This document shows, piece after piece, positions 1 through 62,797 of a stretch of DNA of 62,797 nucleotides; positions within the stretch are counted from its first letter, which is position 1; each line of letters starts with the position of its first letter. A program made the translations under genes and the position numbers. Below the pieces are notes generated by a model. That model searched no databases. It saw only the letters and a program-made list of their open reading frames with translations, and had not been told where the DNA came from. Source of the DNA: Nevskia sp. (GTDB lineage Bacteria; Pseudomonadota; Gammaproteobacteria; Nevskiales; Nevskiaceae); NCBI GenBank assembly GCA_031291075.1, contig JARLJS010000057.1:1-62797 (forward strand), given 5' to 3'.

Positions 1-212
1 GACATTGTTGTTAAGAAGCGAGTGGGGTTATCGGGTGGGGGGGGGGGGCGGGGCGGGGGCGCCGGGCCCCCCGACGACGACTTCCAGGCTGCACCCCTCC
101 ACCCCGTCCATCGCTGTGACGGGGATGTGTTGATCGTCTCCGCGCGCAATCCCAGGGAACTTGGCTCCCGCCAGGGCCCGGTGGTGGCGCGCGACCATTG
201 GGGAGACACTCC
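1..212. other. Low-complexity G-rich leader, no gene
   Basis: The first 212 bases hold no credible complete gene. Bases 36-60 are almost pure G/C with a run of G near position 38-48, followed by a C-rich stretch, so indels or misassembly at this edge are possible. The only useful element is GGGAGA at about 200-205, a plausible ribosome site for the methyltransferase that starts at 213. Confidence 0.6.
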
Positions 213-941
213 ATGACGGCACAATACTGGGACCGCGTCGCGGCGTCCTGGGACGAGCACATCATGAGTTCGCTGCACGAGGACGTGAGCGGCAACATCA
301 GCGCGCTGATCGCCGGCGCAGCCACCACGCACCGGCGAATCCTCGACTACGGCTGCGGCATCGGGGGGTATCTGCCGCTGCTGTCGTCGCAGTTCGAGCA
401 GGTGGTCGCGGTCGATTCCTCCCGTGCCTGCGTCCGCCGCGCCCGGGCCCTGGCCACGGCTCTTCCCAATGTCACGGTATGCCTGCCGGGCCAGTTGCCC
501 CGACGCGGGGCACAGCGCCTGTTCGACGTGGTGCTGATGGCGAACGTGCTGATCCAGCCGCAGGAAGCCCAGCGCGCGAAGATCCTCGGCCTCGCCCTGG
601 AGCATCTGCGGCTGGGCGGCGTGCTGTTGCTGGTGGTGCCGTCGGTGGAATCGGTGCACCTGTCGGAAGCGGTGCGCCGTGCTTACACCCAGCACCGCAA
701 CTCGGCTTACTCGGCCACAGCCGGCGCTCGCGGCTTCGACCCCGGACTGATCGCCATCCAGGGCCGCCCCACCAAGCACTATTCGGCCGATGAAATCACG
801 GTGCTGCTGGCCAGCCGCCGCCTGGCGGTGAACGACATCCTGCGCGCCGAGTATTCCTGGCGCTCGGAAGCTTTCGAGGGACTCGACCGCCGGATCGAGC
901 GGCGCCCGTGGGACTGGGTGGTGAGCGCCGTCCGGCGCTGA
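213..941 (+). CDS. Class I SAM-dependent methyltransferase
   Basis: A 242-residue soluble protein with a Rossmann-type methyltransferase fold. Motif I is visible as LDYGCGIGGY near residue 45, followed by the acidic end of strand 2 in VVAVDSS near residue 64, which would bind the ribose of S-adenosylmethionine. LFDVVLMANVL near residue 108 fits motif post-II/IV. The ATG at 213 is preferred over an in-frame TTG at 198 because GGGAGA lies about 8 bases upstream of it. The substrate is not readable from sequence. It stands alone, convergent with the transporter at 959, so context gives no pathway. Fold assignment is firm; function (small molecule, tRNA or protein methylation) is open. Confidence 0.8.
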   Translation: MTAQYWDRVAASWDEHIMSSLHEDVSGNISALIAGAATTHRRILDYGCGIGGYLPLLSSQFEQVVAVDSSRACVRRARALATALPNVTVCLPGQLPRRGAQRLFDVVLMANVLIQPQEAQRAKILGLALEHLRLGGVLLLVVPSVESVHLSEAVRRAYTQHRNSAYSATAGARGFDPGLIAIQGRPTKHYSADEITVLLASRRLAVNDILRAEYSWRSEAFEGLDRRIERRPWDWVVSAVRR

Positions 942-958
942 GGCACTCCCTGTTGAGG

Positions 959-2005
959 TCAATGCCGGTGCCGGTGATGCAGGTCCGGGTAATGCGGATG
1001 CGAGTGCGTCAGCACCGCATGGCGATGGGGATGCACGTGCGGTTCGCGGCCGTCCCACGGAAATTCGTGCCGGTGCCGGTGATGCTCGTCGTGCACATGG
1101 GCGTGCGTATGCAGCATCGGCTCGTGGGTGTGCGGGTGCTCGTGCCGCTCGGTCAGATGCAGCCACACGCCGGCAGCCATCAACGCGGCTGCCACCCAAA
1201 GCTCCGGCGAAGCCGTTTCATGAAACGCGGTTACCGCGAGCAGGGCGCCAAGGAATGGCGCGGTGGAAAAATACGCCCCGGTGCGTGCCGAGCCCAGGCC
1301 GCGCAGCGCCTGTACGAACAGCACCAGGCTCAAACCATAGCCCAGCAGGCCCACGGTCATCGCCTCCGCCAGCCGTACCGGTACGGGCAGACGGGCGCCC
1401 AGCATCAGTGCCACCAGCAGATTCACGCTGCCGGCGACCAGCCCTTTCGCGGCCGCGATGAACAATGCGTCCGACGCCGCCACCTTGCGCGTGAGATTGT
1501 TGTCGAGCGCCCAGCACAGGCAGGCTCCCGCGACGGCGGCGCTGCCGCGCAGGCTGCCGCCCGCCATACCGTTCCGCGGCAGCGCCAGCACGACGCCACC
1601 GGCGACGATCAGGCTCATGCCGAGCACGATCCGGCGGTCGGCGCCCTCGCGGAACACGATCCAGGCCAGCAGCGCGGTAAGCACCGCCTCCAGGTTGAGT
1701 AACAGCGAGGCGCTCGCCGCGGATGTCCGGGTCAGGCCGATCATCAGCAGCAACGGTCCGAGCACGCCGCCCAAGGCGATCGCGCCGCCCAGCCACCACC
1801 AGTCTGACGCAGCCATGCCGGTCGCGGCGAACCCGCGATCGCGCAGCAGGCGCACGCTCCACAAGCCGACGCCGCTGCCGAGATAGAGCAGTCCGGCCAG
1901 CAGCACCGGGTGCACATCGCCGACGAGTCGCTTTGCAAACGGCGTGCTGCAGCCGAACAGCAGGGCGGCAGCGAGAGCGGCGGCGATCGAACGGCGACCA
2001 CTCAT
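959..2005 (-). CDS. EamA/DMT-superfamily transporter with His-rich tail
   Basis: A 348-residue inner-membrane protein with about ten hydrophobic helices in two EamA-like repeats (for example FGCSTPFAKRLVGDVHPVLL in the first helices and LLNLEAVLTALLAWIVFREG in the first repeat). Drug/metabolite transporters of this family export or import small metabolites. The last ~65 residues are hydrophilic and extremely rich in histidine (HTHAHVHDEHHRHRH and similar), ending in PHYPDLHHRHRH, which would sit on one membrane face and could bind metal. The ATG at 2005 is chosen over a TTG at 2026 because GAGGTGAGGG lies just upstream. The gene is divergent from the injection-system operon. Substrate unknown; the tail suggests, but does not prove, a link to Ni, Co or Zn. 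Confidence 0.85.
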   Translation of the reverse strand: MSGRRSIAAALAAALLFGCSTPFAKRLVGDVHPVLLAGLLYLGSGVGLWSVRLLRDRGFAATGMAASDWWWLGGAIALGGVLGPLLLMIGLTRTSAASASLLLNLEAVLTALLAWIVFREGADRRIVLGMSLIVAGGVVLALPRNGMAGGSLRGSAAVAGACLCWALDNNLTRKVAASDALFIAAAKGLVAGSVNLLVALMLGARLPVPVRLAEAMTVGLLGYGLSLVLFVQALRGLGSARTGAYFSTAPFLGALLAVTAFHETASPELWVAAALMAAGVWLHLTERHEHPHTHEPMLHTHAHVHDEHHRHRHEFPWDGREPHVHPHRHAVLTHSHPHYPDLHHRHRH

Positions 2006-2104
2006 GGTGCAACCCTCACCTCGCAAGGCAACTGGGCATGGCGAACCGAATCACGCGTCGGCTGCTTCATCTGGTTGTCATCGAATCGAAAAGGCAATCC
2101 ACTT

Positions 2105-2120
2105 TGTGAACTGTGACACA
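2105..2120. promoter_or_regulatory. CRP/Clp-like site upstream of the eCIS operon
   Basis: TGTGA, six bases, then ACACA matches the CRP/Clp consensus TGTGA-N6-TCACA with one mismatch. It lies in the 272-base divergent gap between the transporter (start 2005) and the sheath gene (start 2278), 157 bases before the latter. The rest of the gap shows no confident -35/-10 pair. One such match is expected by chance now and then, so this is a candidate only. Confidence 0.3.
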
Positions 2121-2277
2121 AAACCCCTCAACTGCGGCGTATGCAACCGTCCCATTGAGTGATTGAATCGCCCGGCACTTAGGCAGCGATGATCAGCTCG
2201 ATGTGTTGAGTTGAGACCGGCATCGGGTCCTTCTGCGAATCGTTTCATCGTCGTCGATCGAGAACGAGGAGAGCGCT

Positions 2278-4263
2278 ATGGCCGTTGCAGTGAGTTATCC
2301 GGGTGTCTACATCCAGGAAGTACCCAGCGGAGTCCGCACCATCGCCAGCGTCGCCACGTCGATCGCGGCTTTCGTGGATTTCTTTCCTTCGGGACCGCTG
2401 AACGAGGCGAGCGAGATCTTCAGCTTCGCCGATTTCGAAAGCCAGTTCGGCGGGCTCGACACGCGTAGCGAGGCGAGCTACGCCATCCAGCAGTTCTTCC
2501 TCAACGGCGGTAGCGCGGCCTACGTGGTGCGCGTCACCTCGGGCACTCCCGCCAACGCCGCGATCGCCGCGGCGATCGCGCTGGAGGACAAGAGCGGCGG
2601 CAGCGTGCTGCTGACCGCCACCGCCAGCAGCCCCGGCGCATGGGGCAACAATGTGCGCATCGACGTCGACTACAACACCACCGACCCGACCAGCCTGTTC
2701 AACCTGACGGTGACGGAAGTCGCCTCGGTCAACGGCAACACCACGGTGGTGGCCACCGAGACCTACCGCAACCTGGTCGTCGACCCGACCAAGCCCAACG
2801 ATGCGGCGGCCGTGGTCAACGCGGCGTCGCAGCTGATCACGCTGAGCGAAGCTTCCGGCAGCAGCGGCAAGCGTCCGGCGCAGACCGGTACCGCCAGCAA
2901 GGCCATCACCTCGATCGGCGCCCTTGGCCTGGCCGCGGGCGACACGCTCAACGTCTCGCTCGGCGCCACCAGCCTGGGCTCGATCGCCGGGCTGACCACC
3001 GTGCCAACCACCCTGGCGGCCCTCGCTTCGACCCTGCAGACCGCGTTGCGCGGCCTGCAGAGCGGTGGCAAGGCGGCCCTGCCCAACGCCACCGTGAGCG
3101 TGGCCGGCAGCGCCTCGACGCAGGCTTACCTGGTGGTCAAGTCCGGCACCGCCTCGCCGGCCGACTACCTGGTGATCTCCGATGCCGCGCCGGGCGGATT
3201 GGCGACCAAGCTCGGCTTCGCCGCCAACACCGGGGCGCAGAACGTGCAGCAGTACGCACTGGGCGGCGCCGCCGCGCAGGCGCAGGCGCTGCCCGGTGCC
3301 AACCAGCTGCAGGGCAGCGACGGCACCTGGGATCCGTCCGGCGACGCTTCCGGCGTGGCGCTGGGCCTGATCGGCGATCCCAATGCCAAGACGGGCATGT
3401 ACGCCCTGCTGGACGTGGACCTGTTCAACATCCTTTGCATCCCGGCCACCATGAACCTGCCGGACCTGCAGACGGCGCAGGTGGCCGCCGACGCCACCGC
3501 GCTGTGCACGCAGCGTCGCGCCATGTACGTGCTCGACGTGCCGCAGCACGACGGCGTGCGCGACACGGTCCCGGCGATCCAGACCTGGCTCGACGCCAAC
3601 GCCGGGCTGCGCAGCCGCAACGCCGCGCTGTACTTCCCGCGCATGGACATCGCCGATCCGCTCAACAACTTCCGCCTGCGCCAGGTGGCGCCGAGCGGCA
3701 CCGTGGCGGGCCTGTGGGCCCGCACCGACGGCGCCCGCGGCGTGTGGAAGGCGCCGGCGGGCACCGAGGCGACCCTGACCGGCGTGCAGGCGCTGGAATA
3801 CAAGCTGACCGATCCCGAGAACGGGGTGCTCAACCCGCTCGCCATCAACTGCCTGCGCAACTTCCCGGTGTACGGCCCGGTCTGCTGGGGCGCCCGCACC
3901 CTGTACGGCGCAGACCAGATGGCGGACGACTACAAGTACATTCCGATCCGGCGCCTGGCCCTGTTCATCGAGGAAAGCCTCTACCGCGGCACGCAATGGG
4001 TGGTGTTCGAACCGAACGACTCGCCCCTGTGGGCGCAGATCCGCCTCAACGTCGGCGCCTTCATGCAGACGCTGTTCCGCCAGGGCGCCTTCCAGGGCTC
4101 CACCCCGGCCGACGCCTACTTCGTGCAGTGCGACGACAAGACCAACCCGCAGGCCACCATCGACCTCGGCATCGTCAACATCGTGGTCGGATTCGCTCCG
4201 CTCAAACCGGCGGAATTCGTGGTCATCCAAATCCAGCAGATGGCTGGGCAGCTGGCGAGCTAA
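2278..4263 (+). CDS. eCIS/phage-type contractile tail sheath protein
   Basis: A 661-residue sheath subunit, the contractile outer layer of the injection machine. The N-terminus (VSYPGVYIQEVPSGVRTI) is the hallmark opening of phage tail sheath and Afp/PVC sheath proteins, and the C-terminal third (WVVFEPNDSPLWAQIR, then VGAFMQTLFRQGAF, ending EFVVIQIQQMAGQ) is the conserved sheath core with the last strand that cross-links neighbours. Residues ~130-370 form an extra Ala/Gly/Thr-rich surface domain. AGGAGAG at 2267-2273 sets the ATG at 2278. It is the first gene of a 29-kb one-direction operon. Only one sheath gene is present, whereas Afp and PVC loci carry three. Confidence 0.96.
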   Translation: MAVAVSYPGVYIQEVPSGVRTIASVATSIAAFVDFFPSGPLNEASEIFSFADFESQFGGLDTRSEASYAIQQFFLNGGSAAYVVRVTSGTPANAAIAAAIALEDKSGGSVLLTATASSPGAWGNNVRIDVDYNTTDPTSLFNLTVTEVASVNGNTTVVATETYRNLVVDPTKPNDAAAVVNAASQLITLSEASGSSGKRPAQTGTASKAITSIGALGLAAGDTLNVSLGATSLGSIAGLTTVPTTLAALASTLQTALRGLQSGGKAALPNATVSVAGSASTQAYLVVKSGTASPADYLVISDAAPGGLATKLGFAANTGAQNVQQYALGGAAAQAQALPGANQLQGSDGTWDPSGDASGVALGLIGDPNAKTGMYALLDVDLFNILCIPATMNLPDLQTAQVAADATALCTQRRAMYVLDVPQHDGVRDTVPAIQTWLDANAGLRSRNAALYFPRMDIADPLNNFRLRQVAPSGTVAGLWARTDGARGVWKAPAGTEATLTGVQALEYKLTDPENGVLNPLAINCLRNFPVYGPVCWGARTLYGADQMADDYKYIPIRRLALFIEESLYRGTQWVVFEPNDSPLWAQIRLNVGAFMQTLFRQGAFQGSTPADAYFVQCDDKTNPQATIDLGIVNIVVGFAPLKPAEFVVIQIQQMAGQLAS

Positions 4264-4275
4264 AGGAGGAACGAC

Positions 4276-4800
4276 ATGGCCGAATTCACCGTCAACGCGC
4301 AGCGCTTCGATCCGTACAAGAACTTCAAGTTCCGCGTGAAGTGGGATGGCAAATACGTCGCCGGCATCAGCAAGGTCGGCATGCTCAAGCGCACCACCGA
4401 GGTGGTGAAGCACCGCGAAGGCGGCGATCCCTCGAGCAGCCGCAAGTCGCCGGGTCGCACCGAATACGACGCGATCACCTTGGAGCGCGGCGTCACCCAC
4501 GACACTGAGTTCGAGGCCTGGGCCAGCAAGGTGTGGAGCCTGGGCGCCGGGCTGGGCTCGGAGGTTTCGCTCAAGGATTTCCGCAAGGACATCCTGATCG
4601 AGCTGTACAACGAAGCCGGCCAGCTCGCGATCAGCTACAAGATCTACCGCTGCTGGGTATCCGAGTACCAGGCGATGCCGGACCTGGACGCCAACGCCAA
4701 CGCGGTGGCGATCCAGCACATCAAGCTGGAAAACGAGGGCTGGGAGCGCGACACCTCCGTCACCGAGCCGACCGAGCCGAGCTTCACGCCGGCCAGCTAA
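4276..4800 (+). CDS. Contractile tail inner tube protein
   Basis: A 174-residue tube subunit (T4 gp19-like/Hcp-like fold) that stacks as hexamers inside the sheath. Diagnostic features are NFKFRVKWDGKYVAGISKVG at residues 14-33, the EYDAITLERGVTHD strand pair, and the C-terminal VAIQHIKLENEGWERD. AAAGGAGG at about 4262-4269 precedes the start and the gene follows the sheath by 12 bases. Only one tube gene is present, whereas Afp and PVC have two. It would be the channel or carrier for cargo. Confidence 0.95.
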   Translation: MAEFTVNAQRFDPYKNFKFRVKWDGKYVAGISKVGMLKRTTEVVKHREGGDPSSSRKSPGRTEYDAITLERGVTHDTEFEAWASKVWSLGAGLGSEVSLKDFRKDILIELYNEAGQLAISYKIYRCWVSEYQAMPDLDANANAVAIQHIKLENEGWERDTSVTEPTEPSFTPAS

Positions 4801-4809
4801 GACCCGGCC

Positions 4810-5532
4810 ATGCAAACGCCCTCGGCCCCTGCGATGCTTGGTGCCTGGGAGCGCGGTGGCGGCCAGAACCCGATCGACCGGGGCCTGACCCTGCTCGCCC
4901 TCGCCTGCCCGGAGCTTTCCGCCGACGAGCTTGCCGCACTCAGCATCGGCGAGCGCGACCGCCGGCTGCTGGCCCTGCGCGAGACGGTGTTCGGCCCGCG
5001 TATGACCGGCGTGGTGGCCTGCACCCGCTGCGCCGAGCCGCTGGAGTTCGACTTCGACGCCGCCGACCTGCGCGTGACTGGCACCCCCGGTCCGCTGGCC
5101 TTGCGCGTTGACGGCTATGAGCTTGAGCTGCGCCTGCCGGACAGTCGCGACCTGCTCGCCTGCGCCGCGACCGTCCCGGCCGATGCGCCCGCCGCACTGA
5201 TGCAACGCTGCGTGCTGAGCGCGCGCATCGACGGCGTTGCCGCGAACGCTGCAAGCCTGCCGCCGGAGCTGGTGCAGGAAGCGGCGCAATGCCTGGCGCA
5301 GGCCGATCCTCAGGCCGACATGCGCTTCGCCCTGCAATGCGCGTCCTGCGGCCATAGCTGGAAGGCGCCATTCGACATCGTGCGCTTCCTGTGGGCCGAG
5401 CTTGAAGTGTGGGCAGTGCGCATGCTGCAGGACGTGCATGCCCTGGCCGGGGCGTACGGCTGGGCCGAGCGCGACATCCTGGCCCTGGGCAGCACCCGCC
5501 GCCGCCACTACCTGCGGATGCTGAACGCGTGA
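4810..5532 (+). CDS. gp26-like baseplate/hub assembly protein with zinc-ribbon cysteines
   Basis: A 240-residue protein in the position of the T4 gp26-like baseplate hub chaperone of eCIS loci. Two Cys-x2-Cys pairs, ACTRCAEPLEFDFD near residue 78 and CASCGHSWKAPFDIV near residue 178, look like one four-cysteine zinc ribbon split across the chain. The C-terminus (LHAYGWAERDILALGSTRR-like, ending RRRHYLRML) is typical of phage baseplate proteins of this class. It follows the tube gene by 9 bases and its stop overlaps the next start (GTGA). Structural versus chaperone role cannot be separated from sequence. Confidence 0.75.
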   Translation: MQTPSAPAMLGAWERGGGQNPIDRGLTLLALACPELSADELAALSIGERDRRLLALRETVFGPRMTGVVACTRCAEPLEFDFDAADLRVTGTPGPLALRVDGYELELRLPDSRDLLACAATVPADAPAALMQRCVLSARIDGVAANAASLPPELVQEAAQCLAQADPQADMRFALQCASCGHSWKAPFDIVRFLWAELEVWAVRMLQDVHALAGAYGWAERDILALGSTRRRHYLRMLNA

Positions 5533-6359
5533 ACGACTTCTTTGCCAGCCTCGCCGCCCGCGTCCACGGCACCCACGATGCCGTGCGGCCGCGCCTGCCG
5601 TCCATGTTCGAGAGCGACGGCGCGGTGCAGATGCCGTCGGAAGAGACCACGGCGACGGCTCCGCACGACGAGGCGCGTACCGCAAGCGTTGCGCCGCCGC
5701 CGGCGGAACCGCCGGCACAGCGAGCGCCGCTGCCGGCCGCCGACGCTGCGCCGGTACCGTCACGGGCGCCGCTGCAGGTGGTGACCGAGCGTGTGCAGGC
5801 GGCACCGGCAGCCGCTGCGAAAGCGGCTGCGACGACCGCGCCGCCCGTCGCCGCAGCGGCCGCTGTCCAGCCGCCGCCCCTGCCGCCGCAGCGCGGCGAC
5901 GGCGAGACTGTCCGCCACACCGAGCGGGAGGTGATTCGCCGGGAGGTGGTCGAACGCCACCCGGCACCACCGCCGGAAGCACGGCGGGCGCCGCAGTCCG
6001 AGCCCCCGGTTGAACCGCAGCACAAGGTGATGCCGCGGACGGAGCGCCCGGCACCCATGGCGACGCTCCCGGCCCAGGAGTCCGACGATCCGTTTGCCCC
6101 CATGGCTTCGCCACAACGGTCTCCCGCAGCCGTGACGCCGCCGGCGCCGCCGGTGCTGCCGCGGGTCGAACCCCGGCCGCAGCCACCGCAAGCGCCGGTG
6201 CAGCGGCGCGCCGCTGCTGAGCCGGCTATCCAGGTCACCATCGGCCGCATCGAGGTGCGCGCGACCAGCGCACCGGCGGAACGGCGCAAAACGGCGGGCA
6301 CTCCGGTCATGAGCCTTGAGGATTACCTGCGTACACGCGGGGAGCGGGGCCGCGCATGA
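5529..6359 (+). CDS. Pro/Ala-rich eCIS accessory protein with conserved ends
   Basis: A 276-residue protein of no known function. The N-terminal ~30 residues (NDFFASLAARV, then VRPRLPSMFE) and the C-terminal ~45 residues (IQVTIGRIEVRATSAP, then MSLEDYLRTRGERGRA) look folded or motif-like. The ~200 residues between are Pro-, Ala- and Arg-rich and probably disordered, with a short charged stretch HTEREVIRREVVERH. The GTG at 5529 overlaps the previous stop, and the end overlaps the DUF4255 gene by four bases, so it is co-translated with structural genes. A tether or clamp joining two machine parts through short end motifs is a reasonable inference. I recall similar end motifs in other eCIS loci but cannot verify this here. 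Confidence 0.7.
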   Translation: MNDFFASLAARVHGTHDAVRPRLPSMFESDGAVQMPSEETTATAPHDEARTASVAPPPAEPPAQRAPLPAADAAPVPSRAPLQVVTERVQAAPAAAAKAAATTAPPVAAAAAVQPPPLPPQRGDGETVRHTEREVIRREVVERHPAPPPEARRAPQSEPPVEPQHKVMPRTERPAPMATLPAQESDDPFAPMASPQRSPAAVTPPAPPVLPRVEPRPQPPQAPVQRRAAAEPAIQVTIGRIEVRATSAPAERRKTAGTPVMSLEDYLRTRGERGRA

Positions 6360-7588
6360 GCAACTTCCAGGCTATTGCGGCGGTCACCGCCACGCTGCAG
6401 TCGGTCCTGCAGCAGGGCATCTCGGCCGAGCCCGACTTCAACGATGGCCGCGTCACCATCCTGCCGCTGGACAAGGCGCGCGGCAGCAACACCTTCAACC
6501 AGCTCAACCTGTTCCTCTATATGGTGGCGCGCAACGCCGCCTGGGTGAACATGGACATGCCGCGCCAGGTGCAGCCGGGCGAGACCTCGGTCCCGCCGCT
6601 GCCGCTGACGCTGTACTACCTGATCACCTCGTTCGGCCGCGACGACGATGCCGCCCTGCCCTACGGTCACGAGCTGCTCGGCAAGGCGATGAGCATCCTG
6701 CACGACCACCCGCTGCTGAGCGGCGACGACATCCGCGCCGCCACCCAGGCGATCCTGCCCAACAGCAACCTGGACCAGCAGCTCGAGCGCATCCGCATCA
6801 CCCTGCACCCGCTCAACATCGACGAGCTGTCCAAGCTGTGGACCGGCTTCGCCATGCAGTACCGGCTGTCGGCGGCCTACGAGGTGTCGGTGACACTGAT
6901 CGAAAGCACCCGCGCCACGCGCACACCGGTGCCTACGCTGACCCGCGGCAAGAACGACCAGGGCTTCAACTCGCAGGCCAACCTCAACCCGCCGCTGCCG
7001 ACCCTGCTGGGCGTAACGCCGCCCGGCAACCAGCCGAGCGCGCGCCTCAACGACGTCGTCACCATCGCCGGCCTGAACCTCGACGGCAGCAACGTCGGGG
7101 TCCAGTTCAACCACCCGCTATGGACGACCCCGGTGGAGCTGACGCCGCAGCCGGGCGCCACCGGCACCTCGCTGAGCGTGCAGATTCCGAATGCGCCCAC
7201 GGTCTGGCCGGCCGGCTTCTACACCGTGACCGTGCTGGTGCAGCGGCCCGGTGAGACCTTCCGCCGCAGCACCAGCGCGCTGCCGCTGACCCTGGCGCCG
7301 TCGCTGACCCTGGCACCGCCCAGCACGGCGGCCGGCAACGTGCAGTACACCGCCACGGTGTCGCCGCAGGTATGGCCGCAGCAGCGCGTCACGCTGATGC
7401 TGGGAGGCAACGAATTCCAGGCCGACCCGCACACCACCCAGACCGGCACGCTGACCTTCCAGACCAGCGGCCTCGTCGCGGGCAGCTACTGGTTCCGCCT
7501 GCGCGTCGACGGCGTCGACAGCCTGCTGGTGGACCGCAGCAAGACGCCGCCGGTATTCGATCCCACTCAGCAGGTGACCCTGACATGA
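6356..7588 (+). CDS. DUF4255 (Pvc16/Afp16-like) tail terminator with C-terminal Ig-like domains
   Basis: A 410-residue protein. Residues 1-190 match the Pvc16 N-terminal family: FQAIAAVTATLQSVLQ, LNLFLYMVARNAAWVNMD, LPLTLYYLITSFG and LGKAMSILHDHPLL. In Afp/PVC this protein caps the sheath and tube at the distal end and stops elongation. Residues ~215-410 carry two beta-rich repeats, the first with IPT/TIG-like features (NDVVTIAGLNLDG, VQFNHPLWTTPVELTP), which would decorate the cap. The gene is translationally coupled at both ends (ATGA overlaps). The Ig-like extension makes it about 200 residues longer than a bare terminator. Confidence 0.9.
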   Translation: MSNFQAIAAVTATLQSVLQQGISAEPDFNDGRVTILPLDKARGSNTFNQLNLFLYMVARNAAWVNMDMPRQVQPGETSVPPLPLTLYYLITSFGRDDDAALPYGHELLGKAMSILHDHPLLSGDDIRAATQAILPNSNLDQQLERIRITLHPLNIDELSKLWTGFAMQYRLSAAYEVSVTLIESTRATRTPVPTLTRGKNDQGFNSQANLNPPLPTLLGVTPPGNQPSARLNDVVTIAGLNLDGSNVGVQFNHPLWTTPVELTPQPGATGTSLSVQIPNAPTVWPAGFYTVTVLVQRPGETFRRSTSALPLTLAPSLTLAPPSTAAGNVQYTATVSPQVWPQQRVTLMLGGNEFQADPHTTQTGTLTFQTSGLVAGSYWFRLRVDGVDSLLVDRSKTPPVFDPTQQVTLT

Positions 7589-9750
7589 GCGAGGTCAAGG
7601 ACTGGCAGGAGGCCAATACACGGTATCTGTCGGACGCGATCGCCGGGGTGCGCGCCCTGCTGCTGCAGCGGGCGGGCGGCGCGCCAAAAATCACGGTTGC
7701 GCCCGCCGCCCTGCCGCCCCCGCCGGCAACGACGGCAACGACGGCACAGAGCGGGTCCGGCGGCTTCTGGCGCGGACTGTTCGGCCCCAAGGCCGCGCCG
7801 CAGGCGCAGCCTGCCCAGTCAGCGACCGCCGCGCCGGCAGGCAAGCCGGTCGAAACCGGCAAGCTGGTCGAGACCAAGCCGCCGCCGTCCGCTCCCGTCG
7901 CCACCGACATGAACCCGCCGCCGGCGCTGACGGTGCTGTGCGACCGCCTGGCACTGACGCCGTTCGAACGCGAGGTGCTGTTGCTGTGCGTGGCGGCGGA
8001 GCTGGACACGTCGATCGGCCCTTTGTGTGCCCGGGTGCAGGGCGATGCGAGCCGTCCGTATCCGAGCTTCGCGCTGGCGCTGAGCCTGTTCGAAGACGCC
8101 GCCTGGGACGTGCTCTCGCCGGAACGGCCGCTGCGCTACTGGCGTCTGCTGGAAATCAACCAGGCGGCGGGACAGCCGCTCACGTCCAGCCCGCTGCGCG
8201 CGGATGAACGCATCACCAATTACCTGAAGGGTCTGAGCTATCTCGACGACCGGCTGATGCCGTTGCTGTCGCCGCTGCCGCCGCCGTCCCCGGTACCGGC
8301 GGCGCCGGCCACCCATCGCGCGGCGGCGCAGCGGATCATGGATGCGCTGCTGCAGAATCCGGCCGGCCAGCCGGCCCCGGCGATCCAATTGGTCGGCGCC
8401 GATGCGGCCAGCAAGCAGGCGATCGCCGGCATGGTGGCAGCCAAGCTGGGCCGCCATGTCTACCGGCTGCCGCTGCACCTGTTGCCCTCGGCACCGCCGG
8501 ACCTGGAGAGTTTCGCCAGGCTCTGGCAGCGCGAGAGCATGCTGCTGCCGCTGGCCCTGTATCTCGATGCGCAGGGTGCCGAGGGTGAAGGCGCGCAGGC
8601 CACGGCCGCCGCCGGCGTCGGCCGCCTGTTGTCGCGGCTCAACGGCCTGGTGTTCCTCGGCGTGCGCGACCGCTGGGTCGGGCTGGCGCAGGCCGCGGCC
8701 GTAGTCGACGTGTCCAAGCCCACCGCGGCGGAACAGGAGCAGGCCTGGCAGGAAGCACTGGGCGGTGCCGCCGGTGCCAGCCCCGCCGCCCTGTCCGGAC
8801 AGTTCAACCTCAACCTGGACACCATCCACGGCATCGCCGCACAAGCCACCGCGGTCCCGGCCGGAAGCCCGCCATTGCAGTCCCGGCTGTGGGACGCCTG
8901 CCTGGCCGCGGCGCGGCCGCAGCTGGAAGGGCTGGCGCAACGCATCGAGCCGAAAGCCACCTGGGACGATATCGTGCTGCCGGCGCAGGATATCGCGCTG
9001 CTGCGCCGCGTCGCCGACCAGGTCGGTCTGCGCTCGACGGTGTACCGGCAGTGGGGCTTCGAACGCAAGCTGAGCCGCGGCCTCGGCATCAGCGCGCTGT
9101 TCGCCGGCGACAGCGGCACCGGCAAGACCATGGCGGCCGAGGTCATCGCCAACCATCTGCGGCTGCACCTCTACCGCATTGACCTGTCGGCGGTGGTGAG
9201 CAAGTACATCGGCGAGACCGAGAAGAACCTGCGGCGCCTCTTCGATGCGGCAGAGGATGGCGGCGCCATCCTGTTCTTCGACGAGGCGGACGCGCTGTTC
9301 GGCAAGCGCAGCGAGGTCAAGGACAGCCACGACCGCTACGCCAACATCGAGATCAACTACCTGCTGCAGCGCATGGAGTCCTACAGCGGCCTGGCCATCC
9401 TGGCAACCAACGTCAAGAGCGCGCTCGACCCGGCCTTCCTGCGGCGCCTGCGTTTCGTCATGAACTTCCCCTTCCCCGGCACGGCCGAGCGCAAGACGAT
9501 GTGGCAGAAGGCGTTCCCTGCCGGCACGCCGACCCAGGACCTGGACTACGACCGCCTGGCGCGGCTCACCCTGGCGGGCGGCCACATCATCAACATCGCC
9601 CTCAACGCGGCCTTCGCCGCGGCGCAGTCCGGCACGCCGGTGACCATGCCGCTGATCTTCGAGGCCGCCCGCACCGAGTTCCGCAAGCTGGAGCGTCCGA
9701 TCCACGAGCCGGATTTCCGCTGGCCGCTCGCGGCGGCGAGGCCGGCGTGA
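7585..9750 (+). CDS. AAA+ ATPase of the eCIS (Pvc15/Afp15-like)
   Basis: A 721-residue ATPase. The N-terminal ~110 residues are Pro/Ala-rich linker, residues ~110-410 a divergent first AAA-like module without a clear Walker A, and the C-terminal ~290 residues a canonical AAA+ domain with Walker A GDSGTGKT at 508-515, Walker [13 protein letters not shown] from 562 (D566, E567), sensor-1 ILATNV and arginine-finger region [11 protein letters not shown]. In eCIS this ATPase is needed for assembly or for loading cargo. The ATG at 7585 overlaps the preceding stop; longer in-frame upstream codons lie inside the DUF4255 gene and are rejected. It sits directly before the DUF4157 block, consistent with a cargo-handling role. 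Confidence 0.93.
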
Positions 9751-10013
9751 AGATCGACCTGCACATCGAGCGGCTGGTCGTCGACGGCCTCGAGTTGTCG
9801 TCCGCCGAGGCCCGGCGCCTGCGCCGGTCGGTGGAGCGCGAACTGGCGCGCCTACTGACCGACGGCGGCCTCGCCCAGTCACTCGCCCGCGGCGCGGCCG
9901 TGCCGCGGCTGCAGGCTCCCGCCATCGCGTTGCCGCCGCGGGCGACGCCTGAAGCCACGGGCGGCCGCATCGCCGCCGCGGTCCACAGCAGCCTGGCTCC
10001 CGCCAAGCCATGA
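9747..10013 (+). CDS. Small conserved-type eCIS protein of unknown function
   Basis: An 88-residue protein starting at a GTG that overlaps the ATPase stop (GTGA) and ending by overlapping the first DUF4157 gene. The first 45 residues ([20 protein letters not shown], then RRSVERELARLLTD) predict a beta strand and an amphipathic helix; the rest is Pro/Ala-rich and ends AAAVHSSLAPAKP. Tight coupling between the ATPase and the effector block suggests an adaptor or chaperone for cargo, which is inference. I recognise no named family. Confidence 0.65.
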   Translation: MKIDLHIERLVVDGLELSSAEARRLRRSVERELARLLTDGGLAQSLARGAAVPRLQAPAIALPPRATPEATGGRIAAAVHSSLAPAKP

Positions 10014-11572
10014 GCCGCCACATCCAGGCACGTGCCCCGGGCAGGCCGCTGCGTTCGTCGGCCGCAGTGCTGCCGACGCATGCCGCGGTGCGCCCGGCGC
10101 CGGCCCAGAGGCAACTGCAGGGGCTGGTGCAGGAAGGGCTGGGCGGCCCCGGCGGCGCGCTCGAACCGCAGACGCGGGAACTGATGACGCAACGCTTCGG
10201 CCGCGACTTCAGCCAGGTGCGGGTACATACCGGCTCGGCCGCCGCCCGCTCCGCCCGCGCGCTCGGCGCCGAGGCGTACACCGTCGGCCGGGACATCGTG
10301 TTCGACCAGGGCCGCTACGATCCGGCGGACCGGCGCTCGCTGGGACTGCTGGCGCACGAACTGACCCACGTCACCCAACAGAGCCCGCTGCGCACGGCCG
10401 ATGCTGCACAACTGCCGCTGGGCCCTGCCGCCGCCGAGGGCGCGGCAGAGCGCAACGGTGCGCGCATGGAACGCGGCGGCGCCGGACCGATGGAGCTTGC
10501 GTCCACGGCCGGCGAGCCGCTGATCCAGCGCCAGCCCAAGCCGGGGAGCAAGGATCCCAACCAGGGACATCATGTCCCGGCGGAAAACCTGCGCCCGGAT
10601 GCAGGCACCGCCACGATCAGCGAGGAGGAAGCCTGGGGTGACACCGAGGCGCGCATCACCCCGGAACTGGAAAACGCGTTCCAGGACCTCGTCCGGGTCG
10701 CCGCCGCGGATGCCAAGTTCCAGGTACGCGACCTGGTCAAGTCCTACGACGACAGCCTGAGCGACCCCAACAAGAAGTTCCTGGCGATCATGGGCGCGTT
10801 CCTCGGCGGCGCCGGCAACACCCCCAACGACCCGCAGCGCGAGAAGTTCGCTACTGCATCGTATTCGGGCGCTCTCGGCGGGGTGATGACTTCCGCTATG
10901 TCGGGTGTACTCGGCATCCTGCTCGACACCGGTAGCGTCGGTGACATCAAGGAAGCCGCGACCCTGGACGTGGAAGAGGCGGTGGCGGACAAACTGACCA
11001 TCGACAGCGACATTTACAAGAACTTCGAGAACGAGGCCAGGACCTCGATCCAGGCCACCTTCCAGGACGTCTGGGAGCACCGCTCCGCCAACCTGCAGAC
11101 CAAGGAGAAATCGCTGTCGCTGGCGCAGCGGCTGCGCACCGTGGTGCGCCAGGAATGGGGCGTGCACGGCGACACCGGCCGCAACACGCTCAAGACAGTC
11201 GGCGATGCGCTGCACAAGCAGCTGGAGCAACGCCTGCGGCCAGCCCTGGACAAGCTTTCCAAGGGCCAGCGCAGTCGCCGCCTGTGGTGGGGGGGCGGCG
11301 GTGGCGCCATCGGCGGAGCGGTCATCGGCGGCGCCATCGGCCTGGCCGGCGGTGCCGGCTGGGCGGCGCTGGGCGGGCTGATCGGTTCGGTCGCCGGCTT
11401 CGGCCTCGGCCTGGCCGGCGGCGCCATCTTCAACGCCGTCAGCAAGCCGAAGAAGGATGACAGCACCTGGGACAAGCGCCGCGAGGAGCGTTTCAAGAAG
11501 CGTAACGATCCCGACCAGCCCAAGCTCGACCTGGACGACGATGCGTACCCCGCAGCGGCGAAGGCGAAATGA
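10010..11572 (+). CDS. DUF4157 eCIS cargo 1 with glycine-zipper C-terminus
   Basis: A 520-residue putative payload. The DUF4157 domain spans about residues 45-125, with RFGRDFSQVRVHTGSAA, AYTVGRDIVFDQGRYDP and the zincin-like HELTH at 116-120. Residues ~205-410 are a charged, mostly helical region with no family I recognise (AFQDLVRVAAADAKFQVRDL). Residues ~425-475 are a glycine-zipper membrane segment (GAVIGGAIGLAGGAGWAALG) followed by a very basic, then acidic, tail. DUF4157 is known as a marker of eCIS-associated toxins. It overlaps the small gene upstream by four bases and lies at the ATPase-proximal end of five paralogues. A pore-forming or membrane-anchoring role is an inference from the zipper. 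Confidence 0.88.
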   Translation: MSRHIQARAPGRPLRSSAAVLPTHAAVRPAPAQRQLQGLVQEGLGGPGGALEPQTRELMTQRFGRDFSQVRVHTGSAAARSARALGAEAYTVGRDIVFDQGRYDPADRRSLGLLAHELTHVTQQSPLRTADAAQLPLGPAAAEGAAERNGARMERGGAGPMELASTAGEPLIQRQPKPGSKDPNQGHHVPAENLRPDAGTATISEEEAWGDTEARITPELENAFQDLVRVAAADAKFQVRDLVKSYDDSLSDPNKKFLAIMGAFLGGAGNTPNDPQREKFATASYSGALGGVMTSAMSGVLGILLDTGSVGDIKEAATLDVEEAVADKLTIDSDIYKNFENEARTSIQATFQDVWEHRSANLQTKEKSLSLAQRLRTVVRQEWGVHGDTGRNTLKTVGDALHKQLEQRLRPALDKLSKGQRSRRLWWGGGGGAIGGAVIGGAIGLAGGAGWAALGGLIGSVAGFGLGLAGGAIFNAVSKPKKDDSTWDKRREERFKKRNDPDQPKLDLDDDAYPAAAKAK

Positions 11573-11593
11573 ACATGCGGCGCAGAGCAAGCC

Positions 11594-12943
<1,350 letters not shown>

Positions 12944-12958
12944 AGCGGATGCCCGGAT

Positions 12959-14383
12959 ATGACCGCCAGCCTTGCCCGTAGCATCGCTCCCGCCGCCGCA
13001 GCGCGGATGCAAACTGCCAGGCCTTGCCTGCAGCGGCAGTGCGCTTGCGGCGCGCACACGCCGGCCGGTGCCACCTGCCAGAGTTGTGCCGGGCGCGAGA
13101 CGTCTGCCTCCCAGCACGCCGGCACCGCTATCGCCGAACGCGGCGTACCGGGCGGCGCCGCGCCGCCACCCTCCGGTCAGCCGCTGGACCGGGACACACG
13201 CAGCTTCATGGAGCGCCGCTTCGGACAGGATTTCAGCTCGGTCCGTGTCCATACCGATGACCGCGCCGCGGCCGCAGCGGGCTCGCTCAACGCCGCCGCC
13301 TATACGGTCGGTGATCGCATCGTGTTCGGACGGGACCGCTACGCCCCCGGCAGCCGCGATGGGCTGCATCTGCTGGCCCACGAGTTGTCCCACGTGGTGC
13401 AGCAGAGCGCCGGTCCCAGCCTGCAGCGCCGGGGCCTGGACCAGGGGCGCGAGGCCGCGCTGGAACAAGAAGCGGACCGCGCCGCGGACGCTGTGCTTGG
13501 CGCCGGGATGGCGCTGCCGCGGCTGTCCCGGATCGGGGACGGCGCACTGCAGCGGCAGCCGGCCGACGGCAGCACATCCGCCCAGGCCAGCCAGGCCGCG
13601 CAGCCGGCACAGGCGGCGGTGCGACACGACAAGCAGGAACTGAAGGACGCCGGCCGCGACGGCAAGCGCTTCGACGCGCTGCTCGACCGCGACCAGGGCG
13701 TGCTCGCGATCACCATGCGGGTGGCGTTCGAGTTCAAGAACAACCCCGGGCCGATCAACGAACCCTGGACCGACGCCCGCAAGACCCAATGGAAGGCGGA
13801 GTTCATCCGCGCCAACGTGGCGCGCTGGAGCAACCGCTATGTGCTGGTGCCCGACCGGCCCTGCGCCACCGAGCCGATGTCGTCGGTGAAGGTGCTGATC
13901 GACATCCAGGAGGACGGCAAGAACCCGCATTTTCACCTGACTGTCGACAACGAACGGCTCCCGGCCACGAGCGGCATCTCCAACCTGGAACGCGAAGGCC
14001 ACATGCATGAAAGCGACACGACGCCTTCGTTCCACCCCGACAGCGGCACGCGGCAGACCGTCGGCGAGCACGAATTCGGACACATGCTCGGCGCGCATCA
14101 CATTCACTGCAACAGCAACGACAAGGAGTGCTACGGACTCGGCCCGAATCCGGTGCCCGGGGAAAAAGAGGACGTAATGGGCGTCGGCTCCGAGGTCAGC
14201 AAACGCGACTACGAGGTGTTTGCGGAGGTCCTGCAGGGCATGACGGGTTGCAACTGGAAGGTGGACGACGACCGTTCCGGCCTGAAGGTGCTGGGGATCG
14301 TCCTCGGCTCGCTGGCGGGAGCCGCCGTGATAGGCCTTGGCATCGCCGCGGCCACCGGCGCTTTCAGCAAGAAAGGTCACTGA
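12959..14383 (+). CDS. DUF4157 eCIS cargo 3 with metzincin-type peptidase domain
   Basis: A 474-residue protein in four parts: a CxC-x9-CxxC ribbon (C28, C30, C40, C43) in LQRQCACGAHTPAGATC; DUF4157 at residues ~72-150 with HELSH at 141-145; a C-terminal domain with the full metzincin signature HEFGHMLGAHH (H371, E372, H375, G378, H381) and a Met-turn DVMGVGS (M407) 26 residues later; and a C-terminal hydrophobic helix, LGIVLGSLAGAAVIGLGIAA, near 446-470. Metzincins are Zn endopeptidases, so this is a strong candidate toxic protease. The cysteine pair CNSNDKEC near 385-392 may form a disulfide. The final helix may anchor the cargo or insert into the target membrane. Confidence 0.9.
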   Translation: MTASLARSIAPAAAARMQTARPCLQRQCACGAHTPAGATCQSCAGRETSASQHAGTAIAERGVPGGAAPPPSGQPLDRDTRSFMERRFGQDFSSVRVHTDDRAAAAAGSLNAAAYTVGDRIVFGRDRYAPGSRDGLHLLAHELSHVVQQSAGPSLQRRGLDQGREAALEQEADRAADAVLGAGMALPRLSRIGDGALQRQPADGSTSAQASQAAQPAQAAVRHDKQELKDAGRDGKRFDALLDRDQGVLAITMRVAFEFKNNPGPINEPWTDARKTQWKAEFIRANVARWSNRYVLVPDRPCATEPMSSVKVLIDIQEDGKNPHFHLTVDNERLPATSGISNLEREGHMHESDTTPSFHPDSGTRQTVGEHEFGHMLGAHHIHCNSNDKECYGLGPNPVPGEKEDVMGVGSEVSKRDYEVFAEVLQGMTGCNWKVDDDRSGLKVLGIVLGSLAGAAVIGLGIAAATGAFSKKGH

Positions 14384-14406
14384 ACAGTGCAGCGAGACGG
14401 CGAACC

Positions 14407-15753
14407 ATGAACAAGGCACGGCAAACTTCGAACTTGCGGACACCGGGGGGGCCGTCCACGCGTGTTCCTGCAGGCGTGCTGCAGCGGCAGTGCGCCTGCG
14501 GAGCCCATACACCCGGCGGCGCCAGCTGCGGCGAATGCGCCAGCGGGGGCACCTTGCAGCGCAGTGCGCACGGCCAGGTCGGCGCCGCCAGCGCCCCGCC
14601 CATCGTCCATGACGCCCTGCGCAGCCCCGGCCAGCCGCTCGACGCCTCCACCCGTGCCCTGATGGAGCCGCGCCTGGGGCGCGACCTCAGCCAGGTGCGG
14701 GTGCACACCGACGAACTCGCCGCGCAGTCGGCGCGGGCAGTGAACGCGAGTGCCTACACCGTGTCGCCGCACGTGGTGTTCGGCGCCGGGCGCTACGCTC
14801 CGGGCACCGCGCAGGGACTGCAGTTGCTCGGCCACGAGCTGACCCACGTGGCGCAGCAGGAACCGCTGCCGGCAGCGGGCGGCGCGCTGCGGGTGGAACC
14901 CGCGGGGACGCCGGCTGAGCAGGAGGCGGACCGCGTCTCCCACCAGATCGCGGCGGGCTCCGGCGGCGAGGTGCAGCAGCGCCAGGCAGGAGGCGTGCTG
15001 AACCGTTCCTTGGACTGGGCGGTCGGCGGCGGTGTCGCCGGCGGCGCGGTGCTGGGCGGCGCGCTCGGCGCAGGCCTGGGCAAGGTGAGCACGGGCGCCG
15101 GCATCGCCGGCGGCGTCCTCGGCGGCATCGCCGGGTTTCTCGGCGGCGCCGTGCTGGGTGACTACCTCAGCACCGATCGCCGCAAGCTGACCCCGGCCGA
15201 GCAGCACTACGCCCACGACATCTTCCTGGAGAGCCTCGACTACGACGCCATCGACATCACCAAGAACAGCACCCTGGCGCGCGGAACCTCGCGCACCTTC
15301 AAGAATACGATCAACCTGCAGGATCGCTGGTTCAAGCCCAACTCGATGGACCTCACCGACCAGGGGCAGGAGGTGCTGGTCCACGAAATGGGTCACGTCT
15401 GGCAGTACCAGCACGGCGGCTACACCTACATCCCGTCCAGCCTGATTCCGCAGGCTATCGCCGGCGACCGCGGCACGCGCAACCTCGCCTACAACTGGCG
15501 CGACGCCGCCAACAACCGCCTGCCCTTCCAGAACTGGAACGCGGAACAGCAGGCCGAATGCATCTCGGACTACAACGAAGCGCTGCGTCGTATCAACAAT
15601 CCGCCCGCGGCGGCACCCGGCGGCGATCCGCCGTCCCTGCTCAAGGACTACAACACGGTGTCGTTGGCGGACCCTTACATCAAGCTGGTGCAGCAAGGCA
15701 AAGGCGCGGTCGGCTCCAAACCCGAGCCCGCCCCCGGCGGCGCGGCACCCTGA
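14407..15753 (+). CDS. DUF4157 eCIS cargo 4 with HEMGHVWQ zincin domain
   Basis: A 448-residue protein. It begins with the same ribbon as cargo 3 (C29, C31, C41, C44 in LQRQCACGAHTPGGASC), then DUF4157 with HELTH at 143-147, a glycine-zipper membrane stretch at ~203-255, and a C-terminal domain with LVHEMGHVWQYQHGG (HEMGH 326-330) and a likely third ligand E384 in QQAECISDY. HEMxHVWQ domains with a downstream acidic ligand occur in polymorphic toxins, so a second zincin is likely. The ATG at 14407, 23 bases after cargo 3, is used because the open frame upstream lies inside that gene. The 15-residue identity of the N-terminal ribbon with cargo 3 points to recent duplication or gene conversion. 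Confidence 0.88.
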   Translation: MNKARQTSNLRTPGGPSTRVPAGVLQRQCACGAHTPGGASCGECASGGTLQRSAHGQVGAASAPPIVHDALRSPGQPLDASTRALMEPRLGRDLSQVRVHTDELAAQSARAVNASAYTVSPHVVFGAGRYAPGTAQGLQLLGHELTHVAQQEPLPAAGGALRVEPAGTPAEQEADRVSHQIAAGSGGEVQQRQAGGVLNRSLDWAVGGGVAGGAVLGGALGAGLGKVSTGAGIAGGVLGGIAGFLGGAVLGDYLSTDRRKLTPAEQHYAHDIFLESLDYDAIDITKNSTLARGTSRTFKNTINLQDRWFKPNSMDLTDQGQEVLVHEMGHVWQYQHGGYTYIPSSLIPQAIAGDRGTRNLAYNWRDAANNRLPFQNWNAEQQAECISDYNEALRRINNPPAAAPGGDPPSLLKDYNTVSLADPYIKLVQQGKGAVGSKPEPAPGGAAP

Positions 15754-15759
15754 GGCCAT

Positions 15760-17451
15760 ATGAGCGCACTGGCCCAGGCACGCACCCACGCCGTTCACGC
15801 GCCGGCCGCCCTGCGCGGCGGGATGCCGCTACAGCGCCCGCACCAATCGGGGCCGGCGGAACGTGCGGCGAAAGCGGACGGCGTCCCCGAGTGGACGCAG
15901 CAGGCGGATACCCTGGCGCTGGCCGCCAAGGTGCTGGGCTCGGCCGGGCAGCCGCTCGATCCGCCGACGCGCGCGCTGATGAGCGCCCGCTTCGGCTGTG
16001 ACCTGAGCGGCGTGCGCGTCCACCATGACGCGGCAGCGGCGCACTCCGCCGCCGCGCTGCAGGCGCAGGCTTATACGTTCGGCAACCGCATCGTATTCGG
16101 CGAAGGCCGCTACCGGCCGCATCAGCCGGCCGGCCGCTGGCTGCTGGCGCACGAGCTGGCGCACACGCGGCAGCAGGATGGGCGGGAGGCGGCAGTGCCT
16201 GCGGCGGCAGCGGAAACGCAGGCCGCAGCGGAGGCAGAGGCCGACCGCGCCGCCAACCTGGTGACGGCGGAGCCGGCACGGCTGCCCTCCCTTGGCCGGC
16301 TGGGCCGGCGCCTGATCCAGCGCCTGAGTCTGGGTGCCGGCATCAGCATTGGCGTCGGCGTCGCGGTCGGGCTCGGGGTTGTCGCCGCGCTCATCGCTGG
16401 GCTCGTACAGCGCAGCCGCCGCCTGATGCACTGGGAAACCAAGGTGGCCGATGCGCAGCTGGTCGACGATCCGTCCAACACCCCGCCGACCTCCACCATC
16501 TCGCTGCCGGAAAACACGCGCCTGGTCGTCGTCGACGAAGGCGCCAACCAGCCGTTCAACCGCGCCGAGGCGCGCTGGGTGCAGGTGCGCGTGGCGGTCG
16601 GCCCGTTCGCCAACAAGGTCGGCTGGGTGCAGCGCAGCCAGATCGAAAGCCGTCCGGAGACCGCCGAGCTGACGCCGGAGCAGGCCAACGAGGTCTTCGC
16701 CGTGCTGTCCCACGCCAACATCATGACCAACCAGGGCGAGGCACCGATCCCCTTCCACTATCCCCCGGACGGCTGCTACTCCCGTGCCCACCGCATGGAG
16801 GAGATGCTGACGGAGATGGGCTACGCCTCGGAAAAGGTGTTCGCCCTCGCCGGCAAGAAGCCGCTGGTGGCGGACACGCCTTACGGCAGCGACGTGGAAG
16901 GCCAGAAGGTGACCTGGGCCTGGCACGTGGCGCCGATCGTCAAGGTGCGCGACCCGCAGCGCGGCCTGGTCGAAACCGTGATCGATCCTTCGCTGTACGA
17001 ACGCCCGATCACCCTCGAGCAGTGGGAAGGCCTGATGGGCGACAGCAGCACCTACACCCGGCTGAGCCTGTCGCAGGTGCGCGAGCAGATGCGCAGCGGC
17101 GAGCTGGGCCAGCACGAGCGTGTGGCGGTCACCGCCCCGCGCTATACCTACAATCCGGGCGACCTGCAGCGCGACGAGACCCGCCCCGACGCCGAATCGG
17201 AGGACGTCGCCGCCCGTCCCCGCATCACCGCCTACACCCACGAGGCGCCGGTGCACGAGTTGGCGGCCTTCATCCGCCGCCAGCTCCGGAACGCCGTGGT
17301 CAGCGTGACCGCGATCATCGCGAGGATCCGCAGCGCCACCCACGAGGTGCGGCAGTTGTTCAGGCAGCAGTTCATGCGCCTGCTGAACGAGCTGCGCCAG
17401 CGCATCGCCCCCACCGACGCCAGCCAGGTGGACCAGGAACTGAACCAGTGA
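15760..17451 (+). CDS. DUF4157 eCIS cargo 5: protein-glutamine deamidase
   Basis: A 563-residue protein. DUF4157 spans ~55-140 (RFGCDLSGVRVHHDAAAAHS, HELAH 131-135); a hydrophobic segment follows at ~188-215; residues ~225-300 resemble a bacterial SH3 domain (LPENTRLVVVDEG, VGWVQRSQIES). Residues ~310-440 closely resemble the protein-glutaminase fold of Chryseobacterium: FHYPPDGCYSRAHRM (C339), TWAWHVAPIV (H389), VIDPSLYERPITLEQW (D409). The His-to-Asp spacing of 20 equals that of the known Cys156-His197-Asp217 triad. The enzyme would deamidate protein glutamines to glutamate, a common toxin activity. The C-terminal ~90 residues are helical. This is the clearest catalytic assignment in the effector block. 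Confidence 0.93.
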   Translation: MSALAQARTHAVHAPAALRGGMPLQRPHQSGPAERAAKADGVPEWTQQADTLALAAKVLGSAGQPLDPPTRALMSARFGCDLSGVRVHHDAAAAHSAAALQAQAYTFGNRIVFGEGRYRPHQPAGRWLLAHELAHTRQQDGREAAVPAAAAETQAAAEAEADRAANLVTAEPARLPSLGRLGRRLIQRLSLGAGISIGVGVAVGLGVVAALIAGLVQRSRRLMHWETKVADAQLVDDPSNTPPTSTISLPENTRLVVVDEGANQPFNRAEARWVQVRVAVGPFANKVGWVQRSQIESRPETAELTPEQANEVFAVLSHANIMTNQGEAPIPFHYPPDGCYSRAHRMEEMLTEMGYASEKVFALAGKKPLVADTPYGSDVEGQKVTWAWHVAPIVKVRDPQRGLVETVIDPSLYERPITLEQWEGLMGDSSTYTRLSLSQVREQMRSGELGQHERVAVTAPRYTYNPGDLQRDETRPDAESEDVAARPRITAYTHEAPVHELAAFIRRQLRNAVVSVTAIIARIRSATHEVRQLFRQQFMRLLNELRQRIAPTDASQVDQELNQ

Positions 17452-17523
17452 TGCCATGCACATCCACGACCGCCATCCCATGAACCACCGGGCCCGCCCG
17501 GCACAGCGCAGGAGGACATTCCG

Positions 17524-18186
17524 GTGAGCTCCTTCCCAGGTTCCCCGCGCGTGCTCAAGGGCGGCATCGTGCTGCTCGACCCGGACACGTTCAACGTGCT
17601 GCCCAACGGCGTGATCGTGCTGCAGTACAACCCCGACACGCTGACCCGCACGCTCAAGATCAAGGGCGCGGAGGAAGGGGGCGACCGCTCCGAGGCGCTG
17701 CGCCTGACCGGCCCGCCGGTGGAGACGATCAAGCTCGACGCCGAGATCGATGCCACCGATCAGCTCGAGAACCCGGACCAGAACCAGGTGACGGTGCAGC
17801 ACGGCATCGCCCCGCAGATCGCCGCCCTCGAAATCCTGGTCTACCCGGCCTCCGCCACCCTGCAGAGCAACTACTCGCTGTCGCAGCAGGGCACGCTGGA
17901 GATCATGCCGGTGATGGCGCCGCTGAGCCTGTTCGTGTGGAGCGCCAACCGCATCGTGCCGGTGCGGCTGACCGACTTCAGCGTCACCGAGGAAGCGTTC
18001 GATCCGCAGCTCAACCCGCTACGGGCCAAGGTCAGCCTGGGCATGCGGGTGCTGAGCATCGACGACCTGTTCTTCAGCGACAAGGGAGGTAGCCTGTACA
18101 TGGCCTATCAAAGACAGAAGGAAAGCCTGGCGCAGCTGTACCAGTACGGCACCCTGGGCAACCTCGGCATCCGGGGGCTGCCGTGA
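17524..18186 (+). CDS. CIS tube/hub adaptor protein (Pvc7-like N-terminal type)
   Basis: A 220-residue protein of the contractile-injection-system tube family. ILKGGIVLLDP-type opening (VLKGGIVLLDPDTFNVLPNG), VLQYNPDTLTRTLKIKG, TIKLDAEIDATDQLENPD and the C-terminal VPVRLTDFSVTEEAFDPQLN and RVLSIDDLFF are characteristic. It joins tube to baseplate hub. AGGAGG at about 17510 precedes the GTG at 17524. It restarts the structural genes after the effector block. In Afp7/Pvc7 this domain is fused to LysM; here the LysM part is the separate gene at 18359. Confidence 0.85.
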   Translation: MSSFPGSPRVLKGGIVLLDPDTFNVLPNGVIVLQYNPDTLTRTLKIKGAEEGGDRSEALRLTGPPVETIKLDAEIDATDQLENPDQNQVTVQHGIAPQIAALEILVYPASATLQSNYSLSQQGTLEIMPVMAPLSLFVWSANRIVPVRLTDFSVTEEAFDPQLNPLRAKVSLGMRVLSIDDLFFSDKGGSLYMAYQRQKESLAQLYQYGTLGNLGIRGLP

Positions 18187-18222
18187 GCGCGCCGACACGG
18201 TGCCAGCCCGCAGGGCTGTGGG

Positions 18223-18272
18223 GCGGGCCGCGCGAGCGGCCCGCGCCGAGGGCAGGAGCCCGAGGCCGGGCT
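18223..18272. repeat. Intra-operon hairpin element (REP-like)
   Basis: A 172-base gap interrupts an operon otherwise built of overlaps. It contains a perfect 9-bp stem, GCGGGCCGC (18223-18231) with GCGGCCCGC (18236-18244) around a GCGA tetraloop, and a 6-bp stem, AGCCCG (18257-18262) with CGGGCT (18267-18272). Further GC-rich complementarity follows to about 18320. No T-tract follows, so it is not a classic terminator. A REP-like insertion or an RNA element tuning LysM/hub expression are the options. Confidence 0.55.
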
Positions 18273-18358
18273 GTTGGCGAGGCAGGATGCCGAGCCTACA
18301 GCGGGGCGCGCATGGGCTCACGGCAAGCCACTACTGAACTCGCCATAGAGGTGCACCA

Positions 18359-18730
18359 GTGAGCAGCAACCCGATGACCGATCCGGTGCAGGCGCTGCTG
18401 GCGCAGACCTCGCTGCAGAACACGCTGTTCCCGGCCACCAGCCGCTATTACGGCCTGGGTACCGCCACGCTGCAGCGCGACGGTGTGCCGGTGGCCTACC
18501 TGCTGCGCCGCTTCCTGCCGCAGCCGGAACAGTTCCAGCTGCTGCAGGAGCATACCGTGCTGCAGGGCGAGCGGCTCGACAACATCGCCGCGCTGTACCT
18601 GGGCGATCCCACCCTGTTCTGGCGGCTGTGCGACGCCAACCGGGCGATGCGCCCGTGGGAGCTGACCGCCACCGTCGGCCGCAAGCTGCGCGTCACCATG
18701 CCCCAAGGGGTTACTGGCGCAGGGCTATGA
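18359..18730 (+). CDS. LysM-domain baseplate protein
   Basis: A 123-residue protein with an N-terminal ~60 residues of strand-rich sequence (SRYYGLGTATLQRDGVPVAY) and a LysM-like module at ~63-118 (HTVLQGERLDNIAALYLGDP, then WRLCDANRAMRPWEL, LRVTMPQ). In eCIS, LysM parts of Pvc7/gp53-type proteins clamp the tube to the hub rather than bind cell walls. The GTG at 18359 has AGAGGTG just upstream; its stop overlaps the hub start (ATGA). Confidence 0.88.
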   Translation: MSSNPMTDPVQALLAQTSLQNTLFPATSRYYGLGTATLQRDGVPVAYLLRRFLPQPEQFQLLQEHTVLQGERLDNIAALYLGDPTLFWRLCDANRAMRPWELTATVGRKLRVTMPQGVTGAGL

Positions 18731-19854
18731 ACCGAGGCTTCTATCTCACGCTGATGACGGGCACGTTCAAGCCCAGCCCGGTGCCGCAGGCGGTGATCGA
18801 CGCGCTCACCGAAGTGCAGGTCACCTCCAGCGTGGGCAGCCAGGGCGGCTTCCAGCTCAAGCTCAGCCTGGGCAAGAACTCCGCCGTGGCGCAGATGCAC
18901 GCCTCCGGCGCCTTCGACCCGCGCACGCGGGTGGTCATCGCGGTGACGGTGAACGGCTCAACCGAGGTGCTGATGGATGGCATCATCACGCGGCAGGAGT
19001 TGAGCGCCAGCAGCGTCGCCGGCAAGGTGACCCTGACCCTCACCGGACTCGACCTCACCGCGCTGATGGACTTCATCGACTTGACCGGCATTCCCTACCC
19101 GGCGCTGCCGATGTTCGTGATCGTCGAGCTGATCCTGGCCAAGTACGCGGTGCTGGGCGTGGTGCCCATCGCCATCCCGCCGCCACTGGCGCTGATCCAG
19201 AACCCGATCGAGCGCTTTCTCAAGCAGTCCGGCACCGATTACGCCTACGTGTCGCAGCTCGCCAGCAGCGCCGGCGCGGTGTTCTACCTCGATCCCGGGC
19301 CGAACCCCGGCATGAGCATCGCCTACTGGGGACCGGACATCAGCAAGATGTTCGGCGGCCCGCAGCCGGCGCTGAGCATCAACCTCGACTCCAACACCAA
19401 TATCGATTCGCTGAGCTTCTCCTACGACGGCACGCTCGCCACCCAGTACCTGGTGACCATCATCGAACCCAACACCAAGATCCCGATCCCGATCCCGGTG
19501 CCGAACATCAGCCTGTTGAAGGCGCCGCTGGCGCAGAACGCGCCGACGCCGCTGAAGAGCAAGCAGCTCAAGCCGGTGGCCAACCAGGATCCGATCGGCG
19601 CCGCGCTGGCGGGGCTGGCCTCGCTGTTCGAGACCGCCGACGTGATCAGCGCCAGCGGCCAGCTCGACGTGCTGCGTTACGGCCATATCTTCAAGGCACG
19701 CCAGCTCGCCGCCGTACGCGGCGCCGGCTCGTATTACGACGGCAAGTATTACGTGAAGAGCGTCACGCACAACATCAAGCGGGGCGAGTACAAACAGAGC
19801 TTCACGTTGTCCCGCGGCGGCACGGGCTCCTCGGTGTCCACGGTGAGCGTATGA
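18727..19854 (+). CDS. gp27-like baseplate hub protein (VgrG N-terminal half)
   Basis: A 375-residue hub subunit equivalent to phage late control protein D/T4 gp27. Evidence: FYLTLMTGTFKPSPVPQAV opening, VLMDGIITRQELSASSVAGK, a tandem-barrel body with LALIQNPIERFLKQSGTDYA near residue 155, and C-terminal AVRGAGSYYDGKYYVKSVTH plus INHIKRGEYKQSFTLSRGG-like end (HNIKRGEYKQSFTLSRGG). It forms the trimeric ring that adapts the six-fold tube to the spike. Coupled by ATGA overlaps to the LysM gene before and the spike gene after, so hub and spike are split where VgrG and Afp8 fuse them. Confidence 0.9.
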   Translation: MNRGFYLTLMTGTFKPSPVPQAVIDALTEVQVTSSVGSQGGFQLKLSLGKNSAVAQMHASGAFDPRTRVVIAVTVNGSTEVLMDGIITRQELSASSVAGKVTLTLTGLDLTALMDFIDLTGIPYPALPMFVIVELILAKYAVLGVVPIAIPPPLALIQNPIERFLKQSGTDYAYVSQLASSAGAVFYLDPGPNPGMSIAYWGPDISKMFGGPQPALSINLDSNTNIDSLSFSYDGTLATQYLVTIIEPNTKIPIPIPVPNISLLKAPLAQNAPTPLKSKQLKPVANQDPIGAALAGLASLFETADVISASGQLDVLRYGHIFKARQLAAVRGAGSYYDGKYYVKSVTHNIKRGEYKQSFTLSRGGTGSSVSTVSV

Positions 19855-20366
19855 AGGACGGTCCCAAGTACTACGGCATCTACCGCGGCACGGTCGTCAA
19901 CAACGTCGACCCGATGCAGCTCGGCCGCATCATGGTCACGGTGCCCGACGTCGGCAGCATCACGCCGTCGACCTGGGCCATGCCCTGCGTACCGCTGGCG
20001 GGCAAGCAGATGGGCACCTTCATGGTGCCGCAGATCGGCGCCGGCGTATGGCTGCAGTTCGAGGGCGGCGACCCCGACTACCCGGTGTGGACCGGCGGCT
20101 GGTGGGGCACCCCGGCCGAAGTGCCGGCGCTGGCGCTGGCGGGCCCGCCGGGCGATCCCAACATCGTGCTGCAGACCACGCTGCAGAACGCCATCGTGAT
20201 CAGCGACCTGCCGGGCCCCACCGGCGGCATCATGCTCAAGAGCACCACCGGCGCGACCATCATCGTCAACGACACCGGCATTTACATCCAGAACGGCAAG
20301 GGCGCCAGCATCGTGATGGCCGGCCCCTCGGTCACCATCAACAACGGCGCCCTGGTGATCGTGTAA
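19851..20366 (+). CDS. gp5-like spike base, OB-fold plus beta-helix (baseplate V)
   Basis: A 171-residue spike protein. Residues 5-90 form the OB fold of baseplate assembly protein V/gp5 (KYYGIYRGTVVNNVDPMQLG, TWAMPCVPLAGKQMG, FMVPQIGAGVWLQFEGGDPD); residues ~110-171 are short repeated strands (ATIIVNDTGIYIQNGKGASI) that would build a small triple beta-helix. It lacks the gp5 lysozyme domain. Its start overlaps the hub stop and its stop overlaps the PAAR-like start (TAATG). Confidence 0.93.
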   Translation: MKDGPKYYGIYRGTVVNNVDPMQLGRIMVTVPDVGSITPSTWAMPCVPLAGKQMGTFMVPQIGAGVWLQFEGGDPDYPVWTGGWWGTPAEVPALALAGPPGDPNIVLQTTLQNAIVISDLPGPTGGIMLKSTTGATIIVNDTGIYIQNGKGASIVMAGPSVTINNGALVIV

Positions 20367-20689
20367 TGCCCGGCTTCCTGCTCCATGTCGGCGCCACCGT
20401 GATGTGCAGTCACGGCGGCCAGGCGCAGCCCACCGTGCCGAACCCGCGCGTCACCGTGATGGGCCAGCCGACGGTGGCGATGACCGCGCCCTACGCGGTG
20501 GCGGGCTGCGCCTTCCCGCCGCCCACGGCCGGCAACGGCCCTTGTGTCACGGCGCAGTTCGTCTCCTCGGCGACGCGCATCACCTCCAACGGCCAGCCGC
20601 TGCTGCTGCTCGACAGCCAGGCCATCTGCGCGCCCACCGGCACTCCGCTGCTGATCACCGTGACGCAGACACGCGTCACCGGGATGTGA
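20366..20689 (+). CDS. PAAR-like spike tip protein
   Basis: A 107-residue cone protein expected to sharpen the spike and bind one metal ion. Candidate ligands are C14 and H16 (MCSHGGQAQP), C48, C60 and C88 (SQAICAPTG). The layout matches the DUF4280/PAAR-like tip class found after gp5-type spikes in eCIS rather than the classical His3Cys PAAR. It has no C-terminal extension, so no toxin is fused to the tip. The TAATG overlap couples it to the spike gene. Confidence 0.85.
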   Translation: MPGFLLHVGATVMCSHGGQAQPTVPNPRVTVMGQPTVAMTAPYAVAGCAFPPPTAGNGPCVTAQFVSSATRITSNGQPLLLLDSQAICAPTGTPLLITVTQTRVTGM

Positions 20690-20693
20690 ACCC

Positions 20694-21053
20694 ATGAACA
20701 TCGACTTCCCGTTCCATTTCGACGCCCGCGGCCGCACCGCGGCCACCGACGACGCCGACCACATCCGCGACATGATCGAGGAGCTGCTGTTCACCTCGCC
20801 GGGCGAGCGCGTCAACCAGCCGGACTTCGGCAGCGGCCTGCTGCAGATGGTGTTCGCGCCGAACTCCACCGAGCTGGCCTCGGCCCTGCAGTTCACCGCG
20901 CAGGCGGCGCTGCAGCGCTACCTGGGCGACCTCATCGACCTGCAGCAGCTCAATGTGACCGCGCAGGACGCGAGCCTCAGCGTCATCGTGAAGTACATCA
21001 TCCGCGCCACCCAGCAGTCGCAGACCAACACCTTCGTACGGAGCGCGCCATGA
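20694..21053 (+). CDS. gp25-like baseplate wedge protein
   Basis: A 119-residue GPW/gp25 family protein, which in T4 starts sheath polymerisation at the baseplate. Conserved elements are HIRDMIEELLFTSPGERV, NQPDFGSGLLQMVFAPN (the P-F-G-S-G core) and C-terminal strands VTAQDASLSVIVKYII. Four bases separate it from the PAAR-like gene and it overlaps the next gene by four bases. Confidence 0.95.
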   Translation: MNIDFPFHFDARGRTAATDDADHIRDMIEELLFTSPGERVNQPDFGSGLLQMVFAPNSTELASALQFTAQAALQRYLGDLIDLQQLNVTAQDASLSVIVKYIIRATQQSQTNTFVRSAP

Positions 21054-23758
21054 GCCAGGGCATGAGCGATAGCGATTGCGGCCTGCGCCGCCGGCGCCAG
21101 GACGTCCGCAAGGCGGCCCTGTACGGCATCGACTATGTCGAGGTCGGCCCGGCCCAGACCACGCTGGAAGTGTTCTTCCTCGGCAAGGCGCCGCCGGGGG
21201 TGGAGACGGCCAACGTGGTGATCAGCGGCGGCAGCCCGGTGCAGGTCGGCAATATCCGCCTGTACCGGCAGCGCGATCCCACGCTCGACGATTGGATGGA
21301 AGTCTACCTGGCGGCTCCCGGCGACTTCTCGGTCTACACCCTGGCGCTGGTCAAGCTGGACGAGTCCGGCCATCCCACCACCCAGGCGCTGGACGGTCTC
21401 GATCCGCTGTACGCGACGGCGCGCTTCAGCTTCAAGGCGTCCTGCCCCTCCGGCCTGGACTGCCGCCCCCAGCACGTCTGTCCGCCGCCGGCGCGGGTCG
21501 AACCGGACATCAACTACCTGGCCAAGGACTACACCAGCTTTGTCCAGCTGATCCGCGACCGCCTCGCCCAGACCATGCCGCAGTGGCAGGAGACGCACGA
21601 GCCGGATATCGGCGTGATGCTGGTGGAGCTGCTGGCCTACGTCGGCGACCAGCTCAGCTACTACCAGGACGCGGTCGCCACCGAGGCCTACCTCGGCACC
21701 GCGCGCCAGCGCATCTCGCTGCGTCGCCATGCCCGCCTGGTGGATTACGACATGCACGAGGGCTGCAGCGCCCGCGCCTGGGTCACCGTGTCCACCGACG
21801 CCGACCTCGACCTGGATCCGGCGCAGGTGTTCTTCTGCACCGCCTTCCCGGGCGTGCCGGCCACCACCGTGCTGGAGCCGGCGGACTACGCCAAGGCGGC
21901 CCCCGGCAGTTGCGTGGTGTTCGAGCCGCTGGTGGCCGATCCGTCACAACCGCTGGCGCTGCGCGCCGCGCACGACGAAATCCGCTTCTATACCTGGGGC
22001 GACTGCGCCTGCTGCCTGCCCAAGGGGGCGACGCAGGCGACCCTGCTCGACGCCTGGGTGAAGACCGACGCCAGCAACGCCGGCGGCGTCAAAGCCCGCG
22101 CGCTCAGCCTCAAGGCCGGCGACGTGCTGCTGTTCGAGGAAGTGATCGGGCCGCGCACCGGCAACCCGGCCGATGCCGACCCGACCCATCGGCAGGCCGT
22201 GCGGCTGACCAAGGTGACGCCCACCGTCGACCCGCTCTACGACCGCGACAGCGGCGGCCGCCCGGTGGTGCAGATCGAGTGGTGCTCGGAGGATGCGCTG
22301 ACGTTTCCGCTGTGCCTGTCGGCGGTGATGCCGGCGCCAGACTGCAGCTGCCGCGAAGGCATCAGCGTGGCGCGCGGCAACGTGGTGCTGGTCGAGCAGG
22401 GCACCAAGGTGGTCGAAGCGCTCGGCACCGTCGGCACCCAGAGCAGCGCCTCCACCTGCCCGAGCGACTGCCATCCCCCGTCGGTCAGGCTCACCCCTGC
22501 CCCGTTCAGACCGGTCTTGCAGCAGGCGCCGCTCAGCTATGGCCAGCCGCTGCCGGTATGCGGATGCGCCAGCAGCGTGATCGTGCAGGACCCGCGCCAG
22601 GCGCTGCCGCGGATCCAGCTGACCGGCACCGCCACCACGCCGCAGGGCCCGGTGTCGAGCACCTGGACCGCGCAGGCCGACCTGCTGGAAAGCGGCCCCG
22701 ACGACGCCGACTTCGTGGTCGAAATCGATGACGCCGGGGCGGCGCACCTGCGTTTCGGCAACGGCGACGAGGGCCTGCAGCCGGCCGCCGGCACGACGTT
22801 CCAGGCCTGCTACCGGGTCGGCAACGGGCCTGACGGCAACGTCGGCGCCGAGACCATCCGTTACCTGGTCTGGCGCCAGACCGGCGGCAGCGGCGCAAAG
22901 CTGAAGCCGCGCAATCCGCTGGCGGCCAGCGGCGGCACCGCGCCCGAGGCCGCCGACGACGTGCGCATGTTCGCCCCGTACGCGTTCCGCGACGTGCTGA
23001 ACCGCGCCATCACCGCCGACGACTACGCCACCCTTGCCGCCGACAACGCGCGGCGGCTGGCCGAACGCCCCCGCCTGCTCACTCTGCCCGCGCCGCCGCC
23101 GCCGAAGCTGGTTGGCGATCACCGCGCCGAGGAGGAGGAGGAGCCCGGAGCGACGACGCCCATGCCGGCCGATATCTGCTCCGTCCCGTTCCACAAACTG
23201 CAGGGAGCCCAGGGCACGCTGAGCTGGAACGGCAGCTGGTACGAGGTGCAGGTGGCGGTCGATCCCCTTGGCAGCGAAACGGCGGACAGCGAACTGCTGC
23301 AGGAGATCGACGCCTACCTGGAGCCCTACCGGCGCATCGGCCATGACCTCGACGTGCAGGCAGCGGACTATGTTTCGCTCGACCTGGGCCTGTCGGTATG
23401 CGTGATGCCCGGCATCCTGCGCGGGCAGGTCGAGGCGGCGCTACGCGCGGTGCTCGGCACCGGCGTGCTACCGGACGGCACGCTGGCGATGTTCAATCCC
23501 GACCGGCTCAGCTTCGGCCAGGGCATCTACGCCAGCCGCATCGTCGCGGCGACGCAGGCCATCGGCGGCGTGATGGAAGTGACGCTGACCCGTCTGGCGC
23601 GCTACCAGGTCGGCTCCGCGCCGCCCGGCCGCAAGCCGGACCAGGTGCCGAAGAACGGCGTGCTGGCGCTGGGTCCGTTCGAAATCCCGCGCCTGGACAA
23701 CAACCCCAACGCGCCCGGCAACGGCCGGCTCACCCTACTGCTGAGAGGCGGGCGATGA
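21050..23758 (+). CDS. Baseplate J/gp6-like wedge protein (Afp11-like)
   Basis: A 902-residue putative baseplate assembly protein. The N-terminal ~150 residues form a beta domain with a Cys-rich patch (CPSGLDCRPQHVCPPP). The conserved wedge entry is DINYLAKDYTSFVQLIRDRL, then EPDIGVMLVELLAYVGDQLS. The core has VVEIDDAGAAHLRFGNGDEG and CYRVGNGPDGNVGAETIRY, and the C-terminus FAPYAFRDVLNRAITADDY with the EALRAVLGTGVL-type helix. A Pro/Glu linker (LTLPAPPPPKL to EEEEEPG) lies near residue 685-705. These proteins form the wedge ring around the hub. Coupled to gp25 and to the next wedge gene by ATGA overlaps. Confidence 0.92.
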   Translation: MSQGMSDSDCGLRRRRQDVRKAALYGIDYVEVGPAQTTLEVFFLGKAPPGVETANVVISGGSPVQVGNIRLYRQRDPTLDDWMEVYLAAPGDFSVYTLALVKLDESGHPTTQALDGLDPLYATARFSFKASCPSGLDCRPQHVCPPPARVEPDINYLAKDYTSFVQLIRDRLAQTMPQWQETHEPDIGVMLVELLAYVGDQLSYYQDAVATEAYLGTARQRISLRRHARLVDYDMHEGCSARAWVTVSTDADLDLDPAQVFFCTAFPGVPATTVLEPADYAKAAPGSCVVFEPLVADPSQPLALRAAHDEIRFYTWGDCACCLPKGATQATLLDAWVKTDASNAGGVKARALSLKAGDVLLFEEVIGPRTGNPADADPTHRQAVRLTKVTPTVDPLYDRDSGGRPVVQIEWCSEDALTFPLCLSAVMPAPDCSCREGISVARGNVVLVEQGTKVVEALGTVGTQSSASTCPSDCHPPSVRLTPAPFRPVLQQAPLSYGQPLPVCGCASSVIVQDPRQALPRIQLTGTATTPQGPVSSTWTAQADLLESGPDDADFVVEIDDAGAAHLRFGNGDEGLQPAAGTTFQACYRVGNGPDGNVGAETIRYLVWRQTGGSGAKLKPRNPLAASGGTAPEAADDVRMFAPYAFRDVLNRAITADDYATLAADNARRLAERPRLLTLPAPPPPKLVGDHRAEEEEEPGATTPMPADICSVPFHKLQGAQGTLSWNGSWYEVQVAVDPLGSETADSELLQEIDAYLEPYRRIGHDLDVQAADYVSLDLGLSVCVMPGILRGQVEAALRAVLGTGVLPDGTLAMFNPDRLSFGQGIYASRIVAATQAIGGVMEVTLTRLARYQVGSAPPGRKPDQVPKNGVLALGPFEIPRLDNNPNAPGNGRLTLLLRGGR

Positions 23759-26700
23759 AACAGAACTGCGACTGCTGCACCGGCACCGGGATCGAAGTGC
23801 CGGCGTCCGAAGCGAACCCTCCCGGGCTCGACGCCCTGCGCTACCGCGTCGGCACGCACTCCAGCTTCCTGGACGCCATGCTGGCGCGGTTGAGCAACCT
23901 CACGCTGGAGGTGCCCTCGGTTTCCGGCAGCGGCACCGACACGCTGACTCCATTGTCGCGCCTGACCACGCGCGACCCGGCGGACCCATCCATCGCCCTG
24001 CTCGACGCCTGGGCCACCGTGGCCGACGTGCTGACCTTCTACCAGGAGCGCATCGTCAACGAGGGCTACCTGCCCACCGCCACGCAGCGGCGCTCGCTGC
24101 TGGAACTGGCGCGTCTTATCGGCTACCGCCTGCGGCCGGGCGTGGCCGCCTCGGTGAGGCTGGCCTTCACCGTCGCCAACGGCTTCAACGGCACCATTCC
24201 GGCCGGCACGCGGGCACAGAGCATCCCGGGCAGCGGCCAGAACCCGCAGTTCTTTGAAACTTCCGCCGACCTCGCCGCGCGCGACGCCTGGAACGCGCTG
24301 GGGCCACGCCTGACGCGGCCGCAGTTGATCACACCGGCGGGCTTCGAGCCGGTGGTGCTGCCGCCCGACAGCAGCGGCGGCCTGGCGCCGGACATCCTGC
24401 GCATCCTCAAGGTACCCCTGGTCACCGGCGCCGACGTCATCGACACCGTTTACTTCGACGGCGTCGCCACCAACCTCAAGCCGGGTGACGCGCTGTTCTT
24501 CATCTTCGGCCCCAATGCCGACCCCGGCGCCACGCCGCCGCAGCAGTACATGCGTCTGGTCGCCAACGTCGACGCGCAGGCCGCGGCGGGCCGCACCGAG
24601 ATCACGCTGAACCTGCAGACCGACGGCCGCACCGCGGTGCAGGAGCTGTACCTGTACATGTACAAGGCGCAGTTCCTGTTCCCCGGCAGCGATCTCGCCA
24701 CCCAGGTGGTGAACGTGCTGCAGCCGGTGATCGACAACATCAACGCCTCCAACGGCAGCACCATCGGCCATGGTCCCCTGCTGCAGGCCGCCATGTCCCG
24801 CATCTCGCTGATCCGCGGCCTGGCCGTGCAGCGCGGCTTCACCCGCATCGCGGCCTGGCTGGCGATGCTGCTGCGCGCCATGCAGTGGATGAGCCTGGGC
24901 AGCCAGTCGGTGATCCTGTCCAGCCTGGGAACGCTGGAGCCGATCCTGCTGGAGTACCCGATCCTGCTGCAGCAGACCTTCCTGACGTTCAAGTCGGCCC
25001 ACACGCTCCAGTACCACGACTCCGCCTACGGCGGGCCGGTGGCGCTGGAACGCCTGCCCGACGCGCCGCCACCCTCGCCGCTGGCCAACCTGGCCACCAT
25101 CACCGCGGCGCTGACGCGAGAGCCGTCGCTGCAGCCGACCAATGCGCTGCGCCTCAACCGCAGCATCGCCGGCAGCTTCACGCCGCAGTCCGACCTGGCG
25201 CCGCGCCTGCTCGCCGCCCTCCACCCCGCGGCGGCCGCTACCTTGTATCCGGCCTGGTCGGCGATCGCCACCCCGGCGGGCCGGGTGGAGGTGCACGCCG
25301 CACGGGTCAAGGCGGGTCTGTTCGCCGCGACCTGGACCGGGCCTTCGACCGTCACCAGCGGCAACCAGATCAGTACCTCGTTCACCGATCCCACCATCAG
25401 CAGCGCCTGGAGCCATTCCCTGCCTGGAATCGCCAACAGCATTGCCGAGCTGCCGCTGGACGCGCCCTACGAGCAGGTCAAGCCGGGCAGCTGGGTCGCC
25501 GTCGACCGGCCGGTGCTGGACGCCTCCGGCCAGCTGCAGACCGGCCAGCGCCAGGTCACCTACCACGTGGTCGCGTCGCTGCGCACCGCCAACCTCGCCG
25601 CGGGCCCGGCCGGCGCCAGCGGCGCATCCGGTGCCAGCGGCGCGTCGGGCGCGAGCGGCGGCAGCGGTACCGGCTTTGCCGCCAAGGTGACGCTGCTGAC
25701 CCTGAATCCGCCATGGCTGAGCGACCAGGCGGCCAGCGATTACACCAAGTCGATCGGGGCGACCGCGATGCTCCGGCAGTCCATCGTCTACGCCCAGAGC
25801 GAGCCCCTCACGCTGACCGAGGAGCCGCTGGACACCGACATCGCAGGGGATTCCATCGACCTCGCCGGCGTCTACGACGGCCTGGAGCCGGGCCGCTGGG
25901 TCATCGTCTCCGGCACCCGCACCGACATCCCCAACGTGAGCGGCGTCAGCGGCAGCGAGCTGGCGATGATCGCCAGCGTGTCACAGGGGGTACAGGCGCC
26001 GCTGTGCACGGCGTTTCCGCTGTCGACGCCGCCGTTCCAGCAGGTGTACTACACCACCGACGCGGATGCGTTCGGCGACCGCCTGGTGGTCGGGCAGCTC
26101 AGCGCGGACGCGCTGGGCACCATCGACCCGCAGAGCCAGCAGCCGGTGCCGGCGGTCTTTTCCGATCCCAACCTGCTGCCGCTGCCGCAGCTTCTCAACC
26201 AGCAGTACTGCAACCAGGTCGAGCTGGCGCCCGGCACTTACGCCAACCCCTACGTGCCGACCACCTCCGAGCGCAACGGCCAGTTCCCGACGTTCGCCGG
26301 CCTGCTGGTGGATCCGCAGACCAACATTCCGTACGACGGCGGCATCCTCACGCCCCAGGCCATCGCCTCCGGCGTGTTCGCCTGGCGCGTATCGAGCCAG
26401 GCGCTGCACACCATCATCAACCTCGCCACCAAGCTGGCCTACCAATACGACCGCGCCACCGTCACCCTCTATGGCAACGTCGCCGACGCCACCCACGGCC
26501 AGACCGTCGGCGAGGTGCTGGGCAACGGCGACGCCACCATCAGCTTCGCCAGCTTCACCCTGGGGCAGTCGCCGCTCACTTACGTGTCGGCGCCGACGGC
26601 GTCCGGCACCACCAGCAGCCTGCAGGTGACGGTCAACGAGCTGGAGTGGCACGAAGTGGACGAGCTGGCCGGCGCCGGCCCGACCCAGCGCTGCTACGTC

Positions 26701-27609
26701 ACCGCCGAGGACGACTCGCAGGACACCAGCGTCACCTTCGGCAACGGCGTGCACGGCGGCGCGCGCACGCCGACCGGCAACTCCAACATCAAGGCCACCT
26801 ACCGCTATGGCATCGGCAGCGCCGGCAACGTCGACGCCGGCCAGATCAGCCAGCTCGCCACTCATCCGCTTGGCGCGCAGGGCGTGATCAACCCGCTGCC
26901 GTCCAGCGGCGGCGCCGATCCGGATACCCTGGACCAGGCGCGCGTCAACGCGCCGGTGGCGGTGATGGCGCTGGACCGGCTGGTGTCGGTGCGGGACTAC
27001 AGCGACTTCACGCGCACCTACGCGGGCGTCGGCAAAGCGGTCGCGGCCAGGCTTTCCGACGGCCAGCGACAGGTGGTGCACCTCACCATCGCCGGCACCA
27101 ACGACATCCCGATCCTGACGGGCTCGGACCTCTACAACAACCTGCTCGCCTCGCTGCAGAACTACGGCGATCCCCACCAGCCGGTGCAGGTCGATAACCG
27201 GCGCCTGCGGTTGATCGTGATGGCGGCCGCGGTGACGCTGCTGCCCGACTACGCCTGGGAGAATGTCGAACCGCGGGTGCGCGCCGCGTTGCAGGCGCTG
27301 TTCGCCTTCGACGCACGGGCGCTGGGCCAGACCGCGTTCCTGAGCGAGGCGATCGCGGCCGCGCAGCAAATCGAGGGCGTGGCCTGTGTCGACGTCACCA
27401 CCTTCGACAGCGTGCCGGAAAGCGTGACCGCGCCGCAGCTCGCCGCCCTTGGCAGCACGCTGCGCCGCAAGCCGTTCGTGCGGTCCGAGCTGGCACGGAT
27501 CGATCCCCGCGCCGCACCCGGCACACCGCAGCGCATCGTGCCGGCGGAGCTGGTGTTCCTGACGCCGGCGATCCCCGACACGCTGATCCTGACGCAGGCC
27601 GGCAGCTGA
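23755..27609 (+). CDS. Large second baseplate wedge protein with GAS-repeat linker
   Basis: A 1284-residue wedge protein. It opens with CDCC (residues 5-8), then SFLDAMLARLSNLTLEVP and SIALLDAWATVADVLTFYQE, the same wedge entry as its neighbour. The C-terminal third has the J core (TFGNGVHGGARTPTGNSNIK, YRYGIGSAGNVDAGQISQ, APVAVMALDRLVSVRDYSDF). The middle ~600 residues are an enlarged insertion with a Gly-X-Y run ([18 protein letters not shown]) near residue 618-640, encoded at about 25608-25674. It would give the baseplate a flexible collagen-like arm or loop. The ATG at 23755 overlaps the previous stop; the frame is open further upstream only by chance. Confidence 0.9.
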   Translation: MKQNCDCCTGTGIEVPASEANPPGLDALRYRVGTHSSFLDAMLARLSNLTLEVPSVSGSGTDTLTPLSRLTTRDPADPSIALLDAWATVADVLTFYQERIVNEGYLPTATQRRSLLELARLIGYRLRPGVAASVRLAFTVANGFNGTIPAGTRAQSIPGSGQNPQFFETSADLAARDAWNALGPRLTRPQLITPAGFEPVVLPPDSSGGLAPDILRILKVPLVTGADVIDTVYFDGVATNLKPGDALFFIFGPNADPGATPPQQYMRLVANVDAQAAAGRTEITLNLQTDGRTAVQELYLYMYKAQFLFPGSDLATQVVNVLQPVIDNINASNGSTIGHGPLLQAAMSRISLIRGLAVQRGFTRIAAWLAMLLRAMQWMSLGSQSVILSSLGTLEPILLEYPILLQQTFLTFKSAHTLQYHDSAYGGPVALERLPDAPPPSPLANLATITAALTREPSLQPTNALRLNRSIAGSFTPQSDLAPRLLAALHPAAAATLYPAWSAIATPAGRVEVHAARVKAGLFAATWTGPSTVTSGNQISTSFTDPTISSAWSHSLPGIANSIAELPLDAPYEQVKPGSWVAVDRPVLDASGQLQTGQRQVTYHVVASLRTANLAAGPAGASGASGASGASGASGGSGTGFAAKVTLLTLNPPWLSDQAASDYTKSIGATAMLRQSIVYAQSEPLTLTEEPLDTDIAGDSIDLAGVYDGLEPGRWVIVSGTRTDIPNVSGVSGSELAMIASVSQGVQAPLCTAFPLSTPPFQQVYYTTDADAFGDRLVVGQLSADALGTIDPQSQQPVPAVFSDPNLLPLPQLLNQQYCNQVELAPGTYANPYVPTTSERNGQFPTFAGLLVDPQTNIPYDGGILTPQAIASGVFAWRVSSQALHTIINLATKLAYQYDRATVTLYGNVADATHGQTVGEVLGNGDATISFASFTLGQSPLTYVSAPTASGTTSSLQVTVNELEWHEVDELAGAGPTQRCYVTAEDDSQDTSVTFGNGVHGGARTPTGNSNIKATYRYGIGSAGNVDAGQISQLATHPLGAQGVINPLPSSGGADPDTLDQARVNAPVAVMALDRLVSVRDYSDFTRTYAGVGKAVAARLSDGQRQVVHLTIAGTNDIPILTGSDLYNNLLASLQNYGDPHQPVQVDNRRLRLIVMAAAVTLLPDYAWENVEPRVRAALQALFAFDARALGQTAFLSEAIAAAQQIEGVACVDVTTFDSVPESVTAPQLAALGSTLRRKPFVRSELARIDPRAAPGTPQRIVPAELVFLTPAIPDTLILTQAGS

Positions 27610-27619
27610 GGCACGAGCC

Positions 27620-29791
27620 ATGAACCCCAATCCCGATCGTCTGTACGAGCTGATCCCCGTCGTCTACCGCCTGCGCGACGCCGACCAGGGCTACCCGCTG
27701 CGCGCGCTGCTGCGCGTGGTGCAGGAGCAGGTGGAGGTGGTCGAAAAGGATATCGCCGGTCTGTACGAGAACTGGTTCATCGAGACCTGCCAGGACTGGG
27801 TGGTCCCCTACATCGGCGCGCTGATCGGCTATACCCCGGTGAGCAGCGGACCACAGACCGCCACCGGGGCCCGTGCCCAGGCGCGCGAGCGGATCCTGGT
27901 GCCGCGGCGCGAGGTGGCGAACACGATCCGCTTCCGCCGCCGCAAAGGCACCCTGGCGGTGCTGGAGGACCTAGCCGAAGCGGTCGCCGGCTGGCCGGCC
28001 CACGCGGTGGAGTTTTACCGCCTGCTGGCGGTGACGCAGAACATCGATCACCTGCACATGGACCGCGGCCGCACCGCCGAGCTGCGCGACGGCGACGCAC
28101 TCGACGCGCTGGGCGGGCCGTTCGACGAGATGGCGCGCAACGTCGACGTGCGGCGGGTCAACTCGCTCCACAGCCGCGGCACCTCCAACATCCCCGAGGT
28201 GGGCGTGTTCGTCTGGCGCCTGCGCTCGTACACCGTGACGCAGGCGCCGGCCTATTGCTACGAGGAGGAATCGCCGAACTGCTTCCTGTTCAGCGCGCTG
28301 GGCAACGATAGCCCGCTCTACGTCAACCCGCAGGCCGCCGGCGCCGACCCGGCGCTGCCGTTGCCGATCGCGCGGCGTGACCTGGAAGTGCACGAGGCCG
28401 CGGAGGGCGCGCCGGTGACCTCCGGCGTACCTTACTACTACGGCCCCGGCAAGAGCCTGGTGATCCTCACCGGCACGCCGGCGACGGCGGTGCCGGCCGA
28501 GCGCATCGTGCCGGCCGACCTGAGCGGCTGGAAATACCGCCCGCTGCCGGGCCAGGTCGCGGTCGACCCGGTGCTGGGGCGGATCATGTTCCCGCCCAGC
28601 CAGACCCGCCGGCAGGCGGTGTGGGTGTCCTACAGCTACGGCTTCAGCGCCGATATCGGCGGCGGCGAATACCCACGCAGCCTGAGCCAGGCGCCGGATT
28701 CGACCCTCTACCGCGTCGGCCAGGGGCTGGATCCGAAGAGCGGCTTCACCCGCATCGCCGACGCGCTGACGCAGTGGAAGCAGGACGCCCCGGCCAACGC
28801 GGTGATCGAGATCGTCGACAGCGCGGTCTACGCCGAGCCGATCGCGGTCGAGCTGGCGCGTGGCCAGACCCTGCAGCTGCGCGGCGCCGAGGGCAGCCGG
28901 CCGGTGATCCGCCTGCTCGACTGGCAGACCTCCGCGGCCGACAACCTCAGCGTGAGCGGAGTCACGGGGAGCTGGTTCGTGCTTGACGGGGTGGTGGTGA
29001 GCGGCCGCGGCATGCAGGTCGGCGGCACCATCTCCGGCGTCACCATCCGTCACTGTACGCTGGTGCCGGGCTGGAGCCTGGACAGCAACTGCGAATGCAA
29101 CCATCCCACCGAACCGAGCATCGAGGTGGTGGACGCGCCGCGCTGTATCACCATCGAGCACAGCATCGTCGGCGCGATCCAGGTCGAGCGTGACCAGGCG
29201 GCGGAGGATCCCCTGCGGCTGCAGGTCAGCGACAGCGTGATCGATGCCACCAGGACCAGCCAGGTGGCGCTGGGCGCCTCCGGCAAGCTGTGCGCGCACG
29301 TCACCCTGGAGCTGCGGCGCAGCACCGTGTTCGGCCAGGTGCAGACGCACCTGATCGAGCTGGCCGAGAACAGCATCCTGCTCGGCGATGTGCGCGTGTG
29401 CCGGCGCCAGCAGGGTTGCATGCGCTTCTGCTACGTCACGCCCGCCTCGCGCACGCCGCGCCGCTACGAGTGCCAGCCGGACCTGGTGCGGAGCGCGGTC
29501 GACACCCTCTATCCGCCCGGCGATGTCGCCGACACCGACGCCCGCAATGCGTTGTTGCAGGCGGAGACCCTGCGGGTGGTGCCGCAGTTCGACAGCACCC
29601 GCTATGGGACTCCCGGCTATTGCCGGCTGGCGCTGGACTGCGCCGTCGAGATCAGTGCCGGCGCCGACGATTCCTCCGAGATGGGGGTGTTCCACGACCT
29701 TTACCAGCCGCAGCGCAGCGCCAACCTGCGCGAGCGGCTCAACGAATACACGCCGGCGGGGAGCGATGCCGGCGTCCTCTACGCGAGTTAA
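27620..29791 (+). CDS. Baseplate/tail protein, gp7- or tail protein I-like
   Basis: A 723-residue protein. The N-terminal part (LYELIPVVYRLRDADQGYPL, ALLRVVQEQVEVVEKDIAGL, WFIETCQDWVVPYIGALIGY) is diagnostic of the eCIS tail protein that follows the two J-like wedges. Residues ~370-600 look like a right-handed beta-helix or repeat of short strands (VVVSGRGMQVGGTISGVTIR, IEHSIVGAIQV), a fold common in phage tail and fibre-like proteins. It starts 10 bases after the second wedge. It may bind outside surfaces, and is the best candidate for a receptor-facing structure, but no adhesin domain is certain. Confidence 0.85.
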   Translation: MNPNPDRLYELIPVVYRLRDADQGYPLRALLRVVQEQVEVVEKDIAGLYENWFIETCQDWVVPYIGALIGYTPVSSGPQTATGARAQARERILVPRREVANTIRFRRRKGTLAVLEDLAEAVAGWPAHAVEFYRLLAVTQNIDHLHMDRGRTAELRDGDALDALGGPFDEMARNVDVRRVNSLHSRGTSNIPEVGVFVWRLRSYTVTQAPAYCYEEESPNCFLFSALGNDSPLYVNPQAAGADPALPLPIARRDLEVHEAAEGAPVTSGVPYYYGPGKSLVILTGTPATAVPAERIVPADLSGWKYRPLPGQVAVDPVLGRIMFPPSQTRRQAVWVSYSYGFSADIGGGEYPRSLSQAPDSTLYRVGQGLDPKSGFTRIADALTQWKQDAPANAVIEIVDSAVYAEPIAVELARGQTLQLRGAEGSRPVIRLLDWQTSAADNLSVSGVTGSWFVLDGVVVSGRGMQVGGTISGVTIRHCTLVPGWSLDSNCECNHPTEPSIEVVDAPRCITIEHSIVGAIQVERDQAAEDPLRLQVSDSVIDATRTSQVALGASGKLCAHVTLELRRSTVFGQVQTHLIELAENSILLGDVRVCRRQQGCMRFCYVTPASRTPRRYECQPDLVRSAVDTLYPPGDVADTDARNALLQAETLRVVPQFDSTRYGTPGYCRLALDCAVEISAGADDSSEMGVFHDLYQPQRSANLRERLNEYTPAGSDAGVLYAS

Positions 29792-29802
29792 GGAGACATA
29801 CC

Positions 29803-31497
29803 GTGAAGGCTGATCTGACGCGCAACAGTTTCGACCCCCTCAAGCACTTCAGCGGCGTGCTGATGCAGCAAGGACGGGTGCAGCTCGACGCCGACTGGAA
29901 CGAGCAATCCTCCATCCTGCTGCACCTGATCCGCCAGCTGGTCGTCGATTTCGGCGGCAGCGCGGTCAGCCCCAAGGGCGGCTTCAGGATCGACCCGCTG
30001 ACCACCGCTACCGTGGTGGACAACGACGTGCTCATCGCGCCGGGCAGTTATTACGTCGACGGCATCCTGTGCGAGCTGGAATCTACGCCGATGCCGATCC
30101 TGTCCTGGGACGCCAAGGACGGCCACAACATCAAGGTGGCCAACTGGACCGTCGACGGTGGCGGCTACCAGGTCGGCCAGTACGTGGAGGTGTACGACGA
30201 CTCGGCCAAGCCGGTGGCCGCCGCGGTGTTGTGCAAGGTGGCCAAGCTCGACTACTCCAACCTGACCCTCACCCTGGACACCGACGTCAGTTCCCTGCGC
30301 AACGCCGCCAACGGCCGCCTGCGGCGCCTGACCACCTACCTGACGCAGCCCGACCTCCCCAACCCCGCGCCGCTGTCCAGCGGCAAGCCGCGCTACCAGC
30401 TGTACCTGGACGTGTGGGAGCGCGCGATCACCTACGTCGAGGACGACAGCATCCGCGAGGTGGCCCTCAACGGTCCGGATACCGCGGCGCGCAGCCGCGT
30501 GGTGTGGCAGGTCAAGGCGCTGCCGGCGACGCTGGAAGGCTGTGTCGCCCAGGGCAGCCTGGCCGACCAGCTGCAGCCCTGGAATCGCGGCCTGCTGCGC
30601 GCGCGCGCCGAGCCGGCGCAGGTCTCCACCGATCCCTGCACCATTTCGCCGGACTCGCTCTACCGGGGACCGGAGAACCAGCTGTACCGGGTCGAGATCC
30701 ACACCGGCAGCAACGATCCCTCCGGCCTGCCGCCGAGCTTCAAGTGGTCGCGCGAGAACGGCGCGGTGGTGTTCCCCATTGTCAAGCTGAGCAGCGGCGA
30801 CACCGCCACCACCGTCACCCTGGGCAACCTGGGGCGCGACGACCGTTTCAGCCTCGAGCCCGGCGACTACGTCGAGGTGCAGGACGACAACTCGGTGCTG
30901 TCCGGCAGCGCCGGCAAGCTGCTGCAGGTGCAGGCGGTGGACAGCAACAACTGCATCGTCACCCTGGCCGGCAACGTGGCGGCCGGCGTCGGCAACGATC
31001 CGACCCTGCATCCCCTGCTCCGCCGCTGGGACCACAAGGCCGGCGATGCCGCGCAAGGAGGGCTGACCCTCGGCAAGGACGGCGCTGCCTTGATCTCCAC
31101 CGCCAGCAGCAGCGCCGGCAAGTTCGTCATCCAGATCGCCAACCCCTGGCTGGACCTGGAAGACGGCGTGCAGATCCAGTTCGAGGAGTTGAGCTATGCC
31201 AGCTACCGCAGCGGCGACTACTGGCTGATCCCGGCGAGGGTCGCCACCGGCGACGTGATCTGGCCGCAGGAAAGCTATACCGACGCCAACGGCAAAACCA
31301 GCAGCAACCCGGTGGCCAAGGGACCCGACGGCATCACCCATCACTACGCGCCGCTGGCGGTGGTCACGGTCAAGGCCGGCGCCGCTCCGCAGGTGACGCA
31401 GTGCGGCGTGGCGCGGGCCGTCGCCAACCCGGTGGGGGTCATCGACACTCCGGTGCTGGTCAATAACCCCGGGAACCTGGCGGTCAACAAGCCCTAA
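29803..31497 (+). CDS. DUF6519 eCIS protein
   Basis: A 564-residue protein opening with DLTRNSFDPLKHFSGVLMQQ, GRVQLDADWNEQSSIL, the hallmark of DUF6519 proteins found at the end of eCIS operons. The central part contains YQLYLDVWERAITYVEDDSI, YRVEIHTGSNDPSGLPPSFK and WSRENGAVVFPI; the latter set is a carbohydrate- or fibre-like beta domain. The GTG at 29803 follows AGGAGA. Last gene of the operon. Likely baseplate-associated; exact position in the machine is unknown. Confidence 0.88.
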   Translation: MKADLTRNSFDPLKHFSGVLMQQGRVQLDADWNEQSSILLHLIRQLVVDFGGSAVSPKGGFRIDPLTTATVVDNDVLIAPGSYYVDGILCELESTPMPILSWDAKDGHNIKVANWTVDGGGYQVGQYVEVYDDSAKPVAAAVLCKVAKLDYSNLTLTLDTDVSSLRNAANGRLRRLTTYLTQPDLPNPAPLSSGKPRYQLYLDVWERAITYVEDDSIREVALNGPDTAARSRVVWQVKALPATLEGCVAQGSLADQLQPWNRGLLRARAEPAQVSTDPCTISPDSLYRGPENQLYRVEIHTGSNDPSGLPPSFKWSRENGAVVFPIVKLSSGDTATTVTLGNLGRDDRFSLEPGDYVEVQDDNSVLSGSAGKLLQVQAVDSNNCIVTLAGNVAAGVGNDPTLHPLLRRWDHKAGDAAQGGLTLGKDGAALISTASSSAGKFVIQIANPWLDLEDGVQIQFEELSYASYRSGDYWLIPARVATGDVIWPQESYTDANGKTSSNPVAKGPDGITHHYAPLAVVTVKAGAAPQVTQCGVARAVANPVGVIDTPVLVNNPGNLAVNKP

Positions 31498-31542
31498 GCT
31501 TCGTCGGGCCAGGAGTCGCCGAAGAATTTTGTGCGCGTGCGT

Positions 31543-31582
31543 CTTGACTTGGCGTCAAGGCGCAAGTTGCGACGTCGCTTTT
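31543..31582 (+). terminator. Candidate terminator after the eCIS operon
   Basis: CTTGAC (31543-31548) pairs with GTCAAG (31554-31559) across TTGGC. The palindrome GCGACGTCGC then lies at about 31569-31578, followed by TTTT. It sits between the convergent operon end (31497) and the receptor stop (31588). Stems are short, so efficiency is uncertain. Confidence 0.4.
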
Positions 31583-31587
31583 AACTT

Positions 31588-33747
31588 CTAATAGGCGTAG
31601 GTCACCACCACGCGTCCAGCTATCGGTTCGACCGGATGGAAGTGCACGTCGTTGACCGGCACCGCTTCGCCTTTGAGCTGGGACGCATAGTAGTAGTCGA
31701 CATCATGATCCCGGCTGTCCAGCAGATTGGTGCCTTCCAGCGAGACATGCAGATGCGGGGTAAAGCGATACCCGACGCTGGCGTTGAGCAGCTTCGTCGC
31801 ATGGGAGCTGATGCTGCCATCCTCGTTCAGGGGCCGCGGCCCAAAGTAACGCAGACGCAAGGCACCATCCCAGCCATGGCCGCTCTGGTAAGTCGCGCCA
31901 AGCGCGATGACGCTGGTCGGCGCTTCGGCGATGCGCTTGCCCAAAACTGATCCGTCCTGCGATTCACCCGGCCCGGGAGACCCCACTTGTAGGGGTTCGC
32001 GGAAACGAGCATGCGTATACGCGTAGTCCGCATCGATCACCAGATGCTGCAGCGGTCGCCAGAACAGTGAGGTTTCGACGCCTTCACGCCGCGTCGCGGC
32101 ACCAATGCCGGTGGTGCCGCTGTCCCCGTCCAGCGTCAGCTCGGAATCCAGGTCCAGGACGAAGAAGCTCGCTGAGAACTGCACGTGCGGCAGGACATTT
32201 GTCCGGACCCCGGCATCCAGGCCGCGCGCCGCTGCCAGCGGGCTGGCCGGCGTGGCTGAAGATGGCGCCGGGTTCCCGGGGGATGTCGGGGTCTGGGTTT
32301 CGGTCACGCCGCGCGCATCGTTGCTGTGGAAGCCCTTGCCGACGTTGAGGAAGAGTTCGGTCCGGTAAAATGGCCCGAGCACCAGGCTCAGTTTGGGGCT
32401 GGTGATGGAAGCTTCCGCCGTGCCCGAGTTGCCGGCCAGGTTGGCGTCCACGTCGAAGCGGTAGCGGTCATAACGCAGGCCGAACTGGGCCCTCGCCCAC
32501 TCCGCGAACTTCACATCGGTCTGGACATAGGTTGCGCCACTCCATTCGCCGACCCGATCCTGCACCACGGTGAAAAAGCGGTCGCGGGACTGTGTCGCAT
32601 ATAGCCCGGACGGATCGACGTGGTCATACCTCGTCTGCAAACCCGCTTCACCCTCGAACCGCAATCCGCCCACGGCAATCGGCAGACGATAAGAGAGTTG
32701 TCCGCCGTAGATGTTGCGCGTATCGAATTGCTCGAACTGGTCCGTCGGGCGGCTGGGATCGGGCTGGAACGCAACCCGGTCCTGCGGCAGAAGCGCCAGG
32801 TTGGCGGCGTTGGCGTAGTAAGTAAAGTCCGAATACAGGTTGAGATGGTAGCGGATGGCGTAGGCGGAGGCCCGCAGCGTGCCGACGCCCCATTGTTGGT
32901 CTATGCCACCGGAGAGGCTGTAGCGATAGGTGCTACCGGCATCGGTGCAGTCGATGCAGCCGAATTCCGAAATCAGCCCCTGGCTGACCGCTCGCTGAGG
33001 GATTTGGTCAGAGGAATCCCAATGAGCCTGGTAGGCCATCAGCTCGGCGTAGTAGCCACCTGAGTCACCTCCGTGGGAATAGCGCAACACGCCGCTACCC
33101 TTGTTGAAATTGTCGTTGAGCACAAACGGCCCGTCGTAGTGCAGGCCCTCCACCCCATAAAGCAGCACTCCACCCCCCACAGGATACGATCCGGCGGCAA
33201 CCAGGCGTCCGTAACCGTATTCACCACCAGTGGCCTGGAGAAAGGGCGCGTCCAGACGATCTTTGTACCGGATATCGGCGGCGCCGGCGGCGGAGAAATC
33301 CCCGTATTGGGCGTAGTAAGGCCCTTTGCGGTACTGGATGGAATCGACCAATTCCGGAATCATGAAGTTGAGGTCGGAGTAACCCTGACCGTGGGCGTGC
33401 GAGGGCAGGTTGACCGGCATGCCGTCAACGAAGGTGGCGAAGTCGGTGCCATGGTCGAGGTTGAAGCCGCGCAGGAAATACTGATTGGCCTTACCCTCGC
33501 CGCTGTGCTGGGTGACGATCAGGCCAGGCACCACCTCCATCAGCTCGCCCGGCCGGGTCAGCGGCCGGTACTGGAACTGCTCGGAATACACGGTGCCGAT
33601 GGTCGCGGAATCGGGGTCTTGAGCAGCCGCTTGGCCGATCACCGTCACACCCTGGAGTTCCACTGGGCCGGCGCTGCCGCCGGCCCAGACGGCGGCGGGA
33701 CAAGCGACCAAGGTCGCAGTCAAAATGCGGCGGCAGGGCAGGATCAC
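31588..33747 (-). CDS. TonB-dependent outer-membrane receptor, probably nickel or cobalt
   Basis: A 719-residue receptor with a signal peptide (LTATLVACPAAVWAGG), a plug (VELQGVTVIGQ, then RPGELMEVVPGLIVTQHSGE, NQYFLRGFNLDHGTDFATFV, DGMPVNLPSHAHGQGYSDLN), and a 22-strand-type barrel ending GRVVVTYAY with terminal aromatic. It imports a ligand across the outer membrane with TonB energy. The GTG at 33747 is preferred to an ATG at 33795 because GGAG (complement of 33754-33757) sits six bases before it and the NikR box 33758-33784 would otherwise lie within the coding region. NikR and a HupE-type permease next to it point to nickel or cobalt-chelate import; a HAHGQGYS loop in the plug is His-rich. 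Confidence 0.88.
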   Translation of the reverse strand: MILPCRRILTATLVACPAAVWAGGSAGPVELQGVTVIGQAAAQDPDSATIGTVYSEQFQYRPLTRPGELMEVVPGLIVTQHSGEGKANQYFLRGFNLDHGTDFATFVDGMPVNLPSHAHGQGYSDLNFMIPELVDSIQYRKGPYYAQYGDFSAAGAADIRYKDRLDAPFLQATGGEYGYGRLVAAGSYPVGGGVLLYGVEGLHYDGPFVLNDNFNKGSGVLRYSHGGDSGGYYAELMAYQAHWDSSDQIPQRAVSQGLISEFGCIDCTDAGSTYRYSLSGGIDQQWGVGTLRASAYAIRYHLNLYSDFTYYANAANLALLPQDRVAFQPDPSRPTDQFEQFDTRNIYGGQLSYRLPIAVGGLRFEGEAGLQTRYDHVDPSGLYATQSRDRFFTVVQDRVGEWSGATYVQTDVKFAEWARAQFGLRYDRYRFDVDANLAGNSGTAEASITSPKLSLVLGPFYRTELFLNVGKGFHSNDARGVTETQTPTSPGNPAPSSATPASPLAAARGLDAGVRTNVLPHVQFSASFFVLDLDSELTLDGDSGTTGIGAATRREGVETSLFWRPLQHLVIDADYAYTHARFREPLQVGSPGPGESQDGSVLGKRIAEAPTSVIALGATYQSGHGWDGALRLRYFGPRPLNEDGSISSHATKLLNASVGYRFTPHLHVSLEGTNLLDSRDHDVDYYYASQLKGEAVPVNDVHFHPVEPIAGRVVVTYAY

Positions 33748-33757
33748 TGCGGGCTCC

Positions 33758-33784
33758 GTATGACGAAAATAAAATTCATCATAC
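33758..33784. promoter_or_regulatory. NikR operator
   Basis: GTATGA (33758-33763), 15 bases, TCATAC (33779-33784). Both half-sites match the E. coli NikR operator GTATGA-N16-TCATAC perfectly and the spacer is AT-rich like the known one (CGAA near the left arm). The spacer is one base shorter than the E. coli site. Position just upstream of the receptor start fits Ni-dependent repression. On the minus strand TATGAT inside one half-site could be the -10. Confidence 0.85.
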
Positions 33785-33861
33785 TTACGCTGCAACCACT
33801 CATCCGGTTGCGGAGAAAATATCAGTAGCTTAGAACCCTTCAGCCGGGGGCGAGCTGCCCC

Positions 33862-34317
33862 TCAGTTCAGCGGATGCAGATGCACATGGGAATCTCCCCG
33901 ATGCCTGGATACTTCCACCGCCACCGGAATGAGGTGCACTTTGCCGTGCCGCACGCCTCGTTCGGCGATGAGCGTCTCGGCGAAGCTGCGCACTTCCTTG
34001 ATCGATCCCCGCAGCACCACGGTTTCAAGGCAGTCGTCATGGTCGAGGTGCACATGCTGCGTGGTAAGAGTCAGGCCATGATGCTCATGCTGCGCCGACG
34101 CCAGACGGCCGGCCAAGTGGCGTTCATGATGGTTGTAGACGTAACTCACGGTGGCGATACAGTAGCCGTCGTCATCCGCTTCTACGGTTTCCTGTTCAAT
34201 CCGCGCGCGCAGCAGGTCGCGGAAGGCTTCGGAGCGGTTCTGGTAACCGCGCTTCCTGGACCACTGGTCGAATTGCCTGGCCAAGTGCTCGTCCAGAGAC
34301 AGCGTGAGTCTTTTCAT
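33862..34317 (-). CDS. nikR: Nickel-responsive repressor NikR
   Basis: A 151-residue ribbon-helix-helix regulator with C-terminal ACT-like metal domain. The DNA-binding arm is KRLTLSLDEHLARQFDQW; NRSEAFRDLLR is the second helix. The high-affinity Ni site residues of E. coli NikR are all present one position later: H77, H88, H90 and C96 in QHVHLDHDDCLETVVLRG. The C-terminus ends in a further HVHLHP tail. The ATG at 34317 is chosen; ATGCCATCCAAGGTC upstream adds an in-frame alternative start. It is followed by the receptor, whose promoter carries its operator. When Ni is plentiful it should shut the receptor down. Confidence 0.97.
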   Translation of the reverse strand: MKRLTLSLDEHLARQFDQWSRKRGYQNRSEAFRDLLRARIEQETVEADDDGYCIATVSYVYNHHERHLAGRLASAQHEHHGLTLTTQHVHLDHDDCLETVVLRGSIKEVRSFAETLIAERGVRHGKVHLIPVAVEVSRHRGDSHVHLHPLN

Positions 34318-34482
34318 CGGGGAGACCTTGGATGGCATGCTTGGGAAGAGTGTTGATGAGTCGCTGCGCGGAGGCAAGCCGAAGTAGCTGCAGCGCATGA
34401 CGCGTGCGCGGCGGACCCCGGACTGCAACCGATCCGGTGCGCCGCAGCGTAAAGGCGGAGAACACCAACCGCCGTCGTGCCG

Positions 34483-35712
34483 ATGCGCTTCCAATCCGCC
34501 ATGCTTGTCGCCGTAGCCGCGTGGTTGCCGGTCGCGGTCGCCGCCGCGGGCCCCGGCGAACCGTACCTGCCGGCCGACGACGCCGAGGTGCTCGAGCAGC
34601 TGCCGCTCGCGCGCGGGGCGCACAATGATCTGCGTGCGCTGCAACAACAGCTGGCGCAGAACCCGCGGAATCTGCAGCAGGCGATCGCCTACGCGCGTGC
34701 CTCCATCGAGCTCGGCCGGCAGGAGCAGGATCCCCGCGATTTCGGCTATGCCGAGGCGGCCCTGGCGCCGTGGTGGAACCGGCCCGATGCCCCGTCGAGC
34801 GTGGTGCTGCTGCGCGCCACGCTGGAGCAGTGGCGGCACGACTTCGCGGCGGCGTCGCATGATCTCGACGCGTTGCTGGCGGCCGACGCCGAGGAGTCGA
34901 CACAGGCCCACCTGACGCGCGCGTCGGTACGCATGGTGCAGGGCGATCCGGTCGGCGCGCTGCGCGATTGCGTCGCCCTGATCGGCCGTGCCGATGTGCT
35001 CATCGCCGCCACCTGCATCGCCCAGGCCAACAGCCTGCGGGGCCGGGCCGCTGTCAGCCTGGCAAGCCTGCGTTCGGTGCTGGCGCAGTCCGACGGTGCG
35101 GCCCCCGGGCTGCGCCTGTGGGCCCTGACCAGCGCCGCCGAGATCGCGGCGCGGCTGGGCCGTGACGACGAAGCCGCGGAGCTGTACCGCACCGCGCTGG
35201 CGGCGATGGACGCCGCGGCTACGCGCGATCCGTACCTGCTGGCCAGCGCCAGCGACTTCCTGCTGGAACAGGGCAACGCGAAAGCCGTCGTGGCGCGCCT
35301 GGCGCCGCTCGAGCGGATCGACAACCTGCTGCTGCGGCTGGCGCTGGCCGAGCAGCAGCTGGCCGCCGCCGGCGATGCCGCCGCCAGCCGGCAGCTTGCG
35401 GCGCACCTGGAGATGCTGGAAGAGCGCTTCGCCGAGACCCGCCAGCGCCAGGATTCGTCGGTACACCTGCGCGAAGAAGCGCTGTTCGAGCTGCAACTGC
35501 GCCACGCTCCGGCGCGGGCGCTGGAACTGGCCGTGCGGAACTGGCGCACCCAGCGGGAACCGGCCGACGCCCGCGTGCTGCTGGCCGCCGCCATCGCCGC
35601 GCACCGGCCACAGGCGGCTGCGCCGGTGCTGGAGTGGATGGCCGGTACGCAGATCGAGGACACGGCCCTCACCAGGCTGGCTCAGGTCCTGCGCACGGAG
35701 CAAGGCGTATGA
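34483..35712 (+). CDS. Exported helical-repeat (TPR-like) protein beside HupE
   Basis: A 409-residue protein with a signal peptide (MRFQSAMLVAVAAWLPVAVA) and an all-helical mature region of degenerate TPR repeats (QAHLTRASVRMVQGDPVGAL, SAAEIAARLGRDDEAAELYR, ASASDFLLEQGNAKAVVARL). Periplasmic location is predicted. Its stop overlaps the HupE start (ATGA). GTG at 34477 is an alternative start. TPR proteins scaffold complexes, so it may assist the neighbouring permease; this is inference. I recognise no specific family. Confidence 0.8.
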   Translation: MRFQSAMLVAVAAWLPVAVAAAGPGEPYLPADDAEVLEQLPLARGAHNDLRALQQQLAQNPRNLQQAIAYARASIELGRQEQDPRDFGYAEAALAPWWNRPDAPSSVVLLRATLEQWRHDFAAASHDLDALLAADAEESTQAHLTRASVRMVQGDPVGALRDCVALIGRADVLIAATCIAQANSLRGRAAVSLASLRSVLAQSDGAAPGLRLWALTSAAEIAARLGRDDEAAELYRTALAAMDAAATRDPYLLASASDFLLEQGNAKAVVARLAPLERIDNLLLRLALAEQQLAAAGDAAASRQLAAHLEMLEERFAETRQRQDSSVHLREEALFELQLRHAPARALELAVRNWRTQREPADARVLLAAAIAAHRPQAAAPVLEWMAGTQIEDTALTRLAQVLRTEQGV

Positions 35713-36842
35713 GGCGTCCTCGCGCACTGCTGCTGGCACTTTCGCTACTGTTGTGCGCCGGCACCGCCCAGGCTCACAAGGCCAGCACCAGCTACCTGCA
35801 GCTGCGCGTCGACGGTGCGCAACTGTCCGGCCGCTGGGATATCGCGCTGCGCGACCTGGACGTGGCGATCGGCCTCGACGCCAACGGCGACGGCGCACTG
35901 ACCTGGGGCGAAGTGCGGAATGCCGCCGGGGCTATCGAAGCGTATGCCCTGTCACGGCTCCAGGTCGAAGCGGATGGCCAGACCTGCCACCTGGCTGCGG
36001 ACGATGTCAGGATCGTGGCCCACAGCGACGGGCGCTACGCTGTGCTCGCCCTAAGCGGCGCCTGCGCCCGGCCGCCGCAGGCGCTGGCGCTGAACTACCG
36101 GCTGCTGTTCGATGTCGACGCGCTGCACCGGGGGCTGCTCAGACTTGATTTTCATGGCGTGCAGTCCGGCGTGTTCGCTCCGGACGAGCGGGAGTTGCAC
36201 TTCAGCGCCGGCGGCAGCGGGCTGGCCACGTTTGTCGAATATCTGCGCGCGGGCCTGTTTCACGTCTGGACCGGGCTCGACCACATGCTGTTCCTGGCCG
36301 GCCTGTTCCTGCCGGCGGTGTTGCGACGGAACGGGCGCGCGTGGATCGCCGCACCCGGGCTGGGCCCGGCGCTGCGCGAGACCGCGGTGATGGTCACCGC
36401 GTTCACCCTGGCCCACGCCTGCACCCTGACGCTCGCGGCCACCGGCGCCTTCACGCCACCGGCGCGCCTGGTGGAAAGCGCGGTGGCGGCGACCGTGCTG
36501 TTCGCCGGGTTCAACAACCTCGTGCCGATGGTCCATCGCAAGCTGTTGTACCTCGCGGGCGCTTTCGGCCTGGTGCACGGGGCCGCGATCGCCGGCGCCC
36601 TGATCGAGCTTGGCCTGCCGGCCGCGGGCCGGGTATGGGCCCTGCTGGCGTTCAACATCGGCGTGGAGATCGCGCAGCTCAGCGTGCTCGCCGCGGTGCT
36701 GCCGGCGGCTTTCCTGCTGCGCCGCTCGCACTGGTACCGGCGCCTGGTGCTGTTGCCGGGCTCGGCCCTGGTCAGTGTCACGGGACTGATCTGGCTGCTT
36801 GAGCGTGGCGCCGGTCTCAGCCTGGGCGTTCCTCTGCCCTAG
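35709..36842 (+). CDS. HupE/UreJ_2-family nickel/cobalt permease with EF-hand-like domain
   Basis: A 377-residue protein. It has a signal peptide (LALSLLLCAGTAQAHK), a ~165-residue periplasmic domain carrying one EF-hand-like loop (LDANGDGALTWGEV, residues 57-70), then six to seven helices with the HupE/UreJ signatures FHVWTGLDHMLFLAGLFLP, TAFTLAHACTLTL, FGLVHGAAIAGAL and FNIGVEIAQLSVL. HupE/UreJ proteins carry Ni or Co. No hydrogenase or urease genes are in the window, so the metal-using enzyme is elsewhere. The gene overlaps the TPR-like gene. The EF-hand may bind Ca or sense something outside. Confidence 0.92.
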   Translation: MRRPRALLLALSLLLCAGTAQAHKASTSYLQLRVDGAQLSGRWDIALRDLDVAIGLDANGDGALTWGEVRNAAGAIEAYALSRLQVEADGQTCHLAADDVRIVAHSDGRYAVLALSGACARPPQALALNYRLLFDVDALHRGLLRLDFHGVQSGVFAPDERELHFSAGGSGLATFVEYLRAGLFHVWTGLDHMLFLAGLFLPAVLRRNGRAWIAAPGLGPALRETAVMVTAFTLAHACTLTLAATGAFTPPARLVESAVAATVLFAGFNNLVPMVHRKLLYLAGAFGLVHGAAIAGALIELGLPAAGRVWALLAFNIGVEIAQLSVLAAVLPAAFLLRRSHWYRRLVLLPGSALVSVTGLIWLLERGAGLSLGVPLP

Positions 36843-36968
36843 AAGCGGTTTGCAGTACCGCTTCCAGGGGAGGCCCGCTGATTTGAAAAATTCGGCAAAC
36901 AACTTAATGAGAGGCAACCATCCGCTACTTTCCAGGCACCAACAAGCACCCACCGGACTGCTGACCGT

Positions 36969-37439
36969 TTATGCCTGAAGCTCCAGCTCGGCGCGGATGA
37001 ACAACAGCGCTCCCGACTTCGAGAGCATGCGTGGGTGCCGGGTTCCGGGCTTGAACAACTGGTAGTCGCCCGCGCCGAACCGGAGTCCATCCACTTCCAC
37101 TTCGCCGCTCAGGATCATGCATTCTTCGGGGCGGGAGTGGGCGTGGGCTTCGACCACTCCGTTCGCCGCCAGGCGAAGCAGGAAGGAGTACAACCCGGTC
37201 GCCCGGTCGTGGCTGAGGATCTTGATCTGGCAATCCGGGGTCCGCTGGATCCAAGCACCCTCGTCCAGGCGCTGGATGACCATGTCGTCCTGCGCATCCA
37301 GCCCGGCATCGATCATTTTCCTGATGCGCTCGGCGCGCCCGGCATCAACCCGCTGCGGCCGCAAGCCGGCGAACAAGGCGGCTTCGATCGCGTCAGGCAG
37401 AACCCCCGGATTTTCCTCGCTTTTCAATTCGCTACTCAT
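36969..37439 (-). CDS. ChrR-type cupin, likely partner of the ECF sigma factor
   Basis: A 156-residue single cupin. Motif 1 is HAHSRPEECMILSGEVEVDG and motif 2 GDYQLFKPGTRH, with potential Zn/Fe ligands H, H, E and H. It matches the C-terminal cupin domain of ChrR-type anti-sigma factors, but the N-terminal ~50 residues lack the HxxxCxxC zinc motif of the ChrR anti-sigma domain. It starts 11 bases after the sigma gene ends (37451), same strand. It could still gate the sigma factor or act as a sensor enzyme. Confidence 0.82.
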   Translation of the reverse strand: MSSELKSEENPGVLPDAIEAALFAGLRPQRVDAGRAERIRKMIDAGLDAQDDMVIQRLDEGAWIQRTPDCQIKILSHDRATGLYSFLLRLAANGVVEAHAHSRPEECMILSGEVEVDGLRFGAGDYQLFKPGTRHPRMLSKSGALLFIRAELELQA

Positions 37440-37450
37440 TCGTTGACCTC

Positions 37451-38035
37451 TTAGTGCGGCGCCGTTGCAACAGGCAGCCCGTCTCCGAGTCCTTGACGCA
37501 TCGCGGTCATCGCACGATGCACGTGAGACTTTACCGTGCCCAGGGGCAAACCGGTTGCATCGGCGATCTCGGAGTGCGTCAGTCCGTCGAAAAACGCCAT
37601 ACCGATCAGCTTACGCTGTTGCGGCGATAGCCGCAGCAGAAGAGGATGCACCGCACTGCTGGCGTCGAAGGCGGAGATCATGTCCTGCGGATCGCCGCCG
37701 GCCTCGTCGGCCTCGAGCTCCCGGCCGACAGCCTCGCTCAGGTCGCCTTCGCGCCGCCTGGCGCGCAGCAGGTCGAGCGCGCGCGTGCGGCAGATGGTGT
37801 AAACCCAGGCCAGGACGCAGCCGCGCTCGGAGGAGTACTTGCCGGCATCGCGCCAGATGCGGATGAAGGTCTCCGCCACGCAATCGTCCGCCGCGGCCTC
37901 GTCCATCAGGATGCGTTGCGAAAAGGCCAGCACCCGGGGCAGCAGGGCCTTGTAGAGCCGATCGAAAGAACGGCGATCGCCGGCAGCCACCGCCAGCACC
38001 CAGGATTCCAAATCACTGTCGTTCGGCAATGTCAT
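37451..38035 (-). CDS. RNA polymerase ECF sigma factor
   Basis: A 194-residue sigma-70 family factor. Region 2 has LYKALLPRVLAFSQRIL, DDCVAETFIRIWRDAG, and VLAWVYTICRTRALDLLR; region 4 has RLSPQQRKLIGMAFFDGLTH and GLPLGTVKSHVHRAM. It redirects polymerase to stress promoters. Divergent from DUF4331 (38226) and upstream of the cupin, an RpoE-ChrR-like arrangement known for photo-oxidative or related stress. The 190-base gap between start codons must hold both promoters. I could not point to a definite ECF -35/-10. Confidence 0.95.
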   Translation of the reverse strand: MTLPNDSDLESWVLAVAAGDRRSFDRLYKALLPRVLAFSQRILMDEAAADDCVAETFIRIWRDAGKYSSERGCVLAWVYTICRTRALDLLRARRREGDLSEAVGRELEADEAGGDPQDMISAFDASSAVHPLLLRLSPQQRKLIGMAFFDGLTHSEIADATGLPLGTVKSHVHRAMTAMRQGLGDGLPVATAPH

Positions 38036-38225
38036 GTCGGCCTCGCCCGGTCGTTGTCAAATCGTAGGTATGCGCCGGGCGATTGATACGTAGCAGCCGG
38101 GGAGCCGGATGCAACAATTCCTGAATCAACGCTCAGATCGGTTTCCGCAGCGGTTCTGCAACCGACCTTCCCGACTGCAGCGTAAAGGGGGTGTTGCACG
38201 ACACCACCCAAGCTTAGGAGCAAAC

Positions 38226-39794
38226 ATGTCATTCAAGCGCACCGCCATTGCCGCCGCCGTGATGGCCAGCTTTGCCGCACAGGCATCCAGTCACCGCGAA
38301 GCCCCCTTCATCGCCCAGCACCCGGCCGTCGACGGCACGGACTTCTACATGTTCGACAGCTACGAAACGGGACGCAGCGGTTTCGTCACTATACTCGCCA
38401 ACTATAACCCGCTGCAGGATACCTATGGCGGCCCCAACTACTTTGCCCTCGATCCCGACGCCCTCTACGAAATCAATCTCGACAACGACGGCGACGCGAA
38501 GGAAGACATCACCTTCCAGTTTCGTTTCACCAACACCTTCAAGGCGCTGACGCTGCCGGTGGGGAACAACCTGAACCTGCCGATTTATTCGATCAATCTT
38601 CCGCCGAGCGGCAATACCAGCCCCACTCTGAACCGCATCGAAACCTACACCGCCTCGGTGGTCCGCGGCGGCAGCCGCACCGGGCTCCCCCAGCCCATCA
38701 CCAACGCAGCCGACGGCACGACCACCTTCACCAAGCCGGTGGACAATATCGGTAACAAGTCCATTCCGGACTACGCCGGCTACGCGGCGCAGTATATCTA
38801 CAACGTCAACATCCCCGGTTGCGGCACCCAGGCGCGCCTGTTCGTCGGTCAGCGTGCCGAGAGCTTCGTGGTCAACCTCGGTGAAGCCTTCGACCTGTTC
38901 AACCTCAATCCCCTGGGGAAGACGTCCGGCAATCCGAACACGATCGGCGACAAAAACATCACGACGATCGCCATGGAAGTGCCGGCCGCCTGCCTGACGG
39001 CGGACCACCTGTCCGCCAGCACCACCAAGACCCCGGTGATCGGCGGCTGGACCGTGTCGAGCCTGCGGCAGGTGCGTGTGCTGAATCCGAACCCGCAGAC
39101 TCCGGTGACGGGTGGCAACGCCTTCGGCGGCCCGACCGCCGGCCCCGAAGCGGTGGGCGGCGCATGGACCCAGGTGTCGCGCCTCGGTTCGCCGCTGGTC
39201 AACGAGCTGGTCATCGGCATCACCGACAAAGACAAGTTCAACGCCAGCCAGCCGAAAAACGATGCGCAGTTCGCCAACTATGTGACCCATCCCACGCTGG
39301 CCGTGCTGCTCAACACGCTGTTCGGCAACGCCGCCAAGGTGCCGCCGCCGCCGCGCAACGACATCGTCGAAGCCTTTCTCACCGGCGTGCCGGGCGTGAA
39401 CTCGCCGGCCAACGTGGTGCCCGCGGAGATGCTGCGTCTGAACGTGGCCATCCCGCCGACAGCCGCCGCTTCGCAGAACACCCTGGGCGCGTTGCAGTGC
39501 TTCACCAACGCCGGCGCGGTGAGCACCAGCAACCCGGGCTGCGATCCGGCCGGCTTCCCCAACGGCCGCCGTCCCGGCGACGACGTGGTCGACATCGAAC
39601 TGCGGGTGGTCGAAGGCGGGCTGCTGGGCGCAGGCGACCCGAACCAGCAGGCGGACGGTTCGCACCCGGCGTACACCGATGGCGCAGCGATCAGCTCCGG
39701 CAATTTCGGCACCACCTTCCCGTACCTGAACACGCCCGAGCCGGGATCGCCCAACGGCATGAACGGCGAGCCTGCGGACGGCACCGGCACCTGA
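38226..39794 (+). CDS. Secreted DUF4331 protein
   Basis: A 522-residue exported protein with a short signal peptide (AAAVMASFAAQA, cleaved before SSHREAP) and the DUF4331 hallmarks SSHREAPFIAQHPAVDGTDF, YMFDSYETGRSGFVTILANY and NLDNDGDAKEDITFQFRF. Four cysteines may pair (GCGTQ, ACLTAD, LQCF, PGCDP). RBS GGAGC at about 38217 precedes the ATG. DUF4331 proteins are of unknown function and often sit beside ECF sigma genes; here the sigma/cupin pair is divergent and the lipoprotein follows by 12 bases. Confidence 0.9.
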   Translation: MSFKRTAIAAAVMASFAAQASSHREAPFIAQHPAVDGTDFYMFDSYETGRSGFVTILANYNPLQDTYGGPNYFALDPDALYEINLDNDGDAKEDITFQFRFTNTFKALTLPVGNNLNLPIYSINLPPSGNTSPTLNRIETYTASVVRGGSRTGLPQPITNAADGTTTFTKPVDNIGNKSIPDYAGYAAQYIYNVNIPGCGTQARLFVGQRAESFVVNLGEAFDLFNLNPLGKTSGNPNTIGDKNITTIAMEVPAACLTADHLSASTTKTPVIGGWTVSSLRQVRVLNPNPQTPVTGGNAFGGPTAGPEAVGGAWTQVSRLGSPLVNELVIGITDKDKFNASQPKNDAQFANYVTHPTLAVLLNTLFGNAAKVPPPPRNDIVEAFLTGVPGVNSPANVVPAEMLRLNVAIPPTAAASQNTLGALQCFTNAGAVSTSNPGCDPAGFPNGRRPGDDVVDIELRVVEGGLLGAGDPNQQADGSHPAYTDGAAISSGNFGTTFPYLNTPEPGSPNGMNGEPADGTGT

Positions 39795-39806
39795 AGGAGA
39801 GCGATC

Positions 39807-40079
39807 ATGCGTAAGAGCACCTGGCTGCCCGCCCTGGCGGTACTGGCCCTGGCCGCTTGCAGCAGTAATGGCGGTTCGGGGGTAAGCGGCCCCGGCGGCG
39901 GCGGTTCGAGCGGCGCGGGGAGCACCCCCGAAGCACTGTCGAGCTTCGTACAAAGCCTGCTCGCGACTCCGGTTGCCAATGCCGAGACCGCGCTGCCTGT
40001 CGATCTCACCACCATGACCCTGGACACCAGCTCCGAAGACCCGGCCGCCTACGCGTCTCTCTTCCTCCCCGGAAGCTAG
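39807..40079 (+). CDS. Small lipoprotein of unknown function
   Basis: A 90-residue lipoprotein. The signal MRKSTWLPALAVLALAAC has a lipobox LAAC with C18 as the lipidated residue; a Gly/Ser linker follows, then ~50 residues ending FLPGS with helical SSFVQSLLATPV. AAGGAGAG lies just before the start. It is co-transcribed with the DUF4331 gene and followed by a strong terminator, so the two act as a unit. No family recognised. Confidence 0.8.
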   Translation: MRKSTWLPALAVLALAACSSNGGSGVSGPGGGGSSGAGSTPEALSSFVQSLLATPVANAETALPVDLTTMTLDTSSEDPAAYASLFLPGS

Positions 40080-40103
40080 GTCAGACGCAAGCGGTCGTCC
40101 CTT

Positions 40104-40132
40104 GCCCCGCTTCGGCGGGGCTTTTCTATTTT
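40104..40132 (+). terminator. Rho-independent terminator
   Basis: GCCCCGC (40104-40110), TTCG loop, GCGGGGC (40115-40121), then TTTTCTATTTTT. A textbook 7-bp stem with a UUCG tetraloop and U-tract, 24 bases after the lipoprotein stop. It ends the DUF4331-lipoprotein transcript. Confidence 0.93.
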
Positions 40133-40434
40133 TAGAAGCCTGCCGCTCAAGCCATCCAAACCATTTCGTCCGCAAACTCGTGGGATAGCCCGTTGCATCA
40201 ACCCGGCCGAACCGGCCGGACTGCAACTGGCCACCTGTGTCACGGCATGGAGGAAATGCAGCAACTTTATCGGGCCGACGCGGTACTTACTCCGAACCTT
40301 CGCGATCCCCGATGGCGGACTTGCCGCGATCACGCAAGCGTCGCCTCAGTCGTTCGCCTCGCGAGGGCTCACTGGACCTGCCCAGGGCGGCAGTAGTGGG
40401 CTCAACGTACTCAACACACTTGGAGATACGAAAC
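40133..40434. other. Intergenic region without a gene
   Basis: About 300 bases between the terminator and the delta-60 gene. No frame here has a ribosome site, codon pattern or family match worth reporting. GGAGA at 40422-40426 is the ribosome site of the gene starting at 40435. The promoter of that gene must lie here but no confident -35/-10 pair is visible. Confidence 0.55.
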
Positions 40435-41784
40435 ATGTGCGACGGCAAGACAAAGAGCACCAGGATCAAGCCGGCAGGCCCGCGGCGATTGCTGAAAGCG
40501 GCCGCCGGGATCGCCATGATGGCGGCGCTGTTGGATGGCGGAGCGGCCTGGGCACTGGGCGCAGGCAGTCTCGATCCAAGCTTCGGCAAGGGTGGAATAG
40601 CGACCACCGGCACCAGTACCAATGTGGTGCTGCCGCTTGCCGCCATCGAGCAGCCGGGCGGCGACATCGTCGTGGTCAGCCAGTACCGCAGCGCGTCGGG
40701 GACTTTTTTGAGCCTGATGCGGTACCTGCCGAACGGGACGCTGGACACCAGGTTTGGGCAGAATGGAACCACGCTCACGGCATTCGACACCGGACCGGGA
40801 TTTAGCATTACACCGACTCAGGTTGCGTTGCTATCCAGTGGCGACATCGTCGTAGTGGGGAGCGCAGCTAACGGGGGTGGTAGTTCCGGTTCGCCTACTT
40901 TTGCGTTTGCCCTGGCGCGGTATACGCCGAACGGCGCGCTGGATACGAGCTTTGGCACCGGCGGCCAGGTAACGACGATATTCGGCGGCAGCGCTGGTGC
41001 TTATGTGAGCGCAATGCTGGTCGATCCCAATGGCAACATATTGGTAGGCGGAACGAACCTCATACTGGGTCCGACCAGGGCGACGGCCAAGAACTTCATG
41101 GTGCTGGCGCGGTACAAGCCGAATGGCACGCTGGATCCGACGTTCGGTGCCGGCGGGATCGTGCAGACGATTCCGACTCCCGACCTGGGGCCGTCTTTTT
41201 CCCTGGTGGCCCTGTCCAACGGCTCCTACCTGGCAGTCGACGACGGGACGGGAGCGCTCGAGTTCAGCTCCACCGGAGTCCTGCAATCCATGGTAACGCC
41301 GGGGCCAGTGGCGGTATCCACCCCGCCGCCAGGCTACGCCGTTTCCAACACAATGCTGTTGCAGCCGAACGGCGACAGTCTCGTGGCCACAACCGTCCAA
41401 ATCGCGCGACAGAGATTTGATGCCCAAGTGGTTCTTTATGGCGAAACCGGAGCCGTGGATTCTTCCTTCAACTCAGCGCCTTTCATATTTGGCACCGCCG
41501 TCAGCAAAAGCGAGCCGGTGGGAATTGCTGTCCAATCCAACGGGCAAATCGTGGTGGCAGGAATCGCCCACACCAATACGGGGCCGGACGAACTCGGCTT
41601 GGCGCGGCTCAACTCCGACGGTGAGTTGGACCCCACGTTCGGCATCGGGGGTACCGTATTGACCGCTTTTTTCCCTTACACCATGCTGCTCCAGACGGAC
41701 GGAAAAATCGTTGTCGTGGGTAGCAGCAGCGTCGCGGGTAGCAGCAACACGGCCGTCACGCTGGCACGCTACCTGACGAATTGA
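40435..41784 (+). CDS. Delta-60 repeat beta-propeller protein, exported
   Basis: A 449-residue protein. The N-terminus (RRLLKAAAGIAMMAALLDGG) is a signal peptide after a twin-arginine-like RR. The rest contains at least five delta-60 repeats, each ending LARY-PNG-LD-sFG-GG: RYLPNGTLDTRFGQNG, RYTPNGALDTSFGTGG, RYKPNGTLDPTFGAGG and RLNSDGELDPTFGIGG, preceded by LDPSFGKGG. These form WD-like blades with VVVGSS-type strands. Predicted periplasmic or extracellular. Its codon usage is less GC-extreme than its neighbours. Function unknown; ends in LARYLTN with no anchor. Confidence 0.87.
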   Translation: MCDGKTKSTRIKPAGPRRLLKAAAGIAMMAALLDGGAAWALGAGSLDPSFGKGGIATTGTSTNVVLPLAAIEQPGGDIVVVSQYRSASGTFLSLMRYLPNGTLDTRFGQNGTTLTAFDTGPGFSITPTQVALLSSGDIVVVGSAANGGGSSGSPTFAFALARYTPNGALDTSFGTGGQVTTIFGGSAGAYVSAMLVDPNGNILVGGTNLILGPTRATAKNFMVLARYKPNGTLDPTFGAGGIVQTIPTPDLGPSFSLVALSNGSYLAVDDGTGALEFSSTGVLQSMVTPGPVAVSTPPPGYAVSNTMLLQPNGDSLVATTVQIARQRFDAQVVLYGETGAVDSSFNSAPFIFGTAVSKSEPVGIAVQSNGQIVVAGIAHTNTGPDELGLARLNSDGELDPTFGIGGTVLTAFFPYTMLLQTDGKIVVVGSSSVAGSSNTAVTLARYLTN

Positions 41785-41889
41785 CGCCAGCGGGCGAGTA
41801 ACGTTCGCGCCTCATCCGAAAACCCGACTGCCTGCACATCCCGCTTCCCCCGGAAAGTCAGTCGGTACATGCTTGGCGGCTGTTCTTAT

Positions 41890-41915
41890 GCCCCGCTTCG
41901 GCGGGGTTTCTTCTT
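41890..41915 (+). terminator. Rho-independent terminator
   Basis: CCCCGC (41891-41896), TTCG loop, GCGGGG (41901-41906), then TTTCTTCTT, 105 bases after the delta-60 stop. It has the same stem-loop core as the terminator at 40104, suggesting a shared terminator sequence type in this genome. Confidence 0.85.
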
Positions 41916-42011
41916 GGGAGGTCCCACAGCGTCTGGCGCCCACGGTCAACAAGCCGTCATTGTGAAGAGTTATGCTGGCGCGACATAACTCCTCCTAAGC
42001 AAGGATCGCCC

Positions 42012-43460
42012 ATGAGCCAAGACCCGACCTCCGGTTCGAACGAACCGCTGGATCCCACCCGCCGCCGCGTCCTCACCGGCATCGCCGCCACGGCGGCCGG
42101 CGCCGCCGGCCTGGCCGGCCGGCCGAGCCTGGCCTCGCCCCGGCCACTGGACCTGCCGAACCCGGCGGACAGCGGCATCGACCATATCGTGGTGGTGATG
42201 ATGGAGAACCGCTCCTTCGATCACATGATGGGCTGGGTGCCGGGCGCCGACGGCATGCAGCAGGGTCTGAGTTATACCGACACCACCGGCAACACGCTGT
42301 CGACGTTCCCCATGCAGGGTTCGCTCTATGGTTACCAAGGCTGCGGTTTCGCCGACCCGGACCATAGCTACCAGGCCGGGCACAACGACTACAACGGCGG
42401 CAAGATGGACGGTTTCCTCCTGCCGCAGCCGGCCGGCGACCTGTTCCCGATCGGCTACTACAACCGCGACGACGTCCTGTTCTATTCCGGCTGCGCCGAT
42501 AACTGGACCATCTGCGACCACTACCACACCGGCATCCTGTCCTGCACCTTCCCCAACCGCGTGTACATGCACAGCGGGCAGACGGACCGGCTCAGCAACA
42601 CGCTCACCATCAGCAAGCTGCCGACGATCTGGGACAGCCTGATCGCCAACAAGGTCTCGTCCAAGTACTACTTCGCCGACACGCCGATCACCGCGCTGTG
42701 GGGTGCCAAGTACCTGGTCACCCACCCGATCACGCACCAGCTCGAGCAGTTCGTCTACGACTTCAGCCCGCTGGGCAAGGCGCCTTCGGTGAGCTATATC
42801 GACCCGTACTTCGGCCTGTTGATCGGCGAGGCGCTGGGCACGTCCTGGGACGACCACGCCTTCGCCGACATCCGTGACGGCCAGTGCTTCCTCAACTTCA
42901 TCTACAACGTGCTGCGTCACAGCCCGGCCTGGGAACGCACCCTGCTGGTCATCAACTACGACGAGTGGGGCGGCTTCTTCGATCACGTGGCGCCGCCGCT
43001 GGCGCCGGTGTCCGAGGCCGAGGCCAAGCTGGGTAACGACGGCCGCCTGGGCATTCGCACTCCCTGCGTGATCATCGGCCCCCGTGCCAGGCGCGCCCAC
43101 GTCGAAAGCACGCAGTTTGACCCGCAGTCGATCCTCAACCTGATCGGCTGGCGCTTCGGCTTCACGCCGCCGGGAGTACGTGCCGCCACCTCCACCAACC
43201 TGGCCGCCGCCCTCGACTTCACCAGCCCGCTCAACACCACGGCCCCCACCATCGACGTCAGCTACAGCGGCAAGACCGGCCCGTTCCCGGTCAAACCGCC
43301 GTTCCTGCTGCCGCCGCCCGGCGGCGGCAATGTCTTCGGCGGCCTGTGCCGCAAGAACAGCGCTGCGGAGCAGGCGGAAATCGACCGCCGCATGGAAGCG
43401 CACCAGAGCGAGCTGAAGGCGCTGCGTACGATGGCGAAGCAGTCCGGCTACAGCTTCTGA
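42012..43460 (+). CDS. Tat-exported phosphoesterase, phospholipase C/acid phosphatase family
   Basis: A 482-residue enzyme of the phosphoesterase family. A Tat signal (RRRVLTGIAATAAGAAGLAG) is followed by the catalytic start GIDHIVVVMMENRSFDHMMG (metal and nucleophile region) and the conserved C-terminal NYDEWGGFFDHVAPP. It hydrolyses phosphate esters in the periplasm or outside; the family includes phospholipase C and AcpA acid phosphatases. Cysteines in CADNWTICDHYHTGILSC may bind metal or pair. Substrate cannot be read. AGGA at about 42000 is the ribosome site. A separate transcription unit between two terminated regions. Confidence 0.92.
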   Translation: MSQDPTSGSNEPLDPTRRRVLTGIAATAAGAAGLAGRPSLASPRPLDLPNPADSGIDHIVVVMMENRSFDHMMGWVPGADGMQQGLSYTDTTGNTLSTFPMQGSLYGYQGCGFADPDHSYQAGHNDYNGGKMDGFLLPQPAGDLFPIGYYNRDDVLFYSGCADNWTICDHYHTGILSCTFPNRVYMHSGQTDRLSNTLTISKLPTIWDSLIANKVSSKYYFADTPITALWGAKYLVTHPITHQLEQFVYDFSPLGKAPSVSYIDPYFGLLIGEALGTSWDDHAFADIRDGQCFLNFIYNVLRHSPAWERTLLVINYDEWGGFFDHVAPPLAPVSEAEAKLGNDGRLGIRTPCVIIGPRARRAHVESTQFDPQSILNLIGWRFGFTPPGVRAATSTNLAAALDFTSPLNTTAPTIDVSYSGKTGPFPVKPPFLLPPPGGGNVFGGLCRKNSAAEQAEIDRRMEAHQSELKALRTMAKQSGYSF

Positions 43461-43519
43461 TCCGGATCCCCGCCCCCCCCGCGATGTGCGCCGCGGCTGC
43501 GGGCGCGACACTTCGCGAT

Positions 43520-45844
43520 TCAGGCACCCGGCAGCGGGAAGCGCAGCCGGACACATACGCCGTTGGCCGATTCGATGGTGTAGCTGCCGTCGAGTTGTTC
43601 GCTCAGCGAGGCGACAAGCTTCATACCGAGGGACTTGCTCTTGCGCGGGGCATCGGGCGCAATCCCCACACCGTCGTCGGCCACGGTAACCAGCAGCCCG
43701 TCCGCGTCGCACACCAGGGTGACGCGGATCGTACCCGGCCGGCCATCCTGAAAGCCGTGCTTGAGACTGTTGGAAATCACCTCGTTGAGCCACAGCCCCA
43801 GCGGTATGGCCGTGTCCATGCCCACCTCGACCGGCTGTATTTCGGTGACCAGCCCGATACCGCGTCGCTGTATGTTGGCCGCCTCACCCAGGCGTTCACA
43901 CAGATCCTCGATATAGGCTTTCACCGAAATCGAGGAGAGCGTGCCGGACTGATACAGCTTTTCGTGCACCAGCGCCATCGCGCGGACGCGGTCCGCGCCG
44001 TCGCGCAGGGCCGCATAGGCCGGGCCGGGAGGCACGTTGCGAAGCTGCAGGTCGAACAGGCTGGTGATCACCTGCAGATTGTTCTTGACTCGGTGATAGA
44101 CCTCCTTCAGCAGCGTCTCCTTCTCCTTGAGCGATCGCGCGATAGCGAGGTCACGCTGCTTGCGCTCCGTGATGTCCTGCGCCACGCCCAGGAACCCGTT
44201 CAGCGCGCCCGACCGGTTGCGCACGCCGGTTACGGACAGCAGGACCGGAAGACGGCTGCCGTCCTTGCGGACATAAGTCCATTCCTGCTCGTCGACTCCG
44301 TCGGCGCTTGCCCTCGCCTTGGCAGTCAGCGTCTCGATCCCCGGCGGCACAGGTTGCCCGAGATGCTCGCCCAGCCGCTGGCTGTGAATAGTCAGCTCGC
44401 CGCGATCGTGGAACTCATCGAGGGCTTTTCGGCCCACGACTTCCTCCGCCGGGTACCCCAGCATACGCTGCGCGGCGCGGTTGAAGCTGGCGACGACGCC
44501 CGTGCGATCGGTCGCGATAATCCCCAGGCTCGAGCTGTCCAGGATCGCGGTCTGCAATGCCAGGGCGCGCTGCAGGTTTTCGTTCAGCGCTTCCAGCTCC
44601 GCGTCGCGCCGCACCGCCTCCGCGAGCTGATGCTTCTGCTCGTCGCTGTAGCTGCGGAAGGCACGCGAAATCCTCGCCATATCGTCTGCGATCTCCTGCA
44701 TCTCGTCATTCGAGTGCAGGTCGATCCGTTCGGGAAACTCGTTGCCGGCGATGCTGGTCGCGGCGCGGCGAAGCTGGTACAGCGCGGTCGAGAACGAGTC
44801 CATGAAGCCGAAATACAGGTACAGCCAGACACCGAGCGTCGCCAGGCCGACGCCCAGGGTCACCATGCGCTGATGCCGTGCGCGCGAAATGCGTAGCCGG
44901 ACCAGACGCTCCAGCTCCACCATCGCACTTTTGTCGACCTGTATCAAAGCGTTCTTGGCGGCCGACCCCATGGCGAAAAGCTCCCTCACGTTCATGTCGA
45001 CCGTCCCGGGGTTGGTCACGTCCTCGTCGATCGCCCTGCGCAGCGTGTCCTCCGTGGCGACGGCTCCGTCCAGCTGGTCCGACAGATCAGCGGCCGATGC
45101 GTCCGTCCGCAACGCCCTTTGCATGGATGCCTGCAGCGGGATGAACGCCGCATGGGCCGAGCTCTCGTAAGCCAGCAGGCGGGTCAGCGCCAAGGGTGTG
45201 GCCGGCTCACCCGGACTGAAATGGGTCGATGCGAAATTTCTCAGCAATCCCACCGACGCCAGCGCAACGGGGGCTTTCTCGGTCGTGAAGTCGACCAGGG
45301 CGTGGCTGGCGGTTTCCGGGTCGAGCGTGAGCGTCGATGCGACGGCGACGCTGCCGGTATAGGCAATGATCTTCTCGACCACGGCGGTATGGTTCTGCAG
45401 GTTCCTTTCGGCTGTGTCATCCGCCGTTCGCACCTTCAGGCCGGCCCATCCCTGCTTGATCGCCTGCCACTGCTCATCGAGGTCGAAATCGCGGCCATCG
45501 CCGGCACCCCACCGGTCCAACGCTGCGATCGCCGCATCGGCCGCGGTTACGACCCGGGCGGCGTCGGCCGCCGTCGAGCCGGAACGGCTGAACCGCAAAG
45601 CCATCACGCCGCGATGGCCCTGGACCGCGTTCTGCAACTCGATCAGGTCCTTCAAGGCCCGGATACCCCGGACTTCGGATTCGCCCAGGTCGATGTGCGT
45701 CGACAACGACCTGAGCAGCAGACCGGAAAGCGACAGCATGGGCACGACAAAGACGAGCGCGATCAACAGAAGCTTGCGGGTGAAGCGAAGGCGCCCCAAC
45801 AGGGCCGCCGCCGGCTTGACCAGATGGGACAGCACCGTCCTCAT
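43520..45844 (-). CDS. HisKA_2 sensor histidine kinase with periplasmic sensor and PAS
   Basis: A 774-residue membrane kinase. One helix near residue 20-40 (LLLIALVFVVPMLSLSGLLL), a ~280-residue periplasmic sensor, a second helix (TLGVGLATLGVWLYLYFGFM), HAMP (STALYQLRRAATSIAG), a coiled segment, PAS (ILDSSSLGIIATDRTGVVAS) with PAC (YVRKDGSRLPVLLSVTG), then HisKA_2 dimer KETLLKEVYHRVKNNLQVIT (His phosphoacceptor) and HATPase (GLWLNEVISNSLKHGFQ, VADDGVGIAPDAP, KSLGMKLVASLSEQL). ATG at 45844 is used; a TTG at 45880 overlapping the regulator stop is an alternative. Downstream of its regulator. Signal unknown. Confidence 0.92.
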   Translation of the reverse strand: MRTVLSHLVKPAAALLGRLRFTRKLLLIALVFVVPMLSLSGLLLRSLSTHIDLGESEVRGIRALKDLIELQNAVQGHRGVMALRFSRSGSTAADAARVVTAADAAIAALDRWGAGDGRDFDLDEQWQAIKQGWAGLKVRTADDTAERNLQNHTAVVEKIIAYTGSVAVASTLTLDPETASHALVDFTTEKAPVALASVGLLRNFASTHFSPGEPATPLALTRLLAYESSAHAAFIPLQASMQRALRTDASAADLSDQLDGAVATEDTLRRAIDEDVTNPGTVDMNVRELFAMGSAAKNALIQVDKSAMVELERLVRLRISRARHQRMVTLGVGLATLGVWLYLYFGFMDSFSTALYQLRRAATSIAGNEFPERIDLHSNDEMQEIADDMARISRAFRSYSDEQKHQLAEAVRRDAELEALNENLQRALALQTAILDSSSLGIIATDRTGVVASFNRAAQRMLGYPAEEVVGRKALDEFHDRGELTIHSQRLGEHLGQPVPPGIETLTAKARASADGVDEQEWTYVRKDGSRLPVLLSVTGVRNRSGALNGFLGVAQDITERKQRDLAIARSLKEKETLLKEVYHRVKNNLQVITSLFDLQLRNVPPGPAYAALRDGADRVRAMALVHEKLYQSGTLSSISVKAYIEDLCERLGEAANIQRRGIGLVTEIQPVEVGMDTAIPLGLWLNEVISNSLKHGFQDGRPGTIRVTLVCDADGLLVTVADDGVGIAPDAPRKSKSLGMKLVASLSEQLDGSYTIESANGVCVRLRFPLPGA

Positions 45845-45876
45845 GGGCCCTAGGGAACCTGGGCTGCGGGCGCCGC

Positions 45877-47022
45877 TCAAGATGCGGCAGCCTTACCGCC
45901 GGAGGCGTTGCGCACCTCGTAGACAAAGCACAGGGGCTCACCGCCTTCGCACCTCAAGGAAGCCTGCACCGATACCGGCAGTACGCCGCTTCCGTCGCGT
46001 TGCAGATAGCGCTTCTCGAATCGCACGAGCGGCTCGACCTCCCCCAGCAGTTCGAACATGCGTTCCTTCTGCAGCGCCAGATCCTCCGGGTGCGTCAGTT
46101 CCTGGTCGTTTTCCTTCAAAAGCTCGGCCAGCGGGCGCCCGAGCAGCGTGGCCAGCGCATCATTGGCCTGGATATAGGCCCCTGACAGCGATACCAGCGC
46201 CATACCGGTAGCGGAAGCGCTGTGCTCGTGACGGAACTGCGCCTGACTGGCACGCAGCTGCTGCTCATGCGTAAGCCGTTTGCCCGCTTCCCGCAGGACG
46301 ATGACCTGGCCGATACTGTTGCCGGCTTCGTCCTCCAGCGGGGCAACCGACTCGTCCACCAGGACTTCCCCACCGTCCCGCCGCACCAGGCACCGGTAGC
46401 GACCGACCCCGATCATCCGCCCGCCGCCTTCCCCGGCCGCTGCCGCAAGCTTCTCCTCGTCGTCGGCGAAACGGACCAGCTCGTTCAGCGGCCGCCCGCG
46501 GCCATCCTCCAGGCTCCATCCGGTCAGCTTCTCCGCGGGTGGATTGAGAAAATCGATCAGCCCCGTGCTGTCGGTTGCAACCACGGCGTCGGTCGAGCAA
46601 CGGAGGGTGGAAGTGAACCAACGTTCGGATTCCCGCAGCTGGGCCTCCAGCGCTGTCTTCTGCAGCGCGACTTTAAGAGCGGCTCTCAGGTCTTTGATTT
46701 TATATGGTTTTGTAAGATAGCCATAAGGCGAGGCCAGAGCCGCGCGGCGCACCGTCTCGCCGTCGCTGAACGAGGTCATGAAAACCACCGGAATTCTCAG
46801 ATCGCGGTGGATGACAGTCGCCGTGTCGATGCCGTCGACCGTGCCCTTGATGCGAATGTCCATCAGGACCAGGTCCGGCTTCTTTTCGCGTGCCAGGCGC
46901 AGCGCCTTCTCGCCGGTGTCGGCCTGCCCGACGACCGTATAGCCGAGTTCCTCCAGCTTTTCGCGAAGATCCAGCGCGATCACCGCCTCGTCTTCGACGA
47001 TCAGAATCGACTGATTCGCCAT
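45877..47022 (-). CDS. Response regulator with REC-PAS-PAS architecture
   Basis: A 381-residue cytoplasmic regulator with no DNA-binding domain. REC: SILIVEDEAVIALDLREKLE, LVLMDIRIKGTVDG with phospho-accepting D55, and KPYKIKDLRAALKVAL near K106. PAS 1 near residues 135-250 (DAVVATDSTGLIDFLNPPA) and PAS 2 near 265-375 (ATGMALVSLSGAYIQANDAL). It starts with GGAGGG just before ATG 47022 and comes before the HisKA_2 kinase in the same transcript. The kinase probably phosphorylates D55; output may be protein-protein contact or feed the kinase a second signal. Confidence 0.92.
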   Translation of the reverse strand: MANQSILIVEDEAVIALDLREKLEELGYTVVGQADTGEKALRLAREKKPDLVLMDIRIKGTVDGIDTATVIHRDLRIPVVFMTSFSDGETVRRAALASPYGYLTKPYKIKDLRAALKVALQKTALEAQLRESERWFTSTLRCSTDAVVATDSTGLIDFLNPPAEKLTGWSLEDGRGRPLNELVRFADDEEKLAAAAGEGGGRMIGVGRYRCLVRRDGGEVLVDESVAPLEDEAGNSIGQVIVLREAGKRLTHEQQLRASQAQFRHEHSASATGMALVSLSGAYIQANDALATLLGRPLAELLKENDQELTHPEDLALQKERMFELLGEVEPLVRFEKRYLQRDGSGVLPVSVQASLRCEGGEPLCFVYEVRNASGGKAAAS

Positions 47023-47172
47023 CTGCCCTCCGTCCACTCAATGCTGCGCATGTCAGGAAATCTGCATCGCCTCGCCGGCGCATTCCACTCCATCGGGCCC
47101 CGCAATTGTATTATTTCGTGATCGGCGACCAATCCTGGCCGACTAACGCCGTCATGGACGCGCCTGTCTTTC

Positions 47173-48291
47173 ATGCTCAAGAAACTGGCATTGGGGGAGC
47201 ACATCCGGGTGAACCAGCCCCTGGCCTGGGACGTGCTCACGGACCGTGGCACGCTGCTCCTGCGCAAGGGCTTCGTTCCGACCAATCCGTGGCAGGTCGA
47301 AGCGCTGATCAAACGCGGCGCATACGTCGACGAAGAGGCCTTCAACCGTCACTCCAGTACAAGCCCGGCAGAGCCGGAACCGGTTGCCGCCACCCTGTTC
47401 GAGCAGTGGGACGATATCTCGTTCCGGCTGAACGGGCTGCTCCGCCGTCACCAGACCGAGCCGCAGTTCGTCGACAAGCTGACGCAACTGTCGACCGGCA
47501 TCATGTCACTGGTCGATCAAGGGCAGGATGTCGCGTTGTTTGTGATGCTCCGGCTGGACACCAGCAACAACTACCCGGTCGCCCACGCGCTCCAGGTCGC
47601 GGTCCTGTGCGACGTTTACGGACGCTTCATGAACTGGGATCCGGCCGACCGCCTGGCCTTGGTCAACGCGGCCTTGACGATGAACATCACCATCCTGGAC
47701 CTGCAGCTGATCCTGCTGCGGCAACTCGAGCCGCTGAGCCTGGAACAGCGCGAAGCGATCAGGAACCATCCGACCGCGGCGCGGGAACGTCTCGAAGCCC
47801 TGGGAGTCATCGATCCGGTCTGGTTGAATCTGGTCGCGCAGCATCACGAGACCTCCGACGGGCGGGGCTACCCCCTGGGCCTGCAGGCGGTGGCTCCGGC
47901 CGCCGAGGTGCTGAACGTCACCGATCGCTACCTTGCAATGACCAGCTGGCGCTACGACCGGGAACCCAAGCTGGCCAATGCCGCGGCGCGCGAACTCTAC
48001 GTGGTGACCGCCGGCTCGACGCAGGAAGCGGTCGCCCGCCTGATCAAGGCGTTCGGGCTCTATCCTCCCGGCACCTTCGTGCGGCTCGCCAATGGCGAGA
48101 TCGCGGTGGTGGTGGCGCGCGGCGGGCATGCCAACAAGCCGCGGGTGGCAACGATGATCGGCGCGCAAGGGGTCAAGCTGCAGGACCCCATTCCGAGGGA
48201 CAGTGCGCAGCCCGAGTTCGCCATTTCCGGCGCGATGTCCAATGACGACTGCGCCATCTATCTCGATCCGATCAAGCTGTTCGGCGCCTAA
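47173..48291 (+). CDS. HD-GYP-like protein with degenerate HD site
   Basis: A 372-residue protein. Residues 1-60 are the small N-terminal domain typical of HD-GYP phosphodiesterases (LGEHIRVNQPLAWDVLTDRG). The HD-GYP core retains NYPVAHALQVAVLCDVYGRF, RNHPTAARERLEALG and QHHETSDGRGYPLGLQAV, but the HDIGK motif is replaced by MNIT in LVNAALTMNITILDLQL. It may therefore bind c-di-GMP without cleaving it, or be inactive. Divergent from the response regulator at 47022, with 150 bases between start codons. Confidence 0.9.
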   Translation: MLKKLALGEHIRVNQPLAWDVLTDRGTLLLRKGFVPTNPWQVEALIKRGAYVDEEAFNRHSSTSPAEPEPVAATLFEQWDDISFRLNGLLRRHQTEPQFVDKLTQLSTGIMSLVDQGQDVALFVMLRLDTSNNYPVAHALQVAVLCDVYGRFMNWDPADRLALVNAALTMNITILDLQLILLRQLEPLSLEQREAIRNHPTAARERLEALGVIDPVWLNLVAQHHETSDGRGYPLGLQAVAPAAEVLNVTDRYLAMTSWRYDREPKLANAAARELYVVTAGSTQEAVARLIKAFGLYPPGTFVRLANGEIAVVVARGGHANKPRVATMIGAQGVKLQDPIPRDSAQPEFAISGAMSNDDCAIYLDPIKLFGA

Positions 48292-48468
48292 GCACATCGG
48301 CGCAGGCCGCGCACCGCAACGAGCGTGACCACAACGTGACCGGTCCTGACCGCGGCCCCGGACTCCGCCTCGTCCGAATCCACTTGCGTCGAGCCATCGT
48401 TATGGTGTACGACTACGCAACGGCGCCGGCCACCAACCCGTCAGGCGCTCATCGGGGGAGAAACTGGC

Positions 48469-49149
48469 ATGACATTCAAGCGCAAGCTTGGCGCGGCATC
48501 GGTATTGGCCGCCGCCTGGTATTCCGGCTCTGCATGGGCGATCACGCAGATCGGTGACGTCAGCGTGGATACGGCCGACCATGTGATCTACATCGACGGC
48601 ACTGACCTGATCCTGAGCGGCTACACCCCGTATGTGCAGCTCGCGGGTGTACCGCTGACGATCAATACCGGTTTGTCGAACAGGACACATATACAGGCGA
48701 CGATTCCGGAAGGACTCACACTGAGCTTCGGCGTGGGCTACCAGCTTTACGTCTCGCCTGACCGCTCTCCCACCACGCCCAGCAACGGCTACGGTGCGCC
48801 GACCGACCAAGCGTACTTCTCCGTCTACGTGGGTGCCGGCGCCACCGGCAGCACGGGCGCAACCGGAGCAACCGGCGTAACCGGAGCGACCGGCCCGACC
48901 GGATCCACTGGAGCGACCGGAGCGACCGGCGTGACCGGAGCAACCGGCCCGACCGGCACCACCGGGGCAACCGGCTCCACCGGTGCCACCGGCGCTACGG
49001 GTATCACGGGGGCAACCGGCTCCAGTGGCAGTCCCGGGCCTGCCGGCGCATCCGGAGCAACCGGAGCCACGGGTGTCACCGGTGCCACCGGGCCGACTGG
49101 GCCCACCGGACCGACGGGTCCCACCGGCGCGACAGGGTCCGCCGGTTGA
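48469..49149 (+). CDS. Collagen-like repeat protein A, secreted
   Basis: A 226-residue exported protein. Signal peptide ([20 protein letters not shown]), an IPT/TIG-like N-terminal domain (~95 residues; [32 protein letters not shown]) and a C-terminal Gly-X-Thr run of about 34 triplets ([16 protein letters not shown], then [19 protein letters not shown]). These repeats can form a triple-helical stalk. Ribosome site GGGGGAG lies before the ATG. No sortase, LPXTG or membrane anchor, so attachment is unclear. Followed 73 bases later by a paralogue with the same leader and ribosome-site sequence. Confidence 0.9.
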
Positions 49150-49163
49150 CGGTCGGGCAAAAG

Positions 49164-49183
49164 CACCGCAAAGCAATGCGGTG
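49164..49183. other. Hairpin between the collagen-like genes
   Basis: CACCGCA (49164-49170), AAGCAA loop, TGCGGTG (49177-49183): a perfect 7-bp stem in the short gap between paralogues. No U-tract follows, so it could pause or process transcripts rather than end them. Confidence 0.4.
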
Positions 49184-49222
49184 TCCGCACCTGTCAAATT
49201 CAAGCTATCGGGGGAAACTGGC

Positions 49223-49912
49223 ATGACGTTCAAGCTCAAGCTGGGTGCGGCCTCGGCACTGGCGGTCGCCTGGTATTCCGGTCCCGCACTGGCGGTCACG
49301 CAGATTTACACGGTCAACCTCGACCTGGTCGGCAAGCAGATCTATATCGATGGTGCGGACCTGACCCGCAGCGGCTACACGCCGTACGTACAGATCAACG
49401 GAGTAACGCTGGTCATCAACAGGGGGGCGTCCAGCAGTACCCATATCCAGGCGGCCATCCCGGAATCACTCAGCCTGGTACCCGCCGTCGGCTACCAGCT
49501 CTACGTCTCACCCGACCGGCTGCCCTCAAACAGCAACAACACCAGCTACGGAGCACCGACCGACCAGGCCTTGTTCAGCCTGTATGCCAGCACGGGCCCC
49601 ACCGGAGCGACCGGGGCAACGGGACCGACCGGATCCGGCGGAGCCACCGGCGCCACCGGAACCACCGGTCCGAGCGGACCCACGGGCGCGAGCGGACCGA
49701 CGGGCGCGACGGGACACACCGGAGCGACGGGATCCACCGGGACCACCGGCGCAACCGGAATTACCGGTGCAGCCGGCCCCATCGGAGCGCCCGGATCCAC
49801 CGGATCGACCGGACCGACCGGACCCACCGGAGCCACGGGAACGAACGGACCGGACGGCCCCGCCGGCCCGACTGGGCCTACCGGCCCGACCGGAGCGAGC
49901 GGAACGGCCTAA
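49223..49912 (+). CDS. Collagen-like repeat protein B, secreted
   Basis: A 229-residue paralogue of the preceding gene, with the same signal peptide ([19 protein letters not shown]), IPT/TIG-like domain ([20 protein letters not shown]) and a Gly-X-Y tail of about 33 triplets, richer in varied X/Y residues ([19 protein letters not shown]). The ATG at 49223 is 73 bases after gene A, and the sequence before it (GGGGGAAACTGGC) mirrors that before A, marking a tandem duplication of gene plus leader. Ends GASGTA with no anchor. Confidence 0.9.
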
Positions 49913-49939
49913 TTCGCGGGACGCACAGCACCGGCCGGA

Positions 49940-51079
49940 TTACGCAGCCGCTGCCCCGCTACAAGACAACCGCTTGCGCTCGATGGCGGCGAGCAACCGC
50001 TCGTAGGCCTCGGTAAACAGACGTACGCCGTCGCCCAGCAGCATGTCGGTGACCGCCTTCATCGAGATCCGGGCTTCGGCGAGCCGGCTGAAGACCTCCT
50101 CGGCCTCGTCCACACCCTCGGCCAGCGTTGGCCGTACTTGGCCGTGGCGCAGAAATTCGAGATAGGTCTGTTCCGGCGCGGTGTTGACGGTATCCGGGCC
50201 GATCAACTGATCGACATAAAGGGTCTTGCTATACGCCGGGTTCTTGGTGCCGGTGCTGGCCCACAGCAGGCGCTGGGGATGGGCACCGTGGCGCGCCAGG
50301 GCCTGCCAGCGCGGCGTGGCCAGCAGTTCCCTGTAGTGACGGTAGGCGAGCTTGGCATTGGCGATGGCCACGCGGCCGAGCAGCCTGCGCAGTTCCTCTC
50401 GGGTGCGTTCGTCGGCGGCGGCCTCGATGGCGGCATTGAGGCGCGCGTCCACCGCCGAGTCGATGCGGCTCACGAAGAAGCTCGCCACACCGGCGGCGCG
50501 AGCCTGGACGCCCGTCTCCCTGCGCTCGAGTCCGCGCAGATAGGCTTGCGCCACCTCGGCGTAGGCTTCGAGGGCGAAAATCAGGGTCGCGTTGACGTTG
50601 ATCCCTTCCGACACCAGGCGCTCGATCGCCTGGATCCCCGCGCGCGTGGCCGGCACCTTGACCAGCAGATTCGACCGGTCCACCGCGCGGGCCAGTCGCC
50701 GCGCTTCGGCGACGGTGCCGTCCGTGTCGTGGGCCAGCGTCGGCGCCACTTCGAGGCTGACAAAGCCATCGCCGCCGCCGCTGCGCTCGTAAACCGGCCG
50801 CAACACGTCGGCCGCGGCCTGGATGTCGGCCACCGCCAGCCTTTCGTAGATATCTGCCGCCTTGTTCAGTCCTGCGGCCACCAGCTTGCCGATAGCCGCG
50901 TCGTAACGGGAACTCTCGGCGATGGCTTTTTCGAAGATGGACGGATTGGACGTCACCCCGCACAGCCCCTCGTGCTGCACCATTTCGGCCAGTCGCCCCG
51001 AATCGATCAGGCCGCGATGCAAATCGTCGAACCAGATGCTTTGCCCGAGATCGTGGGCGCGAAGGATTGGATTGCTCAT
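49940..51079 (-). CDS. tal: Transaldolase
   Basis: A 379-residue cytoplasmic transaldolase of the pentose phosphate pathway, longer class as in actinobacteria and some proteobacteria. Evidence: SIWFDDLHRGLIDSGRLAEM, GVTSNPSIFEKAI, SNLLVKVPATRAG with the Schiff-base lysine at K141, and WASTGTKNPAYSKTLYV. It transfers a dihydroxyacetone unit between sugar phosphates. AGAGGA precedes the ATG at 51079. Downstream in the same direction as the cdh, P450 and formaldehyde genes but 148 bases away. Confidence 0.96.
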   Translation of the reverse strand: MSNPILRAHDLGQSIWFDDLHRGLIDSGRLAEMVQHEGLCGVTSNPSIFEKAIAESSRYDAAIGKLVAAGLNKAADIYERLAVADIQAAADVLRPVYERSGGGDGFVSLEVAPTLAHDTDGTVAEARRLARAVDRSNLLVKVPATRAGIQAIERLVSEGINVNATLIFALEAYAEVAQAYLRGLERRETGVQARAAGVASFFVSRIDSAVDARLNAAIEAAADERTREELRRLLGRVAIANAKLAYRHYRELLATPRWQALARHGAHPQRLLWASTGTKNPAYSKTLYVDQLIGPDTVNTAPEQTYLEFLRHGQVRPTLAEGVDEAEEVFSRLAEARISMKAVTDMLLGDGVRLFTEAYERLLAAIERKRLSCSGAAAA

Positions 51080-51227
51080 GCTGTCCTCTCGATGTGCCGG
51101 CCATGCGGCCGCATGCTTCGATACTCTGCCACGAGCTAGACGACCGCAACCTTGATCCACGTCATGCCTGATGCCGGTTTGGCGGGCGCCTGCCCGCCGC
51201 CCGCGTGCCGGTACCGCCGCCAGACAT

Positions 51228-52001
51228 TCAGCTGCAGCGGTGGCCTTGCAGATCCTCGCCGTGCCCGCGATCCGGTGGCCACAGCCCGGCGCGGTCATCG
51301 AGCAGCACGAAGCCTGGCGATCCGTCCTCGAAATTCACTCCGGCGGCAACCAGCGTGTGGCGGCCCGGGTCTTCGCCGGTCGTCAGCGAGCGGCCCAGCA
51401 GTTCGAACGGATTGATCTGTTCGAACTGGTCCGGTCGCAGCCGCATGGCGCGGTAGCGGTGTCCCGCCAGCGGCACGTCGAGCGGCGCCCATTGGCCGCC
51501 GATCTGCCCCAGATGCGCGTGCAGCGTCATGCGCACCTCGGCCTTCAGGCAGTCGATGTGGATATGCAGCTGCTCCTGCGAACGCCCGTACTCCGAGTTG
51601 ATCGCCAGGCTCAGCGCATCCCAGGGCAAGGGATGGCCGGCGCCCTTCTCGACGTAGCTACGCGCACGCCAGGCCGCGGCGAAGTAGCGCGGCGCGGACG
51701 CCGCGGCAAGCCCCGGACTCTCGATCCCCGGGATGCGCCCGGTGGGGATCAGCAGGTACTGGTAGGGACCGTTGCGGTCCTTGAGCACAGCATAGCCCCG
51801 CTCCTCGCCCTCGCCGAGTTCCACCTGCACACAGGGCGCCGGATCGTTATGCTCGCGCTGGTCGGGCACGCAGCGCTCGTGCACGATCTTCCACAGCGCA
51901 TCCGGATCGGTACGGTGGCAGCCCGCGCAGGCGAACGCGAGCAGCAGCACCGCCGTTACCACAAGACAACTCAGATTTTTCATCCCGGCCATTGGAATCA
52001 T
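51228..52001 (-). CDS. cdh: CDP-diacylglycerol diphosphatase
   Basis: A 257-residue enzyme that cleaves CDP-diacylglycerol to phosphatidate and CMP. N-terminal signal/anchor (LSCLVVTAVLLLAFACAGCH) with a cysteine pair that is a weak lipobox; then family hallmarks DALWKIVHERCVPDQ, YQYLLIPTGRIPGIESP, NSEYGRSQEQLHIHIDCL (the HxHxD catalytic histidines) and YRAMRLRPDQFEQINPFELL. Three ATGs lie within 18 bases at the start; any may be used. It begins 33 bases after the P450 stop in the same direction. Confidence 0.93.
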   Translation of the reverse strand: MIPMAGMKNLSCLVVTAVLLLAFACAGCHRTDPDALWKIVHERCVPDQREHNDPAPCVQVELGEGEERGYAVLKDRNGPYQYLLIPTGRIPGIESPGLAAASAPRYFAAAWRARSYVEKGAGHPLPWDALSLAINSEYGRSQEQLHIHIDCLKAEVRMTLHAHLGQIGGQWAPLDVPLAGHRYRAMRLRPDQFEQINPFELLGRSLTTGEDPGRHTLVAAGVNFEDGSPGFVLLDDRAGLWPPDRGHGEDLQGHRCS

Positions 52002-52034
52002 CGCTTGGCCGGTCAGTCTAACCGCCCGCGCGGC

Positions 52035-53396
52035 TCAGTGGCGGTAGCCCTTCACCTTGACGCGGAAATCCATCGCCGGCCCCGGCGTCGGCGCGGTCTT
52101 GGTCTTGAGCACGTAGTCCGGCGGGTCGAGCGCCAGATCGAGCTTCCAGAACAGGCGCGCCATCGACAGCGCCATCTGCACCTCGGCCAGGCTCTTGCCG
52201 AGGCAGGTATGCGGGCCGCGGCCGTAGGGCGAGTACACACCCGACTGCATGTGTTCCGCGCGCGGCTTTTCGTAGCGATCGATGTCGAACTTCTGCGGAT
52301 TGGGAAAATACTCTTCCATGAAGTGCGGCACGCTGGTGCCGATGTACAGCATCTCGCCGGCCTTGATGCGGTGTCCGGCAAAGTTGAAATCGCGCGTCGC
52401 GGTACGGATCTGCGCCACCGCGACCGGGTACAGCCGCATCGTTTCCATGATGGCGCCGTGCACCGCCGGGATCTTCTTGAGATCGTCCTCCTCGATGCGC
52501 CCGTTGGCGAACAGGGCATCCACCTCGGCCTGGATGCGGCGCAGCGCCTCCGGGTGCTTGAGCACGGCGTAGACGAAGGCGCCGATGGTGTTCGCCACCG
52601 TGTCCAGGCCGGCGACGTAGGGTCCGGTCACGTTCAGCACCAGGTCGCTTTCTGGCATCAGTCTGCGATCGCGCACGTGCGCGTCCATGATGTCATCGAT
52701 GAGGTTCTTGTCCTCGTCCTTCCTGCTACCGGCCTTGGCGTAGTAGTCGGCGATCATCTTGCGGCCGAGCTCGAACACGCGTGCCTTGGCCCGCTTGTAC
52801 TCCGGACGGAGCAGCAGCACCTTCGGGCGCTGCCGCGTCACCAGCACGTTGAGGATGTAGAGGATGGTGGTGCGGATGTCCTTCACGTATTCAAGCGGCG
52901 CCGAGCCGGTGAGGATGGAGCCGAGCTGGTCGGTGACGAGGTATTGCATCGCCTCCACCACCGGCACCGCCTGCCCCACTTTCCAGTCGCGCATGATGGA
53001 GCGGTCGGTGATCTCCAGCAGCTCGTTGTAGCGGCCCTTGATCGCCTCGCGCGAGTAACCACGCCGCATGATGTCGCGCAGCTCCTTGTGCGATTCGCCG
53101 TCCTCGCCGGTCAGGGTGCGGGTGGCGCCGTACTCCTTCACCAACCCTTGCCAGAATTCCTTCGAGCGCAGGCATTCCTTACCTTCGCGCGTGCCGATGA
53201 AGTTGGCGGCTTCCACACCGGCCATCACGGTGTAGGTATGGTTCAGCAGCCGCACCCGGAACACCGGGCCGTATTCGCGGTAGCACTTGACGAAGAACTG
53301 CGCCGGGTCCTTGGCCATGTCGAGCACGCTGCCGATCAGCGGCAGGCCGCGCACCAGCGGCGTTACGGAGACAACCGGGGTTTCTGCGATGTCCAT
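52035..53396 (-). CDS. Cytochrome P450
   Basis: A 453-residue soluble P450. I-helix GPYVAGLDTVANTIGAFVYA, ExxR in ETMR, heme loop SPYGRGPHTCLGKSLAEVQ with the ligand Cys398 (Tyr replaces the usual Phe). N-terminal TPLVRGLPLIGSVLDMAKDP is the proline-rich entry. It hydroxylates or demethylates an organic substrate using electrons from a partner not seen nearby. The ATG at 53396 has ACGAGAG about 6-12 bases upstream; longer frames run into fghA. It follows fghA by 79 bases. Confidence 0.94.
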   Translation of the reverse strand: MDIAETPVVSVTPLVRGLPLIGSVLDMAKDPAQFFVKCYREYGPVFRVRLLNHTYTVMAGVEAANFIGTREGKECLRSKEFWQGLVKEYGATRTLTGEDGESHKELRDIMRRGYSREAIKGRYNELLEITDRSIMRDWKVGQAVPVVEAMQYLVTDQLGSILTGSAPLEYVKDIRTTILYILNVLVTRQRPKVLLLRPEYKRAKARVFELGRKMIADYYAKAGSRKDEDKNLIDDIMDAHVRDRRLMPESDLVLNVTGPYVAGLDTVANTIGAFVYAVLKHPEALRRIQAEVDALFANGRIEEDDLKKIPAVHGAIMETMRLYPVAVAQIRTATRDFNFAGHRIKAGEMLYIGTSVPHFMEEYFPNPQKFDIDRYEKPRAEHMQSGVYSPYGRGPHTCLGKSLAEVQMALSMARLFWKLDLALDPPDYVLKTKTAPTPGPAMDFRVKVKGYRH

Positions 53397-53475
53397 GTGC
53401 AGCTCTCGTGCGCCGGGGGTATCCACCGAGTCTCGGAACTTGGCCGCGGCTGCGCCTCGTCCGGACAGACGAAGT

Positions 53476-54318
53476 TCACGCTCCCAGCACGGCGGCGTGG
53501 TGGCGCAGATGATCGGCGACGAAGGTCTGGACGAACCAGTAGGAGTGATCGTATCCCGCATGGCGGCGCAGCCGCAGCTTCTGGCCGGACTCGGCCGCGG
53601 CTGCCTCCAGCGCCTCGGGCCGCAGCTGCTCGCGCAGGAACTGGTCGGCCTCGCCCTGGTCGACCAGTATTTCCCCTGGCCAGGCGCAGCCGCTCATCAG
53701 GCGGCTGGCGTCCCAGTCGTCCCAGCGCTCGCGGTCGGCTCCGAGATAGTTGCCGAAGGCTTTTTCGCCCCAGGGCACGGCGGCCGGATTGCAGATCGGC
53801 GCAAAGGCGGACACGGAGTGCCAACGGTCGTGATGGCGCAGCGCCGTGACCAGCGCGCCGTGTCCGCCCATCGAATGGCCGAAAATGCCGCGACGGTCGC
53901 GCCGCGCGGGGAAATGCCGCTCGACCACCTCGGGCAGTTCCAGGTTGATGTAGCAACCCATGTGGTAGTGGGCGGACCAGGGTTCCTGCAGCGCATCCAG
54001 GTAGAAGCCGGCGCCGACGCCGAAGTCCCAGGCGTCGGCATCCCCCGGCAGGTTCAGCCCGCGCGGACTGGTGTCGCTGCTCACCAGCATCAGACCGAGC
54101 TCGGCGGCATGACGCTGCGCCCCGGCCTTGATCATGAAGGTCTCCTCGCTGCAGGTCAGCCCGGCCAGGTAATACAGCGCCGGTACCGGCCGTTGCGCCG
54201 CCTGCGGCGGCACGTAGACCGCGAAGCGCATGTCGCAGCCGGTCTGCACCGAATGGTGCACGTAGAAGCCCATGTGCCCGCCGTGGCAGGCGTGCTCGCC
54301 GCGCGTCTGCAGCGTCAT
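53476..54318 (-). CDS. fghA: S-formylglutathione hydrolase
   Basis: A 280-residue serine hydrolase that turns S-formylglutathione into glutathione and formate. Nucleophile elbow GIFGHSMGGHGALV (S149), acid in ILVDQGEADQFL and base in HAGYDHSYWF; PVPALYYLAGLTCSEETFMI is the family hallmark. Its ATG overlaps the dehydrogenase stop (TGATG), so the two steps of formaldehyde oxidation are translationally coupled. Confidence 0.97.
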   Translation of the reverse strand: MTLQTRGEHACHGGHMGFYVHHSVQTGCDMRFAVYVPPQAAQRPVPALYYLAGLTCSEETFMIKAGAQRHAAELGLMLVSSDTSPRGLNLPGDADAWDFGVGAGFYLDALQEPWSAHYHMGCYINLELPEVVERHFPARRDRRGIFGHSMGGHGALVTALRHHDRWHSVSAFAPICNPAAVPWGEKAFGNYLGADRERWDDWDASRLMSGCAWPGEILVDQGEADQFLREQLRPEALEAAAAESGQKLRLRRHAGYDHSYWFVQTFVADHLRHHAAVLGA

Positions 54319-55427
54319 CAGTAGACCACCACGCTGCGGATCGATTCGCCCCGCGCCATCAGGTCGAAGCCCTCGTTGATCCGTTCCAGCGGCAGCACGT
54401 GGGTGATCAGGTCGTCGATATTGATCTTCTTTTCCATGTACCAGTCGACGATCCGCGGCACGTCGGTGCGGCCGCGGGCACCGCCGAAGGCCGAGCCCTG
54501 CCACACCCGTCCGGTGACGAGCTGGAACGGCCGGGTCGCGATCTCCTGCCCGGCCGCCGCCACGCCGATGATGGTGGAGACACCCCAGCCCTTGTGGCAA
54601 CACTCGAGCGCCTGGCGCATCAGCGTGGTGTTGCCGACGCACTCGAAGCTGTAGTCGGCGCCGCCCTTGGTCAGTTCCACCAGGTGGGCCACGAGGTCGC
54701 CCTCCACCTCCTTGGGATTGACGAAGTGCGTCATGCCGAACTTGCGCGCGAGCGCTTCGCGCGCCGGGTTGACGTCCACGCCCACGATCATGTCCGCGCC
54801 GGCCAGCCGCGCCCCCTGGATCACGTTCAGGCCGATCCCGCCCAGGCCGAACACCACCACGTTGGCGCCGGGCTCCACCTTGGCGGTGAAGATCACCGCG
54901 CCGATGCCGGTGGTGACGCCGCAGCCGATGTAGCAGACCTTGTCGAACGGCGCGTCCGCCCGGATCTTCGCCAGCGCGATCTCCGGCAGCACGGTGTAAT
55001 TGGCAAAGGTCGAGCAGCCCATGTAGTGCAGGATCGGCTTGCCGCCGAGCGAGAAGCGGCTGCTGCCGTCCGGCATCAGGCCCCGGCCCTGGGTCGTCCG
55101 GATCTTCTGGCACAGGTTGGTCTTCTGCGACAGGCAGTACTCGCACTCGCGGCATTCCGGCGTGTACAGTGGGATGACGTGATCGCCTTTCCCCAGGCTC
55201 CGTACTCCCGGACCGACGTCCACCACCACGCCGGCGCCCTCGTGGCCGAGGATCGCCGGGAACAATCCCTCCGGGTCGGCGCCGGACAGCGTGTACTTGT
55301 CGGTGTGGCAGATGCCGGTGGCCTTGATCTCGACCAGCACCTCGCCTTCGCGGGGACCGTCCAGCTGTACCGTCTCGATGCTGAGGGGCTTGCCGGCTTC
55401 GAACGCGACCGCGGCTCGGACTTGCAT
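54318..55427 (-). CDS. frmA: S-(hydroxymethyl)glutathione dehydrogenase (class III ADH)
   Basis: A 369-residue zinc alcohol dehydrogenase. Catalytic Zn ligands in GICHTDKYTLSG and GHEGAGVVVDVG, structural Zn lobe CRECEYC (plus upstream and downstream Cys), Rossmann GLGGIGLNVIQGARL, and class III hallmark IRTTQGRGLMPDGSS. It oxidises the spontaneous formaldehyde-glutathione adduct. AAGGAGGAACCCC precedes the ATG. Its start is only 12 bases after the pgaD stop in the same direction. Confidence 0.97.
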   Translation of the reverse strand: MQVRAAVAFEAGKPLSIETVQLDGPREGEVLVEIKATGICHTDKYTLSGADPEGLFPAILGHEGAGVVVDVGPGVRSLGKGDHVIPLYTPECRECEYCLSQKTNLCQKIRTTQGRGLMPDGSSRFSLGGKPILHYMGCSTFANYTVLPEIALAKIRADAPFDKVCYIGCGVTTGIGAVIFTAKVEPGANVVVFGLGGIGLNVIQGARLAGADMIVGVDVNPAREALARKFGMTHFVNPKEVEGDLVAHLVELTKGGADYSFECVGNTTLMRQALECCHKGWGVSTIIGVAAAGQEIATRPFQLVTGRVWQGSAFGGARGRTDVPRIVDWYMEKKINIDDLITHVLPLERINEGFDLMARGESIRSVVVY

Positions 55428-55439
55428 GGGGTTCCTCCT

Positions 55440-55955
55440 TCAGGTGATTTCGGCGTGGCAGTTTACCGGCTCGGCGCCGCAGCTCTTCGAAGCCACCGGC
55501 TGGCCCGTTTCCACGGCCAGCAGATGACCCTCCACATCGTGATGCATCAGCAGCCGGCGGGACTGTTGCCAGACGGCGACCTGGCCGCACTCCACATGAA
55601 AAAATTTTGCGAGCTGCTGCTCGGACACATTCGCGACGTTCTTGCGCCGGCTCCGGCCACGGAAGCGGCGCACGTTGTGGCGCGCCCAGAACAGCAGCAG
55701 CCCCAGGTTCACCAGCACCACCGTATAGACGTGAGCCAGGAACCTGCCGAACCCCGCCACGCTGATCTCCTGTGAGGGCGTGACCGGTCGGCTGCCGTCA
55801 CCATGCAGCGTGGCATACGACCAGACGGTGGACGCCACCGGCGAGAGAAGGCCGAGATAGGCCAGCCACAGCAGCACGGTGACCCCGGCCTCGAGCAGGC
55901 GCACGTGTACGGGCAGGTAGCGGGAGTCGTCGATGTACAACTCCGCCTCATTCAT
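55440..55955 (-). CDS. pgaD: PNAG synthesis protein PgaD
   Basis: A 171-residue inner-membrane protein with two hydrophobic helices (VTVLLWLAYLGLLSPVASTV and VYTVVLVNLGLLLFWARHNV) and a cytoplasmic C-terminus. PgaD binds PgaC and c-di-GMP to activate poly-N-acetylglucosamine synthesis. GGAGGTGGTC precedes the ATG at 55955, which overlaps the pgaC end by eight bases. Mature part is short and typical. Confidence 0.9.
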   Translation of the reverse strand: MNEAELYIDDSRYLPVHVRLLEAGVTVLLWLAYLGLLSPVASTVWSYATLHGDGSRPVTPSQEISVAGFGRFLAHVYTVVLVNLGLLLFWARHNVRRFRGRSRRKNVANVSEQQLAKFFHVECGQVAVWQQSRRLLMHHDVEGHLLAVETGQPVASKSCGAEPVNCHAEIT

Positions 55956-57297
55956 GACCACCTCCGCTCGCCGCCGCCTCGGCCGACATCGGCACGCCGT
56001 GCGTCTCCGCATGGTGGGCGCGGAAGCCGCGGTCCGGGCTGACCCAGCGTGCCCGGGTGTGGCGCTTCTTGCGCAAGGCCTTGAACAGGCCGACGAGCGA
56101 AGTCGAAAAGGTCACGATCCAGAATACGGACGGATACCAGACCACCCAGAACAGCGTGCGGCCGAAATGATGATCGTAGCGGCGCTCAATCGACAGCGCG
56201 GTCAGGCATTGTGCCAGGTAGGTGGCAATGAACACGATCCGCCAATAGATGGCCGGCCCCGCATCGAACGCCGGCGGATGAATCGACACGCCCGCCAAGT
56301 GCCGCAGGCCCCAGACTACGATGAACAGCGCCACCGTGAACGACCACAGCAGGCTGGCGATGTATTCGGCGAGCAGGGTCCACAGCCGGCGATGCCTCCA
56401 GCGCATCGCCGGCAGACCATAGCGCCGGAACACCTCCGCGCCGCCCTGCGCCCAGCGGACGCGCTGCCGCCACAGGCCGCGCAGCGTTTCCGGCATCAGC
56501 ATCCAGCAGATCGCATTGGGCTCGTAGTGGATCGACCAGTGATGCAACTGCAGGCGCCAGGTGGCGTCGATGTCCTCGGTCACCATGTCCAGCCCCCAGT
56601 AACCGCACTGGTGCAGGGCGGCGCGGCGGTAGGCGCAGACCACGCCCGATACCGTGAACAGGTTGCCGCAGACACGCTGGGTGCGCTTGATCAGTCCCAC
56701 CACCGACGAGAACTCGCCGACCTGCACCCGGCCCACCAGCGTCGAACGGGTGCGGATGCGCGGATTCCCGGTCACCGCGCCGCAGCGCGGGTATTCAATG
56801 AAATGACGCACCAGGTGCGCCACCGCGTTGGGGTGCAGCACGGCGTCACCGTCGATGCATACCAGGTACTCCCCGCGCGCCGCCAGCGCACCCATGCGCA
56901 AGCCCATCGCCTTGCCCTGGTTCCTGGCGAAGTGGATCACGCGCAGATTAGGGATCTCCTGCAGCAGCTCGTCGAGGATCCGCCCGGTGTCGTCCCGTGA
57001 GCCATCGTTGATCGCGATGATCTCCAGATCAGGGTAACCCTGTTCGGTCAGGGCGCCGATCGTCTCCCGCACGTTGTCCGCCTCGTTGAAGCAGGGCACC
57101 AGGATGGTGACCATCGGTGCGGCGGCGGGCAGCACCGGCGCCCGGTCCGGCGAGCCTTTGCCCCGTTCCCGCAGGAAATAGTAATAAAGCGCCCCCAGCA
57201 TCCAGTGGTAGGCCATGTACAGCGGATAGAACACCATGAACCCGAGCAGGAAATCGCCGACGATGCGGCTCGAGGAGGACAACAGTTCAAGGGACAT
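55948..57297 (-). CDS. pgaC: PNAG glycosyltransferase PgaC
   Basis: A 449-residue GT2 inner-membrane glycosyltransferase that polymerises N-acetylglucosamine. UDP and metal motifs: VPCFNEADNVRETI, IIAINDGSRDDT, CIDGDAVLHPNAV, MVTEDIDATWRLQL, and the QRVRWAQGG acceptor motif; flanking helices near the ends. Between pgaB and pgaD in the usual A-B-C-D order. Confidence 0.96.
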   Translation of the reverse strand: MSLELLSSSSRIVGDFLLGFMVFYPLYMAYHWMLGALYYYFLRERGKGSPDRAPVLPAAAPMVTILVPCFNEADNVRETIGALTEQGYPDLEIIAINDGSRDDTGRILDELLQEIPNLRVIHFARNQGKAMGLRMGALAARGEYLVCIDGDAVLHPNAVAHLVRHFIEYPRCGAVTGNPRIRTRSTLVGRVQVGEFSSVVGLIKRTQRVCGNLFTVSGVVCAYRRAALHQCGYWGLDMVTEDIDATWRLQLHHWSIHYEPNAICWMLMPETLRGLWRQRVRWAQGGAEVFRRYGLPAMRWRHRRLWTLLAEYIASLLWSFTVALFIVVWGLRHLAGVSIHPPAFDAGPAIYWRIVFIATYLAQCLTALSIERRYDHHFGRTLFWVVWYPSVFWIVTFSTSLVGLFKALRKKRHTRARWVSPDRGFRAHHAETHGVPMSAEAAASGGGHE

Positions 57298-57314
57298 CGA
57301 AGGGACTCGCGCGA

Positions 57315-59279
57315 TCAGGGCTTGTAGGGGTAGCGCTGCAGCGACAGCATGCGCCGCACCACGTCTGCATCCGGACGGTTGCGCACGAACTCGTCAGGAT
57401 AGTAGCCGAAGTTTGCGGCGCCGTTGCGCAGCAGCACGCGCATCTGCTCCACCAGGGCGGGGGCCGCAATCTCCCGGGGCCGCGAGCGGTCGCGGGCCGT
57501 CCATTCCAGGGCCCCCAGCTCGAATACGGTCTTCGACAGGCCGCGCGGCCGGGCCGCGGCGGCGGCGACCAGCTGTTCCAACCAGGCCGTCGCATCGTCG
57601 CGCCCCACCCCTTCCGGCCGCGGCATGGCCCGAACGGACACGTAGTCGTAGGTCTGCAGAGCAAGATCGAAGTCCTGGGCAAAGCGCTGGCCTGCCGCGG
57701 GCTCGATCAGCAGCCGGGCATAGATGTCGCGCATGGTCTTCAACGGCAGGCGATAGCGACCCGCCCGGTCGGTCAGGACCTCTGTCAGCTCGGTCAGACG
57801 GCGGGTCTTCAGCGCCTCCCACCGGCTGCGCAGCCCCGCGTCTGCACGGATGGCCTCGATCGAAGCAGGCAGCCCGGCCTGCCGGTACGCCTCCAAGGCC
57901 GGCGCGCTGGCGTCCTCGTCCTGCGACAGCTGGGCGTCGTCGCTGAACAGCAGGCCCTCGACCACGCCGGCGCGGGCCAGATCCTCGTAGAGATCGCCCA
58001 CCAGGCTCGCCGTTTTCGGGTCGAACGGCGACAGCCGCGGATACTGTCGGCGATCGACCGTCGCTGCGCCGGCGCCGTCGCTGGCCAGCACCGGCGCCGG
58101 GCGGCGCTCCGGCGGCAGCGCGCCGAAGTCGTAGCTGAGCACCGGCAGCCAGCCGTAGATCACGACATTGGCGCGGGTCTTGAGCTGCCAGGCGACCCGG
58201 TTGAACAGGTCCGCCCGCACCGGCAGCCAGCGGTTGGGGAAATACAGGGACCTGGCCCGGCCGCTGCCGTCGGGATCCGCGAACGCCTGCAACACCACCA
58301 CGTTGACACCCAGGGCATAGACGCGGCTGACGAGCAGGTCCAGATTGTGCGCCTGCCGGGCCGGATCGGCGTCGTAAACGTCGTCCAGATCGACCTGCAC
58401 GGCGCGGATGTGAGCCGGGTGGTCGGTATCGTGCACGTCGGCCACGAACTGCCTCAGCTCCGGGTTGTGCGCCACCAGCATGCGCGGCATCGCCGCCAGC
58501 CGGTCGAGCACGGCCGTGCCGTCGTCCAGCGTAAGCGTGATAGGCATGCCGGCGGCGGCGTAGATCGCCATCGCCTCACGGTTGTAGCTGCCGTAGGGCC
58601 ACACCATGACGCGCGGTGCCCGCCCGGTCTCGCGCTCGATCGAAGCGGCGATGGTGCGCGCGTCCTCGGTCAGACGCGCGGCGTAAGCCGCGGCGGTTTC
58701 GTAGCCGCCGCGGGGGTCGTAGTGCGCGGTCGTCAGCGCCGGTTCCTCGTTCTGCTGGGGATTCGCGTTTATGCCCCGGTGCAAGGCGTCGGAATGCGCG
58801 GCGATCTCGACCAGGCCGGACGCCGACATCTCGCGCACCTGGTCCCAGCCGACGAACAGCTCGCGCCCGACGCGGCTGTTGCCCGAGCCGTAAGGCACCT
58901 TGCCGGCGGCGTCGGCGCGCAACCACTGCCCCGTCAGCGCCAGCACCGCCGGGTAACCGTACAGCTTGAGCAATGGAAACACCTGGCTGTAAAAGCCGGC
59001 GTAGCCGTCGTCGAAGCTCAGCAGTACGGGCTTGTCCGGCAACGGCCGGGTTCCCGCCCTGGCCTGCAGCAGATCGTCGATCGAAATCGGATGGAAACCC
59101 TCGCGCCGCAACCAGTTGAACTGCTGCACCAGCTGATCGGCCGATACCGCCAGGTAGGTCTGGTCCGGATCGTCGCGGCTGACGTCGTGGTAGCACAACG
59201 CCAGAATGCGCTCCGCGGCGGCGGCGCCGCCGCTCGACACCAGCAGCACGAGCCCCATCAACACAGCACGCATCGGCAT
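57315..59279 (-). CDS. pgaB: PNAG N-deacetylase PgaB
   Basis: A 654-residue periplasmic enzyme. Signal peptide (LMGLVLLVSSGGAAAA) without a lipobox, unlike the E. coli lipoprotein. The NodB-type deacetylase has LLSFDDGYAGF (D90, D91) and AAHSDALH (two His five apart), Zn ligands as in E. coli PgaB. The C-terminal ~350 residues form the PgaB hydrolase-like (GH153) domain (HIRAVQVDLDDVYDADPARQ, GVNVVVLQAFADPDGSGRAR). It removes acetyl groups before export. Its ATG overlaps the pgaA stop. Confidence 0.95.
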   Translation of the reverse strand: MPMRAVLMGLVLLVSSGGAAAAERILALCYHDVSRDDPDQTYLAVSADQLVQQFNWLRREGFHPISIDDLLQARAGTRPLPDKPVLLSFDDGYAGFYSQVFPLLKLYGYPAVLALTGQWLRADAAGKVPYGSGNSRVGRELFVGWDQVREMSASGLVEIAAHSDALHRGINANPQQNEEPALTTAHYDPRGGYETAAAYAARLTEDARTIAASIERETGRAPRVMVWPYGSYNREAMAIYAAAGMPITLTLDDGTAVLDRLAAMPRMLVAHNPELRQFVADVHDTDHPAHIRAVQVDLDDVYDADPARQAHNLDLLVSRVYALGVNVVVLQAFADPDGSGRARSLYFPNRWLPVRADLFNRVAWQLKTRANVVIYGWLPVLSYDFGALPPERRPAPVLASDGAGAATVDRRQYPRLSPFDPKTASLVGDLYEDLARAGVVEGLLFSDDAQLSQDEDASAPALEAYRQAGLPASIEAIRADAGLRSRWEALKTRRLTELTEVLTDRAGRYRLPLKTMRDIYARLLIEPAAGQRFAQDFDLALQTYDYVSVRAMPRPEGVGRDDATAWLEQLVAAAAARPRGLSKTVFELGALEWTARDRSRPREIAAPALVEQMRVLLRNGAANFGYYPDEFVRNRPDADVVRRMLSLQRYPYKP

Positions 59280-61759
59280 CAGTATCTCCACTCGACGCTC
59301 AGCAGCACGCTGAAGTCGTTCTCGTAGAGCCCGTCGTAAGCGATGCGGCTATAGCCCAGTTCCAGGTCGCCGCGCAGCGCATTGTTGGCGTGATAGCTGA
59401 ACTTGTCGGTGGCCGATCCGGCTGGATGCGCACCATAGCCTTTCTCATCGTAGACACCACCCTGCAGGCTCAGCCGGTTCTCGATCAGGCGCTCGTAGCG
59501 ATGGTCGAGGATCTGCCTTAGCGCGATGCCAGGCAAGGCTTCGAAATCGTGGTCCGGACTGTAGTAGGCCTGGCCGGGCCTGCTGTTGTGCGTCGCCGCG
59601 AGGTCCAACAGACCGCTCAGCTGCCAGTGCGGCCGGGTGTACCACTGGTACTGCAGATTGCTCTTGAGCCCGACTGCGCGGTTGCCATCCGAGTAGCTCG
59701 TCAAACCGGAATCGAGCGAGGCCTTGAACAGTTCGCTGCCGCGGTAGTGCACGCCCAGTTCGCCGGAATCCGCCGTCACCCCGTTGAGCAGGGCCCGCAA
59801 CGGCGTATCGCCGGCGAAGCGGCTGCCTTTGCCGTCGATTTCCCATTCGTCGTCGAGCGCGGCGGACAGCACGGCGTCCACGCCGGTGCTGGAGCGGCCG
59901 GACCACCAGTTTTGCGAGGGCGCGAGCCTGGCCGTGTAACCGCCCCCGCGATATTCAAGCCCTGCCTCGATCCGCCTCAGGGTGATGCTGCCGCCGGCGT
60001 CGGTCTCGTGGCCGCTGCTGGCGCCGCCATACAGGCGCCAGTGCTCGTCGAACGGACCGGTATAGCTCTCCAGCGAGGCGAGCAGGCCCGCACCCAGCTT
60101 GACGTTGGTGGCGGGGGTGACGCTGCGCTGGACGGACAGGGTGACCTCCGGCCGCTCGAACAGGTCGAGTTCGCGCTGGGCACGCTGCACCTCCGCCACC
60201 TCGGGAAACTGTTCCTGCAGGGCGGCGATAGCCGTCGCCGCCTGGCGATAGTGCTGCAGGCCCAGATCGTTGATCGCCGCGTTGGCGCGCCGCGGCGGAT
60301 CGGGCGTGTAAGGATCGAGCGTGGCCGCGATGCGGTACTCCTCGTCCGCGCGCCGGGGCCAGCCGCGGGCGGCATAGAGTCCGGCCAGACCGCTGCGATA
60401 GTTCGGATTGTTGGGCGCCTGGTCCGTCAGCCAGGTGAACATGCTCTGGGCCTGCGCCAGGTCGTCGGCGAACAGGCGCGCCTCCGCCCGCTGCAGCTCG
60501 GTGGCCTCCCGCCTGGGATTGGATACCGGGACCCGGTCTCCTTTCTGCCACAGCCAGATCGGTTGCCTGCGGTTCAGATCATCGATCAACGCGATCGCGT
60601 CGGCCGGGTGCTCGGACTCCGCCAGCGCGTAAAACAAGCCTTCGGACGCCTCAAAGTCGTCCGGCTCGCGGGCCAGAACCTGCCGGTAAAGCTTCGCGGC
60701 GCGTTCCGGCTGCCGCAACCTCAGGTACGCGTCCGCCACCGGTAACAGCACGTAGTCCGGTACCGCCACCCGTGCCGCCAGCAGGGTCTCGTACTCGGCG
60801 ACGGCCTGCCGCATGCGCACACGCCAGCGCAGCGCAACGATGCGGTCGAGACGGGCCCGCAGCAACGGGCCCGCGGGTGCCCGTTCCGGCGCCGGCGCAC
60901 CGCTCTTGAGCTGGGCGATCAAGTTGTCGAGCTCGGCGATGGCACTGTCGATGTCGTCGAAGCGCTTCGCCGGCGAAGCCGGTTCCAGGGTGCCGAAGCG
61001 CACCAGTTGCGCAGCTTCGCTGCCCCGCAGGCGCTGCAGGTCCGCTTCGCCGACGGCATCCGGATGCTGCTCCGCCAACCGCAGGGCTTCGTGCGGCGCG
61101 CCCACTGCCTCGATGGCCGCCACCCGCTCGCCAACCACCGCGTCGAGCTGCGGTTGCAGAGCCATGGCACGCTCGCTGTCGCGCAGGGCGGCCATGGTGT
61201 TGCCGGCGCGCCGATCGGCATAGCTCGCCGCCGTCAGCAGGATGGCGCGCGCACGATCGGACCAGCGCGCGTCGCGCAGCACCTGGTCGGCCCGGGCCGC
61301 AGCAGCCTCGCCGCGCCCGTTGTCGGCCAGCGTACGGATCGCTGCGGCGGCGAAGCGCTCGTCGTCGGGAAAGCGCTTGGCGCCCAGTTCGTCCAGCCGC
61401 AGCGCTTCCGTCCGGCGACCGCTGCGAACATAAGCCGCGGCCGCCGCCAGCAGCACATCGGCCGGCTGCTGCGACGCCGCCGCCGTCTCCTCGAACAAGG
61501 CCAGGGCATAGGCGTCGTTGCCGCTGTGGAACAGATTGAGCCAGCCGGGTTGAATCACCACCGTCGGCACCGGCCTGCCTGCGTGCGCCACGGACTTGGG
61601 CGAAACCACAGATGCTGCCACGACGGGCGGCTCCGCCGCGCCGGCATCAGGCACCACGGTGAGACCCAGCAGCACAGCCAGGCCCAATGCTCCGCACCAA
61701 GGCCCGGGATCGCCGATCCGACCATTCTTCACAACATCCCCTGAGTCATCCATCGGCAT
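59279..61759 (-). CDS. pgaA: PNAG export porin PgaA
   Basis: An 826-residue outer-membrane exporter: an N-terminal signal segment (GALGLAVLLGLTVVPDAGAA), ~400 residues of TPR helices (YRQVLAREPDDFEASEGLFY, YRSGLAGLYAARGWPRRADE) and a C-terminal barrel (LSVQRSVTPATNVKLGAGLL; last strand FSVLLSVEWRY with terminal aromatic). First gene of pgaABCD. The ATG at 61759 is called; an in-frame GTG after CAGGGGATGTT near 61733 is an alternative with better ribosome-site spacing. Confidence 0.94.
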   Translation of the reverse strand: MPMDDSGDVVKNGRIGDPGPWCGALGLAVLLGLTVVPDAGAAEPPVVAASVVSPKSVAHAGRPVPTVVIQPGWLNLFHSGNDAYALALFEETAAASQQPADVLLAAAAAYVRSGRRTEALRLDELGAKRFPDDERFAAAAIRTLADNGRGEAAAARADQVLRDARWSDRARAILLTAASYADRRAGNTMAALRDSERAMALQPQLDAVVGERVAAIEAVGAPHEALRLAEQHPDAVGEADLQRLRGSEAAQLVRFGTLEPASPAKRFDDIDSAIAELDNLIAQLKSGAPAPERAPAGPLLRARLDRIVALRWRVRMRQAVAEYETLLAARVAVPDYVLLPVADAYLRLRQPERAAKLYRQVLAREPDDFEASEGLFYALAESEHPADAIALIDDLNRRQPIWLWQKGDRVPVSNPRREATELQRAEARLFADDLAQAQSMFTWLTDQAPNNPNYRSGLAGLYAARGWPRRADEEYRIAATLDPYTPDPPRRANAAINDLGLQHYRQAATAIAALQEQFPEVAEVQRAQRELDLFERPEVTLSVQRSVTPATNVKLGAGLLASLESYTGPFDEHWRLYGGASSGHETDAGGSITLRRIEAGLEYRGGGYTARLAPSQNWWSGRSSTGVDAVLSAALDDEWEIDGKGSRFAGDTPLRALLNGVTADSGELGVHYRGSELFKASLDSGLTSYSDGNRAVGLKSNLQYQWYTRPHWQLSGLLDLAATHNSRPGQAYYSPDHDFEALPGIALRQILDHRYERLIENRLSLQGGVYDEKGYGAHPAGSATDKFSYHANNALRGDLELGYSRIAYDGLYENDFSVLLSVEWRY

Positions 61760-61864
61760 CGCCGACGGCTTTAGTCTTAGTAAGCGCTCATTTTAGCGGC
61801 GTGCAAACCGCCGGGGTTGTCACATGGTAGTAACAACAACGACATACCGATTCCGCCCGCTGGA

Positions 61865-61897
61865 TTGATTATCGTCAGATATATCTTATGATATGTC
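61865..61897 (+). promoter_or_regulatory. padR promoter with overlapping palindromic operator
   Basis: TTGATT (61865-61870), 16 bases, TATGAT (61887-61892) is a good -35/-10. An imperfect 20-bp palindrome, 61878-61897, with half-sites GATATATC and GATATGTC, overlaps the spacer and -10. ATATC/GATAT arms (61881-61885, 61890-61894) are perfect. Position suggests PadR autorepression. The pgaA start is on the other side of the same gap, about 120 bases away, so it may share control. Confidence 0.75.
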
Positions 61898-61921
61898 TTA
61901 CGACTTACCGAGGAGCCCATT

Positions 61922-62581
61922 ATGCACCGCTATCACCACCATCATCACCACGACCACGATTGCCGCGACGAGGGCTATCACTTCATGGGGCGCCACCGCC
62001 ACGGCGCGCGCGGCTTCGGCCGGTTCATGGGAGACGGCTTCGGCAGCCAGGATTTTCGCACCGGCCGCAAGCTGGCTTCCGGCGATCTGCAACTGCTGGT
62101 GCTGGCCCTGCTGGCGGAGAAACCGCGCCACGGCTACGAGATCATCAAAGCCCTGGAAGAGCGTTCCTCTGGCTTCTATGCACCCTCCCCCGGCATGGTC
62201 TACCCGGCGCTGACTTACCTGGAGGAAATCGGCCACGCCACGGTGGTCGTCGAGGGCGCCAAGAAGTGCTACCACATCACCGACGAAGGGCGCGCCTACC
62301 TGGCACAACACCGCGCCGCGGTCGATGCGATCCTGAGCCAGCTGGAACAGATCGGGCGCAAGATGGAACACGTCCGCCGCGTCTTTTCCGGCGAGCAGGC
62401 CGCGGCTGACGACGAGGAGTCCGAGTCGTCCGGCTTCGGCCTGGGCGGTTACAAGGGGGTGTGGCTGGCCCGGCGCGAGCTGAAGGCCGCCCTGCACGAC
62501 AAGAAGTTCAGCGGCCCGGACGAGCTCAAGCGCGTCGCCGAGATCCTGCGGCGGGCGGCCCAGGAGATCCGCCGCAAATGA
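61922..62581 (+). CDS. PadR-family repressor with His-rich metal-sensing N-terminus
   Basis: A 219-residue regulator. The first ~35 residues are His-rich (HRYHHHHHHDHDCRDEGYHF), like the metal-binding extension of E. coli YqjI, which senses Ni/Fe. The winged helix follows (LLVLALLAEKPRHGYEIIKA, GMVYPALTYLEEIGHATVVV, GAKKCYHITDEGRAYL), then a helical dimer domain. GAGGAG precedes the ATG. Its stop overlaps the next gene. Target set unknown; YqjI controls a ferric reductase in E. coli, absent here. Confidence 0.93.
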   Translation: MHRYHHHHHHDHDCRDEGYHFMGRHRHGARGFGRFMGDGFGSQDFRTGRKLASGDLQLLVLALLAEKPRHGYEIIKALEERSSGFYAPSPGMVYPALTYLEEIGHATVVVEGAKKCYHITDEGRAYLAQHRAAVDAILSQLEQIGRKMEHVRRVFSGEQAAADDEESESSGFGLGGYKGVWLARRELKAALHDKKFSGPDELKRVAEILRRAAQEIRRK

Positions 62582-62760
62582 AGACCAGGAATACGCAATC
62601 CCATCGCTACCGCGTCACCATCGAGCACCTGTACACGCCCCGCCCTGCCGACGGGCTGGACCCGCTACTAGGGCCTGTTGACCATTACTTTGGCACTGCG
62701 ACGGGGTCTATTTTCGCGCAGTGCAAGGAACGAGCGACGCGGTGTACTGGAAGTACATAA
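62578..62760 (+). pseudogene. DUF3861-like gene truncated by an inserted palindrome
   Basis: Starts ATG 62578 overlapping the padR stop. The first ~30 residues (SHRYRVTIEHLYTPRPADGL) resemble the start of DUF3861 proteins. From about residue 31 the frame enters the inverted-repeat element at ~62671 and reaches TAA at 62758, so the family's remaining ~60-70 residues are missing. Family assignment rests on a short match and is tentative. Confidence 0.55.
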
Positions 62761-62797
62761 GGAGTGAGAGACGTGGCAATGCGCGAAAATAGCCCCC
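62671..62797. mobile_element. MITE-like palindromic element, cut by window end
   Basis: Begins GGGCCTGTTGACCATTACTT at 62671. Arms at 62703-62724 and 62776-62797 pair at 20 of 22 positions (core CTATTTTCGCGCA). The centre is TGTACT GGA AGTACA at 62743-62757. Symmetry about position 62750 predicts the missing end about 32 bases past the window, total near 160 bp. No coding capacity. It resembles a non-autonomous IS derivative; the parent is not visible. Confidence 0.72.

Follow-up and report, generated by a model that had tools for sequence, protein, structure and literature searches.

The window, a stretch of 62,797 nucleotides from Nevskia sp., contains the operon of a contractile injection system (CIS), a molecular syringe resembling a phage tail, with 22 genes at positions 2278-31497, all on the + strand, as established by ORFs, translation, and HMM scans. 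The genome is a draft assembly of 302 contigs, and a TonB receptor gene adjoins the operon. The matches run in the order sheath, tube, T4_baseplate-like protein, cap, AAA+ ATPase, five eCIS_core (DUF4157) proteins, CIS_tube adaptor, spike, PAAR-like protein, gp25, wedge 1, wedge 2, and DUF6519, so the one-direction operon of the original prediction is confirmed. The genes are (family E-values in parentheses):

2278..4263, +: sheath, 661 aa (Phage_sheath_1 3.5e-8, sheath_1C 5.1e-9; nearest solved sheath 8bky)
4276..4800, +: inner tube, 174 aa (Phage_T4_gp19 3e-45)
4810..5532, +: T4 baseplate-like protein, 240 aa (PF12322 7e-7)
5529..6359, +: Pro/Ala-rich, probably disordered protein, 276 aa, GTG start (no family match; some relatives give short matches at the equivalent position)
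6356..7588, +: cap / tail terminator, Pvc16/Afp16-like, 410 aa (Pvc16_N 1.5e-44)
7585..9750, +: AAA+ ATPase, Pvc15/Afp15-like by position, 721 aa (AAA 2.8e-26, WHD 1.7e-21)
9747..10013, +: orf7, 88 aa, GTG start, found by synteny, relatives having homologues at the equivalent position
10010..11572, +: cargo E1, 520 aa (eCIS_core 2.1e-29 at aa 51-125); C-terminal glycine-zipper segment
11594..12943, +: cargo E2, 449 aa (eCIS_core 7.2e-35 at aa 44-119); second HExxH (HELQH, aa 269); glycine zipper
12959..14383, +: cargo E3, 474 aa (eCIS_core 4.5e-32 at aa 75-152); four-Cys motif; C-terminal hydrophobic segment
14407..15753, +: cargo E4, 448 aa (eCIS_core 6.8e-35 at aa 77-152); four-Cys motif; HEMGH at aa 326; glycine zipper
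15760..17451, +: cargo E5, 563 aa (eCIS_core 1.2e-29 at aa 65-141); glycine-zipper segment at ~189; deamidase domain at 311-424
17524..18186, +: tube adaptor / initiator, 220 aa, closing the cargo slot on its downstream side (CIS_tube 1.3e-6; 16 syntenic relatives)
18359..18730, +: LysM-like baseplate protein, 123 aa, by eye, position, and synteny (PHROG baseplate wedge 6.2e-5, hub 1e-4)
18727..19854, +: hub, 375 aa, by position and synteny
19851..20366, +: spike, OB-fold (gpV/VgrG-like), 171 aa (Phage_base_V 1.7e-23)
20366..20689, +: PAAR-like tip, 107 aa (DUF4280 1.1e-4, just below cut-off; synteny)
20694..21053, +: gp25-like wedge protein, 119 aa (GPW_gp25 5.9e-17)
21050..23758, +: baseplate wedge 1, 902 aa (PHROG baseplate wedge 2.4e-17; no Pfam match)
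23755..27609, +: baseplate wedge 2, 1284 aa (Baseplate_J PF04865 6.6e-10)
27620..29791, +: conserved tail protein, 723 aa, by synteny (no family match)
29803..31497, +: DUF6519 protein, 564 aa, GTG start (PF20129 1.2e-85; the domain is nearly the whole protein)

We take Pvc16_N to be the present name of DUF4255, the terminator family. With it, HMM scans place the core set named for CIS and eCIS clusters in PMC8213781 in one cluster: Phage_T4_gp19 tube, sheath, gp25, Baseplate_J, terminator, AAA, and DUF4157. PAAR_motif and Phage_GPD have no match at E <= 0.1, and none in the hub at E <= 1; in their place are Phage_base_V, the sub-threshold DUF4280 match, and a hub recognised by synteny. The hub has no Pfam family over cut-off and no relative among solved structures, and the tail protein has no family match at all, so these two names stand by position and synteny. 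The operon had been called complete, a word to be used with caution: no tape-measure family (Afp14) was found with all 22 genes scanned in Pfam, 10 in NCBIfam, and 7 in PHROGs. No conventional fibre gene was found in the operon, its only fibre-like gene being that for DUF6519 (eBAP5), described as a fibre-base domain in the available text of PMC12923769. Start/stop overlaps, said to predominate, occur at 10 of 21 junctions.

Cargo proteins and their C-terminal domains

The five consecutive DUF4157 genes had been put at 7.4 kb, and the block at 10010-17451 (7,442 bp) bears this out. As each eCIS_core match has E <= 2.1e-29 and the whole genome yields only nine, the five calls are not due to chance; Phage_T4_gp19 has its single genome-wide match in the tube gene. 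In all five cargos the eCIS_core domain exceeds the Pfam cut-off, contains HExxH, and is followed by a C-terminal extension. The spacers 3' of E1 to E5 (21, 15, 23, 6, and 72 bp) contain no immunity gene and are too short to leave room for one.

E5 is the only cargo whose warhead family exceeds the Pfam cut-off (Gln_deamidase_2, 3.3e-23, 82.3 bits versus a cut-off of 25). Its best match among PDB protein-glutaminases is 6.4e-13, and in alignment with 8z3i it keeps DGCY.RAH, HVAP, and VIDPSL, which presumably hold the Cys-His-Asp triad; against the NCBIfam equivalog it scores 73.5 bits, below the cut-off of 250. By homology, E5 is a protein-glutamine deamidase, the sole firmly named warhead, and a clear candidate for a CIS-delivered enzyme of this type. 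Of the different warheads originally predicted, this one stands, while three others are suggested by second HExxH motifs and sub-threshold families. E3 has a metzincin-like motif, HEFGHMLGAHH, at aa 371 and a Reprolysin_5 match (0.0013) below cut-off, and E4, for which we made an AF2 model of aa 1-215, has a DUF6782 match (9.6e-4), likewise below cut-off. The E1 warhead has no Pfam or NCBIfam family over cut-off and no plasmid relative; its weak PADLOC match to LeoBC (1.5e-8) takes in the glycine-rich part and may be compositional.

A hydrophobic segment with a glycine zipper is found in 5/5 window cargos and in 8/10 cargos of the four nearest loci, compared with 7 of 44 other first-set cargos (one more was too short to be used) and 11 of 49 in the held-out set; where other loci have G+C >= 0.60, 8/41 of their cargos show it. 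Because these counts are uncorrected for relatedness, the enrichment is at most a lineage trait.

Tripeptides of the form [LIVM]QR flank the eCIS_core domain in 90 of 109 cargos, and the held-out flanks contain 87 where 8.4 are expected; a limited literature search found no prior description of this tag. We tentatively raise the idea, unlikely as we judge it, that these flanks are an unreported cargo-handling signal common to CIS cargos across phyla, serving either in ATPase/tube docking or as processing/latency sites of a gluzincin-like domain. In the latter variant, the Phi-Q-R strand may fold back on its own small gluzincin-like domain, by analogy with the zymogen segments of minimal metallopeptidases. 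If the signal is real, the five-warhead rack would share one punctuation code, and the role of eCIS_core in loading or release would become testable. The eCIS_core domain carries HExxH, followed in some cases by a Glu helix. That this helix generally supplies a third zinc ligand was rejected: E..A[DEGQ] lies 5-65 aa past the core in 5/5 window cargos but in only 43/109 overall (shuffle mean 13.2, maximum 24).

The cargo slot and its upstream gene in related loci

Loci were sought in sampled genomes with one query, the tube adaptor. In 16/16 of them the ATPase and tube adaptor border a slot, with 0 to 4 cargos inside, and the layout of ATPase, small gene, cargos, and tube adaptor spans six labelled phyla; in seven of the 16 the slot is free of eCIS_core genes. 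The position given for the window cargos, between ATPase and tube adaptor, is correct; the 88-aa orf7 ahead of the first cargo had been missed. Array sizes in 134 eCIS_core-positive genomes are 5 (only here), 4 (2), 3 (7), 2 (23), and 1 (169). Thus the locus is unusual, as proposed, in having the largest array, while its layout is ordinary; the five-cargo rack is the extreme of the survey.

In the four nearest loci (L009-L012), machine proteins are 45-90% identical to those of the window: spike 86-87%, hub 69-78% at the equivalent place, AAA 53-60%, wedge 2 45-54%, and tube 85 and 89% in the two loci that reach the tube gene. Cargo C-termini are at most 28% identical (E3-L010 26%, E4-L010 and E4-L011 28%, otherwise no match). 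With machine genes fixed in the flanks and cargos turning over, the slot acts like a cassette bay. The slot that holds the largest rack of the survey is thus constant in position and exchangeable in content, and the cargos of a new locus can be found via the genes bordering it.

The upstream border gene, orf7, overlaps both the ATPase gene and E1 by four bases, with ATGA at the orf7-E1 junction. It has no match in Pfam, PHROG, or PADLOC, and a helical AF2 model of aa 1-86 (pLDDT 90) finds nothing better than E 5 in the PDB with Foldseek. A first BLAST placed orf7 in 8/9 loci with a slot cargo and 0/7 without. In a class sample of 369 genomes, all seven non-own matches at E <= 1.8e-5 (6 genomes) lie ~2 kb or less upstream of a same-strand eCIS_core gene, compared with 1/12 weaker non-own matches (E 1.7e-4 to 0.01); a second, weak match in the own genome (C170) is not so placed. 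A gap profile search with filters off, its E-values referring to a few dozen ORFs, found diverged homologues in the cargo-free slots of L017, L018, L020, L021, L022, and L023 (E 1e-8 to 1.1e-3) and none in L016, and the small gene is present at the slot in 15/16 related loci, some matches being weak. Since homologues occur in slots without cargo, orf7 as a cargo-specific loading adaptor was rejected; it belongs to the conserved genes of this CIS lineage.

Possible function and origin of the five-cargo rack

We consider it likely that the locus is a horizontally acquired CIS whose cargo slot, bounded by the ATPase/orf7 genes and the tube-adaptor gene, can expand, and that the five eCIS_core cargos encoded there are loaded and expelled. 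Horizontal transfer is indicated by the lack of eCIS_core in the 17 other genomes of the genus, some of them drafts of 84-90% completeness, and by tube adaptors 78-83% identical in records labelled Burkholderia, Paraburkholderia, Alphaproteobacteria, and Mycobacterium. The five proteins would be made beside the parts that start the tube, and the ATPase and eCIS_core module would most likely bring each into the tube, by analogy with Cgo1 and Cgo2 of AlgoCIS; contraction would then expel them. Behind their common N-terminal module, the differing C-terminal parts would comprise, by homology, one protein-glutamine deamidase, as well as two or three probable metallopeptidases and one further, perhaps membrane-active protein, and the glycine-zipper segments probably enter a membrane upon delivery. 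Four further eCIS_core proteins encoded elsewhere in the genome may load in trans into this machine, the only one found, although these orphans might have a different role; that neither a tape-measure gene nor a conventional fibre was found in the operon also counts against this reading.

The nearest solved sheaths are 8bky (2e-77) and 8bl4 (7.8e-75), followed by 9ezm (6.7e-72) and 7adz (3.3e-31), the last presumably the AlgoCIS sheath. By sequence, the sheath is thus nearest, among solved ones, to those of Streptomyces and haloarchaeal CIS, and since the first two come from a Streptomyces cytoplasmic CIS, it does not bear out the label "extracellular". A cytoplasmic CIS of the kind known from Streptomyces, whose cargos would act at home on the producing cell or its kin (in development or programmed lysis), would fit this likeness, both codes being listed in PMC10066040, and would fit the shortage of space for immunity genes; for its clusters, the available text of that paper reports neither a conventional fibre nor a typical tape measure, and none was found here. 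We nevertheless hold this to be somewhat unlikely, as similar sheaths need not imply a similar mode of action, the operon ends with the fibre-base domain gene (PMC12923769, in its available part), and the adjoining TonB receptor points to a Gram-negative host, unlike Streptomyces.

It is improbable that the five eCIS_core proteins serve in place of a tape measure, setting tail length or filling the tube, more than as toxins. Phage tails have their tape-measure gene at this position, and tape measures too contain hydrophobic segments. The rack does lie just upstream of the tube adaptor, much as Tme lies just upstream of baseplate genes in S. davawensis (PMC11126660, available sections), no tape-measure family was found, and all five have the glycine-zipper hydrophobic segment. 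However, cargos cannot set one tube length when the rack proteins measure 448-563 aa, the slot ORFs of relatives 359-1992 aa (stop-to-stop), and 7/16 loci have none in the slot; E5 moreover contains an enzyme domain. Most improbable of all is a graveyard or functionless by-product of local duplication, which the adjacency of five homologous genes and the draft state of the assembly might suggest: none of the five reading frames is broken, each protein retains HExxH, and the core domains are just 54-63% identical pairwise. In a poorly resolved core tree (76 columns, 100 rows, 9/109 rows dropped as too short), the five do not form one clade and none pair together, unlike some other arrays, such as those of L032, L039, and L067, which hold supported pairs. 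The tree accordingly gives no support to an origin of the rack by recent tandem duplication, although at its low resolution the five may still share an origin.

Comparison with known systems

The machine and payload slot are of a known kind, and several DUF4157 cargos per machine have already been published (PMC11566945 and PMC8894135, in their available text). The nearest solved sheath belongs to Streptomyces subtype IId (S. coelicolor CIS-Sc, S. davawensis), for which the available part of PMC10066040 describes no typical tape measure and no Afp13-type fibre; neither was found in the operon here, which differs in ending with a DUF6519 gene. The available text of PMC11126660 describes the S. 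davawensis DUF4157 effector Tme, encoded directly upstream of the baseplate genes, as one protein of very large size, with the longest frame in the cluster, whereas here five proteins of 448-563 aa fill that position. In Streptomyces lividans, a DUF4157 protein binds CIS parts and an effector (PMC13277306, available portion).

The Halogeometricum borinquense CIS/T6SS, the second nearest sheath group (9ezm, listed in PMC11566945), has a mid-cluster "interspacing region" with DUF4157 genes, and its CIS-dependent secretome includes five DUF4157 proteins, some encoded outside the cluster. According to the accessible parts of that paper, its toxins have downstream immunity partners, for which the 6-23 bp between window cargos leave no room; the canonical T6SS layout of an immunity gene next to each toxin is likewise absent here. 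In the T6SS metallopeptidase VgrG2b, the toxin domain belongs to a spike protein, whereas eCIS_core in the window is an N-terminal module before other domains.

L011, from a record labelled Mycobacterium sp. KBS0706, has the same order of ATPase, orf7, cargos, and tube adaptor (adaptor 80-81% and spike 87% identical), with four cargos versus five here; of the five window C-termini, that of E4 alone matches one of the four, at 28% identity. AlgoCIS (Algoriphagus), although its sheath is more distant, likewise has several DUF4157 cargos per CIS, two there versus five here; in the available text of PMC8894135, these two, Cgo1 and Cgo2, have unlike C-termini and independently fill the tube.

The operon and its cargo slot

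The host genome is a draft of 302 contigs and 5.65 Mb in which the window lies on contig C226. ORFs, translation, and HMM scans place 22 genes, all on the forward strand, between 2278 and 31497, in the following order:

Left neighbour, opposite strand: EamA transporter
First half, + strand: sheath, tube, T4-baseplate-like protein, Pro/Ala-rich protein, cap (Pvc16_N), AAA+ ATPase, orf7 (9747-10013, 88 aa)
Middle, + strand: five eCIS_core (DUF4157) cargo genes (E1-E5, 10010-17451), tube adaptor (CIS_tube), LysM-like protein, hub, spike
End, + strand: PAAR-like tip, gp25, two wedges, conserved tail protein, DUF6519 protein
Right neighbour, opposite strand: TonB receptor

Because both neighbours are on the opposite strand, the operon borders lie inside the window. 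The five-cargo CIS operon is real and correctly placed; the original prediction was right in its coordinates, including those of the 7,442-bp cargo block, and its listed genes were located, but it overlooked orf7 and described start/stop overlaps as the usual arrangement, while they occur at 10 of 21 junctions. Beyond the right border, the TonB receptor, a NikR-like regulator, and a HupE/UreJ-like membrane protein (31588-36842; the last two recognized by eye) resemble a nickel-uptake group, and collagen-like Gly-X-Y repeats are visible by eye in an ORF at 48983-49912.

A tube-adaptor scan returned 16 syntenic loci (L009-L024), labelled Pseudomonadota, Actinomycetota, Chloroflexota, Acidobacteriota, Nitrospirota, and Planctomycetota. 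The order of matched machine genes is identical in all 16, as far as the fetched DNA extends, and each has the same interval between ATPase and adaptor, hereafter the slot, containing zero to four eCIS_core genes: four in L011; three in L010 and L014; two in L009, L015, and L024; one in L012, L013, and L019; and none in L016, L017, L018, and L020-L023. Nine more survey loci contain one or two slot cargos (L029, L033-L038, L045, and L048). Where the slot is empty in L017 and L021, the contig carries cargos after the DUF6519 gene instead (L039 for L017, L047 for L021), and in L029/L030 they occur in both positions. The layout is therefore common, contrary to the initial view that it is in itself unusual.

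Identity between the window and its four nearest loci (L009-L012) is 86-87% for the spike, 69-78% for the hub, and 45-54% for wedge 2. Among a first set of 60 cargos, relatives of the window cargo C-termini were found for E3 and E4 only, at 26-32% identity (26-28% in L010 and L011, 31-32% in L030). As judged from these identities, the machine is far better conserved than the payload, and a fixed machine frame with divergent cargos suggests a cassette bay with exchangeable contents.

Several slots have features of their own. The L016 slot (L016:8859-10000) lacks eCIS_core; its ~1.1 kb contains different open reading frames and possibly holds another kind of cargo. The first slot cargo of L009 is a 1992-aa stop-to-stop ORF with eCIS_core (L009:1463-7438), reminiscent of Tme, a large effector in S. 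davawensis. L011 is labelled Mycobacterium sp. KBS0706, and its tube adaptor is ~80% identical to that of the window, indicating either cross-phylum transfer or a wrong label.

The orf7 product is a conserved small protein encoded between the ATPase gene and the slot, overlapping both neighbouring genes and kept across labelled phyla. It has no family in Pfam, PHROGs, or PADLOC, and a Foldseek search of the PDB with its predicted model gave no match better than E 5. A role as cargo-specific adaptor, suspected at first, was refuted by a more sensitive search, which found diverged homologues also in six of the seven cargo-less slots.

Five slot cargos, four orphans, and array sizes

The eCIS_core domain lies near the N-terminus of all five cargos (Pfam, E 2.1e-29 to 7.2e-35), and the cores are 54-63% identical among themselves. 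Farther than 65 aa downstream of the core, the cargos show two short matches to each other at E < 0.01 (E2-E4 over 37 aa and E2-E3 over 29 aa). By sequence, the proposed five different warheads hold up, but one alone can be confidently named: the E5 C-terminus is a protein-glutamine deamidase domain (Gln_deamidase_2, 3.3e-23) matching five solved protein-glutaminase sequences (best 6.4e-13). E3 contains the motif HEFGHMLGAHH and a sub-threshold reprolysin match, E4 contains HEMGH and a sub-threshold DUF6782 match, and E2 contains a second HExxH; the sole family match of E1 is PADLOC LeoBC, an alignment that includes its glycine-rich part. Each of the five has a hydrophobic segment bearing a glycine zipper. 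All five also have an E..A[DE] helix downstream of the core, found in the form E..A[DEGQ] in 43 of 109 cargos overall; the PF13699 Pfam model (79 positions) ends upstream of this helix, which may provide a third zinc ligand. As the spacers are 6 to 72 bp, there is no room for immunity genes between the cargos.

The genome contains nine eCIS_core matches, five in the window and four on other contigs (L025 on C251, L026 on C237, L027 on C89, and L028 on C185), the latter being ORFs of 415-901 aa, and a single match to the tube family. No window machine gene was detected by BLAST (E <= 1e-3) in the 11-19.5 kb around each orphan, and the hydrophobic segment of the slot cargos is absent from all four. 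The genome therefore has nine candidate cargos for one machine, and the four orphans may be loaded in trans. In H. borinquense, DUF4157 proteins encoded off-cluster were found in the CIS-dependent secretome (passage in PMC11566945).

Genomes positive for eCIS_core amount to 37/369 in the same class, 37/397 in the same phylum, 50/396 in the phylum of the Acidobacteria MAG G421, and 15/16 of those behind the syntenic loci; these samples overlap, and the three large ones scored the best 13 or 14 candidates per genome. Defining an array as domains on the same strand with <=5 kb between starts, the pooled 134 positive genomes contain one array of five (the window), two of four, seven of three, 23 of two, and 169 single domains. 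The five-cargo rack is the longest of the survey, and its genome has the highest copy number (nine, next eight); as this genome was picked non-randomly, the rank is descriptive. For Moorena producens, a single genome was reported to encode 18 predicted eCIS toxins, of which half have DUF4157 (passage in PMC11297309). In L040 (G414:C11:556000-575500), four weak eCIS_core domains occur in tandem, one recovered by a cargo profile model, and the same genome encodes three further eCIS_core proteins after its CIS DUF6519 gene (L039).

Phi-Q-R punctuation of the cargo module

The more surprising part of the locus is not its layout but the punctuation of the cargo module by the tripeptide [LIVM]QR (Phi-Q-R). 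In the first set, which includes the five window cargos and four orphans, the motif occurs within 120 aa after the core in 38/60 cargos (300 shuffles: mean 3.9, max 9); over an equal distance on the N side, 36/60 have it. A held-out set from 40 new regions comprised 49 cargos, one of 50 being dropped as too short after the core; here the motif follows the core in 27 (500 shuffles: mean 4.0, max 11) and precedes it in 29. Held-out densities per 1000 aa are 9.9 before and 5.4 after the core versus 0.58 in the remainder of the same proteins. QR ranks first of 400 [LIVM]XY patterns in the held-out flanks (87 found, 8.4 expected, z 27; runner-up z 6.5). Across both sets, 90/109 cargos have at least one motif, 68 on the N side, where stop-to-stop frames may add untranslated residues, and 65 on the C side; these counts are uncorrected for common descent, and a few of the held-out cargos have their genome in common.

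In comparison, motif density is 0.84 per 1000 aa in the matched parts of 330 structural CIS ORFs (highest class gp25, 2.5). Twenty small DUF4157 ORFs, likely non-cargo, contain 1.35 per 1000 aa, with the motif in five, a control weakened in that half are barely recognized by the cargo model and several are nearly without flanks. A four-cysteine motif in 28/109 cargos is often bracketed by N-side Phi-Q-R copies: 17 of the 28 have Phi-[QR]-R just before and Phi-QR just after, and 24 have a copy on at least one side. The window cargos carry the motif at these positions:

E1: aa 172
E2: aa 162
E3: aa 24, 155, and 197
E4: aa 25 and 50
E5: aa 24 and 186, also 216, 290, and 469

IQRQ or LQRQ lies 43-47 aa past the core in E1, E2, and E3, with IQRL in E5; downstream of its core, E4 lacks Phi-QR and has QQRQ and VLNR instead. 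The sequence evidence supports Phi-Q-R as a recurrent feature of the cargo module. We found no description of it with DUF4157 in open-licence PMC papers, and the passages on DUF4157 motifs in PMC11297309 do not mention it.

Origin and comparison with known systems

The absence of eCIS_core from all 17 other same-genus genomes, together with tube adaptors 78-83% identical from other classes and from one record with a Mycobacterium label, makes horizontal transfer of the CIS the simplest reading of the sequences. Adaptor relatives occur on 19 of 72,556 plasmid records, one being >60% identical. The TonB neighbour has relatives in 11/17 and the EamA neighbour in 3/17 of the other same-genus genomes. 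In a tree of 100 of the 109 core domains (nine were too short), the E1-E5 cores do not form one clade, and other arrays (L032, L039, and L067) contain supported within-array pairs; with 76 columns and many open forks, this tree does not compel separate origins of E1-E5.

Tube, sheath, cap, spike, baseplate genes, ATPase, and five slot eCIS_core proteins are present by sequence. Passages on related systems describe DUF4157 cargos that occupy the tube and disappear or decrease upon contraction (PMC8894135), co-elution of a DUF4157 effector with the tip, the spike, and the tube initiator (PMC11126660), one DUF4157 protein that binds a CIS part and an effector alike (PMC13277306), and a Pvc15 ATPase that aids loading of signal-tagged cargo (PMC11495950). 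By analogy, cargos of the window would be loaded and expelled as in these relatives, with the five competing for, or sharing, the tube lumen. The glycine zippers may then enter the target membrane, and effects in the target could include deamidation and proteolysis.

The particle may stay inside the cell or be released from it. The nearest solved sheath is that of the cytoplasmic Streptomyces CIS, described in PMC10066040 as being without a conventional fibre or typical tape measure, but DUF6519, encoded by the last gene of the operon, is described as a fibre-base domain, eBAP5 (passage in PMC12923769).
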